A stretch of 64,000 nucleotides of DNA, from assembly GCA_964030475.1 (NCBI GenBank), contig CAXIPT010000003.1, positions 11,676,667 through 11,740,666 on the forward strand, written 5' to 3'. The first letter of the stretch is position 1, and the number at the start of each line of letters is the position of its first letter. The notes under the pieces were generated by a model. It saw only the letters and a program-made list of their open reading frames with translations. It did not search any database and was not told the DNA's origin. Positions 1 through 64,000 of this stretch are shown here, in pieces. Position numbers and translations under genes: made by a program. This stretch comes from Tethya wilhelma (Eukaryota; Porifera; Demospongiae; Tethyida; Tethyidae).

Positions 1-126
1 ATTGGATTGGCTACTATGTGCAGTTGATGCAAGACTTGCTGTATTATAATATATAATTGATATTATAATCAAGGCATCATTGAACCTATACACCAATCAG
101 TGTTAATAAACAACCTGTATACTTAC

Positions 127-3100
127 GGTCTAATGACGACACGGCAGAATCTGGACTTACAAAGAATGATCTGAACCATTCCCACCATGATATTGTATGG
201 CCTAAACGTCACAGAAGAAATCTATTGTAATTTGATCCTTGAAAAATTAAAGAATGAAAAAACTCAACTTACTATGAGCAGTAACAGCAACATAACAGTT
301 AAGGTGTAGTCCCCCAACTGTACATGTTACGTGTGAACTCTCCTCATAAAATTCTCCTCCTGGGAGATTAGCAAATTGAAATTCTGGTGTTAAGTCAGGT
401 TTCAACTTGGATGGCGATCTTCCAGCTGCTGCAAAGCATTGCTGGTTAGTGTGAGGGCTAGACAGGTTTGTGATTGTCAGCTGCACCACTCCTTGGTAGT
501 CTCCCTGGGAACAGTACAGCTCATACACGGCACTGGCTGGTTGTGTTTGCTCAGGGAAGATGAATGAAGGGTGTGTTGACTTGTACTTGCGAATCACCAT
601 GGTGATCTCTTGGCCATCTGGAAAAGACCCCTCTGGGACAGTGATCTGTATTCCTTCTTCCCTCCACGTTATCAGTCTCCCTCTTGGACCAACTGCTTCC
701 ACCAACTCACCAGTGAACTCAGCTTTACCTATAAGATGTGCATGTATGTTCTATGATTTGTACATTATGTTATAGGCTAGTAGGTACAACTTACATAAAA
801 GTATTAGCGACTTTGAATTCAAGTTGTAGCTGGTCAGTGTATGGTTGTCTTCCAGTAGCTCTCCATTGCAGTAGAGTTGTTGACAACTGGGTTCAATTTG
901 AGATTCACGTTCAAGATTTTCCTTCAAAGCACGAACAGTTTCATCAAGGAAGATGCTGGCAGATATCATGTTTCCACTGAGATGCTTTACATTAAGTTTA
1001 GTGGGAGTTGTTACTTCAATAATGCAATCTTGATGAATGTAGTAGTAGCCCAGTGTTCTACCATCATCCAAACATTTATTATTGTACACCAATTGTTGTA
1101 GACTCGGTGAAACCATCTTTTCTATTGAAATCTGTATTCGTAGTTTCAGACTGAGGATGGTATCAGTAGGGTTAACTGAAATTAAGAGGGTTTTACCATC
1201 ATTTGTCTTAACCCTGATCTTCATAGAACTTTGAGACTCAAGGAGATGCATCAATTGACCAGATTGAATATTGTAGTCTGAAAGTGTCTGGTTATCATCC
1301 AGCTTCTTGCCATCAAAGACGAGAGAAAAATTGCTCACTGAAATTCTTTCTTCGGTTTCAATTTTAGATTTCACAAATGAAATTTTATCTCGTAAATAAC
1401 ACTCTACTGCTATAGATTGTCCACATGACCTTTGTATTGCTAATTGTATTGCTTCAGGGTCTCTAGGTAATCTGACAACAAGGTGAAGTGTCGATTCTTT
1501 CTGTATATTATTATAGTCACTCAGTGTTCTTCCATTTTCTAGTTGTTGACCAGCAAATATCAGTCGCTGTTGATCTGGTGGGATTTGTTCTTTATCTTGG
1601 ATCTTTGCTTTCACATTTTCAACTGTATCACTTGGTTCAACTTCCAGTGTTATCGTCTTTCCAGAGAGGGTCTTGATGAATATTTGCATTCCTCCACGAA
1701 GTCTGAGTACCAAGTGTAGTGTGGACTCTTTTTGTATGTTGTAGTCACTCAGTGTCCTTCCTTCTTCTAGTCTTTTACCAGCAAATATCAGTCGCTGTTG
1801 CTCTGGTGGGATTCCTTCTTTGTCTTGGACCTTTGTCATCACATTTTCAATTGTGTCACTGGCTTCAACCGTTAGTGTTATTGTCTTTCCAGTGGTGGTC
1901 TTAACAAATATTTGCATACCATAATAATTATAGTTTTGCATTTATCATGACTCCATTTTGAATGTTGCAGTAACTTAATGTATTGCCGCCACACAGACTC
2001 ATGTTCCTGCTAGTAGATACACGATAATAATTTGGTGACGAAAGTTTTTTCTGAGCACGTGCCTTTTCTACTACAGTATGTATTGTGTCACTTGCTGGAA
2101 CATCAAGAGCCACTATCTCTCCACTTTGCTTGATTATATTTGAAGTGAGCTTCACAGATATTTTCAACTTTTGAAGACGTATCACTTGCAATATAGCCCC
2201 CTCTTGAATATCATATTCTCTCAGTCTTTGTTCCTCTTCAAGACGAACACAATTAAAGGTGAGTTGTATCTCACGGGGTCGGATACCTTCTTTCTCTTGT
2301 ATCTTTTCCTTCACAGTTTGGATAGTGTCACTAGGGACTACTTCTACAATTATCCTTCTTTTCCAATGAATTCTGATGAATAGTGGCATTCCTTGTTTCA
2401 GAACTGACTTATGCACAACATAACTATGGCCTGCATGTATTTTATCACTGTCTTCAAGCTTTTTGTGGCTACCAAAACCTTCGTAAAAGGAATGTGACAG
2501 GTCAAGTTGTACCCCTTTCTCTTGTTGGAGTTTTGCTTTAATGTCTCGTACTGTATCATTTCTTTCAATCATCAATGTCAATCTTTCACCAGCATCATCT
2601 TCAATAGATATTTGCTGAATACGAAAGTATAATGTATCATCAGCTTTAACATTCAAGTCACGAAGGATTTCAGAATCACTGTTTTCTAAGTAATAATTAC
2701 CCCAAGAAAATTTTAATCTTGATAGTTGCTGATGTTTAGGTGGTACACCTTCCTTGTCCTGGATCATTTTCTTGACTCTTCCAATTGTCATGGTAGGGGC
2801 AACCTTCAACAGGTGCTTCACTGTCACACCATCACATGATATGTATAGATTTTTCACTCTTTCCAATTCCAATTTCAACACATTTTCTCGTTTGATTTGA
2901 TAGTGTTCAAGTGTTCTAGAATCGTCCAATAGCAGCTCACCTTGGTGCCGAAGTAGAACATAACTTTCTGATGAAATTCCTTCCCGTAGTTGTATCGTTT
3001 CTCTAACGTCTTGAATACAACTATCTCTCCTGGAGTCCAAGGCTATGAGCTTACCAGAAGAATTCCTGACGTAAACCTGTATAAAACCATCATCATTCTT

Positions 3101-3127
3101 CTCTCGTTTGGACAACACGCTACCCAT
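127..3127 (-). CDS. Gene A: poly-ubiquitin-like/ZU5 protein, 3' end outside window, one frame break
   Basis: Six-gene array member, cut by the window edge. The large exon (3127 to 795) encodes about ten ubiquitin-like (Ubl) domains: five divergent, two near-canonical ubiquitins starting MQIFVKT and MQIFIKT, and three divergent ones including the RSCGQSI unit. Unit 1 ends LRLRGG and joins directly to the next Met; unit 2 ends LPRD and has Q at the K48 position. The start MGSVLSK fits N-myristoylation. The reading frame breaks near 1934-1937, where the minus strand has four A; one extra base would restore it. The large exon ends at a GTAAGT donor (794); the ZU5-like exon is 728 to 273 ([19 protein letters not shown]); a small linker exon (201 to 127, WWEWFRSFF) follows. 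The Death exon seen in the paralogues should lie left of the window. Domain calls are solid; function is inferred. Confidence 0.8.
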
Positions 3128-3280
3128 GACTCATGGAATAGTAGATTAAAAATATTATAAAGTAGATAGTATCTCTTGCTGTCAACTTGTGGGTTTAATG
3201 AAATTGTTCTGTTTACTCCTACGCATGAATGCGTGACGTCTAACCTTGCCTTAGAGACTCTAAAATGGACACGTAACTAG

Positions 3281-3298
3281 TGCGCATGCGCATGCGCA
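3281..3298. promoter_or_regulatory. Two overlapping NRF1-type palindromes upstream of gene A
   Basis: TGCGCATGCGCA occurs twice in overlap (3281-3292 and 3287-3298), about 155 bases upstream of the gene A start. This is the NRF1 consensus known from bilaterian promoters. A CRE-like TGACGTC lies near 3235. The rest of 3128-3860 shows no convincing gene. Confidence 0.45.
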
Positions 3299-3859
3299 TG
3301 CATGGCGCGGCGCATATGTATGCACTCACGAACAGTTGTAGGAACGTAAACGGAAAAAGGAAAACCATGAACGCAATCGGAAAAAGGAAAAATCAGGCCG
3401 CATGGGCCGCATAGCAAGGGGGCAGGGCAGGGACACTGAAATGAACGGAGAACTCTGGCGCCTCCTGGTGACGGATCAGTAGCTTTGTATAGCTCTATCT
3501 CTCTTGGCCCTGGCTTAACTTATCATGGGCATGGTGACTTTGGCCTTTGTAGCATAACCACGATGCTTTGAGGCTGAATATAGTGCAGTCATCCCTCAAG
3601 TTTGTAATAGCAACTGCCAACTTCCAGCATTGCCTAGGTTCAACTTCATTTTCATGAATTGCCCCATTATAAACAACTTTGACCATTCATAGCCTGACAA
3701 GTTTCCTTTCAAGCATTAAATGCACATTAAAGAAAATGTGCTACTGGAAAGCCACTGAGCTATCATTGTACATGTAACAATATAATTTCAGTGCATGGAG
3801 TTTCCAAGAAAAGGACCAAATCAGTGTACCCTATTTTTGCTCTAACTAGCTATCATAAT

Positions 3860-5147
3860 GACCAGACCTATATAGTGACCAGCCTCTGTCTCTGAGCTAT
3901 AGGAAGCATTATGATCACCCTGTGAGTGTGTTTGGTTTATGTTAGCTAACGAATTTAGAAAAAATGTATAAAATTGTACCCTATAGTATTCAACCAATTC
4001 TATAGGCTCTGTCACAGTGACCAGCTCCTGTCTCTAAGCTATGAAAAGCATTGTGGTCACCCTGTGAGTGTGTTTGGTTAATTGAGATGATATTTTTTCC
4101 ATTACTTAGCTAACAATTTGGAAAAATGTATAAAATTGTACCCCATTCAGCCAATTCTTCCTCTAGCTAGGACTAGACTCTGTCACAGTGACCAGCTCTT
4201 GTCTCTAAGCTATGAAAAGCATTCTGATCACCCTGTGAGTGTGTTTGTAGTTTAGATAATATTTTTCCATTACTTAGCTAACAATTTGGAAAAATGTATA
4301 AAATTGTACCCTATTCAACCAATTCTTACTCTAGCTAGCTAGGACTAGACTCTGTCACAGTGACCAGCTCCTGTCTCTGAGCTATATGAAGCAATCTAAT
4401 CACCCTGTGAGTTTGTTTGGTTAGTTTAGATAATATTTTTCCATTTACGTTAGCTAACAATTTGGAATAATGTGTACCCTATTCAACCAATTCTTGCTCT
4501 AGCTTGGACTAGACTCTGTCACAGTGACCAGCTCCTGTCTCTGAGCTATATAAAAAGCATTTTGATCACCCTGTGAGTGTGTTTGGTTAGTTTAGATGAT
4601 ATTTTTCTGTTACGTTAGCTACCGAATTTGGAAAAAAATGTATAAAATTGTACCCTATTCAACCAATTCTTGCTCTAGCTTGGACTAGACTCTGTCACAG
4701 TGACCAGCTCCTGTCTCTGAGCTATATAAAAAGCATTTTGATCACCCTGTGAGTGTGTTTGGTTAGTTTAGATGATATTTTTCCGTTTACGTTAGCTACC
4801 GAATTTGGAAAAAAATGTATAAAATTGTACCCTATTCAACCAATTCTTGCTCTAGCTTGGACTAGACTCTGTCACAGTGACCAGCTCCTGTCTCTAAGCT
4901 ATGAAAAGCATTCTGATCACCCTGTGAGTGTGTTTGGTTAGTTTAGATGATATTTTTCCGTTTACGTTAGCTACCGAATTTGGAAAAAAATGTATAAAAT
5001 TGTACCCTATTCAACCAATTCTTGCTCTAGTTTGGACTAGACTCTGTCACAGTGACCAGCTCCTGTCTCTAAGCTATAAAAAGCATTCTGATCACCCTGT
5101 GAGTGTGTTTGGTTAGTTTAGATGATATTTTTCCGTTTACGTTAGAC
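3860..5147. repeat. Tandem satellite, about 8 units of 150-180 bp
   Basis: The phrase CACAGTGACCAGCTC recurs near 4014, 4185, 4356, 4516, 4695, 4876 and 5046, with a weaker first copy near 3863. Spacing is about 150-181 bases. The rightmost units are almost identical (period about 175-180) and the left ones have diverged, so the array has been growing recently at its right end. It fills the gap between the 5' flank of gene A and the 3' end of gene B. Short ORFs within it are repeats of one another and not genes. Confidence 0.9.
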
Positions 5148-5191
5148 AAAATCCTACGTACATGCCAGGTTTATTAAGGACACACGAACAT

Positions 5192-8100
5192 CTAAATGAT
5201 TTGGTGTTCTGTCTTTACAAGTTCCCCAAAACCATCATCATTAGTCATACATGTTCTGATCGTTCTTATGACTCTTCTATAATCTCCCAGTCTCTCAAGA
5301 GCTGTGATAATCTTCTCCCATGATGGGTCTCCCTCATTGTCAAGCCAGCATCCAAGCATATTGGAACGTTTGCGATCAATTTGACTCTGAGGGTACTGCT
5401 GATCAATTTCATTTAGTTTAGCCACACTGATTCCAAGTTGAATGCCAAGAGAATACCAGTCTACAGTCCTCAGTACTACCACCAGGTCCTTTAGATCTGG
5501 ACTCTGCCAACCACTCGTGTGGACTAAATTTGACCCTGAGTGAAACAAACAACTACTATAATGTGTTGTTATACTTCTATAACTAAACTAACCTTCATCA
5601 GGACCAGGTGGTGCGGAGGTAGATTGACTTTGCTTACCACTGTTGGTCAAATGTTCCTGTCCTGTATTATATATGCAGCAGTCTAGTAAGTACTATAACT
5701 GTCAAAATCATAATATAAAGCAACAATGGACATACTCTGTGGTGGGAGAGATAAAGTGGAATGTGTATTTGAATCATATTGTCTCGTGAAAAATGATTTG
5801 AATCGTCCCCATACTCCGGACCGTGATGGGGGGTTGTAACCTGTAATAGGCAGTATATAGAATAATAATGTCATGAAGATCTTAAATTTTAGTCTTTGGA
5901 GTCTGGGAGATATTGTCACTTCAGTTCTCTATCAGAATGCCACTTTAGGTTTTAGGCGAGTATATATAGGTCACAAAAGTTACATATAATAGTGCTTTCA
6001 ACTTACTTGCAGTAGAAAGATAACAATTCAGCTGCTGTAAGATGATTGTCCCATGAGTGTCCTGCTGGTCAAATTCTCCTCCAGACAGATGAGTGAAGTG
6101 AAACTCAGGCATCAAGTTTGTCTTCAAAGTAGAGGGTAATCTTGGAGCTTGTATGAAGCATCTCTGACCAGCTTGAGTGCTAGTTAGTGTCAGCTGGACA
6201 CTGCCTTGGTAGTCTCCTTGGTAACAGTACAGCTCATACACAGCACTGGCAGGTTGTGTTTGCTCAGGGAAGATGAATGAAGGGTGTGTTGACTCATACT
6301 TGCGAATCACCATGGTGATTTCTTGGCCATCTGGAACAGACCCCTCTGGGACAGTGATCTGTATTCCTTCTTCCCTCCATGTTATCAGTCTCCCTCTTGG
6401 ACCAACTGCTTCCACCAGCTCACCAGTGAACTCAGATTTACCTAATAGGATGGCATTGTGTTTATTGTTATGACATTGATCATACTAGTTGGTACAACTC
6501 ACATAGCAGTATTAGAGATTGGGAATTCAAGTTGTAGCTGGTCAGTGTATGGCAGTCTTCCAGTAGTTGTCCATTGCAGTAGAGTTGTTGACGACTGGGT
6601 TCAATTTGTGATTCACGTTCAAGTTTTTTTTTCAAAGCAATAACCATTTCATCAGAGTAGATGATGGCTGATATGATGTTTCCACTGAGATACTTTACAT
6701 CAAACATAGTGGGAGTCATCACTTCAATAATACAACCTTGATGAATGTAGTAGTAGCCCAGAGTTCGACCATCATCCAAACATTCGCCTTTATATATCAA
6801 ACGTTGTAGACAAGGTGAGACCATCTTTTTTATTGAAATCTGTATTCGTAATTTCAGACTGAGGATGGTATCAGTTGGGTTGACTGAAATTAAGATGGTT
6901 TTACCATCATTTGTCTTAACCCTGATCTTCATCGAACATTGAGACTCAAGGAGATGCATCAATTGACCAGATTGAATATTGCAGTCTGAGAGTGTCTGGT
7001 GGTCGTCCAGCTTGTTACCATCAAAGACAAAACTACAATTGCTTGTTGAAATTCTTTCTTTTCGTTCAATTTTAGATTTCACAGACAAAATTTTGTCTTT
7101 TAGAGAACACTCCATTTCTATAAATTGTCCACATGATCTTTGTATTGATAATTGTATTAAACCTCCAGGGCCTCCACGTAGTTTGAGAACAAGGTGAAGT
7201 GTCGACTCTTTCTGTATATTGTAGTCACTCAGTGTTAGGCTTCCATCTTCAAGTTCTTTGCCACGAAATATCAGTCGCTGACAATCTGGTGGGATTGCTT
7301 CCTTCTCTTGGATCTTTTCTTTCAAGTTTTCAATAGTGGCATTGTCACCGATTCCTATTGCTATTACCTTTCCAGTGAGGGTCTTAACAAATATTTGCAT
7401 TCCTCCATAAAGTTTGACTATCAAGTGTAGCGTAGCTCTTTTCTGCATGTTGTAGTCACTCAGTGTTGTTCCATCTTCTAGTTGTCTTCCATTAAATATC
7501 AGTCGCTGTAGATCTGGTGGGACTCCTTCCTTATCTTGGATCTTTGTTTTCACACGTTCAATTGTGTCACTTGCTTCAACTTCTAGTGTTATGGTCTTTC
7601 CAGTGATGGTCTTGACAAATATTTTGTTCCTTGTTATCAATTCCATCATGTTTCCATCTTGGACATTGTAAAACACAGTGCTTTGGTGTAACACAGTTCA
7701 TTGCCACTGTGATCCAGAAGTAGCATATCATCATAGTGCCAATTTTTCTTAAGTTCATCTCTGATACTTTCTATTACAGTGAAAATTTGGTCACTGGCTT
7801 TAACTTCTAACGATACTATCTCATCAGAATCAGACACCTTAATGAATATTTTCAATTGTCTGCAGAGTATCACTTCCAATAGAGCCCAATCACGTATATT
7901 GTAATCATTCAGAGTTTTACTCTCTTCTAATATATGATCACATTCTTCTAATAGATGATCACCAATATCAAGACTTCTCTCGTGGAGCTGGATGTCTTCC
8001 TCCAAAGCCACTTGTAGCTTCTCTTTTACAGTTTTAATACTATCACTTGGTAGGACATCCAGAGTTATCATTCTCTTCCAGTGGACTCTGACAAACACCG

Positions 8101-8821
8101 GCATTCCTTGAAATGTCTTGAGCACTAGACAGTAACAATCACTTATGAGTATTTTACTACTGTCATTTATCTTCATTGGCTCGTCAGTATCTTTGTAACT
8201 GAAAAAATGTTGCTGGTCAAATGGAAACCCTTTCTCTTGTTGGAGTTTTGCTTTGACATCTCCAATTGAGTCATTTCTTTGTACTAGCAATGAAAATGTC
8301 TCACCATTGTGAACTTCAATGAAAATTTGTCGAATGTCAAGGTAAAAGGTTTTAGAACTTGTATTATCTCTTAGTAATAAATCTGTAAGAGCCAAGCTGT
8401 CTTCTAAATCACTTTTCGTCTGTAATGATAGTTTCTGGTGTTCAGGTAGTACACTTTCCCTGTCTTGAATCATTGTCTTGATGCTTTCAATAGTTGTGGT
8501 GGAAGTCACCCAAAACTGCATTGTCTGATCGGGTGAATCATTTTTTATGACATTTATCACCAACACCTCCAGCAACAAAACACTTTCTCTTTGGATTTGA
8601 TAGTGTTCAAGTGTACCAGAGTCTTCTAACTGCTCTCCACCTTGGTGCTGCCAAAGGACCTGATAATCAGGTGAGATTCCATTGTGTAGTTCCATCTTCT
8701 CCTTAATATCTCGGACACAAAAATTGCTCTTGCAATCTAACGCAAATAGATCACCACTGGAGGGATCTCTAACATAAATCTGTACAAGATTTTCTTCTTG
8801 TTTAGACAACGACTTTCCCAT
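5192..8821 (-). CDS. Gene B: poly-ubiquitin-like/ZU5/Death-domain protein, one frame break
   Basis: Complete array member. The large exon (8821 to 6503) has about ten Ubl domains: five divergent, two ubiquitin-like (starting [11 protein letters not shown] and [11 protein letters not shown]) and three divergent. The start MGKSLSK fits N-myristoylation. The frame breaks at a 4-base T run on the minus strand (plus 7670-7673); alignment to gene E implies one lost T. Then come the ZU5-like exon (6441 to 6007), linker exon (5840 to 5736, [10 protein letters not shown]), a short Ser/Pro exon (about 5663 to 5592) and the Death exon (about 5537 to 5192) with [10 protein letters not shown] and the [15 protein letters not shown] helix pattern. 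All junctions have GT-AG. The first ubiquitin unit has R at the K48 position; the second keeps K48, ends LKLRGG and is followed by Pro. Role as a Death-domain adaptor is inferred. Confidence 0.85.
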
Positions 8822-9059
8822 TTTGAGCTTGAACTGAAAAATATGTCTCTATACAACAATGACAACTATATATCTGCATGATCACAAGATTTGTGGGTGG
8901 TCTGATATGATACGACCATCTACATGAACATGATCAACAATTAAAGTTCTTATCATCCAAACAAGAGTATTCATGACAATTAAGTCTGGACTTGACATGA
9001 ATATCAGTAGACCAAGCCACAAAATGAAATTTTAAGAATAAATTCATAAACAATTGCAT

Positions 9060-9830
9060 ACTTCATCTTATTTGATATAGGTTTTATTATGTAAGCTTAC
9101 AAGTTTGTTTGCTGTGGTACAAGATATACACAGCATGCTGCTGTGAGTCCCCCCACACTGATCCAATGAGTCTGATGGCGTCTCCACAGAGTGCTCTTCT
9201 GCAGTACCTGCCAATGAACAGTGAACAAACAAATAATGACAATACATATAGAGTCATAGACCGACAATCACACATTGAGTAATGCTTAAAATTACATGCA
9301 CGTACAACTGAGAGGGCCTTATTGTCATGCGTCAGAAGACTAAATTGCTCGTGATTGTCATGGCCACTAGCTAATGTCACAGATTCAGCCTGGTAGAGTT
9401 TGAATCAGTTGATCATGGCAATCAAGATTGAGATGGTATCTGTAGTGAAAGTATCAAGACTGCTGTCTTGTTCTTCCTTGGAATTAATCATTGTAGGGAC
9501 ATTATCTTTCTAGATCTCCTCCAAGCTGAGTGTATACCAGAGCTACCATCTGCATCAGGTTTGGCAGCTGTATTTATAGCAAGAGTTCCGGCTTTTCAAT
9601 ATATACAATTTTGTTGGACAGTAGCCTAGCAACACATTGAGAAGTGTATTAGGTATAGTTATTACCGCATTTTCTGCAAATTTACACAGAACGGTACAAA
9701 ATGCATAATTGTACTCACCCCTTCTTGATAGAACTGAGGAAGCTCTCCTACAACTACTGAATAGTTATCCACAGCTCTCAAGCTAGTCCGGCATCCACCT
9801 TGTTGCACCAGGTTAAAATTTCAGATCCAT
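9060..9830 (-). pseudogene. Decayed partial copy of THUMPD3
   Basis: Matches the intact THUMPD3 gene at 26-27.9 kb in the same orientation. 9100-9380 corresponds to the last two exons and their intron (CRRALCGDAIRL and LLTHDNKAL are readable). 9430-9600 corresponds to the acidic Ser-rich segment before the THUMP domain, and 9660-9790 to exon 2 and its flanks. The middle, including the methyltransferase motifs, is deleted, and stops and indels interrupt the frame. Introns are retained, so this is a DNA-level duplicate and not a processed copy. The remaining gap to 10096 shows nothing recognisable. Confidence 0.85.
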
Positions 9831-10096
9831 GATTATAAATTGAAGTGGTGACCTTTACCTTATATAGTCTGTTATTAATTTTTCTCTTGGATTGTATAAC
9901 ACCAAGTTTACACTCTACAACAAGTGAATCTGTTATAATACGAATACTGTACAACATATAATTTTAATACTAACCAAAAAACAAGAGATACATGACATGA
10001 CATGTGCAAGTAGAGAGATAAAATATAACAGAAACAATAAATGGTTTTATGGTGTCCTAACTTCACCAGATTCCCAAATACCATCATAATGAGTAG

Positions 10097-13000
10097 CTAA
10101 TGCATGTAGTTACTTTTGATTGTTTGCATCACTCTTCCATAATCTCCCAATCTCTCAAGAGCTGTGATAATCTTCTCCCATGTGGGATGTTCCTCAGTGT
10201 CAAGCCAGTATCCAAGCATATTGGAACGCTTGCGGTCAATTTGACTCTGAAGATACTGCTGATCAATTTCATTTAGTTTAGCCACACTGAATCCAAGTTG
10301 AATGCCAAGAGAGTACCAGTCGACAGTCCTCAGTACTATCACCAGGTCCTTTAGATCAGGACTTTGGCTACTTGTGCCTAGATTTGACCCTAAATGAAAT
10401 AAACAACAATGACAATAACAAAAAAAAAAGCAACAACCAACAAAAAAAAAAAGCCCCATAATATGTAATTGTGTTGTCATGCATACTTGCAATCATTATA
10501 ACTAAACCAACCTTCTTCAGGACCAGGTGGTGTGGCAGACTGACTCTGCTGACTGCTATTGGTCACATGATCCTGACCTGTATTGGATTATGCATGCAGC
10601 ACAGTCAAGTCAGTCTGTCATATCATGATATTGTGCAACAATAGACATACTTGGTGGTGGGAGAGCTTGGGTAGGCTGTGTATTTGAATCATATTGTCCT
10701 GTGAAGAATGATTTGAGTCGTCCCCAAACTCCAGATGGTGGGGGATTATAACCTGTTAGGAAGTAGAAAGCAATATCAGATCAACTCTAATGAAATTAAT
10801 TTTTATGAATATACCAAATATTTTGGCACAGAATTTAACTTTTGTGGCTTTTTAATATCGCATCAAACATTATCAATGAAAATTGCTCCAATGAAAAAGT
10901 GTGATATTGTACTGAATTACATGCACACCTACACATGATCAGGAGCTTATAATGAGGGTTGTAGGCACAATGCAAGAACCAATTTCACAAAAATCTACAG
11001 TAATAATTTTTTTACTTGACAACGGTGTGGCAGCATCTGTGCTTGAATCAGATCGTGCTGGAAAGAATGATTCAAAGAGTCTCCATGGAGCTTGATGGTT
11101 AATACCTGTCATGTGTGCAGTGGTTTGTAGTAAACTAATAATGGATAACCTTTCAACTGTATTGCATAATAATAATAATTAGTCCCAGTACTCTCTTGAC
11201 ATTGTATCCACTACTCACTTGCCACAGCAAGATAGCAGCTAGGCTGTATTCTGATTGTTCCACGAGAACTATGCTGATCGAACTGTCCTCCTGGGAGATG
11301 AGTAAAGCAGAATTCTGGTGTGAAGTCAGGTTTCAACTTATAGCGTGATCGCGGAGCTTGTACAAAGCATCTCTGACCAGTTAGAGGACTAGTGTTAGTG
11401 ATTGACAGCTGGACACTGCCTTGGTAGTCTCCTTGAAAACAATAGAGCTCATACACAGCACTAATAGGTTGGGTGTGATCAGAAAAGGTGAATGAAGGGT
11501 GTGTTGACTCGTACTTGCGAATTACCATGGTAAAACCTTGGCCATCTGGAACAGACCCCTCTGGGACAGTGATCTGTATTCCTTCTTCCCTCCATGTTAT
11601 CAGTCTCCCTCTCGTACCAACTATTTCCACCAGCTCACGAGTGAACTCAGATTTACCTGTAATAACAATAAAATTTTTTATTGAAGCATGACATTAGTCT
11701 TTGGTGTCAGGGAGATATTGTCATTTCAGTTCTCTATCAGAGTGCCACTTTAGGTTTTAGGCGAGTATATAGGTCACGAAAGTTACATATAATGTGCTTT
11801 CAACTTACTTGCAATAGAAAGATAACAGTTCAGCTGCTGTAAGATGATTGTCCCATGAGTGTTCTGCTGGTCAAATTCTCCTCCAGGCAGACTAGTGAAG
11901 TAAAACTCGGGCATCAAGTTTGTTTTCAAAGTAGAAGGTGATCGTGGAGCTTGTATGAAGCATCTCTGACCAGTTAGAGGACTAGTAGTGGTGAGTGACA
12001 TCTGGACACTGCCTTGGTAGTCTCCCTGGGAACAGTACAGCTCATACACGGCACTGGCTGGTTGTACTTGCTCAGGGAAGATGAATGAAGGGTGTGTTGA
12101 CTTGTACTTGCGAATCACCATGGTGATCTCTTGGCCATCTGGAACAGACCCCTCTGGGACAGTGATCTGTATTCCTTCTTCCCTCCATGTTATCAGTCTC
12201 CCTCTTGGACCAACTGCTTCCACCAGCTCACCAGTGAACTCAGATTTACCTAGAATGGCATTGTGTGTTTCATTGTTAATACATTGATCATACTAGCTAT
12301 ATAGTTGGTACAGCTCACATAGCAGTATCAGAGATGGGGAATTCAAGTTGTAGCTGGTCAGTGTACGATGGTCTTCCAGTAGCTCTCCATTGCAGTAGAG
12401 TTGTTGACAACTGGGTTCAATTTGGGATTCACATTCAAGTTCGGTCTTCAAAGCAAAAATTGTTTCATCAAGGAAAATGGTGGTAGATATCACATTTCCA
12501 CCAAGGGGCTTTATATCAAGCTTAGTGGGAGTAGTCACTTTAATAACGAAGCCTTCATGGATGGAGTAGAATGTGAGTGTTCGAGTATCACGCAAGAATT
12601 CGTGGTTGTACATCAAACATTGCTGACCTGGTGTGACCATATCTTGTATTGTAATCTGTATCCTCACTTTCAGACTGAGAATTGTGTCAGTTGGATTGAC
12701 AGGTATTGGTGTCATTTTGCCATCACTGGTCTTGACAGTGATCTCCATTGAACATTGTGACTCCAGTAGATGTAAGAGAGTACCTGATTGTATGTTGTAG
12801 ACTGATAGCATTTGACTATCATCCAATTTCTTTCCATTGAAGACAAGGATGTGATCCTCAAAGGATATTCTTTCTTGCTTCTTGAGCTTGCATTTGAGAG
12901 TTGAAATTGTGTCCTGTGAAGAACAAGTTACTTCTATTGATTGTCCACATGATCTTTCAATGTAAAGTTGAATGTTAGGCCCATGTAGTCTGACATGAAG

Positions 13001-14449
13001 GTGAAGTACTGATCCAATACAAATGTTGTAGTGACTGAGTGTTCTTTCATCTTTTAGTTCTTGACCAGCAAACAAAAGGAGTTGCTGATTTGGTGGGATT
13101 CCTTCTTTATCTTGGATATACCTTTTTATGCGGTGAACACAATCATCAAATACAAATACATGTACTGCTAATATCTTTCCATTAAGAGTCTTTATATATA
13201 TTATTCCATCTGGTAATCCACCTCCACGAAGTCTTCGTACCAAGTGCATCATACTTTCCGTTTCAATAAGGTAGTCACTCAGTGTTCTTCCATCTTCTAG
13301 TTGTTTACCAGCAAACAGGAGACGCTGTTGATCTGGTGGGAATCCCACCTTATTACTGATAATTTCTTTCACATTTTCAATTGTGTCACTAGTTTCAACG
13401 TCAAGTGTTACTACCTTTCCAGTGAGGGTTTTGGCAAATATCTGCATTCCGCTCTGCAATCTAGGCACATATTCTAACACAGACTCTGCCTCGATATTGT
13501 AGTCACAAAGCATCTTTTCATCTTCTAGCTGTTTGCCATCAAATAATAAGAGTCGTTCTAGATCTTGTGGGAACCCTTTTCTATCGCATATCCTTGCTTT
13601 CACAGTTTCAACTGTTTCACGAGGCTTGACATATAGGGCTGTTGTATTTCCAGCAAGGGTCTTGACAAGTATCCTTATTCCTTCAACCCTGAGTACCAAG
13701 TACAGTGGAATGCAGTCACTCAGTGTCTTTTCATCTTCAAGTTGCTGGTCAGCCAACATGAGATCTTGGTGGTCTGGTGGGATTCCCTCTTTCATTTGGA
13801 TTCTCTCCTTCAAACATTTGATTGTGCTAGTGGGCTCAACTTCTAGCATCAACATCTCATCATTGAATTTTATTGTGTCTGACAATAGCTTTAGGAAAAC
13901 TTGCACTCTTCTTCGAGTGCTGAGGTCACAGTATAAGACACCACCAGTTTCATTAATACTTGCATCATTAAGGGTTGAATCATCTTTTAACTCGGATCCA
14001 AAGTTAGATGAGTGTTTTTTCTGGTATAATTTTGATGGGATACCTTCCTTGTCTTGGATTCTTTCCTTAATGCTTCCAATTGTGGTGGTGGGAACAACTT
14101 TCAACTTTTGTACTGTTGTGGCACGCCAGATCGGATCATCGGTTGAACAATCACCGTATAAAATACTATCTATGGTACAATTCTTGATGTTGATGACCCA
14201 CTCCTCTAACTGCAATACACTTTCGTTTTGTACTTGGTAGTGTTGAAGTGTGAGGGAATCGTCTAAGAGAAGCATGCCAGCGTATCTAAGGGTTTGGCCA
14301 TCTGACGAGACTCCCTCTCGTAGTTGGATCTTTTCCTTGACATCACGGATGGAGTCATCACTCTTACAGATTAAAGCCGACAGTCTACCAGAAGGGTTCC
14401 TGACGTAAATCTGGATACAAAATCGCTTCTTTGACAACATACCACCCAT
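10097..14449 (-). CDS. Gene C: poly-ubiquitin-like protein with two ZU5 domains and a Death domain
   Basis: The large exon (14449 to 12319) is open throughout and encodes nine Ubl domains after MGGMLSK, an N-myristoylation-type start. Only one unit is close to ubiquitin ([11 protein letters not shown], ending RRLRGG). Downstream exons by GT-AG: ZU5 copy 1 (12249 to 11819), ZU5 copy 2 (11656 to 11219), linker 1 (11105 to 11016), linker 2 (10752 to 10651), short exon (10577 to 10512), Death (about 10390 to 10097). ZU5 copy 1, linker 2 and Death resemble gene B; ZU5 copy 2 and linker 1 resemble gene D. The Ubl exon resembles gene F, including the [15 protein letters not shown] unit. It therefore looks like a mosaic. 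All predicted exons are open, so it may be functional. Exon joins are inferred from splice signals and paralogues, not transcripts. Confidence 0.85.
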
Positions 14450-14619
14450 CTTGTTCTCGCAACTCTATATAGTTCAAAAGTTCATTTATTCATAGATAAT
14501 TATCCATGATTAAATGACCCGCTGGGGGTCATCATTAATTGCATACTTTCGCGGATTATATAATTGAAAATACGTTTTCTCTTCAAGCAAAAGACCCCAT
14601 ACAATAACCTCCTAAAGAT

Positions 14620-17259
14620 TCAGTTAGTAAAACCAATGTAGTCTTTTTCAACGGTGCTGATCACATTGCCATGACCTCCCAGTCTCCTCAGAGCTGTAAC
14701 AATCTTCTCCCATGAAGGGTCTTCCTCGTTGCACAGCCAGTAATCAAACATGTCAGAACGTTTCCGGCCAATGTGTCTCATAGAGTGCTTGTCATCAATC
14801 TCATCCAGTACACCTTTGGGAACATCTAGCTGAATTCCAAGATCAAACCAGTCTACAGTCCGCAAGACAACCACCAAGTCTCTTAGTACTGGGACACCTG
14901 ATGATCCTGAGGATAAGTAAAAGGTCGGTCAGTCATCAAAATCATGACAGTATTATATCAAAGTACACACACCTTGAGGAGGATGTGATAGAGTTGGGGG
15001 TGGGCTAGGATTGGACTGACTACTGAGTACGGTAGTTGATGTGAGTTGTCCTATTACAATAGTAAGTATAATCAGTCAACAATATAATCATGATACAAGA
15101 AAATTATATTACTTGATGATGGAGTACTATGCATGGATGATGGCGTGGCAGCAGCTGGGCTTGATTTAGATCTAGTTGGGAAGAATGACTTGAAAAGTCC
15201 CCATACTCCACCTGACCTTGTAGCTTGAGAGTTGAAACCTGTGATGTGTGTAGCAACATTGTAGTAGTTATGGTTCACCTTTCAACTCTATTGCCAGTGT
15301 CGATTCTACAAGGTTGTACTCACTTTCTGCTACAGCAAGATAGCAGCTGGGTTGCAATATGATTGTTTCACGAGAACTATGCTGATCGAACTGTCCTCCT
15401 GGGAGATGAGTAAAGCAGAATTCTGGTGTAAAGTCAGGTTTCAACGTATAATGTGATCGTGGAGCTTGAATGAAGCATCTCTGACCACTTAGAGGACTAG
15501 TGGCAGTGATTGATAGCTGGACACTGCCTTGGTAGTCTCCCTGTAAACAATACAGCTCATATACAGCACTAACAGGTTGGGTGTGGTCAGAAAAGGTGAA
15601 TGAAGGGTGTGTTGACTCGTACTTGCGAATCACCATGGTGATCTCTTGGCCATCTGGGACAGACCCCTCTGGGACAGTGATTTGTATTCCTTCTTCCCTC
15701 CATGTTATCAGTCTCCCTCTTGGACCAACTGCTTCCACCAGCTCACCAGTGAACTCAGTTTTACCTGCATGTAAGAGTGTTTTAACTATAATTTTATGTA
15801 TATTGTATAACTTACAGAGCAATATTAGAGATTGGGAATTCAAGTTGTAGCTGGTCAGTGTACGGTGGTCTTTCAGTAACTCTCCATTGCAATAGAGTTG
15901 TTGACGACTGGGTTCAATTCGTGACTCACACCTAATTTGTCTTTTAAAAGTCCGAACAATTTCATTGAGATACACAAAGGTAGATATCACGTTTCCACCA
16001 AAACACTTGACTTGAAGTTTTATTGCAGTAGTTAAATCGACAACACAATCATTACCAATTGAGTAGTAGCTCAGAGTTCGGCTATCGTACAAACTTTCAT
16101 GCTCATATGCTAATTGCTGCAAACTGGGCGAGACAATATTTTCTAGTGTAATTTGTATACGTAGTTTCACACTAAGTATAGTGTCAGTGGGATTGACAGC
16201 TATTGGAGTGGTTTTACCATCTTTTGTCTTAACCATGATCTGCATAGAACATTGAGACTCGAGGAGATGCATCATTTGACCTGATTGAATATTGCAGTTT
16301 GAGAGTGTCTGGCTATCATTCAGTTTTTTGCCATCAAAGACAAGAGAACAATTGCTCATTGAAATTCTTTCTTCTTGTTCAATTTTGGATTTTAGGATTG
16401 AAATTGGATCTAGTCGTGAACATATTAAATGAATTGACTGTCCACATGATCTTTGTACAACGATTATGACTTCAGAGTCTCCACATAGTCTGAGACCAAG
16501 ATGAAGAGTGGATTCTTTGGGGATATTGTAGTCACTCAGTGTTCTTCCATCTTCCAGTTGTTTGCCAGCAAATATTAGTTGCTGTTGATATGGTGGGATG
16601 TTTTCTTTATCCTGAATCTTCGCTTTCACATTTTTGATTGTGTCACTGGCTTCAACTTCTAGTGTTATTGTCTTTCCAGTGAGGGTCTTGACAAATATTT
16701 GCATTCCTCCACGAAGTCTAGGTACCAAGTGTACTGTAGACTCCTTACGGATGCAGTAACAACCAAGAATTCGTTCATTTACTAGTTGTTTGCCAGCAAA
16801 TATCAGTCGCTGTTGATCTGGTGGGATTCCTTCCATATATTGGATTTTTTCTTTCACATCTTCAATTGTGTCACTGGCTTCAACTTCTAGTGTTAGTGTC
16901 TTTCCAGTGAGGGTCTTGACAAATATTTGATATCCTCCACGAAGTCTGAGCACCAAGTGTATTGTAGACTCATTTTGGATATTGTAGTCACTCAGTGTTC
17001 TTCCATCTTCTAGTTGTTTGCCAGCAAATATCAGTCGCTGTTGATCTGGTGAGATTCCTTCCTTTTTTCGGATCTTTGCTTTAACATTTTCAATTGTACC
17101 TCTGGAATTAGCTTTTAATGTTATTGTCTTTCCAGTGAGGGTCTTGACAAATATTTGGATTTCATCTTTACCTAGTATCTCATCGAAGATCATCGAGGTG
17201 AAATTCCCTTGCTGAGATTCGGAGTCGTACCATCTCTTTGACATCACGGATACAGACAT
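14620..17259 (-). CDS. Gene D: short poly-ubiquitin/ZU5/Death-domain protein
   Basis: Shortest member: the five N-terminal divergent Ubl domains are missing. After [10 protein letters not shown] it has three near-canonical ubiquitin units ([41 protein letters not shown]), then three divergent Ubl domains. Units 1 and 2 end LRLRGG and PRLRGG; unit 3 ends LRLCGD. K48 and K63 are kept in all three. The Ubl exon is 17259 to 15816. A 51-base intron (15815 to 15765, GTAAGT..CAG) is a multiple of three without stops, so the ORF reads through it into the ZU5-like exon (15764 to about 15325). Linker (about 15238 to 15115), Ser/Pro (about 15052 to 14973) and Death exons (about 14906 to 14620, [12 protein letters not shown]) follow. 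The Death domain is the most diverged of the set. The MG myristoylation start is absent. Confidence 0.85.
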
Positions 17260-17726
17260 AACTCTTTACAGTTTGCCTGAGGGACCATTAAACTATATAT
17301 ATTCAGGTGCGCGAGTGTAAATCCTCTGAATTCCTGTCTTCTTGCTGAGTGTACTAGTAGAGCAGTATTGAAAGTGCAATCCCAGAGGTTTCAACCCCTT
17401 CCCTGGTGTAGTACTTCTTCTTCTTTGCCTCCACTAAAAGGAGAGTTCTAGTGCACAAAAATGATTGTATAGTAAAACTGTAAAAGCACTAGCTGTAAAT
17501 TACACAATTTATTATAAATTATGTTCATTTTAAATTTTTTGGGGATTTCCTGGCCCTAGGCCCTCGAGGCCTCGTCCTGGCGTAGTACACGTGACTTGTA
17601 GTGGGATATCATTGCGCATGCGCATTATATCTTTCGTATTGCAGCACAAATTATGGGCAAGTGGAAAGACAAAACATACGAAAACCTAATTACATTGATA
17701 GTAGTCTATTAAGCTAGACAATTTAG
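17260..17726. promoter_or_regulatory. Gene D 5' flank with an NRF1-type palindrome
   Basis: TGCGCATGCGCA lies at 17613-17624, about 355 bases upstream of gene D and just beyond the 3' end of gene E. A GC-rich patch (17541-17600) carries CCTGGCCCTAGGCC and GAGGCCTCGTCCTGG, partly like the foldback in the gene F intron. No coding potential was seen. Confidence 0.35.
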
Positions 17727-20700
17727 CTAGAATGATGCATGCATGTAGTCACTTTTGATGGTTCTTATGACTCTTCCATAATCTCCCAGTCTCTTCAGAG
17801 CTCTGATAATCTTCTCCCAGGATGGGTCTTCACCATTCTCAAGCCAGTATCCTAGCATACTAGAACGTTTGCGATCAATTTGACTCTGAGGGTACTGATC
17901 ATCAATCTTATTCAGCTTAGCCAGGTTAATACCAAGTTGGATTCCCAGAGCATGCCAGTCAACACTCCTCAGGACTATCACCAAGTTCTTAATTGTAGGA
18001 GCACGGGGTCCTAGAGATATGCACACACATTAATTTTATAAATAAGCATGTCTGCACATTTTAGTGACAGTGTAAATTATCATACCTTGAGCAGTTTTAT
18101 GTTCATTCAAGATTTGTAGAGGACATTTATGGTATTCTTGACTAGTACACCCAGTATTTGTGGCTGAATCAACTAGCTCTAAAAGAGAATGAAAAAAATT
18201 AATGTCAATCATGATCATTATCTCCAACAATGCTTATTGCATAGCTTCCCTATTTCTATATAAATGGAAGTTTTTGTATTCACCCATAATTATATAAAAT
18301 TGCACCTCAAAAATTAGGTATAATGGTATACGCTAATTATAAGTAAATTGACGTACTTGGTGATACAATTGCTGGTGGTGCACTAGGTAACAAAGCAGTT
18401 GCTTCACTTGGTTCTCTTTCTCCTGGCAGTAACTCAGTTGAATGAGGAATGGATAAACAAGCTAAAGAAAACAATACAGTGCAAAAATCAAATTATGGTT
18501 TATACCTACAGGAACATGTGGTTTAGTTACCTGTAGTAACCACGGAAAGATAACAGCTGGGTGGTTGTAGGTTGATGGTTCCATGAGAACTTTGGTCATC
18601 AAACTCACCCCCAGGCAGAAGAGTGAAGTGGAACTCAGGCATTAGGTTTGTCTTCAAAGTAGAGGGTGATCGTGATGCTTGTACAAAACATCTCTGACCA
18701 GTTTGAGTGTTAGTGACTGTCAGCTGCACCACACCTTGGTAGTCTCCCTGGGAACGGTACAGCTCATACACGGCACTGGCAACTTGTGTTTGCTCAGGGA
18801 AAATGAATGAAGGGTGTATTGACTCATACTTTCGAATCACCATGGTGATCTCTTGGCTATCTGGAACAGACTCCTCTGGGACAATGATCTGTATTCCTTC
18901 TTCCCTCCATGTTATCAGTCTCCCTCTTGGACCAACTACTTCCACCAGCTCACCAGTGAACTCAGATTTACCTACATTTTTGTATACAACTTTTCTTTCT
19001 TATCAATGGAACAAACTGTTAAACTTACATAGCAGTACCAGAGATTGCGAATTCAAGTTGTAGCTGGTCAGTGTACGGTGGTCTTCCAGTAGCTCTCCAC
19101 TGCAGTAAAGTTGTTGATGACTGGACTCGATGTGAGATTCACGTTTAAGTTTTTTCTTCAAAATAATAACAGTCTCATCAGGGTAGATGTTGGCAGATAT
19201 CACTTTTCCACTGAGGGACTTTACATCAAGTTTAGTGGGAGTGGTCACTTCAATGATGCAACCTTGACAAATGTAGTAGTAGTCCAGAGTTCGATCATCG
19301 TCTAAACATTCGTCTTTGTATATCAAACGTTGTTGACTTGGTGTGACCATCTTTTCTAGTGTAATCTGTATACGTAGTTTCAGACTGAGGATGGTGTCAG
19401 TAGGATTGACAGCTATTGAGGTGGTTTTATCATCTTTCGTCTTAACCCTTATCTTCATCGAACACTGAGATTCAAGGAGATGCATCAATTGACCAGATTG
19501 AATATTGCAGTCTGAGAGTGTCTGGTCATCATCCAGCTTTTTTCCATCAAAGACAAGAGTACAATTTGTCACTGAAATTCTTTCTTTTTGTTTAATTTGG
19601 GACTTGATGGATGAAATTTTGTCTTGCGGAGAACATTTTATTTCTATAGATTGTCCACATGATCTTTGTATTGATAATAGTATTGCTTCAGGGTCTCCAC
19701 GTAGTTTGAGGACAAGTTGAAGTGTCGACTCTTTCTGTATGTTATAGTCACTGAGTGTTAGTCCATCTTCTAGTTGTTGACCATCAAATATCAGTCGCTG
19801 TTGATCTGGTGGGATTCCTTCCTTGTCTTCGATCTTTGTCTTACATTTTTCAATTGTGTCACTAGCTTCAACATCTAGTGTTATTGTCTTTCCAGTGGGA
19901 GTCTTGACATATATTTGCATTCCTCCTCTTAGTCTGAGGACCAAGTGAAATGTGGACTCCTTTTCAACATTGTAGTCACTCAGTGTTAGTCCATCTTTTA
20001 GTTGTTGGCCACAATATATCAGTCTCTGTTGATCTGGTGCGATATATTCAGTATCTTGGATCTTTTCTTTTACATTTTCAATTGTGTCACTGGCTTCAAC
20101 TTCTAGTGTTATTGTCTTTCCAGTGAGGGTCTTGACAAATATTTGCATTCCTCCACGTAGTCTGAGGACCAAGTAAAGTGTGGACTCCTTTTGAATATTG
20201 TAGGAAGTCAGTGTTCGTCCATCTTCTAGTTGTTGGCCAGCAAATATCAGTCGCTGTTGATCTGGTGGAATTTCTTCCATATCTTGAATCTTTGCCTTCA
20301 CCTTTTCAATTGTATCCCTGGCTTCAACAAAAAGAGTTAATTTTTTTTTGGTAAGGGTCTCGACAAATATTTTATACAAACCATATAGTAATTCTATATC
20401 CAATATACCTCCATTTTGAATGTTCCAGTAACTCAGTGTATCACTACCACACAGTCTTGTGTTTCTGCTTGTATGTACCTGATAACATGTTATAGATGAG
20501 ATTTTTTCCTCAACGAATGCCTTTTGTACTACACTATCTACTGTGTCACTTGCATCAACATCAAGAGCCACTATCTGTCCATTGCATTCGGTCCTCCTAA
20601 TTGAACTAAGCTTCACGTATATTTTCAATGATTGAAGAAGTATCATTCGTAATGTAGCCCACTCTTGTATATCATAATCACTCAGCGTTTGATTTATGTC

Positions 20701-21603
20701 AAGTCGTTGACCATTAAAGGTAAGTTGTATCTCATGGGATGAGATACTTTCTTTCTCTTTTATTTTCTCCTTTACAGTTAGAATTGAGTCACTAGCGGTG
20801 ACTTCTAAAATTATTCTTTTTTCCCAATTAATCCTGATGAACAGTGGCATTCCTTGTTTCAGAACTGACTTGTGCACAATATAACTATGGCCTGCATGTA
20901 TTTCATCACTGTCCTCCAGCTTTTTATATGTACGAACATAAAAAAAACATGACTGGTCACAATGAAACCCTTTCTCTTGGAGTTTCACTTTGATATCTCT
21001 TACTCTCTCATTTCCTTCAATCATCAGTGTCAATCGTTTACCAGCATCATCTTCAACTGAGATTTGTTGAATATGAAGGTATAATGTATCACCAGCTTTA
21101 ATACGCAATTCATGAAGGGTTGTACTGTCTTGCAAGTTATTCCCACGCAAATATAGTTGCTGGAGTTTAGGTGGTAAACCTTCCTTGATTTGAATAATTT
21201 TCTTGATGCTTCCAATTGTCATTGTAGGGGCAACCTCCAATCGCTGCTTTGCACAAGCACTGCACTGACTCAACCCATCATGGTCACCTAATGCCCTCTC
21301 GATGTAAATCATGGGCCACTCCTCCAATTGTAACACACTTTCTCTTATGATTTGATGGTGTTCAAGTGTGCTAGAATCATCCGAGAGCAGCTCACCTCGG
21401 TGCCAAAGTATAAAATGATGTTCTGGTGAGATTCTTTCCCGTACTTGTATCTTTACTTTAAGGTCTTGAAAACAATTGTTTTTCTTACAGCCTAAGGCTA
21501 TCAGCTTACCAGAAGAATTCCTGATATAAATCTGTATAAAACTATCATCATGGTGCTCTGGTTTGGACAACACAGTGATACTACTCATACTCATACTACT
21601 CAT
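17727..21603 (-). CDS. Gene E: 11-unit poly-ubiquitin-like/ZU5/Death-domain protein
   Basis: Intact counterpart of genes A and B. The Ubl exon (21603 to 19029) is open and has five divergent Ubl domains, three ubiquitin-like units and three divergent ones. Units 1 and 2 end LVLRLRGG directly before MQIF and MQIY; unit 3 ends LKLRGD. All three have Q at the K48 position (GQQLEDG, GQQLKDG, GQQLEDG) but keep K63 (QKEST or EKEST). ZU5-like exon 18971 to 18531 contains [12 protein letters not shown]. Two linker exons (about 18462-18358 and 18181-18085) and a Death exon (about 18012 to 17727, [12 protein letters not shown]) follow. Linker and Death sequences are close to gene F, while the Ubl exon follows A and B. 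The start is MSSMSMSS...VLSKPE: the MG start is lost although LSK is kept. Confidence 0.88.
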
Positions 21604-21915
21604 AATTATCTATGTCCTAACTGAGTTGACTCCAGAGTTGACTCCATGATCTACAGTAGCACGTGCTTTTAGTGCGCGCTTATGCGCATGCGCATGCATA
21701 TTTAGTGAACAACAATGGTCATTCCAATGCATATTTGGACATCCAGGCTTAGAAATTCAAACATTTAAGAACAGTTATTGTTTTTACAAACTTTTGAACT
21801 ATTTAGTGGACACGCTAAACATACAAACATGGGACATTAGACTATTGTAGTCTCTAATATCTGTGATACAATAGAAACAGCAAGTGCTATTGGGATTGAC
21901 AAGTTCCTAAAACCA
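21604..21915. promoter_or_regulatory. Gene E 5' flank with an NRF1-type palindrome
   Basis: TGCGCATGCGCA at 21683-21694, 80 bases upstream of the gene E start, preceded by GTGCGCGC. No coding potential was seen between here and the end of gene F. Confidence 0.45.
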
Positions 21916-24900
21916 CTATGAGCAGAGCATGTAGTCACTTTTGATGGTTCGGATGACTCTTCCATAATCTCCCAGTCTCTTCAGAGCTCTGATAATCTTC
22001 TCCCATGATGGGTCTTCACCATTGTCAAGCCAGTATCCAAGCATACTAGAACGCTTACGATCAATTTGACTCTGAGGGTACTGATCATCAATCTCATTCA
22101 GCTTAGCCAAGCTAATACCAAGTTGGATTCCCAGAGCATGCCAGTCAACACTCCTAAGGACTATCACCAAGTTCCTGATTGTAGGAGCACGGGGTCCTAG
22201 AGATATGCACATACATTGAATAAAGTTATAGCATTTTAGGGACAGTATAAAACACACCTTGAGCAGTCTTTTGTTCATCATTCAGGATTTGTAGAGAAGC
22301 TTTATGGTACTCTTGACTAGTAGGCCCGGTGTTTGAAGCTGAATCAGCCAGCTCTGAAAAAACAAAACAAAACAGAACACTGTAACATAAATCATTTATC
22401 TAATAATGCCTATTGCACAGCTACGTAAATTTTTGTGAAAATTTCCCAATAAAATGATGCGTATTATCAGCAGGGAGGTTACGTGATGCATGGACTGAAT
22501 TGACATACTTGGTGATATAATTGGTGGTGCACTAAGTAACAAAGCACTTGATTCTCTTTCTTCTGGCAGGACCACAGTCGGCAGTAACTCAGTTGAATGA
22601 GAAACATATAAACATGCTAAAGAAAAAAATACAGTGGAATGCACAAATCAAATTATGGTTCACCAACAAGAGTCAGCGCTTTACTTACATGTAGTAACCA
22701 CAGAAATATAACAGCTGGGTGGTTGTACGTTGACAGTTCTTCGAGAACTTTGGTCATCAAACTCTCCTCCTGGAAGGCAAGTGAAGTGAAACTCAGGCAT
22801 CAGGTTTGTCTTCAAAGTAGATGGTGATCGTGGAGCTTGTACAAAGCATCTCTGACCACTTTGAGTGTTAGTGACTGTCAGTTGCACCACACCTTGGTAG
22901 TCTCCCTGGGAACAGTACAACTCATACACAGCACTGGCAGGTTGTGTTTGCTCGGGGAAGATGAATGAAGGGTGTGTTGACTCGTACTTGCGAATCACCA
23001 TGGTGATCTCTTGGCCATCTGGAACAGACCCCTCTGGGACAGTGATCTGTATTCCTTCTTCCCTCCATGTTATCAGTCTCCCTCTTGGACCAACTGCTTC
23101 CACTAGCTCATCAGTGAACTCAGATTTACCTAATGCACATTACATAATTGTGTTTTTGATGGGGGCTAGACTAGTATGGTATAAAGAGCTTAGCCTCGTA
23201 CCCAGGCCACTCCCTCTTTTTAGTGTTTCAGTGTGAAACACTAAAAAGAGTGAGTGGCCTGGGTATGAGTGAAACACTAAAAAGAGGGAGTGGCCTGGGT
23301 ACGAGGCTATAAATAGCTTACATTGTACAATCAGAGATTGAGACTTAACGTTGTAGCTGGTCAGTGTATGGTGGTCTTCCAGTAGCTCTCCATTGTAGTA
23401 GAGTTGTTGACGACTGGGTTCAATTTGATATTCATTTTGGACTATTTCCTTCAACACATTGATGGTTTCACCTGGGTAGACACTGCAAGATATCATGTTT
23501 CCATTGAAGGACTTCAAATAAACTCTTATGGGAGTAATTACTTCAATAACACAGCCCTGATAGATGGAGTAGAAACTAAGTGTTCGACTATCATGTAAGG
23601 ATTCACAGTTGTACATCAAATGTTGCTGACTTGGAGTGGCCATATCTTGTACTGTAATCTGTATCCGCACTTTTAGACTAAGCACAGTGTCACTTGGATT
23701 GACAGGTATTGTGACTGTATTACCATCGCTAGTTTTGACAGTGATCTCCATTGAACATTGTGACTCCAGTAGATGTAAGAGAGTACCTGATTGTATGTTG
23801 TAGACTGATAGCATTCGACTATCATCTAATTTCTTTCCATTGAAGACAAGGATGTGATCCTCAATGGATATTCTTTCTTGCTTCTTGAGCTTGGACTTAA
23901 GACTTGAAATTGTGTTCTGTGAAGAACAAGTTACTTTTATCGATTGTCCACATGATCTTTCAATGTAAAGTTGTATGTTTGGCCCATGTAGTCTGACAAG
24001 AAGGTGAAGTACTGATTCATTACCAATGTTGTAGTCATTGAGCGTTCTTTTATCTTCTAGTTCTTGACCAGAAAACACAAGTAGTTGTTGATTCCACATG
24101 ATTCCTTCTTTTTTTTGTATCCGTTCCTTTATGTAGTAAATACGGCAACCATCGTCATCTACATATACTGTTAATGTCTTTCCATTAAGGGTCTTTATAT
24201 ACAAACATATTCCACCTCCTCCTCCAGGCAACCTTTTTACCAAGTGTAACACATCCTCTGACAAAATAGAATAGTCATTCAGTGTCATTCCATCTTTTAG
24301 TAGTTTGCCGGCAATTATTAGTCGTTGATAATCTGATGGGATTCTTTCCTTTTCCTGAATCTTTTGTTTCACTTTTTCAATTGTATCACTGGCTTCAACT
24401 TCTAGTGTTAGTTTTTTTCCAGTGAGGGTCTTGACATATATCTCCATTCCATGTATCTCCAATCTAGGTACATACTCCAACACAGACTCTGACTGGATAT
24501 TGTAGTCAGATAGCATCTTTCCATCTTCTAGCTGTGTACCAGCAAATAGTAAGAGCCGCTTTAGATCTTGTGGGAACCCTTTTCTATCTCGTAGTCTTGC
24601 TTTCAAAATTACAGCTGTTTCACTAGGCTTAACATAGACTGTTGTCATTTTTCTAGCAAGGGTCTTAACAAATATCCGCATTCCTTCAACTCTGAGTACC
24701 AAGTGCATTGTATAATAATCTTTCTGAGGATTGTACTCATTCACCGTCTTCTTATTTTCAAGTTGTTGGTGATGACCAGCAAACATGAGTTGTTGGTGGT
24801 CCAATGGAATTCCCTCTTTCAGTAGGATTTTCTCTTTCAAATATTTGATAGTGCTAGTTGGTTTAGCTTCTACCATTAACATTTCATCATCGAATTTGAT

Positions 24901-25845
24901 TGTGCCTGACGATAGCTTTATAAAAACCTGAATACATCTATTTTCTACCCACAAAACAGCCCACTCATGAATATTGCAATTACTCAATGTTTGACTTTCA
25001 TCAAGTCGATGATCACGATGGGCAAGTGTTATCTTATGCGGTGGGATCCCTTCAGTTCTTTGTAACTTCTCTTTCACAGTTTGAATTGTGTCATTGGGCA
25101 TGACTTCCAGAGATATTGTGATTCTAGACCAAAAAAATTTGACAAATACTAACATTCCTTGAAATGTTTTGTGTACTAGATATATATAGGAACGAAATAT
25201 ATATGGATATAAATCGGAATTGTCGCACAACTTATAACGATCATCAGTAAAGTAATATTGTCTATCATATTGATATCCTTTCTCTCCTTGAATTTTCAAT
25301 TTGATATCTCGTATTGTATCACCTAGTTCAAATAGTACAGCAAAGCTTTCACCATTGTGAGCTCTAACAAGTATTCTTCGAGTGTTAAGATACAAGACAC
25401 CACCTGTTTTATTAATACTTAAGTCATGGAGGGTTTGAGTGTCTTTCAACTCATTCGGTGATTTATAATTGGAAGGAAGTAGTTGCTGGAAATTTGAAGG
25501 CATACCTTCCTTTATGCTTCCAATGGTCGTGGTGGCAGCAACTTCCAATTTTCGTACTGTTGTGTCATGATAACATTTTTTTATGTTGATGACCCACTCC
25601 TCTAACTGCAATATACTTTCATTTTGTACTTGGTAGTGTTGAAGTGTGAGGGAATCGTCTAAGAGGAGCATGCCAGCGTATCGAAGGGTTTGGCCATCTG
25701 ACGAGACTCCCTCTCGTATTTGGATCTTCTCTTTGACGTCACGGATGGAGTCATCACTCTTACAGTCTAAGGCTATCAGTCTACCAGAAGGATTCCTGAC
25801 GTAAATTTGTAGATAATATCGGGGTTTGGACAACACAACTCCCAT
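21916..25845 (-). CDS. Gene F: 11-unit poly-ubiquitin-like/ZU5/Death-domain protein
   Basis: First gene of the array. The frame opens at 25869, but the in-frame Met at 25845 gives MGVVLSK, matching the myristoylation-type starts of A, B and C, so I chose it. The Ubl exon (25845 to 23322) encodes eleven Ubl domains; the most ubiquitin-like ([15 protein letters not shown]) ends KRLPGG, so none is canonical. The ORF runs on into the intron (23321 to 23130), where it translates a foldback repeat; this tail is almost certainly not protein. The ZU5-like exon is 23129 to 22689 ([12 protein letters not shown]), with linkers about 22620-22510 and 22350-22260 and Death about 22200 to 21916 ([12 protein letters not shown]). 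The Ubl exon pairs with gene C; the ZU5, linker and Death exons pair with gene E. Confidence 0.88.
23191..23309. repeat. Foldback repeat in the gene F intron
   Basis: Two 40-base arms (23191-23230 and 23270-23309) are perfect reverse complements, starting TAGCCTCGTACCCAGGCCAC. The centre holds a further partial copy of the arm (GAAACACTAAAAAGAGTGAG). A related single arm occurs at about 62449-62470. It looks like a small nonautonomous element inserted in the intron. Confidence 0.85.
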
Positions 25846-25929
25846 CTTTAACTTTGAGCACAGATCCACCGAATGGCTCGTTCAAGCGCTAGCTAGGGCA
25901 CTGGAAATAAACAAACGCGCGTACCTGTA

Positions 25930-25941
25930 AGCGCATGCGCA
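25930..25941. promoter_or_regulatory. NRF1-type motif upstream of gene F
   Basis: AGCGCATGCGCA, about 85 bases upstream of the chosen gene F start and 66 bases beyond the THUMPD3 stop. Similar placement in A, D and E. Confidence 0.4.
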
Positions 25942-26006
25942 GTCAGTCTCTTCGGCCTGGAACGAGACTTCACCCTACAGAAGAAATTTTAGTCACGTAA
26001 TTGACA

Positions 26007-27938
26007 CTAATTTGTTTGCATAGTTTGTTTGCTACGGTACAAGATATACACAGCAGCTGTGAGTCCCCCCACACTGATCCAGCGAGTCTGATGGCGTCTC
26101 CACAGAGTGCTCTTCTGCAGCGCCTGTACCAGTGAACAAATGACAATACATTAGACAGACAGTCACACATTGAGTAATGCATACAATTCCACACACTTAC
26201 AGCTGAGAGGGCCTTGTTGTCATGTGTCAGAAGAATTGCTCGTGAGGTCAAAGGTCGACACAACCGACCCAGCTCTAGGAGAGCCTTGGGATAGAGTTCC
26301 CAGTTGTTACGACGACTGCCACTCCTTTAATTAGAAAGATAATCACTTTCAAAATTACTTTCTAGTTTCACTTTTTAAGTGCGACTTACTTCTTTCCAAA
26401 TGGCTGCATGGTCAATCCAGAGAATGCACCATGGAAGAAAAGTTAAATGTAGAATATTCATTCTGCACAATAATTTGTGAATACACAATCATACCAAATC
26501 TGTGACAACTACATCCACACTGGCAGTTCTAAGAGGGAGGTGACACACGTCCCATCTGATGATGTCCACCTTGGTGTCTCTCTCAGGCTGTGTCTCTTTG
26601 AGGGCAGTGACATTGGCTAGAGTGCGAGGAATGGCTAGCTCATGGTTGTCACCAGCCAGATGAAATGTCCCAGGCCATGCCAATGTACCCTGTAAGGGAA
26701 TAAAGGAGTTTAAAAACATAAAATTCTTGTCCATAATACAAAAATGCACACACTAACACATGCATGGTAACAGTACTTTTAAGTATTCTGTACCTCAATG
26801 CTAATAGAGCCTCCTCCACACATAGGATCAACAACAACATCACCAGGCTTAACATCAGCAAATCTGAAGGGAGTCAAAAACTTGTACTATTATAAATTCC
26901 TGTAAGTTAACCATTTATTCAACTCACCTAAGCAAGCCATATGCTATGGTGGATCGTAGAGTGGTCGGACCAAACTGGACAATATTCCTCTTGTATTTAC
27001 TCTCACGATTCAAGGCAAATGCCACGGTGATGGAATCACCAGCAATGTTCAACAGCACCTCCAACTCAGGATTCTTCAGCTGCACCTTCCACCCAAACTG
27101 CCTCACTAGTCCAGCACCAAGCCTCCCTGCTGCCTCCATTGATGAGAAGGAGTGCTTCTTACCAGTCCGGGTACAGGTCACTCTGAACCTTATCTGTTTT
27201 ATTTCACCAGACAGGTCGTCATGGCAACTGGCTGATGTGAGAGGTTGGGAGCTTGAATCAGAGGATGGTGGTGAAGGTTGAGATGAAGTATCTGTAGTGA
27301 CAGTATCAACACTGATATCTTGTTCTTCCTTGGAACCAGTAATTGTAGAGGCATCTTCTTTCTCCTCCAAGCCATGTGTACCAGAGCTACTATCTGCATC
27401 AGGTTTAGCAGCTGCATCTATAGCAGGAGTTCCTTTCAATACAATTTCATTGTAGAATCTCCAAACAGACAATGGAGTGTCCCAGTTGAGGTCACCAGTT
27501 GATGGCAAGGTCTCCAGTCTCTCTAAGACAGTAGCCTAGCAACACATTGAGGAGTGTATGTAGGGAATTTTCAGTTCTATATCATCATTCTTACAATTTA
27601 CACAGAATGGTACAAAACACATAATTGTACTCACTCCTTCTTGACAGAACTGAGGAAGCTCTCCTACAACTACTGAATAGTTATCCACAGCTCTGAGGTC
27701 ATCCACCTAGGGACACCAGGACAATGAAAAACGGGTTCTTATGAGGTGTACAAACAAAACTGACGACCTTTACCTTGTGCAACTCGTCCAGTGAAGCTAG
27801 CTGGAAGGAGATCCTTCCTCTGTCGGCTGTCACGGTTCTCTTCAGCGCCTCTCGGCACTCATCAGCTGCTCCGTTCTCCAGTCCAGTGGGAACTGTAGCA
27901 ACCAGCTTACAAAGAGCGTCTGAAGTAGCCACAGCCAT
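26007..27938 (-). CDS. THUMPD3: THUMP domain-containing tRNA guanine-N2 methyltransferase
   Basis: In the known family this enzyme modifies tRNA guanosine (m2G) using SAM. Exons: 27938-27773 (MAVATSDALCKLVATVPTGL), about 27714-27636, about 27534-26929 (acidic Ser-rich linker, then the THUMP-type stretch and SKYKRNIVQFGPTTLRSTIA), about 26863-26792 (DVVVDPMCGGGSISIE, the SAM-binding loop), about 26692-26498, a 14-base microexon (26403-26390) and two final exons ending near 26007 (ISVGGLTAAVYIL). The catalytic DLPFG motif is split, DL at the end of one exon and PFGKK from the microexon. It is divergent with NOC4L and lies 160 bases upstream of the gene F start. A decayed duplicate is at 9.1-9.8 kb. 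Confidence 0.9.
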
Positions 27939-28023
27939 GTGCTGATGTGTTCCACGTGGTTTCGTTAAAATCGTGTGGGCGTGGTCAGCAGCAGTTGGTT
28001 GACCACGTGGGTAGTTTTAAAGA
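27939..28023. promoter_or_regulatory. Bidirectional promoter region, THUMPD3 / NOC4L
   Basis: Only 85 bases separate the two divergent start codons, so both genes must share promoter DNA. It contains CCACGTGG twice (E-box-like palindromes near 27952 and 28001). No TATA box is evident. Confidence 0.5.
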
Positions 28024-31000
28024 ATGGCATCAGCATTGAAAAGGAAGAAGAGGAAATCTCACACATTGACAAGAGGTGGATCCACTGCAGAAGAGATCAC
28101 AGCTCTGGCCAAGAGTGTACTGGAGAGTGAGAAGAATGCCAACAACCTGGTTGACTTGCTGGACTACCTTGAAGAGGTCAGGGGGGCAAATCTTACCAAT
28201 AAAAATTTACTTCATCTTTATATTTCAACAGTCAGTGGATGTCTCTGTGCTGAGAGCCGCCATCCAGGCAGTGTGTGAGGTCTTCTGTCATCTCATTGGT
28301 GAACACTATGTGTGGTTGGTTCCCGGGAGTAGTGGGAAAACAGTCCAATCAGAATCAAATCTGATTGTCGACGATATCACCAGACAGTATCGTGATTGGA
28401 TGAGAGAGAATTACGTCTGTTGTCGAGAGAGATTGATTTACTTATTACGTCACGATGACCAGGACATAGGGGTAAGAACACCTTGTTCCCAGGCTCCTCC
28501 CTCACATATTTTCATCTTTATCCTCGCACACTCTGTATCATTACACACACACACCATGTGCAGTGGTTGTCCTTGTGTTCACTGCTCAAGCTAATCCGGT
28601 CGGAAGGCTCTGCACACCAAGAGACAAACCAGGCCTACAAGTTTCCCAACGAAACATTTCACCATTTAGTCTCCCACCTCCTGGACTACAGTAGCGACAG
28701 AACAGCTCTCATCTCACAGTTTCAAGAGTACCTAGTCTACGATGATGTTCGATTTTACTGGCTGAAAAATATTGCGTGAGTAAATAGAACAAACCATAGT
28801 AACAATATATACCACTACTGAAATTTCTTACTTTTGAGATGTTGGTTTTTATGTTCCTCAACAGGAGTGCAGTGACTGATTGTTTGGACAGAAGTCATGT
28901 TGGAAATAACATTTCTGAACATTTTATCACAAACTTTCACCATGCTTTGGAGGTGGTCAAGATGCCTACAAGAGAAGAAGCCATCGACAGTTTCTTTGCT
29001 GGTCAGCCTCCAGAGCTACCAACAGCCAAGGTCAAGGCTAAGATGGAGAGTGATGATGAAGAAGAAGAAGGTGAGCATGGTAGAGAGAGACCTCCCAGAG
29101 CTAAGAGAAGCAAACAAGAAAAAAAGGCTCTCAGTGTACGAAGCTTACAGGTACAACAGATTGTGTTTAGTTGTCTAAAGCAAATCAGTCCGTCATGAGG
29201 TCCTGTGCAAGTACATATGTTCTCATATTGTTATTTAGAAACACAAGAAACAATTTAGCGATGCTTGGCTGGCATTCCTGAGACTCCCAGTAAGTTTCAC
29301 TTCTTACTTACATGTACAAATTCACTAACTGTCATTCTCTGTTGTGTGATTCATTGTTGTATATCTTTACGTATAATTTTCCCTACAGTTGTCCCCTGGT
29401 CTCTTCAAGAAGGTCCTCGTGTCTCTCCACTCCAAGGTAATGCCCCACCTCTCCAACCCTCGGCTCCTCCTGGACTTCCTCACCCTCTCCTACGACACTG
29501 GGGGCGTGGTCAGTCTTCTGGCACTCAACGGACTCTTTATACTGATGCACGAATACCATCTGTAAGTAAATACATAAAATGACATTTTAGGAGCCTACAT
29601 GGCCTGGCTCTCTGGCTGTTGGTAAGATCTCTCTCTTTCATATTGCCACTCTCTCTCTCTCTTCTTCCTTACTGAGACGGGGGGGGGGGACCTGTAGCTA
29701 GAAATTTTGTTACTACATGTACATCTGTGACTGTCAGACATTTTGTTCATATGTATTTACAGACAGAAAACACAAAAACAAGCAAGCCTGTATAAAAAGA
29801 AACATGTGTTTATAACAATAAAGAGTATTTAAAAAACAAGGCAAAAAGGGCTGTCTGGTCAACGTTGATCAGACAGCCCTTTTTGTCTTGTTTTTTAATG
29901 CTCTTATTATATTGCACACAGTTTATCTTCACATTATCTATTTAACGAACAAACTTGTACATCTCGTTAGTGATTATCCTGACTTCTACAACAAGCTCTA
30001 CCAGTTGTTGGAACCCTCTCTCTTTCACGTGAAGTACATGCAACGCTTCTTCCATCTCTTGGATACTTTCTTACGTTCAACGTACGTGTGTGCATACACA
30101 TGATGTCACTATGATGTAACTATGTCATTATGATGTAATGCAGTCATCTACCACTGTATCTGGTTGCCGCTTTTGCCAAAAAGATAGCAAGAATGGCTCT
30201 ATCTGCTCCTCCTAATGGTATTCCCTAATTCTAATTGATGCATGCCCAGCATTCCTCACTACTCTCTCTCTCCTTCCATCAGGTGTAATGGTGGCAGTGG
30301 TGTTCATCTCAAACCTGCTAAAGAGACATCCAAACTGCAAGGTTCTTCTTCACAGGAGCAACCTTGAAGACATCCCTCCCTTCTCTGGTGGGGACCCCTT
30401 CAACATCAGTGAACCAGACCCCTCTCGCTCTAATGCTCTGGACAGCTGTCTCTGGGAGATCAAGGTTAGCAAAAACAAAACAAAAAATCACTTCTATTCT
30501 CTAGAGCATTATATTATATCGTTAATGGAGTATAATATAATTGTATATAGCCAACTAGTGAGGTATGTTTCGGGCCCAAATATGTAGATTTGTGATTGTG
30601 CAAAATGATTTCCTGTAACTAGCTAGTGAAATAGTAGAAAAGGCCTGAGTTGGTTGGCTCAATAGTTGGTTGTCTGTATCTCTGTGCAGACCTTTCAGTC
30701 TCACTATGTACCAGCTGTGAGTGAACTGGTGCGGCAGCTGCTGGAGCCCGAGACTGCCAACAGCAAGATTGAAACAGAACTGGGCAAGTACCTCGACGTG
30801 GACATGCAAGAGGTATACACATAGGATTATTATTATGATATGGTCTGTATGGCTGGCCTCTGCTCCAATCCCAGTAAGTTCTAGTAGCTCAGTGGTAAGA
30901 GCATTCGACTAGAATTCGAAGAACGTAACATAGGTTTAAATCCTAGCTAGGTCTAAAGACTTTCATGGGAACTGACAGGTAGTATTAACATAATAATATT

Positions 31001-31109
31001 ATTGTTCAAATTATTTTGTCTCTAGTTGTTTGAAGAGGCTTGCTCTGACATGAAGAATGAACAAAAAGTACCTCTAAACTTTCACGAGCCAACATCGCTA
31101 TGGAGTTAG
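28024..31109 (+). CDS. NOC4L: Nucleolar complex protein 4 homologue (CBF/NOC family)
   Basis: NOC4 works with NOP14 in nucleolar 40S ribosome maturation (family knowledge). About eleven exons: 28024-28176 (MASALKRKKRKSHTLTRGG), 28231-28469, about 28570-28777, about 28865-29151 (acidic and basic stretch SDDEEEEGEHGRERPPRAKR), 29240-29289 (KHKKQFSDAWLAFLRLP), 29390-29563 (LSPGLFKKVLVSLHSKVMPHL), about 29970-30080 (DYPDFYNKLYQLLEPSLFHV), about 30144-30218, about 30284-30462 (FISNLLKRHPNC), about 30690-30811 and about 31026-31109, ending FHEPTSLWS. DPFNISEPDPSRSNALDSCL is a strong NOC4 signature. Introns hold a foldback element and a tRNA-like sequence. The 3' end converges with FAM50, with 86 bases between stops. 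Confidence 0.92.
29817..29908. repeat. Short foldback (MITE-like) element in a NOC4L intron
   Basis: Arms of about 40 bases (core AAAAAGGGCTGTCTG and its complement CAGACAGCCCTTTTT) flank a 12-base loop. Probably a deleted nonautonomous DNA element; it lies well away from the splice sites. Confidence 0.8.
30878..30954 (+). tRNA. tRNA-like sequence (possible pseudo-tRNA or SINE head) in a NOC4L intron
   Basis: A-box TAGCTCAGTGG and B-box-like GGTTTAAATCC are in register. The acceptor stem GTTCTAG pairs with CTAGGTC apart from one mismatch, the D stem GCTC/GAGC is perfect, and TTCGA/TCGAA closes a 7-base loop CTAGAAT (anticodon would be AGA, Ser). The T loop lacks the conserved C56, the variable region is 9 bases (too short for tRNA-Ser), and the T stem has one mismatch. 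I favour a tRNA-derived repeat or pseudogene. Confidence 0.4.
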
Positions 31110-31195
31110 CAACAAATAAATTGATATAGTCATTCATTCATCACTGCATCATGTATAGTCTTAGGTAAGAGTATCTAATGGTGGATTGTTTGTTG

Positions 31196-33516
31196 TTACT
31201 CTTTCTTGTTGTCTGCAATCTGTAAGAAAAGAGAGTCAAAACTTTCCTGAAAATACTTTAGCTACATAATACACATGGGTATAGACCACCAACTCACAGT
31301 ATAGATGTCCCACTGTTTCTCAGGGTCGTAAGGTTCCCATCTGCTCGCTGGGAAGATGTGTTTGTTCCTCTCGTACCAACTGCGGAGGACCACCTTACCA
31401 GCATGAGTCTGAGATGGAAAGAGATCATAATTTAGTCAACGAGTGAACCCCTCAATATGAGACTAATATCAAGAAATTATAATTCTCATTCACTGGGTAA
31501 TTAATGAGACCGAGATTAAAAAATATAATTGTTGTTCAATGGGTAAACCCCTCCAACAAATAAATTAATGAAACAGACATCAAGAAATCATAATTATTAT
31601 TCAATGGGTAAACCCCTCTAATTAGTACATGGCATAATGATTGACTCACCTCATCCTTCTCAATGGTGGCATCACTTGTGAGTCTCACGTCCTCATGAAC
31701 GTCGAAGCTGAACAGAGGACCTGACTTCCCACGGGCCTTGTTGATGATGAAGTCATAGAACGTATGGTGCTGGAAATTGAAACCACAATGACATCACAAT
31801 ATCACCAGCATGTGTTCAAGTTACTGTTTGTGTGTGGGGGAATTAAATGTTTAACTCACTTGTGGAATAATGAGGTCCTCTTTGATGTACATTAGATTGT
31901 CAACATTACTGACTCTGGAGATATTTGAGCCAAAAAAAACAAAGTTTGAAATCTTATGAGGCAGTGAGAATGTTTTACCTGAGTTCTGAGAAGTCTTTTC
32001 TCAATGCCTCGAGACATTTCTGAAGGAACTGCTGTATTGTGTTCCCTTTACGCATCTACAGCAACACATTCAACACACACACACGTACACTGAGGATCTT
32101 TACTTAACAGACACAGTTGAACTTTTACCTTGATATGCCTTCTGTGACCAGACCCATCCCAATAGCTGTATGTGATGTCAATTTCTTCATCTGTGGCAAG
32201 ACATAAAGTGAAGACATTAACACATGAGCTCACCAAATCCACACACACAGGTTTGCATCTATCTACAACCGACAGTGGCTCACTTTTGATCCTCTCTTGC
32301 TCTTCCTTCCATTCTTGTCTCAGCCTCTCTCTCTCCAACTGCTCGGCTTCCTGTAGAGGGACTGGCAAAACCGCCCAATCAGCTTACAGAACTAGATCAC
32401 ATGATTGTACGTGCTTTGTCACATGAGAGTCATGTGACTAGTCACATGCACTGACCTCTCTATCTCTATCCGGTAGAAACGAAGTATCAACATTAGGGTT
32501 CTTGCCGAATTTCTTCTTCTTAACAGGAGGAGGTGGAGCTGTAAAATTAAAGCCAATTCTTATAATTAGAACAATAACATTCACTATAATCATAAGCCAT
32601 TACAATCATCGTCATCTTCTTCCTCATTTTCATCCTCCTCATCTCCCCCCATGTTGAAGGAGAGCATTCCACTGCTCTTCTGTTTTCTCTTGGCCCTCAG
32701 CTTCTTCTCTTCACTGGACAACACACACACATTATATGTACAACATTCAATGATTTAATTTCAACCAACTGAGATATGAAGAAACAGTTGAAGTATTGTA
32801 CATTCCTCCCCATCGTAAATGTCTTGGAATCTACCTACAACCATTCACAGCTATGAAATGTCATACACATTTCCTTGCAACCTCTCTGGTTCATTTTGTG
32901 ATAAAATCAGAAGCAACTCAATTGCTACCAAGAACACTATTGCACATTTAGTTGTATGAGGTAAAGAACTCATTGCCTCACTTCTCAGCGGCGATCTGTG
33001 CCGCTATCTGTTTCTCCCTCTCTCTGACGAGTGTCTCTCTCTTCTCCTTCATCTCCTCCAGGGTCATGAGACCAATGGTGGTCGACTTCAGCTCCTCTTC
33101 CACAGCATCATAGCTCGTGGAGAACTTTGAGTCAATGGCCGAAAATTTCCCTTTCACTGCATGATCCTGCACAACACATGTACACACACAAATAAAAGTT
33201 AACAGTCTGTCTATCATGGACACATTAGTATTCTACGTATGTTTTTTTTCTTATACTCAGAACACTTAATCTGATCTATAAGCACAGTCTCCCTAAACTA
33301 CATCTGCGGACAAAGAAGAAAATATAAATTTGAATCAGCAGAATCAGTGGAGTGAAAATTTCTCCAATGCATTCATCATAGAGCTAAAGTCAAATTTTGA
33401 CTCACATCTGATATCTTCTGTTTGAGTCTCTCCAACTCTTCTTTGGCCTGAGCTCTCTTCTTGAGAAGATTGGCAGCTCTGGTGCCTTCTGAGGCTGCAC
33501 CTTTGTAGTGAGCCAT
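31196..33516 (-). CDS. FAM50A: FAM50 / XAP5 family protein
   Basis: The family is nuclear and associated with the spliceosome C complex. The start [20 protein letters not shown] matches the conserved FAM50 N terminus. Exon 2 (about 33168-32983) gives [20 protein letters not shown], typical of the family. Later exons give a basic-acidic segment (32714-32606), [20 protein letters not shown] (about 32539-32450), [16 protein letters not shown] (32190-32128), the [15 protein letters not shown] region (32058-31978), the [24 protein letters not shown] region (31770-31651), [20 protein letters not shown] (31411-31298) and a short terminal exon ending IADNKKE. About eleven exons. Tail to tail with NOC4L. 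Confidence 0.93.
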
Positions 33517-33959
33517 GATTTGAAATTACTCTTTTAGAATTCGTTCAATTAGAAATACAGGTGGTGCTGACTCAGCACTTGGAATCATCCATTCACGTAA
33601 AAAATTAAACTTAATTAATTCTTCAAGAACACAAATCAATTGTGTAAATAAGTTATAACTGTGTGAATCTGAAGCCAATGGTATGACCATCATTTGATGG
33701 AGAAAACAAAATTGCAGCAAATTAATCTGTTGAGATCGAACACAAAAATAAATACTTCTTCTTCAAACAAGACAAAAAAAAAGAACAATACAGTTTTGAG
33801 CCTCTAGTGCTGTGTGTGTGTGGAGAGGCTCAAAGCAGTGAAGGGTGGTGAGTGGCAGTTTGTATCTTGTGAAGTGTACAGAGTGTGTATGATGTGCAGG
33901 AAAGTATGTGTGTGTGTGTGTGTGTGCAAGAATTCTCTGCATTCTGTCTTTGCTCCGTC
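33517..33959. other. Intergenic, FAM50 5' flank / CPT1 3' flank
   Basis: No gene seen. Contains a short (GT)n tract at 33908-33927 just beyond the carnitine acyltransferase stop codon. Confidence 0.6.
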
Positions 33960-35099
33960 TTACTCAGTGTAAAGTTGGCGCATGTCTTCAAACACCTGAT
34001 AGAGAGTCTCAGCCATCTTTGAGGAGGAGGTGTCTGGACAGCTACGCTTGGAGTGGATCGAGAAGTTCACTAAACATAGGAAAAACAGAGAGAGAGATAA
34101 GCTAGGAATTTAACTTGAGAGCAATAAAAGGGTCAAAACAAAAAAGAAAAGGGTTAAAAATAAATACTCAATAAGACCACACCCACCTTCATCCTCCCCC
34201 GCAACGATGTACGAGATCCCGTATCCAACGTCAGTGACCGTCCCAAAGCCACCGAGCCTGGTGGTGGTCTCAGGCCTCCAGCGATCAGTGCACCTGACTG
34301 GAGTCTGGGAGGTGGAGAGGTCAAAGGAGAGGTTGAACGCCTGGGGAAGAGAGAGAGAGAGAGATCAAACACAAAATTTCCATATTAAGTGTACCTTTTT
34401 AAAGAAACGAACATTGAAAATTTTGTGGATTTTGGTGAAATATATTTTGTGGAATTTTCACAGATTGTCTTGTTTCTTACAAATATCATAGCTCACAATA
34501 CATTAAGTCACGTGACAGTCACATGACACATTATGTACATACATACACACAAAATCCTACCTTGTCTGTGAACATTTTCGGCATGGGGTCAAGGTTCATT
34601 CCCTTGGCAACGATGTAGAGTCCAAAGAGATGTCTGTCCACCCCTAGGCCTCTCATGGCTTCAAACTTATACTGGCACTGGTACCTGGAGGAAATGAAGA
34701 AGGAAGAAAAGATGACAAGTGATGATGTTGCTATCTTGAGTTGCAAAGGGATAATTATGGTTGGCACATCAATTGACAATATTGATGATCAGTGAGCTTG
34801 GAAATAAGAAAATACCAAGATTTAAGATTGCGTATACCCATTACACCAATCACCTTTCAAACACACACACACACACACACACTTACTCGATGGCTTTCTT
34901 CAACATCTTCTTCACCTCTTCTCTGGGAACGCTAGGATCATCAAAGGACTTCACGAAAGCAACAGAATGTTCAGAAACGGGACGAATGGTCTCTGTACGC
35001 CCTTCATAGTAGAACCTTGTGGTGGCAGACTCATAGGTGAGGACGATCTTTTTATGGAGACGATAGTAGGCCATCTGCATCGCCATCTGAGGGGGAGGG

Positions 35100-35173
<74 letters not shown>

Positions 35174-35770
35174 AATGAAATGCTAAATCACATCTCCTTT
35201 GAAACAGGTTTAGGCCACACCCCTTCGATAGGATTAGGCCACACCCACCTGGAACCATCCGTCGGGACTCAGTTTGACCTTCTTTGGGAATCGTTTGCCA
35301 TAGCTAGTGGAGACAACGACGAGATCAGAGTCATCAATCATCCTCAGACAGTTCTCCTTGGCCTCCGCCAGGTCATCCTTGAAATCGTCCAACTCCCACT
35401 CCAATCTAATTAAAGGAAGGAAAAGAAATATATATAGAAAGCCACAAATAGTCTTCATTATGAATCGCTTAAATAAAAACATCAGTTATATTTTTCATAC
35501 TCACAGTGTTGGTGTGGGTGTGTCCACCACACCCTCCACAAACTGCCCCGCCTCCCTCTCCAGGAGTCCTCCACTGGCGTCGTAGGACTCCTCTGTGAGC
35601 ATGTACTCCCACAGCTGCCCACAGACGGTGGCGTCCAACATGGAGTGCTCTACGTTAGCACCTACGATGGCATTGGGAGTGCACACTATCTGGACGTTCT
35701 TATCAAACCATCTGTTGATACCGTTGCCATGGAAGAGAAGACGACTCACAGCTGTGTAGTCCTGAGGGGA

Positions 35771-35819
<49 letters not shown>

Positions 35820-36274
35820 AGTAGATATGGTCCCAAATTTCAATTGATTTTTTTTTTCAAAAGGAGGGCAAACTACTTAGCCATTCATACTTCAATATGT
35901 GTAATATACAAGTACATTCTCCATAAATGTGAGTGTGTCTGACAACTAACAGCAACACCATAATGTGGAAAAATCATTGCTACTGGAAGCAAGCTGATCG
36001 TAAGACTTCAAGCTCAAACAGGTTTCTTACAAAAATTTAAACTTGGAGCCAAACTTCCTAACAATTCAACCACAATAGTCATTGCACGCACCATATCATC
36101 TAAAGTGTCTTCAGTATCCAAGCATAGGACGATAGAAGAGCTATCGATGAGTTTGAGGCTGCTCTTGTTGGCGGGGTATTTCTCCATCTTCTGTCGTATC
36201 TTGGCCCACTGGGTACGAGGGAGAGACGTGAGGGAGCAGAGACCAGTCTCATCTTGGACATCTGGTCAGTGTGA

Positions 36275-36322
<48 letters not shown>

Positions 36323-36630
36323 AATTGAAATACTATTTGTAGCACTCCAAGGGTCCCTAGAGACAGGTGTAATGTGCAACCAGAGTAGGATAGTCTTTTG
36401 TACTTGTGTGACAAGCATGAGTACAGATTTGCAAGTACAGTATGTGTGCTAGTGTCTAGGATAAAAATATACAGAAACACACATATACAGACCTCCTGCC
36501 ATGTCGATGACTTTCTGTATTTGTTTTTTGAGCGTTTTTGGCTGATGGATTCTCCCAGTGGTTGGAGAACACACCTCTATCATGTAAAACTTCCCGTGCC
36601 TGTGGGTGTGAGAGAGAGAGAGAGAGAGAN

Positions 36631-36682
<52 letters not shown>

Positions 36683-36935
36683 TCTTCACAACAGCAATAA
36701 CAAGTCTTCTCTATTATACTTCCATGGCTATATTTAGAACAACACAGCTGCAGTAACTCACCTCAAGGCGACTGCATGTTTAGGCTTCTCATCACTGTAG
36801 TTCACAGTGGTGTCCATTTCCACTCCAGGGATCCTCGAGCCAAAGGCCAGGTTCTTGTAGGCCTTCATACAAAATGGAGCCACTTTACCTCCCATTGCAT
36901 TTTCGATTTTACCAGCATTTTGTTTGAAGTAGAAG

Positions 36936-36985
<50 letters not shown>

Positions 36986-36991
36986 ACATGC

Positions 36992-37043
<52 letters not shown>

Positions 37044-37637
37044 AACTCACAGCAGACATTGGTAGATTACTTCAGCGGCCCTGTCAAGTCCATCTGGTCT
37101 GCTCTTTGGAACGGGAGCAACCGCAAAATAGTTGGAGTTAACTACAAGCACATAATAGAATGTGAGTAGTTACTTAAGTTAATACAATTAACCATACTAA
37201 GATGCAAGACTGATCATTATTAAGTAAATTTTATTTGCACAAAGCGTTCGTTATTCATAACCAGAAAAGGTGACCTTTTAAATACACTTGTTACGCTACA
37301 AGCTATGCTAATGCTTCATAGTGAAATGCTCCATCAAAAACTGAAAACATCTGTTCACATAAAGGTCACACACACCACATACTGCTGTCATGTGACTACA
37401 CGACAGCTGGAGATGCTCTTCATGTAGGCTACTCACTTCCTCACACATTGGGAGCTACAGTGTGGTGTAGGGGGAGAGCAATGAAACCATTACTGAGGGA
37501 TCAGATGAAAAAGATGCCGTGAAATTAGTTGCACAATGCAACACTGGGTAGTACTATTTTGTGGTTGATCCTCAAAGTCCCTTTGTGATTGCGTTTGTTT
37601 TGTTATTGAATTATTCTATACTATTAGAGCGAGTGCA

Positions 37638-37685
<48 letters not shown>

Positions 37686-38292
37686 CACAGCATATTGGTG
37701 TCCTCTGTCGTAGATAGATGAAATCAATCCACCATTTCCCAATCCAGTTCCTCATTCTCCATGACCTACAGCACACACACACACACACACCATGATATTA
37801 ATATTCATATTTGCAATATTAGTGTCAATTTTGCAAGAAACCATAGGTCTCCCACATATATAGCTCACAAGACAAGCACACAAAATGAGTGTAAGGGTGT
37901 CACCTTTCTCTCAAGATGGCTCAGAAATCAACCCTGTGTTACTCAACTGGACATAACAGACATACCAATACCATTGATTGTGTACATTCCTCCACACTGC
38001 CATATATGGGAAAGGTCACATATTTCTCAACAACTATGCTGTGTCTATAGGTGCACAAAAATAGGGGCACTTTGAGGGCCTATCATGATGAGAGCTGATA
38101 TACCCATTAAAGACAGCAGATAAACACACAAACAGTTACTTTACAAGGAAATAGAAACTAGGGTCAGCTAAATCAACTGTAGATCAACACATACAGCTGC
38201 AGGAGGTCTCAGGGATCTTGAAGAATAACTACCATAATTGAATTTTAACAAAAGACAAGAAGAGTACTAGAGATAGGGGGATCACTTACTCT

Positions 38293-38352
<60 letters not shown>

Positions 38353-38640
38353 CACATGACCTTTTCCCTGTTTGTTTACAAACAAGGTTGCTACAGAGGA
38401 ATGCTCTTAATTAATCATGAGCTCCACAATGGGCCACTGAATCTCATTATGTACCATAATGACTCCTGTCTGCCCAGCTCTGCCTTATGCACAGGGAGGA
38501 GCTCACAATAATTACCATTAATAGTGTGTTTACTCCTAGGTCAGTTTTTCTAGCTACAAAATAATGTGTCCAAGTATATACCTGAGAGTGAGAAAGAATT
38601 GGAGTTTCTTGCCATCTTTTTTCAGGAACTCTTGAACAGC
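33960..38640 (-). CDS. CPT1: Carnitine O-palmitoyltransferase 1-type acyltransferase, N terminus missing
   Basis: Transfers long-chain acyl groups from CoA to carnitine; CPT1 enzymes sit in the mitochondrial outer membrane. Exons on the minus strand: 38640-38582 (AVQEFLKKDGKKLQFFLTL), about 37750-37687 (WWIDFIYLRQRTPI), about 37139-37047 (NSNYFAVAP), 36935-36762, about 36602-36491, about 36265-36092, about 35761-35505 (RWFDKNVQIV; ANVEHSMLDA with catalytic His), about 35405-35251, about 35087-34887 (ESATTRFYYEGRTETIRP), 34687-34561 (GLGVDRHLFGLYIVAKGM), about 34343-34185 (LSTSQTPVR; GGFGTVTDVGYGISYIVAGE) and about 34071-33960. The WWxxxIYLRxRxPI and NSNYFA motifs point to CPT1 over CPT2 or CrAT. 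The N-terminal membrane-segment exons are not found; a misassembled zone lies just upstream. Confidence 0.88.
35100..35166. repeat. (GA)n microsatellite at a CPT1 splice acceptor
   Basis: On the gene strand this is a (CT)n tract ending in CCCTCAG at the exon 35087 acceptor, so the repeat acts as the polypyrimidine tract. Confidence 0.9.
35769..35818. repeat. (GA)n microsatellite at a CPT1 splice acceptor
   Basis: On the gene strand (CT)n leads into CTTCCCCTCAG at the exon 35761 acceptor. Confidence 0.9.
36278..36321. repeat. (GT)n microsatellite in a CPT1 intron
   Basis: (CA)n on the gene strand, ending close to the exon 36265 acceptor. Confidence 0.9.
36610..36679. repeat. (GA)n microsatellite in a CPT1 intron, with a single n
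   Basis: (CT)n on the gene strand leading to CACACCCACAG, the exon 36602 acceptor. The n at 36630 suggests a sequence or contig join inside the repeat. Confidence 0.9.
36937..37041. repeat. Compound (GT)n / (GA)n intron of CPT1
   Basis: This intron is almost entirely microsatellite: (CT)n just after the GTGAGT donor, then (CA)n running directly into CACAG at the exon 36935 acceptor. Confidence 0.9.
37640..37682. repeat. (GT)n microsatellite in a CPT1 intron
   Basis: Located just inside the donor side of the intron following the WWIDFIYLR exon. Confidence 0.9.
38290..38352. repeat. (GA)n microsatellite in a CPT1 intron
   Basis: Nearly uninterrupted GA dinucleotides in the roughly 830-base intron between the two most upstream CPT1 exons seen. 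Confidence 0.9.
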
Positions 38641-38808
38641 CTGCAATGGGATTAATAGCCATGTGAATGTGACCTTAGTTGTACCTACTAGCACACACAC
38701 ACACACACAGTACAGAGTTCCCAGCGCTGCTGACCTCTATGAATATTCAAATCAGTTCTCTGAATTGCGCTACACCTCCCGCTATACATATTATACATAC
38801 ATGTACAT

Positions 38809-38810
<2 letters not shown>

Positions 38811-38852
<42 letters not shown>

Positions 38853-39105
38853 CTTCTACTTCAAACAAAATGCTGGTAAAATCGAAAATGCAATGGGAGG
38901 TAAAGTGGCTCCATTTTGTATGAAGGCCTACAAGAACCTGGCCTTTGGCTCGAGGATCCCTGGAGTGGAAATGGACACCACTGTGAACTACAGTGATGAG
39001 AAGCCTAAACATGCAGTCGCCTTGAGGTGAGTTACTGCAGCTGTGTTGTTCTAAATATAGCCATGGAAGTATAATAGAGAAGACTTGTTATTGCTGTTGT
39101 GAAGA

Positions 39106-39161
<56 letters not shown>
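38811..39161 (+). other. Inverted copy of one CPT1 exon with its flanking repeats
   Basis: 38853-39111 is an apparently identical reverse copy of 36680-36937: the exon with SRIPGVEMDTTVNYSDEKPK, its GTGAGT donor and intron flank. The flanking microsatellites, (CA)n on the left and (CT)n on the right, are also mirrored, and it stops at an N gap. A lone, identical, inverted exon beside a gap is most simply an assembly artefact; a recent inverted duplication is the alternative. Confidence 0.85.
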
Positions 39162-39203
39162 NNNNNNNNNNNNNNNNNNNNNNNNNNNNNNNNNNNNNNN
39201 NNN
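39162..39203. other. Assembly gap (42 N)
   Basis: Flanked by (CT)n on the left and (GT)n on the right. Single n characters at 36630, 49121, 52885 and 55863 may mark further joins. Confidence 0.95.
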
Positions 39204-39291
39204 GTGTGTGTGTGTGTGTGTGTGTATGTGTGTGGGGGAATAAGCTGGAAGCTCTCTTAACTTAATTTCAAGCAGATATAACTATATATAC

Positions 39292-39950
39292 CTTCAACTG
39301 TTCTCTCTCCACCTCAGTCAGCTGGTCCCAGTAACTCTCAGTGTCTTCATCTCCGTCACCATTACCATCAGCAGCAGTTGGAATGTAAGCCTCATAGACC
39401 ACTTCATCATCAGAGGGGCACTCCTCATTAGCTGGCAGCTGTTCAGGGGTGAGCCCATTATCATTGTCTTGGGAAGAGAGAGAATCAGCCAAAAGAGGAT
39501 CATCCACTGGAGGCTGGGAACACGCACCTATAAAGATACATCAGTATGCATCATTGTTGCTATTGTTTTACAATCATTCATGGTGTTAGCTCCTCATTAC
39601 CAGCTGGTCCATGCTCCAGTTGGTCCAGGAGCTCACAGGTATCTGTGACATGTTCTGTAATTCCGTCCAAATTCTGCTGAATCAGCAATAGATGTTTCCT
39701 TATATTTTCAACATCCACTGCTCCATCTTCAACAACAACTAACTCCTCCCCTAGTTCTCTAATTCTAGGGAAAAGAAATATCGAAACAAAAACAGCATGT
39801 ACATTCACACAGTGCAATCATGTGTACATACCTCTCCAGTGTGAACTGGGCCTTCAGATCCATGCAGTGAACTTCATCAACGACAGCTTGCAAAGGAACA
39901 TCATCCTTGTCATTCTTCTTTTGTCCCACCATCCTGCTAGGAGGCTCCCC
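39292..39950 (-). CDS. Uncharacterised coiled-coil protein X, copy 2, first exons
   Basis: I do not recognise this family. Three exons (about 39950-39834, 39768-39601, 39529-39292) encode a product nearly identical to copy 1 at 56.1-57.5 kb. Readable segments are VHCMDLKAQFTLE, a helical segment with RIRELGEELVVVEDGAVDV and IRKHLLLIQQNLDGITEHV, and an acidic segment (DDEVVYEAYIPTAADG). After exon 3 the sequence runs into (CA)n on the gene strand and the N gap. The missing last exon is the block at 60.66-61.23 kb on the same strand, so this copy is probably split by misassembly at the microsatellite. Confidence 0.7.
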
Positions 39951-40502
39951 TGCATGTGTAGAGATATAAGAACATAGACATAGAACTTGAGCTTGTTTTA
40001 AAGCTAGCTTCAAAGTTTAGAACCACATAATCCACCACTGACTACTTCAAAATCCGTTATGGAATATATCCGGTACCAACATGCCAATAATGAATAATTC
40101 ATGACGTATTGGAGAAATTGAAGTTTGTGTAATTTTACAACTATCGTGATAGAAAGGGATAATTATACTTTAAAATTAATAGCACAAAAACAGGCCTGCA
40201 TGGTTTTTTGATTGCCAAATTATAATTATACCAAATTTTTAATGTACAGTACTGCCCATAATTATTTTCATGTCTACGGTACACGACTTATCAAATCAAT
40301 AATAATTATTATACACATAACTATAAGCTGATGAGGTTTCATGCATGTACATTTGCACATTAGGTATATAAATACAAAAAACAAAAAACCCGACAAAATT
40401 AGAAAACAACCAAAAAATAATGTTTTGCTAAACTCTCTACTAACCTATTATCTCATCTCATGTAGTTATGAGCAGCCATTTTTGAATCAGTAAATTTTTT
40501 GA
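39951..40502. other. Intergenic, upstream of gene X copy 2
   Basis: AT-rich and without a gene. About 40000-40170 is a reverse-strand match to 55880-56100, upstream of gene X copy 1, so the duplication extends past the coding region. Confidence 0.6.
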
Positions 40503-42362
40503 TTAGCAATAGAGTTCAATCTTGGTAATTCGAAAATGAAGACAGTCATTTTTAAGGTACTTTGGCTCTAGTTTGTCATGAGAGAAAAACTGGGCGTTGC
40601 CCCAACCATCATTTTTGTCTCCTTGTGTCACTCTACCAGCATTAGTATCAGGTGTTCTCTCAGTATAGTCAATTGTCCATGTATGATGTTCCTTCCTTCC
40701 GTCCTGGTCCACTAGTTGGACTATGATGTCACCACGAAATGGCCACTTGAGGTGATCGTCAAACTCTCCCTTTATTAGACTTGTAAACACAGAGAGGTAT
40801 GTTCCTTTGCCACTACCAGATCCATTAGCATAGACTAGGAGACGGAACTTGTATCCTCCCTGGTGGGTGTAGAAAGGAGGGGAGTACCATTCATCACCAT
40901 CTCTCTTGTGTTGTCCAAAGTTCTCCATAGTGAATCCAACATACCCCATCGTTGGTGTGGAGAGTTGAAGTTTGAGCGTTTGCTTTTCATTTTTAAATCT
41001 TCTCATCTTCCTTTGATGACTGGCAATACTGTCTTGAAGCTCCTTGTGACTACCTTGAAGAGCAGTAATACTGTCTTGTGTCCCTTTCTGATTAATCTGA
41101 AGCTGGTTGAAATTCTCCTCAATGCTAGCTCTTAGTTCTTTCTCTCTAGATGGATAGGCTACAAACAGAGCCAGTGCTAGTACTGCTAGAGTCAGAGAGA
41201 CCAACAGACCTCCCTTGGTGCCTGTGAAAGATTGCTTCCTCTCTCTCTGGACTTGTTGGAGTTGCTGTCTGAATGACTCCTCTGTGCACCTCTGGTTGTT
41301 TCTCATCTCTCCAAGTGATGTTTGCAGTTTATTGTAATTTGCTTGAAGAGTGGCATGACTGGATATATTTCTTGCTTTAAGTCGTTCATTTTCCCTCACT
41401 AGCTTCAGAAACTTCTCTTGAAAAGCTGAATGGCTGGTTTGAAGCATCTTGTGACTAGCTTGAAGAGTATCATGCATGGCTTGTGTCCCTTTATGACTAG
41501 CTTGAAGTGTGGCATGGCTGGCTTGAAGCTCCTCATGACTAGCTAGTAGTTTGGAGTAGCTAGCTGTTTGTAGAGACATGTGGGTGACCAAGTTCTCTTT
41601 GAGATGGGCTGGCATATCTTTACGAGGTAGTTTCACGTAACATCCAACATGGTGGAAGTCACAGGTAATAGATGTCTTGGGACAGTCTTTAGTGACATGG
41701 TTCTCAAGATCCTGACGTTGAGGGAATGTACCACACTCATTGGGACATCTTACTGGGTGGTAGCCACACACACGCCAGTGATTGTTGATGACATCTTCAT
41801 AGTGAGACTCATAGTTGTGACAATACTCACAGCTGAATGGACGTTTGTCACAGTGTTCAATTTGATGGGCAGCAATGTTAGAACGTTTGATCAACTCAGA
41901 GCAGTAGATGCACTCAATCTCACTGTAGTCACACCCCTTTAGCTGTTTGTCAGGTTGTGGAGACAAATTGAGGTGATTGTCAAGCTGCCCTAGCTCCCCC
42001 TTCCACTCACAACCTTCCTGTTTGTGTGAGCAGTAGACTTGAAATTCATAGAGAGAGCGTTGAAGTCCTTTGTTGTGGAAAGTAGTGAAGTTCTTTTCAT
42101 TGCATGTTGGACAAGGCTTGTTGACAGTTTTGATTCTCTCTATACAAACTCTGCAGAAGCTGTTTCCACAGCAAGGAGCTTGGTAGGGCTCTCTAAGGAT
42201 TTGCAGACACACAGGACACTCTGACTGGAAAGCTTCTGGTGGTTTCTTTATAAACTTGCACTCAAATCCTGTCTTACAAATCTTTTTATTGCCAGCAGCA
42301 ATTCCATTTTTGTCACACAATTTAAATCCCGCCTTCGCTGCCTTTCCACTGCCAGTAGCCAT
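40503..42362 (-). CDS. Intronless TRAF-like RING/zf-TRAF/coiled-coil/MATH protein with an internal membrane segment
   Basis: TRAF proteins are E3 ubiquitin ligases and adaptors downstream of TNF/Toll-type receptors. This 619-residue protein has a RING (residues about 49-92: CPVCLQIL, CCGNSFCRVCI, CPTC), then Cys/His TRAF-type zinc fingers (about 105-255), then a coiled coil with repeated LQASHxxLQ units (about 270-375). A hydrophobic stretch follows at about 384-403 (GGLLVSLTLAVLALALFVAY), then more coiled coil and a C-terminal MATH/TRAF-C domain (about 470-615, starting GYVGFTMENF). A membrane segment inside the coiled coil is unusual for a TRAF. It is intronless, unlike its neighbours. A CRE lies 48 bases upstream. 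Proximity to the ubiquitin-Death array suggests a shared pathway, by inference only. Confidence 0.88.
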   Translation of the reverse strand: MATGSGKAAKAGFKLCDKNGIAAGNKKICKTGFECKFIKKPPEAFQSECPVCLQILREPYQAPCCGNSFCRVCIERIKTVNKPCPTCNEKNFTTFHNKGLQRSLYEFQVYCSHKQEGCEWKGELGQLDNHLNLSPQPDKQLKGCDYSEIECIYCSELIKRSNIAAHQIEHCDKRPFSCEYCHNYESHYEDVINNHWRVCGYHPVRCPNECGTFPQRQDLENHVTKDCPKTSITCDFHHVGCYVKLPRKDMPAHLKENLVTHMSLQTASYSKLLASHEELQASHATLQASHKGTQAMHDTLQASHKMLQTSHSAFQEKFLKLVRENERLKARNISSHATLQANYNKLQTSLGEMRNNQRCTEESFRQQLQQVQRERKQSFTGTKGGLLVSLTLAVLALALFVAYPSREKELRASIEENFNQLQINQKGTQDSITALQGSHKELQDSIASHQRKMRRFKNEKQTLKLQLSTPTMGYVGFTMENFGQHKRDGDEWYSPPFYTHQGGYKFRLLVYANGSGSGKGTYLSVFTSLIKGEFDDHLKWPFRGDIIVQLVDQDGRKEHHTWTIDYTERTPDTNAGRVTQGDKNDGWGNAQFFSHDKLEPKYLKNDCLHFRITKIELYC

Positions 42363-42396
42363 TTTTCATAACACAATATTATTATCATATATAATA

Positions 42397-42731
42397 GAGC
42401 GTTTTCATATGACGTCAGTGGTGTACAGATGAATATGTAAATTAGAAAATGAATATGCAAATTAGCGCTAGTGATAGGGAGAAATGTATGGGAGAATTCT
42501 GTTCTGCTACTTAGCGTTTACAGCGCTCAACGATCGGTTTATATGTTGTGGCTTACAAGGCAGTAGTGTCAAAAATCACCTGGAAGCAAGCTCTTGTGGC
42601 TGCAGTAAGTGAAAAATCCAGACTTGAAGGCTTTCTCCCATACATTCAGTACTTTAGCTGTACACCAGAAGGCAGCTGCTACGTGAACCACGCCCCAAAA
42701 ATTGCGTAAAATGACGTAAATGCAAACGCTC
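42397..42731. mobile_element. TA-flanked MITE at the TRAF-like gene promoter
   Basis: Ends GAGCGTTT... and ...AAACGCTC are inverted repeats of about 20 bases (imperfect) and are flanked by TA on both sides (42395-42396, 42732-42733). An inner inverted pair (AATGTATGGGAGAA / TTCTCCCATACATT) lies near 42485 and 42635. It has no ORF. A TA duplication fits Tc1/mariner-type elements. The left arm carries the CRE. Confidence 0.65.
42410..42417. promoter_or_regulatory. CRE palindrome TGACGTCA
   Basis: Perfect cAMP-response-element consensus, 48 bases upstream of the TRAF-like start and inside the left arm of the MITE. Confidence 0.4.
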
Positions 42732-42838
42732 TATATAGCTATATCAGCTATAGACCCGCCCTAGATCTACCAAATCTGATTCATATCTCGTTACATGCAT
42801 AAATGCAGCGCAGGCCGGCCTTCTCTCTGATCGATCTG

Positions 42839-42861
42839 CGGCGCGCGCGCGCGCGCGCGCA
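42839..42861. repeat. (GC)n alternating tract
   Basis: Alternating G and C for over 20 bases; such tracts can adopt Z-DNA. It lies between the MITE and the end of the vezatin-like gene. Confidence 0.9.
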
Positions 42862-42946
42862 GCAGTTATTTATGTTGACGATCTTTACCATTTCTTACAA
42901 TCTACTTGTAAAGGCAAAGTGTGTTAACTAATGTTATTCAAGATAT

Positions 42947-44500
42947 CTATATTAAATCCTTACCAAAGAGGCTGTTCTTATGAAACTCCAAACTCCATTG
43001 CAAATTTCCACAAGATGACTTCAACAGCTCCAATGGTTGTCTCAAGTGTAGGAGGACGGCTGTAAGAGGGGGGTGTAGTCTCATCCTCTTTGCAGGGAGG
43101 GTCTTATGACTGGCAGTGTTGCTATGTACTACAACCAGTGCCAGGCGACGAAGGAACTCTGAGTTCTGAATGGCAAGAAGACTGCAAGCATCCTGCAAAT
43201 GATGGTATTGAAAAATCTTTTTCCTTCTTTATTAAAACTTTTCTAGTTTCATCAACCGTGTTTGTGTGTGTTAGATCTGTGTGCTGAAATTTAGATAGAC
43301 TGTACCTTCAGTGATTCCAACTTCAAGCACAACTCTTCTTCATCTCTGTCACTCTCCTTCCCATCTCTCTCACTCATGAACTGATGTAAACTCTTCAAAG
43401 ATCTGAACGCAAGATAGCCACGTCGCTCATCCAGCTCCTCCTTAAAAGGATACCCCAAACACAACCTCTCAGTCACTCCTCTAGCCATCATCACCCCTCT
43501 TCGACACAGCTCAAAAACTCTCCTTCTAAGATGGATGCACTGCAGCCCAGAGATGCCCCCTCTCTCCATCCTACCAATGGGCACAGAGTGCAGTGGCCGT
43601 GAGAAGCCGTGAGCCAGGATTTCAGTCTCTTGTACGATACGTAGGGACTGTGACAACAGAGAGAGGAGGGTGTCAAAATGGGATGTGTATGATTGCAAAT
43701 CTTTTAAACGTTTGGTCATGTTTGACACAGCTCTCCAGCGTGCTATTCTAGCAAGAAATAAGACGGTCAGTGTTAACAATATCAGTGCTAGTAGCAACAT
43801 TGGTTTCCACAGCAGTCCTATTGAGACAAGAGCAGTTATGACTGAATAGAGACATATGTAATACAGGGTGGAGGTGGTGGTAGTATGGGGGGTTGTGGTT
43901 TGAGAGGGATGCTGAGGAGGAGGACTGTTACTGTCGCTGGTGAAACAAACGTGTAATAATTGGAAGTCTTCTTCAGTTAGTAATGGAGAGTTTTGGATGT
44001 GAGTTACAACTTTGGCACTGAAATCAGCCTATCATGAGAGCAGATAAGAACAACATGTATACATCTGTTCTTGTCATATAGAGATACTATTTTATGATAC
44101 ACACAATGCTTACCTCAAGATCACTGTTAATATAAAACCATTCTTTTAGCATTCTCTTCAACTCGGCAAAGCTGTTACTCCATCTGTTTGAGGAGTGACT
44201 CTTCCTCTCATTCTCCTCACTGGAATTAGTCGGCCATTGTTGTCCTGGTGGTGTGTCACTGTAGATGAGATCCTCCTCAGTGACATCATAGCTTGAGGAC
44301 TGCTTCAACTGAGCGGCAGATGGAGAGGTCTGCATAAGAACAACCAAATATGCAAATTATATGCATATACCATAGCCATTGATCATGCATTTGGGTGCAT
44401 GTATCATACATCAGTGAATCAATCTTTATATTAGTGTACTGTTAGAACGACACAGCTCTAAACTTACTTCAAAATAAACTACAGTGCCTTCTTGATCCAT
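42947..44500 (-). CDS. Vezatin-like membrane protein
   Basis: Four exons: 44500 to about 44470 (MDQEGTVVYFE), about 44332-44115 (SYDVTEEDLIYSDTPPGQQW), about 44030-43308 and 43196-42947. The third exon has two adjacent hydrophobic stretches (YYICLYSVITALVSIGLLW; MLLLALILLTLTVLFLARI). It is followed by RIVQETEILAHGFSRPL and LRRRVFELCRRG, which resemble the region after the membrane segments in vezatin, a junction protein binding myosin VIIa. The last exon has LTAVLLHLRQPLELLKSS. It is shorter than vertebrate vezatin. The assignment rests on pattern memory. Divergent with DPM3, 106 bases between starts. Confidence 0.6.
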
Positions 44501-44606
44501 AATTTTGCATTTTGTAAGGTCTGCTAAGAATTCTATTTAATGCCCACCTGGTACGGGGTCGTCAAATAGTTGCATATAAAGAGAACCCTAGAGGAGCTGG
44601 AGAAAG
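44501..44606. promoter_or_regulatory. Bidirectional promoter region, vezatin-like / DPM3
   Basis: 106 bases separate divergent start codons. No clear TATA box or known motif was seen. Confidence 0.45.
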
Positions 44607-45223
44607 ATGACTAAGCTGCTTCAGTGGCTGATATTGGGAGTACTATTTGTAGCTGTATGGTGTGGACTCCTCCTGGAGATAACACCTGTGAAACTCTCTC
44701 CGCAAGTACATGAAGTCCTCTTGCCTGTGAGTCTGTTAATTCTGCCAGCTGCATGAGACTTGATACACCTGTGAGATTTTTTCCATTTTTTTCTTATTTT
44801 TTTAGCTGCCTGTGTATTTAATTATCTGTTTCGGGGTAAGTTATAATTATTACTAACATATATATATCTATCTTTATCATCACTGTCTGTATAAATGTAT
44901 CGGGTATGTGCCTCCCAGTGTTATTCACTTTGTGTGATTGGGTACCGAGTCATGACCTTCAATGATTGTGAGAATGCAGCGGCTGAACTGAGTGAGGTAA
45001 GAGTTACTAGAGTAAGACAGCAAGAACTGTGACTAGTTGTAACGTGTGCCTAAAAGCTGATAAGTCGATCAGCACTTGAAAGAGTTTTTGAAAATGTTTG
45101 CATGATAGATGTGCATAGCAGAATCGTCACGTAGCTACAAAGTCAGCTGTCGGTCTCTTTTGTTTTCCTTAGGAGATAAAACAAGCAAAGAAGGACTTAA
45201 GAAGTAAAGGAATGAAACTATAG
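44607..45223 (+). CDS. DPM3: Dolichol-phosphate mannosyltransferase subunit 3
   Basis: DPM3 anchors the catalytic DPM1 subunit in the ER membrane for dolichol-phosphate-mannose synthesis. Four small exons with GT-AG junctions all in phase 0: 44607-44726 (MTKLLQWLILGVLFVAVWCG, first membrane helix), a 30-base exon 44806-44835 (LPVYLIICFG), 44919-44996 (CYSLCVIGYRVMTFNDCENA) and 45173-45223 (EIKQAKKDLRSKGMKL). The product is 92 residues, the usual family length. GYRVxTFxDCExAAxEL and the C-terminal coiled coil match the family closely. No single exon is longer than 120 bases, so simple ORF searches miss it. Confidence 0.95.
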
Positions 45224-45392
45224 AACTCATTTTTAGTAGAATTAAATCTTATTAATTTCTGATAACATTCAACAAAAAACAACTATTTTTCAACTCAAAA
45301 GTAGCTGCAATATAAACTCAACAACATACACTTCAAATGTCATAGAAGCTGCATGCGCAGCCCCTAGGTTTTAGTACAATGTATGTAGCTGT

Positions 45393-48300
45393 TTACAGAG
45401 GAGTGTAAGGTCGAGCACCGCATGCATATTCAACAATGAGGTGACCCCTTTCATTATCGCCAAGACAGTGCACCTTCCCAAAGAAAGGTTTGTGAACATC
45501 TATCTTGCACTTCTGTCGTCCCAGGCACTCCTTCTCAATGGCATACACACTGCTCCCAGCATGGCACTCCCCTACGCTGTGGGTACGACAATCACCTTGT
45601 ACGGAGGTCTCAGGCTTTCCAAATGATGCCCAGTCAATACTTGTAATGACATGATCAGTATCTTCACATTTGAGTACTAGTGCGGTGTTGTTAGTGCTCA
45701 TTCTTGAATCCACACAGCTTGTCTTGGGTGTCTCACCTTTCACTGTGAAACTGTAAAGACCTGACTCCAGATCCAATTTGAGAGAATCAGAATCTGGAAT
45801 CCACATTGAGGAGAGTATGCCTTGTGTTTGAGTGAGGCCGCTATCTTTGTCATAAATGCTCTCATCTCCGTCCCACACTTGAACGTTGTGTTTCCCGTGA
45901 GCTGGTAGGAAAACAGAACCTTTGCTGCCAATGGGAACACTTACATTGACATGGACTGAGCTGTATTTGTAGTCATTTCCACATTGGACTTCAACAGACA
46001 GCCATTTCACCTCGTTGGGACAGGGACCTCCCCAATAATCAGCATCAGTAGGCACACGACAGCTTCTCTTTCCCAAACAGAGCTGTTCGACAATTTTCTT
46101 CGACTTTGGACTGTGACAGTCTCCAAGTTTGTGATAGCCACCACAATGTCCTGTTGGGGTACCAAATGATGCAAACAGTACCTTCTCAATGATGCCTCCA
46201 TCACTGCTTCCACACGATAGCTTCAAACCATCATGCTTTGGAAGGTTAGGATTGAGTGAAGATTGGTCCTCTGGTGACTTGGCACATTGAACTCCACCAT
46301 TTCTCTGCCAGGATATGTGTACTGGCTTGGGATGTTCAAGTGTTGCTGTAGCTTGGGAGAGTCCTAGAGGTCTTGCTGGATGAAAGTGGACCTCTTTATA
46401 GCCAAAACTTTCTTTGGGTTGTTTGATTCCTGCAAGATCTGTTAGAAGCCAACCACTTACACTAGAGTACATGTGGTGGTTTCTAGAGTTCATGCCAGGT
46501 CCTGAATTCCATGCGTTCCAGAGCTCCCAAATTGCAGTAGCTGGTTCATAAGGGTTGGTTATCATCCATCCCCAACTTGGGTAGTCTGTATTTTCAACAA
46601 TTTTAAGTGCGAGATCGTGCTGCTTGTGATCAGAGAGAACTTCAAGGAGATGCCTAGTGGTAGTTATACCACCTGTTACATGAGTCTTGTCTGGTCCTGT
46701 CAACTGGTTGAGAAAGTTCTTCACAACTTGATCAACGCTGCTGTCTGGCACTATGTTGAGTGCCAGTGGTAGAACGTACGTAGCTTGAATTCCATTGAGA
46801 TAGTTGTTTGTCTTGCTGTTCATGAATGCCTTGTTGAAAGAGTCGGCTTGTTGTTTGAACGTATCTCCAAGTGACTTGGCATCATCCGTTTTTCCAAGCA
46901 TTGTTGCAACCTGTTGCCCTTCCCAGATGGTGAGAAGAGTGCTGAATGCAGACACAAAGTGACCATCCACTTTGGGATTTGGCGGTGGAGGTACCCAGTC
47001 TCCATAGCGTACAGTCATGCTCCCTATTCCGCTCGAAGGGATCATCTTAATCATTGACTGCACATACACCATCAGTTCTGAGTAGAATTTGGTAGCCACA
47101 TCATGGTCTGTACTGTATTTTGCATTTTGGTAGAGAATTTCGGGAAAGGCTTGACTCCAGGAAGGATCGCCAGGCCTACCTCCATAGCGATATGTTGGGA
47201 CCACATCAGGAACATTACCGTCAATTTGCTCATCGACAATAAGCTGGAGATAGTTGGCATGAAAACTGTGCATATCGAAATTGAGTTGCATCGATTTGGC
47301 CGAGAGTCCTGCATCTCCCATCCACCCCAGGCGTTCATCTCTCTGATCGCAGTCGGTCATCACACTCATGAGATTGGAGAGCTGTCCTCTGATGCAGTTC
47401 TCTTGAATTTTGTTCAATATTGGGCTGGAAGTGTTGAGTTTTCCATTCATCTTCACGTCAGAGTGTATCACAATCTTTTTAATGTCATCTTTGGTCAGTG
47501 TACCGTTGTACCCATCAACTTCAGCATATCGAAAGCCATGATAGGTGAACGAGGGTTGATAACTCATTACCGAATCGTCCGAAGAAAAAGTATCTGTAGC
47601 TTTGGCACCTCTTAGGTTAGCATAGTAGAGCGAGCCATCCTGTGTACCATATGGAGGGTGCATGGGGACTTCGGCATGCTTGATAGTGAAGCTCATCACT
47701 CCTTTAGTGTTGATCCAGCAAACACCTGCCGAGTTATTCTGAAAGTCTACAACAATCGTGTTCTTGTCTTTCCCGGCTGGTATAGACACAGAGATGGGCA
47801 GTTCGGTTCCTACCTCTGACATTGGTGGGATCGTCTGTAGGTACATGTCTCCGCTAGGACCCGTGACCTCCTTGGTAGCCATTGCCTTCTTGTTCATGTT
47901 GTTGTTATTGTATGTCTCTCCGTTGTATATGGCATCGGAGGCGATGGCCGAACTCATTGAACTCCACGACTTATCGCTGACTACAGTTTGAACATTTCCC
48001 TGTGTGTCAGTGATGTTTAGGATGAGCCGAAGGACACGCTCAACTGAATCTGTTGCAGGAAGACCACCTGGATCCTTTAAACCATAATCTTTAGTGTTCC
48101 TCCAGCCCAGTCCGAGCATCACTTCCATCTCCATGGCTGTTTTCATCTTCACCTCCTCTGTCACATCGTAGACCACATAGGGAGCGTGCTTCTCATAGTT
48201 GGTCCATCCCGGAGTTAGTGCAATAGGTGGGTCGAATCGAGCATTGAGGTCCACTCCATTGATGAACGGTTTACAGAAACCAAGTCCTGAAATGAAGAGA

Positions 48301-48842
48301 GTTGCGTTAGCGACACTCCCTGAAACAGTAGCCGATTTTGAGAGGATTGGAGCTGTTGTGATGCTGTCATCAGCAGCTATCCATTTTGAAGCTGACCAGT
48401 CGTTAGAATCTAGCACACCTGTCAGAAAGTGTCCAGTTTCCTCACTCTCTACAACTCTGCCTTTGTGGTCCCACCATGTAACCTTCCAGAAATATGTCTT
48501 TCCACTCTTCAGTGCAGGTCCTGCGTAACGCAGGTGATCCAGTTCACCATTCATCTTACCCGTGTCCCAAATGGTGGTTGTCATACTGGCATCTTCAGCC
48601 ACTAGCACGCGAAAGGCAGTCTGTCTTGCAGAGCGTTCACAGTGAGAGACTGTCCAGGAGAGAAGTGGTGTGGGGTTGTCCATTGCAAAGAGCTGCTGTT
48701 TAGGAAGGTTGATGAGCTTCTCTTTCTTCAACCCCACCAAATTGTGTTCACATTTCAAGTTGTATGCTGGCATGGGATCGGCATTTGCCAGACTCACTAG
48801 CCACAGAGCTATAGTACACACAGAGAAAAGTTGCAGCTTCAT
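45393..48842 (-). CDS. Secreted alpha-L-rhamnosidase (GH78) with two SUEL-type lectin domains, intronless
   Basis: Hydrolyses terminal alpha-L-rhamnose. The 1149-residue ORF starts with a signal peptide (MKLQLFSVCTIALWLVSLANA). It has the GH78 N-terminal beta domains, the catalytic barrel with DCDQRDERLGWMGDAG (about 500), VRYGDWVPPPP (about 610) and YPSWGWM...ATAIWELWN (about 755-775), and the C-terminal SGWLLTDLAGI. A galactose/rhamnose-binding (SUEL) lectin domain lies at about 865-950 (VLFASFGTPTGHC) and a second at about 1055-1145 (IDWASFGKPETSVQGDC). No intron in 3.45 kb among intron-rich neighbours, plus a mainly microbial catalytic family, suggests horizontal acquisition with lectin modules added. 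The lectins could tether the enzyme to rhamnosylated or galactosylated glycans. Confidence 0.93.
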   Translation of the reverse strand: MKLQLFSVCTIALWLVSLANADPMPAYNLKCEHNLVGLKKEKLINLPKQQLFAMDNPTPLLSWTVSHCERSARQTAFRVLVAEDASMTTTIWDTGKMNGELDHLRYAGPALKSGKTYFWKVTWWDHKGRVVESEETGHFLTGVLDSNDWSASKWIAADDSITTAPILSKSATVSGSVANATLFISGLGFCKPFINGVDLNARFDPPIALTPGWTNYEKHAPYVVYDVTEEVKMKTAMEMEVMLGLGWRNTKDYGLKDPGGLPATDSVERVLRLILNITDTQGNVQTVVSDKSWSSMSSAIASDAIYNGETYNNNNMNKKAMATKEVTGPSGDMYLQTIPPMSEVGTELPISVSIPAGKDKNTIVVDFQNNSAGVCWINTKGVMSFTIKHAEVPMHPPYGTQDGSLYYANLRGAKATDTFSSDDSVMSYQPSFTYHGFRYAEVDGYNGTLTKDDIKKIVIHSDVKMNGKLNTSSPILNKIQENCIRGQLSNLMSVMTDCDQRDERLGWMGDAGLSAKSMQLNFDMHSFHANYLQLIVDEQIDGNVPDVVPTYRYGGRPGDPSWSQAFPEILYQNAKYSTDHDVATKFYSELMVYVQSMIKMIPSSGIGSMTVRYGDWVPPPPNPKVDGHFVSAFSTLLTIWEGQQVATMLGKTDDAKSLGDTFKQQADSFNKAFMNSKTNNYLNGIQATYVLPLALNIVPDSSVDQVVKNFLNQLTGPDKTHVTGGITTTRHLLEVLSDHKQHDLALKIVENTDYPSWGWMITNPYEPATAIWELWNAWNSGPGMNSRNHHMYSSVSGWLLTDLAGIKQPKESFGYKEVHFHPARPLGLSQATATLEHPKPVHISWQRNGGVQCAKSPEDQSSLNPNLPKHDGLKLSCGSSDGGIIEKVLFASFGTPTGHCGGYHKLGDCHSPKSKKIVEQLCLGKRSCRVPTDADYWGGPCPNEVKWLSVEVQCGNDYKYSSVHVNVSVPIGSKGSVFLPAHGKHNVQVWDGDESIYDKDSGLTQTQGILSSMWIPDSDSLKLDLESGLYSFTVKGETPKTSCVDSRMSTNNTALVLKCEDTDHVITSIDWASFGKPETSVQGDCRTHSVGECHAGSSVYAIEKECLGRQKCKIDVHKPFFGKVHCLGDNERGHLIVEYACGARPYTPL

Positions 48843-49121
48843 CTTTTCAGCTCCTCCCTATTTGTTTGGCCAATCACGTGAACTAACCTTTCTCGATCTC
48901 GCGCTAGCTCGCAGCTCGACTTCCGGGTAATTCCCGCGTACCCGCGCGTACTTGGCGCCGACTCGTACACACCAGCGACACACCCTCTACATACCTCAAA
49001 AGGTGACCTCTTCTCTGCAAAACCAAAACAAAAACAAGAGAAGCAGGCGAAAAAAAGTAACTGCGTATCTGTCTCTTCTCTCCTACTGTTGTTTGCTCGC
49101 TTGCTTGCAAAAATGACGAGN
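48843..49121. other. 5' flank of the rhamnosidase gene, ending at a single n
   Basis: GC-richer than its surroundings, with CCCGCGTACCCGCGCGTAC and GGCGCCGAC near 48930-48960, consistent with a promoter. The n at 49121 abuts an inverted-repeat arm and probably marks a contig join. Confidence 0.4.
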
Positions 49122-50634
49122 TTGCACTGTTCTGGCTTCCCGCCAGCGCTCTCTCCAGAGTGCTCTAGAAAGTTTCTGTGAGTTTTGTTGATGTATGCAG
49201 TTAGAAAACTATCCAAGGGAGGCTTTAATCCATGTCTGAAGGCTTAGCTGTCATTCTCTGAAAGTTTATGAGCATAAACATTTTGTATTGTGTCTATGGG
49301 ACAGTCGGCCCATTCCTACTATACGTACTACCGTACGTATGATACTGTAACATGCATACTACAGTCGTGCCGAATCCTACTGATGTGTGGAGCATTCTGT
49401 ATACACTATAATAACATCCAATTGTTTGCCTTAAGGTAGTGGCCATTATTATAATTTAATTATAGGTGTGGTCTTCTACTACAGTCTCCTACAACTAGCT
49501 CTGTGGTGGATATCTTATGTTGTTACATTCTTTTGGAAGCTTCAATTTCCATTCAGTGCTCGTAGATTTGAGCAGAATGGACGAAATCGATACCTTCATC
49601 TGACAGCTGTTATAGCTGGGCTAGTCCTTCCTGTGGTTCCAATCGCTGCTGCAATGATATATGATTCGATTGAAGAGTCAAACCCTTCCTTGCCTGGCTA
49701 TGGAAAACTGGGGTTTGGGCTAATTGTTTTACCTTCATTTACATGTTTTGGAACAAGCTCTCAAGTGACTTATTATTCACTGATTCTGCCAATTAATTTG
49801 ATCTTGATTTATTATTGGTATGCCACTGCTGGTTATTTCTTTCTGGACAGTACACAAGGTATGGACAAAATAACAAAGATTTTAATCCATATGTTATAGT
49901 TATATTATATATCTCACTGTAAATCATGTAAATTTAGCATCATGGCATCTTCAAAGCAAAACAGCCATCTGCAAAGAATGTCTTGAGCATAGGAAGAGCT
50001 GAAAGAAAGATTTTAGTTGTAATCTGCTACTATGTACTCTTTGTTAGTTTAGCACTGACAAAATTCACCCTTGTAACAAGAAACCTGGAAGAGCTGACAA
50101 CAAAACTCTTTCAGTACTTTCTGTGTGAACAGAGTGGTCCGAGTACACCTTGCTCAAGAGAGGAATTCAGTCACGCTCTGCCACAGCCAGGATTGGTTAT
50201 AGTTTCTCTTTGTCTCCTATTCCTATTCCCTTTGCCCAATCTTTATTTTATTGTTAATTTTAAAAAACTCAAAGACAAACTGAAGCATTGTTGTATGACT
50301 ATTCGACTTCAGTCAACACAGACTGTGTCAAAGTTAATGAACTCAAGTTAGAGCAGTGATCATGGACCTACATGCTGTGGCTACAGAACACAATAAATGA
50401 ATTCTATCATACGTACGGAAGTACGTATAGTAGGAATGGGCCGACTGTCCCATTGACACAATACAAAATGTTCATGCTTGTAAACTTTCAGGGAAAGAAA
50501 GCTAAGCCTTCAAATGCATTTAATAGCCTCCTCCAGACAGTTTGCTTACTGTATTAACCAAGAAAACAGGCAGAAAGTTTCTTGAGCACTCTGGAGAGAG
50601 CGCTGGCGAGAAGCCACAAGAGTGCAATTTTGTT
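49122..50634. repeat. Long inverted repeats (about 220 bp) bounding a 1.5-kb segment
   Basis: 49122-49346 and 50413-50634 are reverse complements at roughly 80-90% by eye. Shared blocks are TTGCACT, GCCAGCGCTCTCTCCAGAG and GGGACAGTCGGCCCATTCC. The outer left edge coincides with the n at 49121, so the true end and any target duplication cannot be seen. Between the arms lies a receptor gene fragment. It could be a TIR element that captured host sequence or an inverted duplication around a gene remnant. Confidence 0.75.
49466..50351 (+). pseudogene. Partial seven-transmembrane receptor (about TM3 to TM7)
   Basis: Two exons (49466-49858 and 49938-50351) joined by GT-AG. The first begins after an intron acceptor (TTATAG) without an ATG. 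It encodes LLQLALWWISYVVTFFWKL, a cluster of hydrophobic segments and a short loop ending FLDSTQ. The second continues in frame (HHGIFKAKQPSAKNVLSIG) with two more membrane segments and a basic tail. The WWxxxxxTFFWK start and layout resemble the Frizzled/cAMP-receptor-like 7TM class. No N-terminal half is present in the 49122-50634 segment. It could be a captured gene fragment or the 3' part of a gene broken by assembly. Confidence 0.5.
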
Positions 50635-52884
50635 CTCCCCTTCCTTCCTTCCTTCCTTCCTAACTGACTTACTTGAACGCGATTTCCAGACAAACAAAAG
50701 GCATTGAGCCAACTTTGACCATATAGTGGGACTTCATTTGATGCACAGTACGTCCTTTTTGACTCGTTTGCTGGCGAAAAGGCAGCAAACAAAATCTAGG
50801 AAGCTTTGAAACTCTCGATATAAAATACTGTACTTTTTATTTAGCCTATTGACATAGGTAAAGGTCGTCAATAGACCACGTGGTTGCATGCCAATAATGC
50901 GCATGCGCATCAAAATTAATGCACATTTAACTGGTTCGTTCAGATCTCGACCAGCATATTCCCTAATACTATCACTATCTAACTATGTATGGCGGGTGTG
51001 CCGAGTTAGCTTGCCAATGCTGATGCATTATATGCACCATACTTATTTCTGGGTCTCGGGTTGCAACTACTAGCCCCGCCTATCTATTGCCAATTTCTAT
51101 TTAATGCTCACTTGGATAATTCACTTTTGAGGGGCATGCTCCCGAAAACCCTCCACTGAGAAGGTGAAACCTTCCCCTCCAAGTGAGATATAGGATAGGA
51201 CTCCTAGGCCCGCCAGCACTCTGGACGTCCCTGATACTGTCTTCTCCTGCCCTGCGTGCATGCATGCAGATTGGCTGCTAACTATATCTAATGACTATAG
51301 GTACTCCTGCTTTCCATACTGCTATGTTCCCCTGTTTAGCAGCTGGAATTAATCCTTGACTTGCACCCTATGCTGACTTGGTTAGCGATTTAATGTACCC
51401 AAATTTTTTATTTATTTATTTTTATTTATTTATTTTTTTTTTTTTAAATAATTAATTTCTTTATTTATTTTAAACCTGTTCTGTAAACTCATCCGCACAC
51501 AGTTTCTTGATGGTTACCCTAATTTTTTTTTTTTTCTTCCCAATTTCTCCTGGAGTTTGATCGAAACCTAGTTTGTACTACTAATTAACTGGCTTATGCT
51601 GGCTTCGTCAACCTGCCCTTGTCCTATGCATGCTGCCAGCCACCAAAAATGTAATTATAAAACCTCCTACTAGCATGCTCCCTGCACGCTCCTATGGTAT
51701 TGTACGTCTAGTGTCTTCTACCCCGCCAAGTGAGTTTTAGCTGCTATCATTTAACCATCATTCTCCTGCTTCTGCTCTCCCTGAGATCCGGCATACATTA
51801 TTACATAATATTATGTCCCAACCCTCCATGGCTGCGCTAGAGTTTCCTTTATCAGGCATGAATCATGAATCTACCCATGAATCTACTTCCTCCTATAGCT
51901 AGAGGCTAGCTGGCTATCAGAATGCTACACTCTAAGGGATGACTAATAATAGTCATGGGTTTAAGATCCAGAGCTTGTAGCTGTAGATTTGCTGACAATG
52001 GGATCATGCCCAGGTAGTGGTCCTGCATGCTTATACATGCTGCATCAACCATGCATCTCATGATCATCATATTGAATTGTAACCTGTATGCAAGAGATAG
52101 GAGCCATCTCTACCGTAATTGCTGATCAGACTCTCTATATAGACTGTGGCATGCCTTACTTTGCAACTGCATGATTAATGAGTTCCATGAGTGCCTGCCC
52201 TGTTTCTTAAAATTAACAAGTACTGCCCCCATGCACCTGTCCCTGCACCGTGATGTATAAACCTGAATAGAGTCCCTACCTGTGACTCCGTAAGTGCTAT
52301 CCACTGAATACTGAGCTTCGACTGTCATTATTCCCACATAATCATGCTGAACGACTATATTTATTCATTTATTTTACTGACTCCATAACTATAAACAGGC
52401 TGGTATGCCTGTCCGTTACTGTCTTTAGCTTGGTTTCACTATCTAATTTGGTCATCTTAATGATTGTCTAATAAACCTATGCTATAGAAGCATGATGATA
52501 CCCAACTCACCTCTGCTACATGGATTGACCCACGTGTAAAATACTCTTCAGGTCGCCATTCGAATTGACTAAGCGTAGTGTGGTAACTGCTCATACAGTG
52601 GACACCCTGTACTGGTACTGATGCTACCTACCATGTTAGCACCATGCTGAATGTATACCACTAAGTCGCTAGCCCAACCGCCAATGCATGTAATATTATA
52701 TCTGAGGTATATACACACCAAGTCCTTTGTCTTGTACTAGTGTCAGGTCCTATAATTTTGTATCTCATGAGGTTGATGTATCCCATCCCTAGCTTCAACT
52801 CAAGTTCAGTATACGAGCTGTGCAGGCTTATTATCCTGAACTGTCATTATGCCTGGCAGAACAGTTACTGGTGATCCTTGCTGC
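50635..52884. other. Gene-free stretch
   Basis: No convincing exon on either strand. Contents: (CCTT)n at 50637-50660, an NRF1-type palindrome (TGCGCATGCGCA at about 50898-50909), a T/A-rich tract at 51405-51475 built on TTTA repeats, and T11 at about 51523. It ends at the n at 52885. Confidence 0.55.
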
Positions 52885-52885
52885 N

Positions 52886-53784
52886 AGGTTCACCTCACTC
52901 TTGTGACGCAGACAAGTCTCCAAGAAGTCGTAAAGCACACTATTGGCCGACCTCTCCTCGTCCTCCAGCACCTTACAGGCGATCCTGATGAGCAGGCAGT
53001 AGCCATGGGGCGAGCGAAGAGAAGAGCGGATCTGTTTGGTGACCATCTTCGAGACGGCCAGTCGATCCTTCTTCCTGATGTAGTAGAGGAGGCCCATGGC
53101 GTGGTACTGCACCATCATGTTGTCAGAGGAGAGGGCCTCCTGCGTCTCGTTCACCCAGCGCTTGACGATCTCACCACTTCCCTTGGAGCAAAGATGCTGA
53201 GGGGAGGGAGAGGGCACAGAGGAGTGACTGTTAGATTAGTGTGAGATACACCATAATAACTAAAGTCCATCTGGTTTGAGAATGCCTGTAGAAAAAATTG
53301 ATTAATATCCAACCAATTTCAAAATTTTAAGCAGTGCACCATTGGAAAGCGCTCGTTCTCCCCGTTCTTTTGGTTGCTTTTCCAGCTTTCTACACCTTAC
53401 CAATCAAAAGTTGCCCCATCTGAAAAGTATTGCCTGAATCTCATTATTTCATTTCCAGCGGCATTCTCAAACCAGATGGAATTTAATGACTGTATCCTGA
53501 CATCATGCAGCCAAAGTACAATGGGTATGCCCCTAAAAATCAACATTAATTATTAACTCAAAAACACTAAAATCATTTGTGTATGCATAATGGATATGCC
53601 CCTGCAAATGACTTCATAAATACTGACAGAATAATAGCTCACTCAATGAATACATCAATAATGGGTATACCCCTGTACTAATTGACTTACAAATGACGAT
53701 ATGAGGGCGGCACTGGCCACGGAGGGGTTCCTGTCCACAATGGCCTGCTTCATGTACCTCTCTATGGCCTGGATCATACTCGAC
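52886..53784 (-). CDS. COPG: Coatomer subunit gamma, two N-terminal-region exons (displaced fragment)
   Basis: Exon 53783-53692 encodes [20 protein letters not shown] and exon 53196-52886 encodes [20 protein letters not shown] through [15 protein letters not shown], matching roughly residues 130-260 of animal gamma-COP (COPI vesicle coat, Golgi to ER). Junctions have CAG acceptors and GTAAGT donors. The second exon is cut by the n at 52885 and no following exon is found there. Lying on the same strand but downstream of the C-terminal exons at 57.7-64 kb, it is out of order and most likely misplaced in assembly. Confidence 0.9.
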
Positions 53785-53822
53785 TGGGGAACGAAAGGGT
53801 TAAAAATAATCACAAGGTTGCA

Positions 53823-54466
53823 CCAAGGGCTTATAAACTCCAAGGAGAAGAGGGCATGCATCTCAGTATATTGCTAGTACATCCATCAAAATTCAAACGT
53901 TCAGGCAGTTGTTACTATTTTTAGCCGTCCGTAAACTACGGAAATGGGCGGGGATCTTAGTATACTTATAGTTTACGGTGATTTGCAGCACGCGCTTTGG
54001 CGCCAACGCAGGCATCTTGAACAGGCGCACAAATTGTGGCTGAAGCTGCTCGTACAGTCTCTGAAGTTCCTACGACTCCCACGAGGCCTAGAATAGTTTA
54101 AAGAACCCATCAAATCAATGGCTGTCAGCAAGAAGTACAAGAGATTGCGCGAACGCCAACACTCACCACAGTGTAGAGAGTCCGTGAAGCAAACACTTTT
54201 GAAGAAGCTAAACTTTAAGAACGTTCTACACCACCAAGAGTATCCATCACAGCCTCGCCAACGTTCATATCGCCGTCCCTAGTTCAGTATTGTGCCTCTA
54301 TTTACTTCTGCAGCTGCATTAAATTACATTCGCGCGCATGCTCCAATAATAAATTTTTGCGTTGCCGTTAGCTCACGTGCACTCTATTTTTAGTAACTAC
54401 CACGCCCCCTTTGAATCTTGATGGTTTACTGATGCATGCCCTCTTCTTTAGTTTATAAGCCCTTGG
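53823..54466. mobile_element. Nonautonomous DNA transposon with 5-bp target duplication
   Basis: Terminal inverted repeats of about 42 bases with one small indel start CCAAGGGCTTATAAACT at both ends and continue through AGAAGAGGGCATGCATC. The flanks are TTGCA on the left (53818-53822) and TTGCA on the right (54467-54471), a perfect 5-base duplication. It is inserted in the noncoding DNA just upstream of the coatomer exon at 53.7 kb. No transposase is recognisable; superfamily unassigned. Confidence 0.85.
54118..54282 (+). CDS. Small basic ORF inside the transposon (hypothetical)
   Basis: 54 residues, starting MAVSKKYKRLRERQHSPQC, very rich in Lys and Arg. No family recognised. It lies wholly inside the 644-bp element, so it may be a remnant of a transposon gene, a captured host exon or chance. 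Confidence 0.2.
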   Translation: MAVSKKYKRLRERQHSPQCRESVKQTLLKKLNFKNVLHHQEYPSQPRQRSYRRP

Positions 54467-54471
54467 TTGCA

Positions 54472-55862
54472 CACAGTAAAACTGCACGAAAATTGCAATT
54501 ACACAATCAAAAAAACAAGGTATTCTTGATCAGGAAATTGATTCTTTTTTCCCCATAGTACAGATTGGCGCCAAGAGTATATATTATACTCCTATTGCTG
54601 CTTATAAGTTACTCAACATAAAAATTTCTTAATATAAATGAAGGCACCAAGGTGCATAAGCCTCGGCGCAATCAACTATTATTAGTCTTGACCAAAGGCT
54701 ATGGTTTCTCATCACGTATGATGGTTTTAGGTTCTTGGTTTCTCATCACTGTATGATGGTATATAGGTTCTCAACACATTATCTAGAATATCTCAGCATA
54801 GGAAGGTCGTATTGAGCTGGGATTGATACCATTGTGATCAGCACAAAGAGATCTTTCAAACGATATATTTTGATGCCAGATTTAAATTTTGATGAAAATC
54901 ATCAAAAACCATGGATGCCTTTGGTCAAGTGCGATTTTGCCAAAAATTACCATTTTCCAATTTCACAAGTAAACAATATCATTTGAAAGCTTTCATCACT
55001 CTGACCACAATGGTACAAGTCCCATCTCAATACGACCTTCCTAGGCTGAGATAGGCCTGGTAATGTGTTGCTGGGTTCTTGGTTTCTCATCACGTATGAT
55101 GGTTTTAGGTTCTTGGTTTCTCATCACTGTATGATTGTTTAGGTTCTCAACACATTATCAAGAATATCTCAGCATAGAAAGGTCGTATTAAGCTGGGATC
55201 GGTACCACATTATCAGCTTGAAGAGATTTAGTTTTTTATACACATTAAATTTTTATGTCTGTTACTAAATTATCTGAAGAACGGCAGCTGTAGAGTCAAA
55301 ATGGAAGGTACTTACGTGCCCAGGCTTAAAAACTATACTTAATTACTTTCTGTCTTTTGTCACATGCACACTATTAATGAAGGCACCGCTGGTGCACAAG
55401 CCTCGGCACACTTAGCTACCTAGTGCACTTATACGCATATGCAAATTGTGAAAAAGAGTGTATGATCATAGATTAATAAGTACTTATCACTCAAGAAAAC
55501 TGATTCTAAATCACGCATTACCAACCCTTGTTTGTCTTTCCAAGGAACACTGAATATCAGCAGCAGCAACATAGATTGGACCTGAGTCTCTCAGTACTGG
55601 AGTGAGTCACTGGCCTAGTCAGCTGATGGAGCTAGGCTAATGTCCAGCCACAGACAGACTGAAAATCTATACTATCATCATGTTAATACATCTACTTACA
55701 TAGAAAGCAGGCCAGCCCCTGTCTGTCTTTCCAAGGAACACTGACTAACAGCAGCAGCAGCATAGAGCGGCATCATGCAGTAACAGCATCACTGAATTTA
55801 ACACAAATTCTAAATAACGCACACTAAATCAATAGGTGTGGCCTCGAAGCTAAGCGCTAAAA
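54472..55862. repeat. Repeat-rich noncoding stretch
   Basis: No gene seen. GGTTCTTGGTTTCTCATCAC recurs near 54730, 55072 and 55109. A block starting near CAACACATTATC and including CTCAGCATAGGAAGGTCGTA occurs forward at 54772-54830 and 55147-55205 and inverted at about 55018-55080. AAGGCACC...GGTGCA...AAGCCTCGGC recurs at 54642 and 55378, and a GGAACACTGA...CAGCAGCAGCA block at 55544 and 55735. It ends at the n at 55863. Confidence 0.7.
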
Positions 55863-55863
55863 N

Positions 55864-56118
55864 ATAATGCTCACCAATATTTAACATTAATTTTAAAGTA
55901 TAATTATCCCTTTCTATCACGATTGTTGTAAAATTACACAAACTTCAATTTCTCCAATACGTCATGAATCATTAATTATTGGCATGTTGGTACCGGATAT
56001 ATCCCATAACGGATTTTGAAGTAGTCAGTGGTGGATCATGTGGTTCTAACTCTAAGCTTTGAAGCTAGCTCTAAAACAAGTTCAAGTTCTATGTCTATGT
56101 TCTTGTACCTCTATGCAG
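55864..56118. other. 5' flank of gene X copy 1
   Basis: Reverse-strand match to about 40000-40170, upstream of X copy 2. No coding exon recognised; the true first exon of X may be short and missed. Confidence 0.5.
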
Positions 56119-56852
56119 GAGAGCCTCCTAGCAGGATGGTAGGAGAAAAGAATGACAAGGACAGTGTTCCTTTGCAAGGTGTCATTGATGAAGTTCACTG
56201 CATGGATCTGAAGACCCAATTCACACTGGAGAGGTATGTACACATGACTGTACAATTTGCACTGTGTGAATGTACATGCTGTTTTTGTTTCGATATTTCT
56301 TTTTCTTAGAATTAGAGAACTAGGGGAGGAGCTGGTTATTGGAGATGGAGCAGTGGATGTTGAAAGTATAAGGAAACGACTATTGCTGATTCAGCAGAAT
56401 TTGGACGGAATTACAGAACATGTAACAGACACTTGTGAGTACCTGGACAAACTGGAGCAAGGACCAGCTGGTAATGATGAAAATGACTTTACAGTAAAAT
56501 ACTAAATTACAATAGAACTGATAGTAATTCATTTCTGCCTACATAAATGTATCTTTGTAGGTGAGTGTCCCCAGCCTCCAGTGGGTGATCCTCTTTTGGC
56601 TGATTCTCTCACTTCCCAAGACAATGATAATGGGCTCACCTCTGAGCAGCTGCCTGCTGATGAGGAGTGCCCCTCTGAAGATGAAGTGGTCTATGAGGCT
56701 TACATCCCAACTGCTGCTGATGGTAATGATGGTGGAAATGAAGACACTGAGAGGTACTGGGACCAGCTGAGTGAGGTGGAGAGAGAACAGTTGGAGGTAT
56801 TATTATGCCCGAAGGTCAATTTCATATGTCGATACCTATTTTCATGTCTCTA

Positions 56853-56896
<44 letters not shown>

Positions 56897-57498
56897 GACA
56901 GAGGCAAAAGAAAGAAGCCAAGGAGGTGCCCCTTCAAATGCTCAAAGAACTCAATTCTGTCCTAGCAGTGAGAAACACTGAGAAAGAGAAAAGGAGGTCA
57001 GAAAGAAGGAAAAAGAGAGGACAAGAACCACTGCCAATCATCATATCTAGTGGAGCTGCTACCAACTCCCATACTCAGACTGAGGGTGGTCCACCATCAA
57101 ACACCAAGGAAATTGAAACATCAACAAACAATCCATCATCTTCCAATCTCCAAACCATTCAATCCCCAATCGAGACTCAACCTCCTTCTTCTAGCAAGAA
57201 CAGCGACACCTTTCAACCTTCCCTAACCTCCCCAGTCCACTGTCAAACTGACCGACAAGCTAAAGAAAGAGTTGACCATCTTGACCCTACCCTCTCTCAT
57301 GATGATGACACTTACAGCAGTGAACAGCTAGGCAGGGGTGGTGGTGGTGAGTCAGCTGCTGCTCTGGCTCAGGCAGTGGCAGCTGCTGTGCTGAAGAGGA
57401 AGAGAGTGGTTCAGAGTGAGGAGTTCCTCCATGAAGCAGAGGAGGAGACTACAGAAGAGGGAGAAACGAACCAGCCAGCTCCAATCATTATACGCTAG
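56119..57498 (+). CDS. Uncharacterised coiled-coil protein X, copy 1
   Basis: Four exons: about 56119-56233 (first in-frame Met at 56137, MVGEKNDKDSVPLQGVIDEV), about 56310-56471, 56562-56796 and 56901-57498. Order of regions: charged start, a leucine-rich helical segment (ELGEELVIGDGAVDVESIRK), an acidic segment (EECPSEDEVVYEAYIPTAAD), a basic helix (NTEKEKRRSERRKKRG), a Ser/Thr/Gln-rich low-complexity region, then an alanine helix with a possible nuclear signal (AAAVLKRKRVVQSEEFLHEA). Intron 3 holds an (AC)n tract (about 56853-56895) abutting the last exon. Convergent with coatomer gamma. I cannot assign a family; nuclear location is a guess from the basic clusters. Confidence 0.75.
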
Positions 57499-57753
57499 CT
57501 AGGTGAATTTATGACAATATTTATGTGAAAAATATCGAAACTACACAATGTCATAATTATAGTTCTTTGAGGTACTGTGAAATATTTTTTCACTGGCAAT
57601 TTTTTTAATCATTTTGATAATAAATTATTCATAACATTCAATTCAATATTAATCATTAAACTTTTACTCAATTCAGTTCAAAAACAACAGTATTATGATT
57701 GTTCCCTACAATAGTATCAGTTCCTCTGCTGGTCGTGCAATAAGCCACGCCCC

Positions 57754-59580
57754 TTATCCAACGGCAGCAGCGATGGTCTCGCAAGCAATGATGTCGTCGC
57801 TACGGACAGTGATCTTCATGGTGACCCCCTGGGAGTGAGCCAACCGAGCCTTCACGAGGACATCATGGCCTCCTCGGTACATCCCGGCCAGGAGGAGGGT
57901 GTGAGAGGGCTTGTCAGGATCCACCTTGTCCGAGCGCTCACATGGCTGCATGCCCATGAAGCCAGTGATCTGCTTCACCGCATCTGAGGGGGCAAGGGGG
58001 GTTGGTACACACAGTTATGATTCAAACCTGCTCAGTTACAACTCAAACAAGCTAACTCAACAACATGCTAGGTTAATACTCAAACATGAGGAAGTTATAA
58101 CCAAAATGAACACAGTTATAACTCAAAATTAATGTGTATGCTTGAGTTAACCACAGCACCATTCACATTGGATCACCCAAAATATTAATGATTCTTAGAG
58201 GAACCCTCTCTCACCAGGGAGGTCCTTCATGGTGCTGAGGGAGTAGGTCTCCTCCACCTGGTTCTCATCTCCTATCTCATCCCACGAGGCGGCAAAGTTA
58301 GGCTTCATGACACGCTGGACGTGGTCAGCCACCACCACATCCACATTCTCCAGCTACAGCAACACAAGAGAAAGAGAAGTTGGGTTGAATGGGGTATTTT
58401 ATAAGAGGTTTTTGACACAAGACTGAATTGTGCTTTAATAGACTTTATAAAAATGAATGTCAATGAATGTGTGTTTGTGTGTTTGTTTGTATTGCTAGGA
58501 GGTCGATTAAGTTGTGTACATCAATTGACCTTTTCTTAATACAGACGAGTGTTGCTATAGCGAGGTGAAAAATTGAACCAGCTCATAAATAGAACAGAGC
58601 TGACACAGAGTGTTGCCTCGCAATACAAACTCCTATCATTTTTACTCAAATTTTACCCCCTACAACACTGATATAATATGCAATAACCTCTTACTCACCA
58701 CATATTCATCATCAAATCCCACATCATCGTCCGGCTCCCCGGTATTGGGGTCACAGTCCTTCACCGTGAACTTGAGTGTGTTCAAGAAAGTCCCCGTCAC
58801 AGAATTAGGATCCTGCAGCTCCACGAGGGTGTAGGTGGAGGCGGGCACATCACAGACCAGCTTGGAGATGGGAACGTAGGAGACCACAGCAAATCCTTCT
58901 GGCTCCTCCATCTCCACACGGACATCTTCCAGGAGCTGGTCGTTGAGTGTGTTAGTCACGTCAAACTGGATTTGAAAACAGGTTTGACGAGAAAAGGTAA
59001 AAATACTTTGTGCCACCAATGCATTCAAATTTCTTCAATAAAATATGGGATCTCATAACTACAATTTTTATTGAGAAACTTTGTTTCTATATTGCCAATG
59101 ATTCATCATATTTCGTGACTGTTTATACGTGAGGAATCTACCATTTCTACAGTATAGGTACATGACTACAATAACATTATCGAGATATATAACAATATGA
59201 TGGTATGGGATCACATGACTCTCATGTGACTGATGGTGCTCGCTCACCTGGAACACAATGTGATTGGTGAAGGTGTGTTTGATGCACCTCACGACGTACT
59301 CCGTCTCACTCTCTGTCAGGTCCACTGGCTTCTCTGATGACTTGAACAGCGGACCAATCTTAGACAGCTCAGGAATGGCACCGAGTTGTTCTAAAAATAG
59401 AACAAGAAAGATCTAATAATAGCACACATGGATTTTACATTAACAGACATCTGTGTAACACTTTGCTACATGTAGATCCTTTATTGGCAAGGCAAAATAC
59501 ATTCGAACCTTCTTGAAAACAAATCAAGATAATGAAAACTAATGCTAGGCGTCATTGGATCAAAGTCACATAAACAGACT

Positions 59581-59615
<35 letters not shown>

Positions 59616-59906
59616 AGTAACTTGCAGAGCAGTAGCTAGCTAACCTGCAAAGATGTCCTGCCTGGAAGCAGCTGGAGCTGGTTTCTGGACAGAGGCACCT
59701 GGAGTAGCCTCGCCCACAGCTGTTGAGAGAGAAGGTGAATGCAATATACTTAGGAATGAACGAAGAAAACACACCAGGCTTACATTTGAAGCCATCAGTT
59801 GGGGCAGTATCGATGGGAACTGTCTTTATGTCAAATGGTTCTTCGTTGGGTTGACTGCAATACTGGAGGAGGGCTCTTTCCAAGCCCACCACGGACACAC
59901 TGAGAG
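57754..59906 (-). CDS. COPG: Coatomer subunit gamma, C-terminal half, copy 1
   Basis: Six exons on the minus strand: 59906-59784 ([20 protein letters not shown]), about 59717-59643, about 59388-59249 ([20 protein letters not shown]), about 58971-58700 ([37 protein letters not shown]), about 58354-58216 ([20 protein letters not shown]) and about 57985-57754 ([20 protein letters not shown], ending AAAVG). These form the gamma-COP linker and C-terminal appendage, which recruits ArfGAP and accessory factors. At about 59907 the sequence switches to the opposite strand of the same gene, so upstream exons are lost. Diverges from copy 2 by several percent. Confidence 0.9.
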
Positions 59907-59909
59907 CTG

Positions 59910-60424
59910 TGGATGTGGTGGTGGCTGATCACGTCCAGCGTGTTATGAAGCCTAACTTTGCCGCCTCGTGGGATGAGATAGGAGATGAGAACCAAGTGGA
60001 GGAGACGTACTCCCTCAGCACCATGAAGGACCTCCCTGGTGAGAGAGAATCATTCATATTTTGGGTGATCCAATGTGAATGGTGCTGTGGTTAACTCAAG
60101 CATACACATTTGAGTTATAACTGTGTTCATTTTGGTTATAACTTCCTTATGTTTGAGTTATAACTGTGTGTATTAACTTCTCTTGCCCCCTCAGATGCGG
60201 TGAAGCAGATCACTGGGTTCATGGGCATGCAGCCATGTGAGCGCTCGGACAAGGTGGATCCTGACAAGCCCTCTCACACGCTCCTCCTGGCCGGGATGTA
60301 CCGGGGGGGCCATGATGTCCTCGTGAAGGCTCGGCTGGCTCACTCCCAGGGGGTCACCATGAAGATCACTGTCCGTAGCGACGACATCATTGCTTGCGAG
60401 ACCATCGCTGCTGCCGTTGGATAA
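59910..60424 (+). CDS. COPG: Coatomer gamma, last two exons of copy 2, inverted
   Basis: Exons 59910-60038 ([20 protein letters not shown]) and 60195-60424 ([20 protein letters not shown] to AAAVG stop). They are exactly the two exons that copy 2 (61.3-64 kb) lacks and are in the opposite orientation. The left join falls at TGTGGATGTGG, where the (GT)n preceding the copy 1 exon would be expected. This indicates a misoriented haplotype segment more than a separate gene. Confidence 0.85.
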
Positions 60425-60659
60425 GGGGCGTGGCTTATTGCATGACCAGCGGAGGAACTGATACTATTGTAGGGAACAATCATTATACTGTTTGTTTTGA
60501 ACTGAATTGAATAAAAATTTTAATGATAAATATTGAATTGAATGTTATAAAAAGTTCAAATAATAATTTATTATCAAAATGATTCAAAAAAATATATAGT
60601 TTAGATATTTTCATTTCTATATAATTTATTGTATAATGACTTGTATAATGACTTGGTAG

Positions 60660-61236
60660 CTAGTTCATTTCTCCCTCTCCTGATGATGACTCCTCTGCTT
60701 CATGGAGGAACTCCTCACTCTGAACCACTCTCTTCCTCTTCAGCACAGCAGCTGCCACTGCCTGAGCCAGAGCAGCAGCTGACTCACCACCACCCTTGCC
60801 CAGCTGTCCACTGCTGTAAGTTTCGTCATCATGAGAGAGGGTTGTGCTAAGATGCTCGACTCTTTCTCTGGCTTGTTGGTTGTCAGTTTGAGAGTGGACT
60901 GGGGAGGTTAGGGAAGGTTGAAAGGTGTTGCTGCTCTTGCTAGAAGAAGGTGGTTGAGTCTCGATTGGGGGTTGAATGGTTTGGAGTTTGGAAGATGATG
61001 AATTGTTTGTCGATGTTCCAATCTCCTTGGTGTTTGATTGTGGACCACCCTCAGTCTGAGTATGGGAGTTGGTAGCAGCTGCACAAGATATGATGGTTGG
61101 CAGTGGTTCTTGCCCTCTCTTTCTCCTTCTTTCTGATCTCCTTTTCTCCTTCTCAGTGTTTCTCACAGCTAGGACAGAGTTGAGTTCTTTGAGCATTCGA
61201 AGAGGCACCTCCTTGGCTTCTTTCTGCTGCCTCTGT
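60660..61236 (-). CDS. Protein X, last exon of copy 2
   Basis: Matches the copy 1 last exon (56901-57498) with scattered substitutions and a different C terminus (EESSSGEGEMN). It begins immediately after (CA)n on its strand, as in copy 1. It is probably the missing last exon of the copy at 39.3-39.95 kb. Confidence 0.8.
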
Positions 61237-61237
61237 T

Positions 61238-61239
61238 GA

Positions 61240-61290
<51 letters not shown>
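61238..61290. repeat. (GT)n microsatellite at a probable chimeric join
   Basis: On its left is the X last exon; on its right is coatomer intron sequence homologous to about 58470 in copy 1, where X is not adjacent. The repeat is the likely point of false joining. Confidence 0.85.
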
Positions 61291-61292
<2 letters not shown>

Positions 61293-61299
61293 TATTGCT

Positions 61300-63218
61300 A
61301 GGAGGTCAAATTAAGTTGTGTATAAATTTTAAATTGACCTTTTCTTAAATACAGACGACTGTTGCTATAGCGAGGTGAAAAATTGAACCAGCTCATAAAT
61401 AGAACAGAGCTGACACAGAGTGTTGCCTCGCAATACACAAATAATTTATGCTACCACTTATTTCAATTTGGTACTTTTAACTCCTATCATTTTACTCTTA
61501 TAATACAAATTTTAACCTCTACAACACTGATTTAATATAAAAATTTAACCTCTTACTCACCACATATTCGTCATCAAATCCCACGTCATCGTCCGGCTCC
61601 CCAGTATTGGGGTCACAGTCCTTCACCGTGAACTTGAGTGTGTTCAAGAAGGTCCCTGTCACGGAGTTAGGATCCTGCAGCTCCACGAGGGTGTAGGTGG
61701 AGGCGGGCACGTCACAGACCAGCTTGGAGATGGGGACGTAGGAGACCACAGCAAATCCTTCTGGCTCCTCCATCTCCACACGGACATCTTCCAGGAGCTG
61801 GTCATTGAGTGTGTTAGTCACGTCAAACTGGATTTGAAAACAGGTTTGATGAGAAAAGGTAAAATACTTTGTGCCATCAATGTGTCATATTTTGTCCATA
61901 AAATATGGATCTCACAACTACAAGTTTTTATCGAGAAACTTTGTTTCTGCAGTATTGGTACGCGACTACAATATTATCGAGATAAATGATGGTATGGGGT
62001 CACATGACTCTCATGTGACTGATGATGCTCTCTCACCTGGAACACGATGTGATTGGCAAAGGTGTGTTTGATGCACCTCACCACGTACTCCGTCTCACTC
62101 TCTGTTAGGTCCACAGGCTTCTCTGTCGACTTGAACAGCGGACCAATCTTAGACAGCTCAGGAATGGCACCGAGTTGTTCTAAATATAGAACAAAAAGAT
62201 CAAATAATAGCACACATGGATCATACACCTATTAAAGAATCTCTCCTACAGACATCTGTGTAATGCTTTACTACATGTAGATCCTTCATTGGCAAACCAA
62301 ACTACATTTCAACCTTTCTTGAAGATTACAGTGTGGATTATAACGGTCGGTCATCGGCTATTTGCCGTACAAAAGCAGTTAGTAGCCGACCATTTTCAGT
62401 TTGCTAGGCCATATTGGCTGACCAGAACTTGGTACAAGCTAGCTTAGCCTCGATTCCAGGCCACCTTTTGCGATTTGCACATGAGTAAAACAGTGGGCGT
62501 GGTTAGAATAACGCACGTGGATGAGTCAGAAGACTAGCTTGTTCTGTGAAGTTCCTACACTAATCTATAAGCAAAGTAAGCAACGAAGGAGTATTTTAAC
62601 GTTTCTACACTGGCAAAGAAAGAAAAGGAGTACCTGATCAACTCTTTCCTAGGTATGATGCGTACAAGTCAGCAGTTAAGCTCATGGTGTGCGCCTTATA
62701 GAAATTGAAGGCAAGATTTGTGCTTGAATTTTTCCCTTGCATATATTGATGGCTCAACAATCACTTAGAGTAGGCATCCATAAATTTTTAGGTGGCTGGA
62801 CAAATTTATTCAATGTCAGAACAAATTCTAAATGGTCTGACATTTATCAGATCAAAGCTGATTTTTTATAATCCACACTGAGATTATACTTGGTGTCATT
62901 GGATCAAAGTCGTATAGACTGGTGTGTGTACAGTAACAGAGCAGTAGCTAGCTAACCTGCAAAGATGTCCTGCCTGGAAGCAGCTGGTGCTGGTTTCTGA
63001 ACAGAGGCACCTGGAGTGGCCTCACCCACAGCTGTTGAGAGAGGAGGTGAACAGAATACACTTAGGAACAAACGAATAAAATATCCCAAGCTTACATTTG
63101 AAGCCATCGGTTGGGGCAGTGTCAATGGGAACTGTCTTTATGTCAAATGGTTCTTCGTTGGGTTGACTGCAATATTGGAGGAGAGCTCTTTCCAAGCCCA
63201 CCACGGACACACTGAGAG

Positions 63219-63269
<51 letters not shown>

Positions 63270-63920
63270 CACTCACGGTTGAGGATGTAGGCAGAGGAGA
63301 GAGCCTTCTGTTTCTGTTTGAGCACCTCCAGATACAACAGAGCTCTGTCCCTCACTTCATCATTGTTGTCCAGTAGACACCTACAGCATCAGAACATGGG
63401 CATTATTTAGAATGTTGCCTTAGAAAAAAATGGAAACCGAAACGTGAAATCTACCATGTACAAAGATACATTAGCTAGATGAGCATAAAAGTAACAAAGT
63501 AGCCCTTTTCCAAGCCTCCCCCTCTCTATGCTTTTTTATCTAAGGCAGGGATTGAGGTTAGCAACAGAGCCAAAACAGTGCAACATCTTGCTCAAAGAAC
63601 TAATGCCTTAAACTAGCAACTCTCACAGCCTCTCTCTCTCCCTCCTCCTCTCCTACCTGTCTAGCAGCACCATCACACTCTCGGTGAGATCGTCACAAGA
63701 CGCTCCAAACTTGGCCAATGAGGTGACGGCCGCTGCCCTCACGGAGGCTGCCTCCAGGAGCACCCGGTTGTAGATGAATCGGATATACTTGTATGGCTGC
63801 TGTGTCCTAGGCCCCTCCCTCCCAAGGAGGTGGAGGATACGGATAGCCAGAGAGACGTGCTCACAGTCCTCGATGAATTCACACAGATGGGACAGACCTA
63901 GGGGGTCATGGTCATACACA
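61300..63920 (-). CDS. COPG: Coatomer subunit gamma, copy 2, central to C-terminal exons
   Basis: Exons: about 63900-63658 ([40 protein letters not shown]), about 63383-63277 ([14 protein letters not shown]), about 63219-63094 ([20 protein letters not shown]), about 63030-62957, about 62180-62037 and about 61832-61562. It covers the end of the alpha-solenoid and most of the appendage. The last two exons are found inverted at 59.9-60.4 kb. An (AC)n tract on the gene strand (63218-63268) abuts the acceptor before the [10 protein letters not shown] exon. The gene continues beyond the right window edge. One intron carries a 552-bp element absent from copy 1. Confidence 0.92.
62329..62880. mobile_element. 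TIR element in coatomer copy 2, absent from copy 1
   Basis: Perfect 15-base terminal inverted repeats (CAGTGTGGATTATAA / TTATAATCCACACTG) are flanked by AGATTA on both sides (62323-62328 and 62881-62886). The homologous intron of copy 1 (near 59490-59540) lacks it. CAGTG ends are typical of hAT elements, though those usually make 8-base duplications. No transposase ORF was seen. It carries one arm (TAGCCTCG.TTCCAGGCCAC) related to the gene F intron foldback. Confidence 0.85.
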
Positions 63921-64000
63921 GCACATCATAGACAGTAGGCATTAAATAATAGGATTTTCTATACCATACAAATGTATAGCGGGAAATTTTCATATGGTGT

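Follow-up and report, generated by a model that had tools for sequence, protein, structure and literature searches.

The 64,000-nucleotide stretch of Tethya wilhelma DNA analysed here (the window; contig CAXIPT010000003.1, positions 11,676,667 to 11,740,666) carries six minus-strand genes in tandem, running from position 25845 down to just past base 1. In each of these genes, 6-11 ubiquitin or ubiquitin-like (Ubl) domains are followed by a ZU5 domain, linker exons and a FADD/ankyrin-like Death domain; gene 4 (G4) has two ZU5 domains, while the other window genes have one. We regard it as almost certain from the sequence that this (Ub)n-ZU5-Death coding architecture is real. A six-gene array with this domain order had been claimed in a preliminary description of the DNA, and the gene models confirm it. 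All 26 introns modelled across the six genes are GT-AG and all 26 are in phase 1, the models of G1-G4 are open throughout, and in G1 the linker from ZU5 to Death comprises 68 residues. The pattern for the linker motif (..SFF type) was composed after family members had been inspected. The features are as follows, in window positions:

23322..25845, minus: G1 exon 1, start MGVVLSK, 10 ubiquitin/Ubl profile matches and one unit-sized unscored stretch
22689..23129, minus: G1 exon 2, ZU5 (profile and fold)
22509..22616, minus: G1 exon 3, linker
22258..22353, minus: G1 exon 4, linker
21916..22196, minus: G1 exon 5, Death domain and stop (profile and fold)
19029..21603, minus: G2 exon 1, 11 Ub/Ubl domains, start [12 protein letters not shown], without MG start
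18531..18971, minus: G2 exon 2, ZU5
18357..18461, minus: G2 exon 3, linker
18086..18178, minus: G2 exon 4, linker
17727..18010, minus: G2 exon 5, Death domain
15816..17259, minus: G3 exon 1, 6 Ub/Ubl domains
15324..15764, minus: G3 exon 2, ZU5
15113..15238, minus: G3 exon 3, linker, motif VWGLFKSFF
14973..15050, minus: G3 exon 4, linker
14620..14906, minus: G3 exon 5, Death domain
12319..14449, minus: G4 exon 1, start MGGMLSK, 9 Ub/Ubl domains
11809..12249, minus: G4 exon 2, ZU5 a
11219..11656, minus: G4 exon 3, ZU5 b (second; phase 1-1 exon)
11016..11105, minus: G4 exon 4, linker, WRLFESFF
10651..10752, minus: G4 exon 5, linker, VWGRLKSFF
10512..10577, minus: G4 exon 6, linker
10097..10389, minus: G4 exon 7, Death domain
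6503..8821, minus: G5 ubiquitin exon, start MGKSLSK, 10 Ub/Ubl matches over two frames, frameshift near 7649-7697
6007..6441, minus: G5 ZU5 exon
5736..5840, minus: G5 linker, VWGRFKSFF
5593..5661, minus: G5 linker
5192..5535, minus: G5 Death exon
795..3124, minus: G6 ubiquitin exon, start MGSVLSK, 10 Ub/Ubl matches over two frames, frameshift near 1928-1941
273..728, minus: G6 ZU5 exon
127..201, minus: G6 linker, WWEWFRSFF
1..38, minus: G6 second linker, running on beyond the window; Death exon at L013:9267-9545 (minus)

For six of the seven ZU5 exons of the window, an in-frame stop lies 4-15 codons upstream, with no Met in between and none before residue 43. As a consequence, these exons cannot begin separate genes and need an upstream exon. 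The idea of separate ubiquitin and ZU5-Death genes, which the preliminary description had named as the outcome that would undo its claim, is rejected on the basis of the phase-1 splice pairs, the startless ZU5 exons and the recurrence of the architecture elsewhere in the genome. For the same reasons, it is extremely unlikely that adjoining genes were falsely fused in an artefactual gene model, or that the genes are decaying pseudogenes. The models are predicted rather than transcript-based, G5 and G6 contain frameshifts, and one paralog (L018) is truncated, all of which would fit such an explanation; against it, the phase-1 junction is kept in six genes, the models of G1-G4 are open and mean dN/mean dS is 0.22-0.47 in the eight domains tested, as under purifying selection (for the Death domain, 10 of 15 pairs were used and the five containing G6, whose row had slipped in frame, omitted; pairs without usable dS were dropped in 3 of 10 cases for Ub1 and 7 of 15 for the first conserved Ubl). 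Arrays are split over two frames in G5, G6 and L016. We rejected programmed frameshifting as the cause in G5 and G6, because the two shifts run in different directions and at slightly different places; recent indels, polymorphism or assembly error are the more likely source.

Genome-wide, the ZU5 profile finds 16 exons of this type at E < 1e-16, and a ubiquitin array is joined to this ZU5 type in 14 genes on contigs C1, C2, C3 and C7. Among these 14 genes, a Death domain is clear in nine, weak in three and was not found in two. Genes a and L017 were searched for it by custom profile and eye only, and pieces of d, e, L016 and L019 were scanned in Pfam as single ORFs rather than full gene models. 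Other ubiquitin arrays (L021, L023-L026) lack this ZU5 type in the examined stretches. Searches for relatives with the ZU5 profile confirmed none of 170 pattern stretches in a prokaryotic contig collection and none of 21 in a viral contig collection, a result of little weight given the make-up of these collections. An NCBIfam search returned no families.

The assignment of the two C-terminal domains rests on profile and fold together. The ZU5 domain has the ZU5 beta fold, matching ankyrin, UNC5B and ZO-1 in fold comparison, while sequence matches of the ZU5 profile in the PDB stayed at chance level. The Death domain has the six-helix Death fold and matches ankyrin and FADD; by sequence profile, the closest natural Death domains are those of the FADD/RIPK1 adaptors. 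A Pfam scan of six spliced parts recovered both ZU5 and Death, and at E<=10 gave only these two, with no match to a UPA domain between them or to FIIND. With regard to autoproteolysis of the FIIND/PIDD type, which cuts F/S at the ZU5 end, the alignment shows EFHFT-like residues at ZU5 positions 112-116. In the pieces scanned, Pfam gave no match to TRADD-N, although a divergent TRADD-N could escape such a scan.

At the other end of the protein, an MGxxxS/T start, i.e. a predicted N-myristoylation site, is present in seven of the 14 Ub-ZU5 genes and in one truncated paralog; it is absent from G2, G3 and gene c of cluster 2, and the N-terminus is ambiguous in four of the 14. Among 143 ORFs of at least 150 aa, 128 have a usable Met, and MG...[ST] stands at the first Met in eight of these 128, all eight being ubiquitin-array exons of the Ub-ZU5 family. 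A stricter PS00008-like pattern fits seven of the eight, with MGKSLSK of G5 as the exception, and none of 225 internal Mets; the unrelated ORF L031 (MGVVSGQ) also fits it. These starts point to a protein that is probably anchored at a membrane by N-myristoylation. The preliminary description had passed over the MG start.

The ubiquitin array itself is ordered. Near-canonical ubiquitins lie centrally, three conserved Ubls directly precede ZU5, and 3-6 diverged Ubls lie ahead of the central block (none in gene 3). Each window gene has 1-3 near-canonical units, 12 in total, with 52-67 of 76 positions identical to ubiquitin, while identity over all units ranges from <20 to 70 positions. I44 is kept in 11 of the 12 and replaced by Leu in the other one, L8/I44/V70 are all kept in seven, and each has 4-7 of the seven lysines. 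By contrast, most array units have lost the hydrophobic patch and the Gly-Gly. Because the units are not identical and most joints lack GG, these genes are not polyubiquitin genes. Gly-Gly joints occur between central ubiquitins, while the joint after the last central unit is damaged or Pro-blocked; in the window this holds for each of the six genes ([44 protein letters not shown]). Counted over paralogs that are not independent, and at an identity threshold of 38/76 picked after inspection, GG followed by a non-Pro residue is found at 0 of 13 last-central joints versus 16 of 39 earlier joints; at 45/76, those of G1 and G4, two among 11 last joints, pass as GG. Joints of the RLRGG/MQI type are present in G2 (two), G3, G6, cluster-2 and C7 genes, and a GG/M joint is absent from G1 (KRLPGG/GGG), G4 (RRLRGG/GLP) and the C1 gene. 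The "ready-made ubiquitin chain" of the preliminary description is too simple a picture: apart from the near-canonical units, the array consists of diverged Ubls, and several of the central joints look open to cleavage. Neither the array order nor the joint pattern had been remarked on there.

In mammals, inflammation and cell death are under the control of linear ubiquitin that a ligase builds on Death-domain complexes. We suggest a model, for and against which the odds seem to us evenly balanced, in which the sponge proteins are membrane-tethered Death-domain adaptors with a gene-encoded linear ubiquitin scaffold. In this model, the protein would read, in order, N-myristoylated start, diverged Ubls, near-canonical ubiquitins, three conserved Ubls, ZU5, short linker and Death. 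The central ubiquitins would form an M1-type (linear) scaffold that draws ubiquitin readers, e.g. NEMO-like UBAN proteins, to a membrane-located Death-domain assembly; that these units mimic a ubiquitin chain is likewise an even call. With the chain encoded in the gene, the ubiquitin signal would need no ligase; a role as an adaptor in cell death or immunity is suggested and, if true, an early animal lineage would have come to the signal used by mammals by a route of its own. Plausible partners exist in the genome, as indicated by a NEMO/optineurin-type CC2-LZ exon above cut-off (the control also matched below cut-off in two bacteria) and by DED matches, 31 of 52 of them above cut-off. A HOIP-UBA match is sub-threshold, and the OTULIN search gave no match, its control being equally silent. 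Less surely, a deubiquitinase might cut the Gly-Gly joints of the central block and remove the membrane anchor, while the last joint would stay uncleavable and always leave one ubiquitin on the Ubl3-ZU5-Death fragment. Such a deubiquitinase switch is a tentative proposal. More speculative still is a ubiquitin tripwire, in which the adaptor would be held at a membrane by a myristoylated Ubl arm through a cleavable linear ubiquitin joint, a second, deubiquitinase-proof joint would keep one ubiquitin on the Death half, and a host or microbial deubiquitinase would free or rewire that half; if true, the protein would sense deubiquitinase activity through its own backbone.

The same array can be read in other ways. 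Ubiquitin folds could have multiplied to serve for binding or spacing, much as Ig or LRR repeats do, with no role in the ubiquitin system; repeat variation would then let paralogs bind different, e.g. microbial, ligands. The loss of patch and Gly-Gly from most units, the range of profile matches per array from 6 (G3) to 19 (gene d) and the arrays without this ZU5 type agree with this idea, but we consider it unlikely, as at least one near-canonical unit is kept in each window gene while its neighbours diverge, and these units retain 4-7 of the seven lysines and, in 11 of 12 cases, I44. Somewhat less probable is a polyprotein from which host deubiquitinases release variant ubiquitins by cutting the central GG joints during translation, so that the myristoylated Ubls come away from a Ubl3-ZU5-Death portion capped with ubiquitin. 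The RLRGG/MQI-type joints would permit this; however, G1, G4 and the C1 gene have no GG/M joint, and the MG start, useless to the Death half after such cuts, is nevertheless recurrent in the family. The blocked last joint raises a further, quite improbable, scenario, in which the last ubiquitin, resistant to cleavage through loss of G76 or a following Pro, commits the Death fragment to rapid turnover. An infection that interferes with the proteasome, p97 or enzymes of the ubiquitin system would then allow the fragment to build up and signal. Ubiquitin-G76V fusions do serve as ubiquitin-fusion-degradation substrates (PMC8605321). Yet the ubiquitin stays internal until exposed by a cut, and among the six last central units only those of G3 and G5 have Lys at position 48. 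The division of the joints into cleavable and blocked ones leads to direct predictions for biochemistry, and a protein with such a chain in its own sequence offers a natural way to learn which faces and joints of ubiquitin are important.

The design is overall related to several known systems. UNC5, ankyrins and PIDD (ZU5-UPA-DD) also have ZU5 followed by a C-terminal Death domain, and the ZU5-ZU5 arrangement of G4 is found in ankyrin-B, as given in a structure entry title, and in PIDD. However, the sponge family lacks a UPA match, has an N-terminal ubiquitin array and carries a predicted myristoylation site where these proteins have a membrane span, ankyrin repeats or LRRs. Polyubiquitin genes share the head-to-tail units and some GG/M joints, whereas the sponge units have diverged by place and order, most joints lack GG and C-terminal domains are added. 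ISG15 and OASL are tandem Ubls of innate immunity, but with two Ubls only and without ZU5 or Death. FADD carries a DED and RIPK1 a kinase, while the sponge proteins pair the Death domain with a ubiquitin array and ZU5. The preliminary description knew of no described family that fuses ubiquitin arrays with such domains. In the literature searched (supplements excluded), we found no description of a (Ub)n-ZU5-Death family. Polyubiquitin fused to a death-adaptor domain is, on the other hand, already in print: an eLife 2021 paper (PMC8195603) reports fusions to DEDD2-like TRADD-N domains in invertebrates and lists UPA-ZU5 fusions separately. These fusions have TRADD-N where the sponge family has ZU5-Death, and the word myristoyl is absent from that paper. 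The view of the preliminary description is nearly, though not entirely, right.

The region studied (C3:11676667-11740666 in a genome of 124.6 Mb) carries six head-to-tail genes on the minus strand, G1 to G6, which run from window position 25845 to just past base 1, with stop-to-ATG spacings of 312, 467, 170, 1275 and 2067 bases. This is the tandem array proposed in the preliminary description, and the domain order proposed there is likewise borne out: one large ubiquitin exon is followed by a ZU5 exon, linker exons (two per gene; three in G4) and a stop-bearing Death exon. G4 has two ZU5 exons. The spliced products of G1, G2, G3 and G4 comprise 1149, 1165, 791 and 1186 aa, respectively. The ubiquitin exons of G5 and G6 are broken by frameshifts, and the ZU5-Death parts of both are open. 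The frameshifts, at window 7649-7697 and 1928-1941, lie at almost equal positions in the array, differ in direction and have short homopolymers adjacent; they could reflect assembly error or a shared fragility. By eye, an inverted repeat (CCAGGCCACTC...) is visible in intron 1 of G1 (window 23130-23321), perhaps a small transposon.

Several observations bear on whether the ubiquitin and ZU5 exons belong to one gene. In all six window genes, the intron between them opens with a GTRAG donor and closes with an AG acceptor, at an identical codon place throughout. All 26 introns modelled are GT-AG and phase 1, with splice sites chosen by eye and the reading frame in view; as a consequence, ZU5 is a symmetric exon that could be duplicated with the frame intact. 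For six of the seven window ZU5 exons, a stop lies in frame 4-15 codons upstream and no Met intervenes; in all seven, the first Met within ZU5 is residue 43. In G3 and at locus L017, the open frame of ZU5 is continuous with the array. Among the window paralogs, the ratio of mean dN to mean dS is 0.22-0.47 across eight domains (NG86), which speaks for purifying selection on these exons as protein.

Genome-wide, 16 ZU5 exons belong to this type (E < 1e-16): seven in the window, four in a second C3 cluster ~85-115 kb away (cluster 2), two on contig C7 and one each on C1, C2 and C5. It is joined to a ubiquitin array in 14 genes, i.e. G1-G6, cluster-2 genes a, c, d and e (L009-L012), L016 (array split over two frames), L017, L029 and L019. 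A clear Death domain follows in nine (G1-G6, c, L029, L019) and a weak one in three, namely L016 (19.7 bits, Pfam), e (14.4 bits, Pfam) and d (12.8 bits with a custom profile; none with Pfam); in gene a and L017, a search with the custom profile and by eye found none. Gene d carries another ZU5 as well, clear in Pfam at 33.5 bits. In gene b (L010), a further array on C3 leads to a Death domain with no ZU5 match in between. The copy on C5 (L030) combines ZU5 with Death, and its upstream side, which contains masked letters, gave no ubiquitin match. No relatives were found in scans of collections of prokaryotic and viral sequence.

Other loci carry related parts. The C7 paralog at L018:3269-5212 (plus strand) starts with MGASLSK, and its array ends before the last ubiquitin-like unit (Ubl), ZU5 and Death; it is a possible decoy or truncated copy. 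L014 and L015 (C10) hold further near-canonical ubiquitin arrays; near the former lie a different Death domain and, read by eye, coiled-coil and SH3-like exons, perhaps an independent ubiquitin-Death association. An 1845-aa ORF in L025 (C2) has 22 diverged ubiquitin-like matches without this type of ZU5. Death domains of the same type as the family's are present in L032 and L033 (C3:11900001-11920000). Behind each lies another Death-like exon, similar by eye to the one in gene e; those of L033 come after a receptor-like region with membrane helices, also read by eye.

The order of array units by type, the contrast between joints, the N-terminal start and a linker motif all go beyond the preliminary description. 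The front of the array consists of 3-6 diverged Ubls in every window gene except the shorter G3, which opens directly with near-canonical units. The 12 near-canonical units in the window (52-67/76 identical to ubiquitin) number one to three per gene, with I44 kept in 11 and L8, I44 and V70 all kept in seven. G1 and G4 have a single such unit each, then one at 39/76. All six arrays end in a set of three Ubls whose types are constant, with patch residues S-V-L in the first, variable in the second and L/F-Y-C in the third; the set is recognisable also in c, d, e and L017.

A central unit with a Gly-Gly end is present in all six window genes:

Gly-Gly joints in the window genes (slash, joint)
RLRGG/M: G2 (twice), G3, G6
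RLRGG/Y: G3
KLYGG/M: G5
RRLRGG/GLP: G4
KRLPGG/GGG: G1

By contrast, each of the six genes has a blocked joint after its last central unit. Across 13 arrays (units of at least 38/76 identity), Gly-Gly not followed by Pro was found at 0/13 last and 16/39 earlier joints (Fisher 0.005), and at a 45/76 threshold at 2/11 last (G1, G4) and 12/19 earlier joints (0.026), with thresholds chosen post hoc and related genes counted. For these reasons, the pattern of Gly-Gly earlier and blocked last joints is a lead, not proof. L018 has no Gly-Gly joint. Ubiquitin fusions become stable against deubiquitinases when G76 is changed or Pro follows, and the blockage at the last joint is similar to such changes.

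Several arrays, read from the first Met that follows a stop in frame, start with MG...[ST], the N-myristoylation consensus:

Starts of family ubiquitin-array exons
MGVVLSK: G1
MGGMLSK: G4
MGKSLSK: G5
MGSVLSK: G6
MGASISS and MGASTSS: cluster 2
MGASLSK: L017 and L018

This start occurs in 8/128 ORFs (window and loci, at least 150 aa), all eight being family ubiquitin-array exons; a PS00008-like pattern occurs at 0/225 internal Mets of the family. MGKSLSK misfits the stricter PS00008-like pattern, which an unrelated ORF in L031 fits. Among the ten Ub-ZU5 genes with a resolved start, G2, G3 and gene c have a different one. A six-frame search of 671,884 residues for a motif of the linkers, W-x-x-[FILVM]-x-S-[FLIM]-F, a pattern written after family members had been seen, gave eight distinct sites, with the G6 site, present in both the window and L013, counted once. 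Seven of them are family linker regions (G3, G4 twice, G5, G6, c, L016) and one lies elsewhere; the linkers of G1 and G2 are different.

A myristoyl-Gly with a nearby basic residue puts an N-terminus at the membrane. In the model that we suggest, the predicted myristoyl-Gly and basic residue would place the protein there, the head-to-tail near-canonical ubiquitins with I44 kept resemble a linear chain, and the FADD/ankyrin-type Death domain would oligomerise. A CC2-LZ/UBAN exon and 31/52 DED matches (one containing a stop) score above cut-off, so that this genome plausibly encodes ubiquitin readers as well as Death-fold partners that act downstream. Thus, the Ub-ZU5-Death proteins are best read as Death-domain adaptors that carry a ubiquitin scaffold of their own, whose binding and signalling we infer, and possibly with a joint operated by presumed deubiquitinase cutting.

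The preliminary description knew of no family with such a fusion, and this stands in part. (Ub)n-ZU5-Death is absent from the portions of PMC8195603 and PMC12909245 available to us, as is the word ZU5 from that of PMC7159879; the second source mentions NACHT-ZU5 genes, and the legend of one of its figures, which deals with NLR architectures of sponges, includes UBQ. PMC8195603 describes how TRADD-N proteins have expanded in marine invertebrates, with 357 in Amphimedon; members of the DEDD2-like clade are fused to polyubiquitin, FIIND and UPA-ZU5. Fusion of polyubiquitin to a death adaptor is therefore already known, and (Ub)n-ZU5-Death is, as far as these portions go, a new combination that ranks as a variant of it.

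Two neighbouring genes lie in the window:

40503-42365, minus strand: TRAF-like gene, open 620-aa frame with RING, zf-TRAF and MATH
45393-48857, minus strand: single 1154-aa ORF with bacterial-type alpha-L-rhamnosidase and SUEL lectin domains

The former, a ubiquitin-ligase adaptor near the cluster, is ~15 kb from G1 on the same strand. The latter is a possible horizontal gene fused to a lectin.
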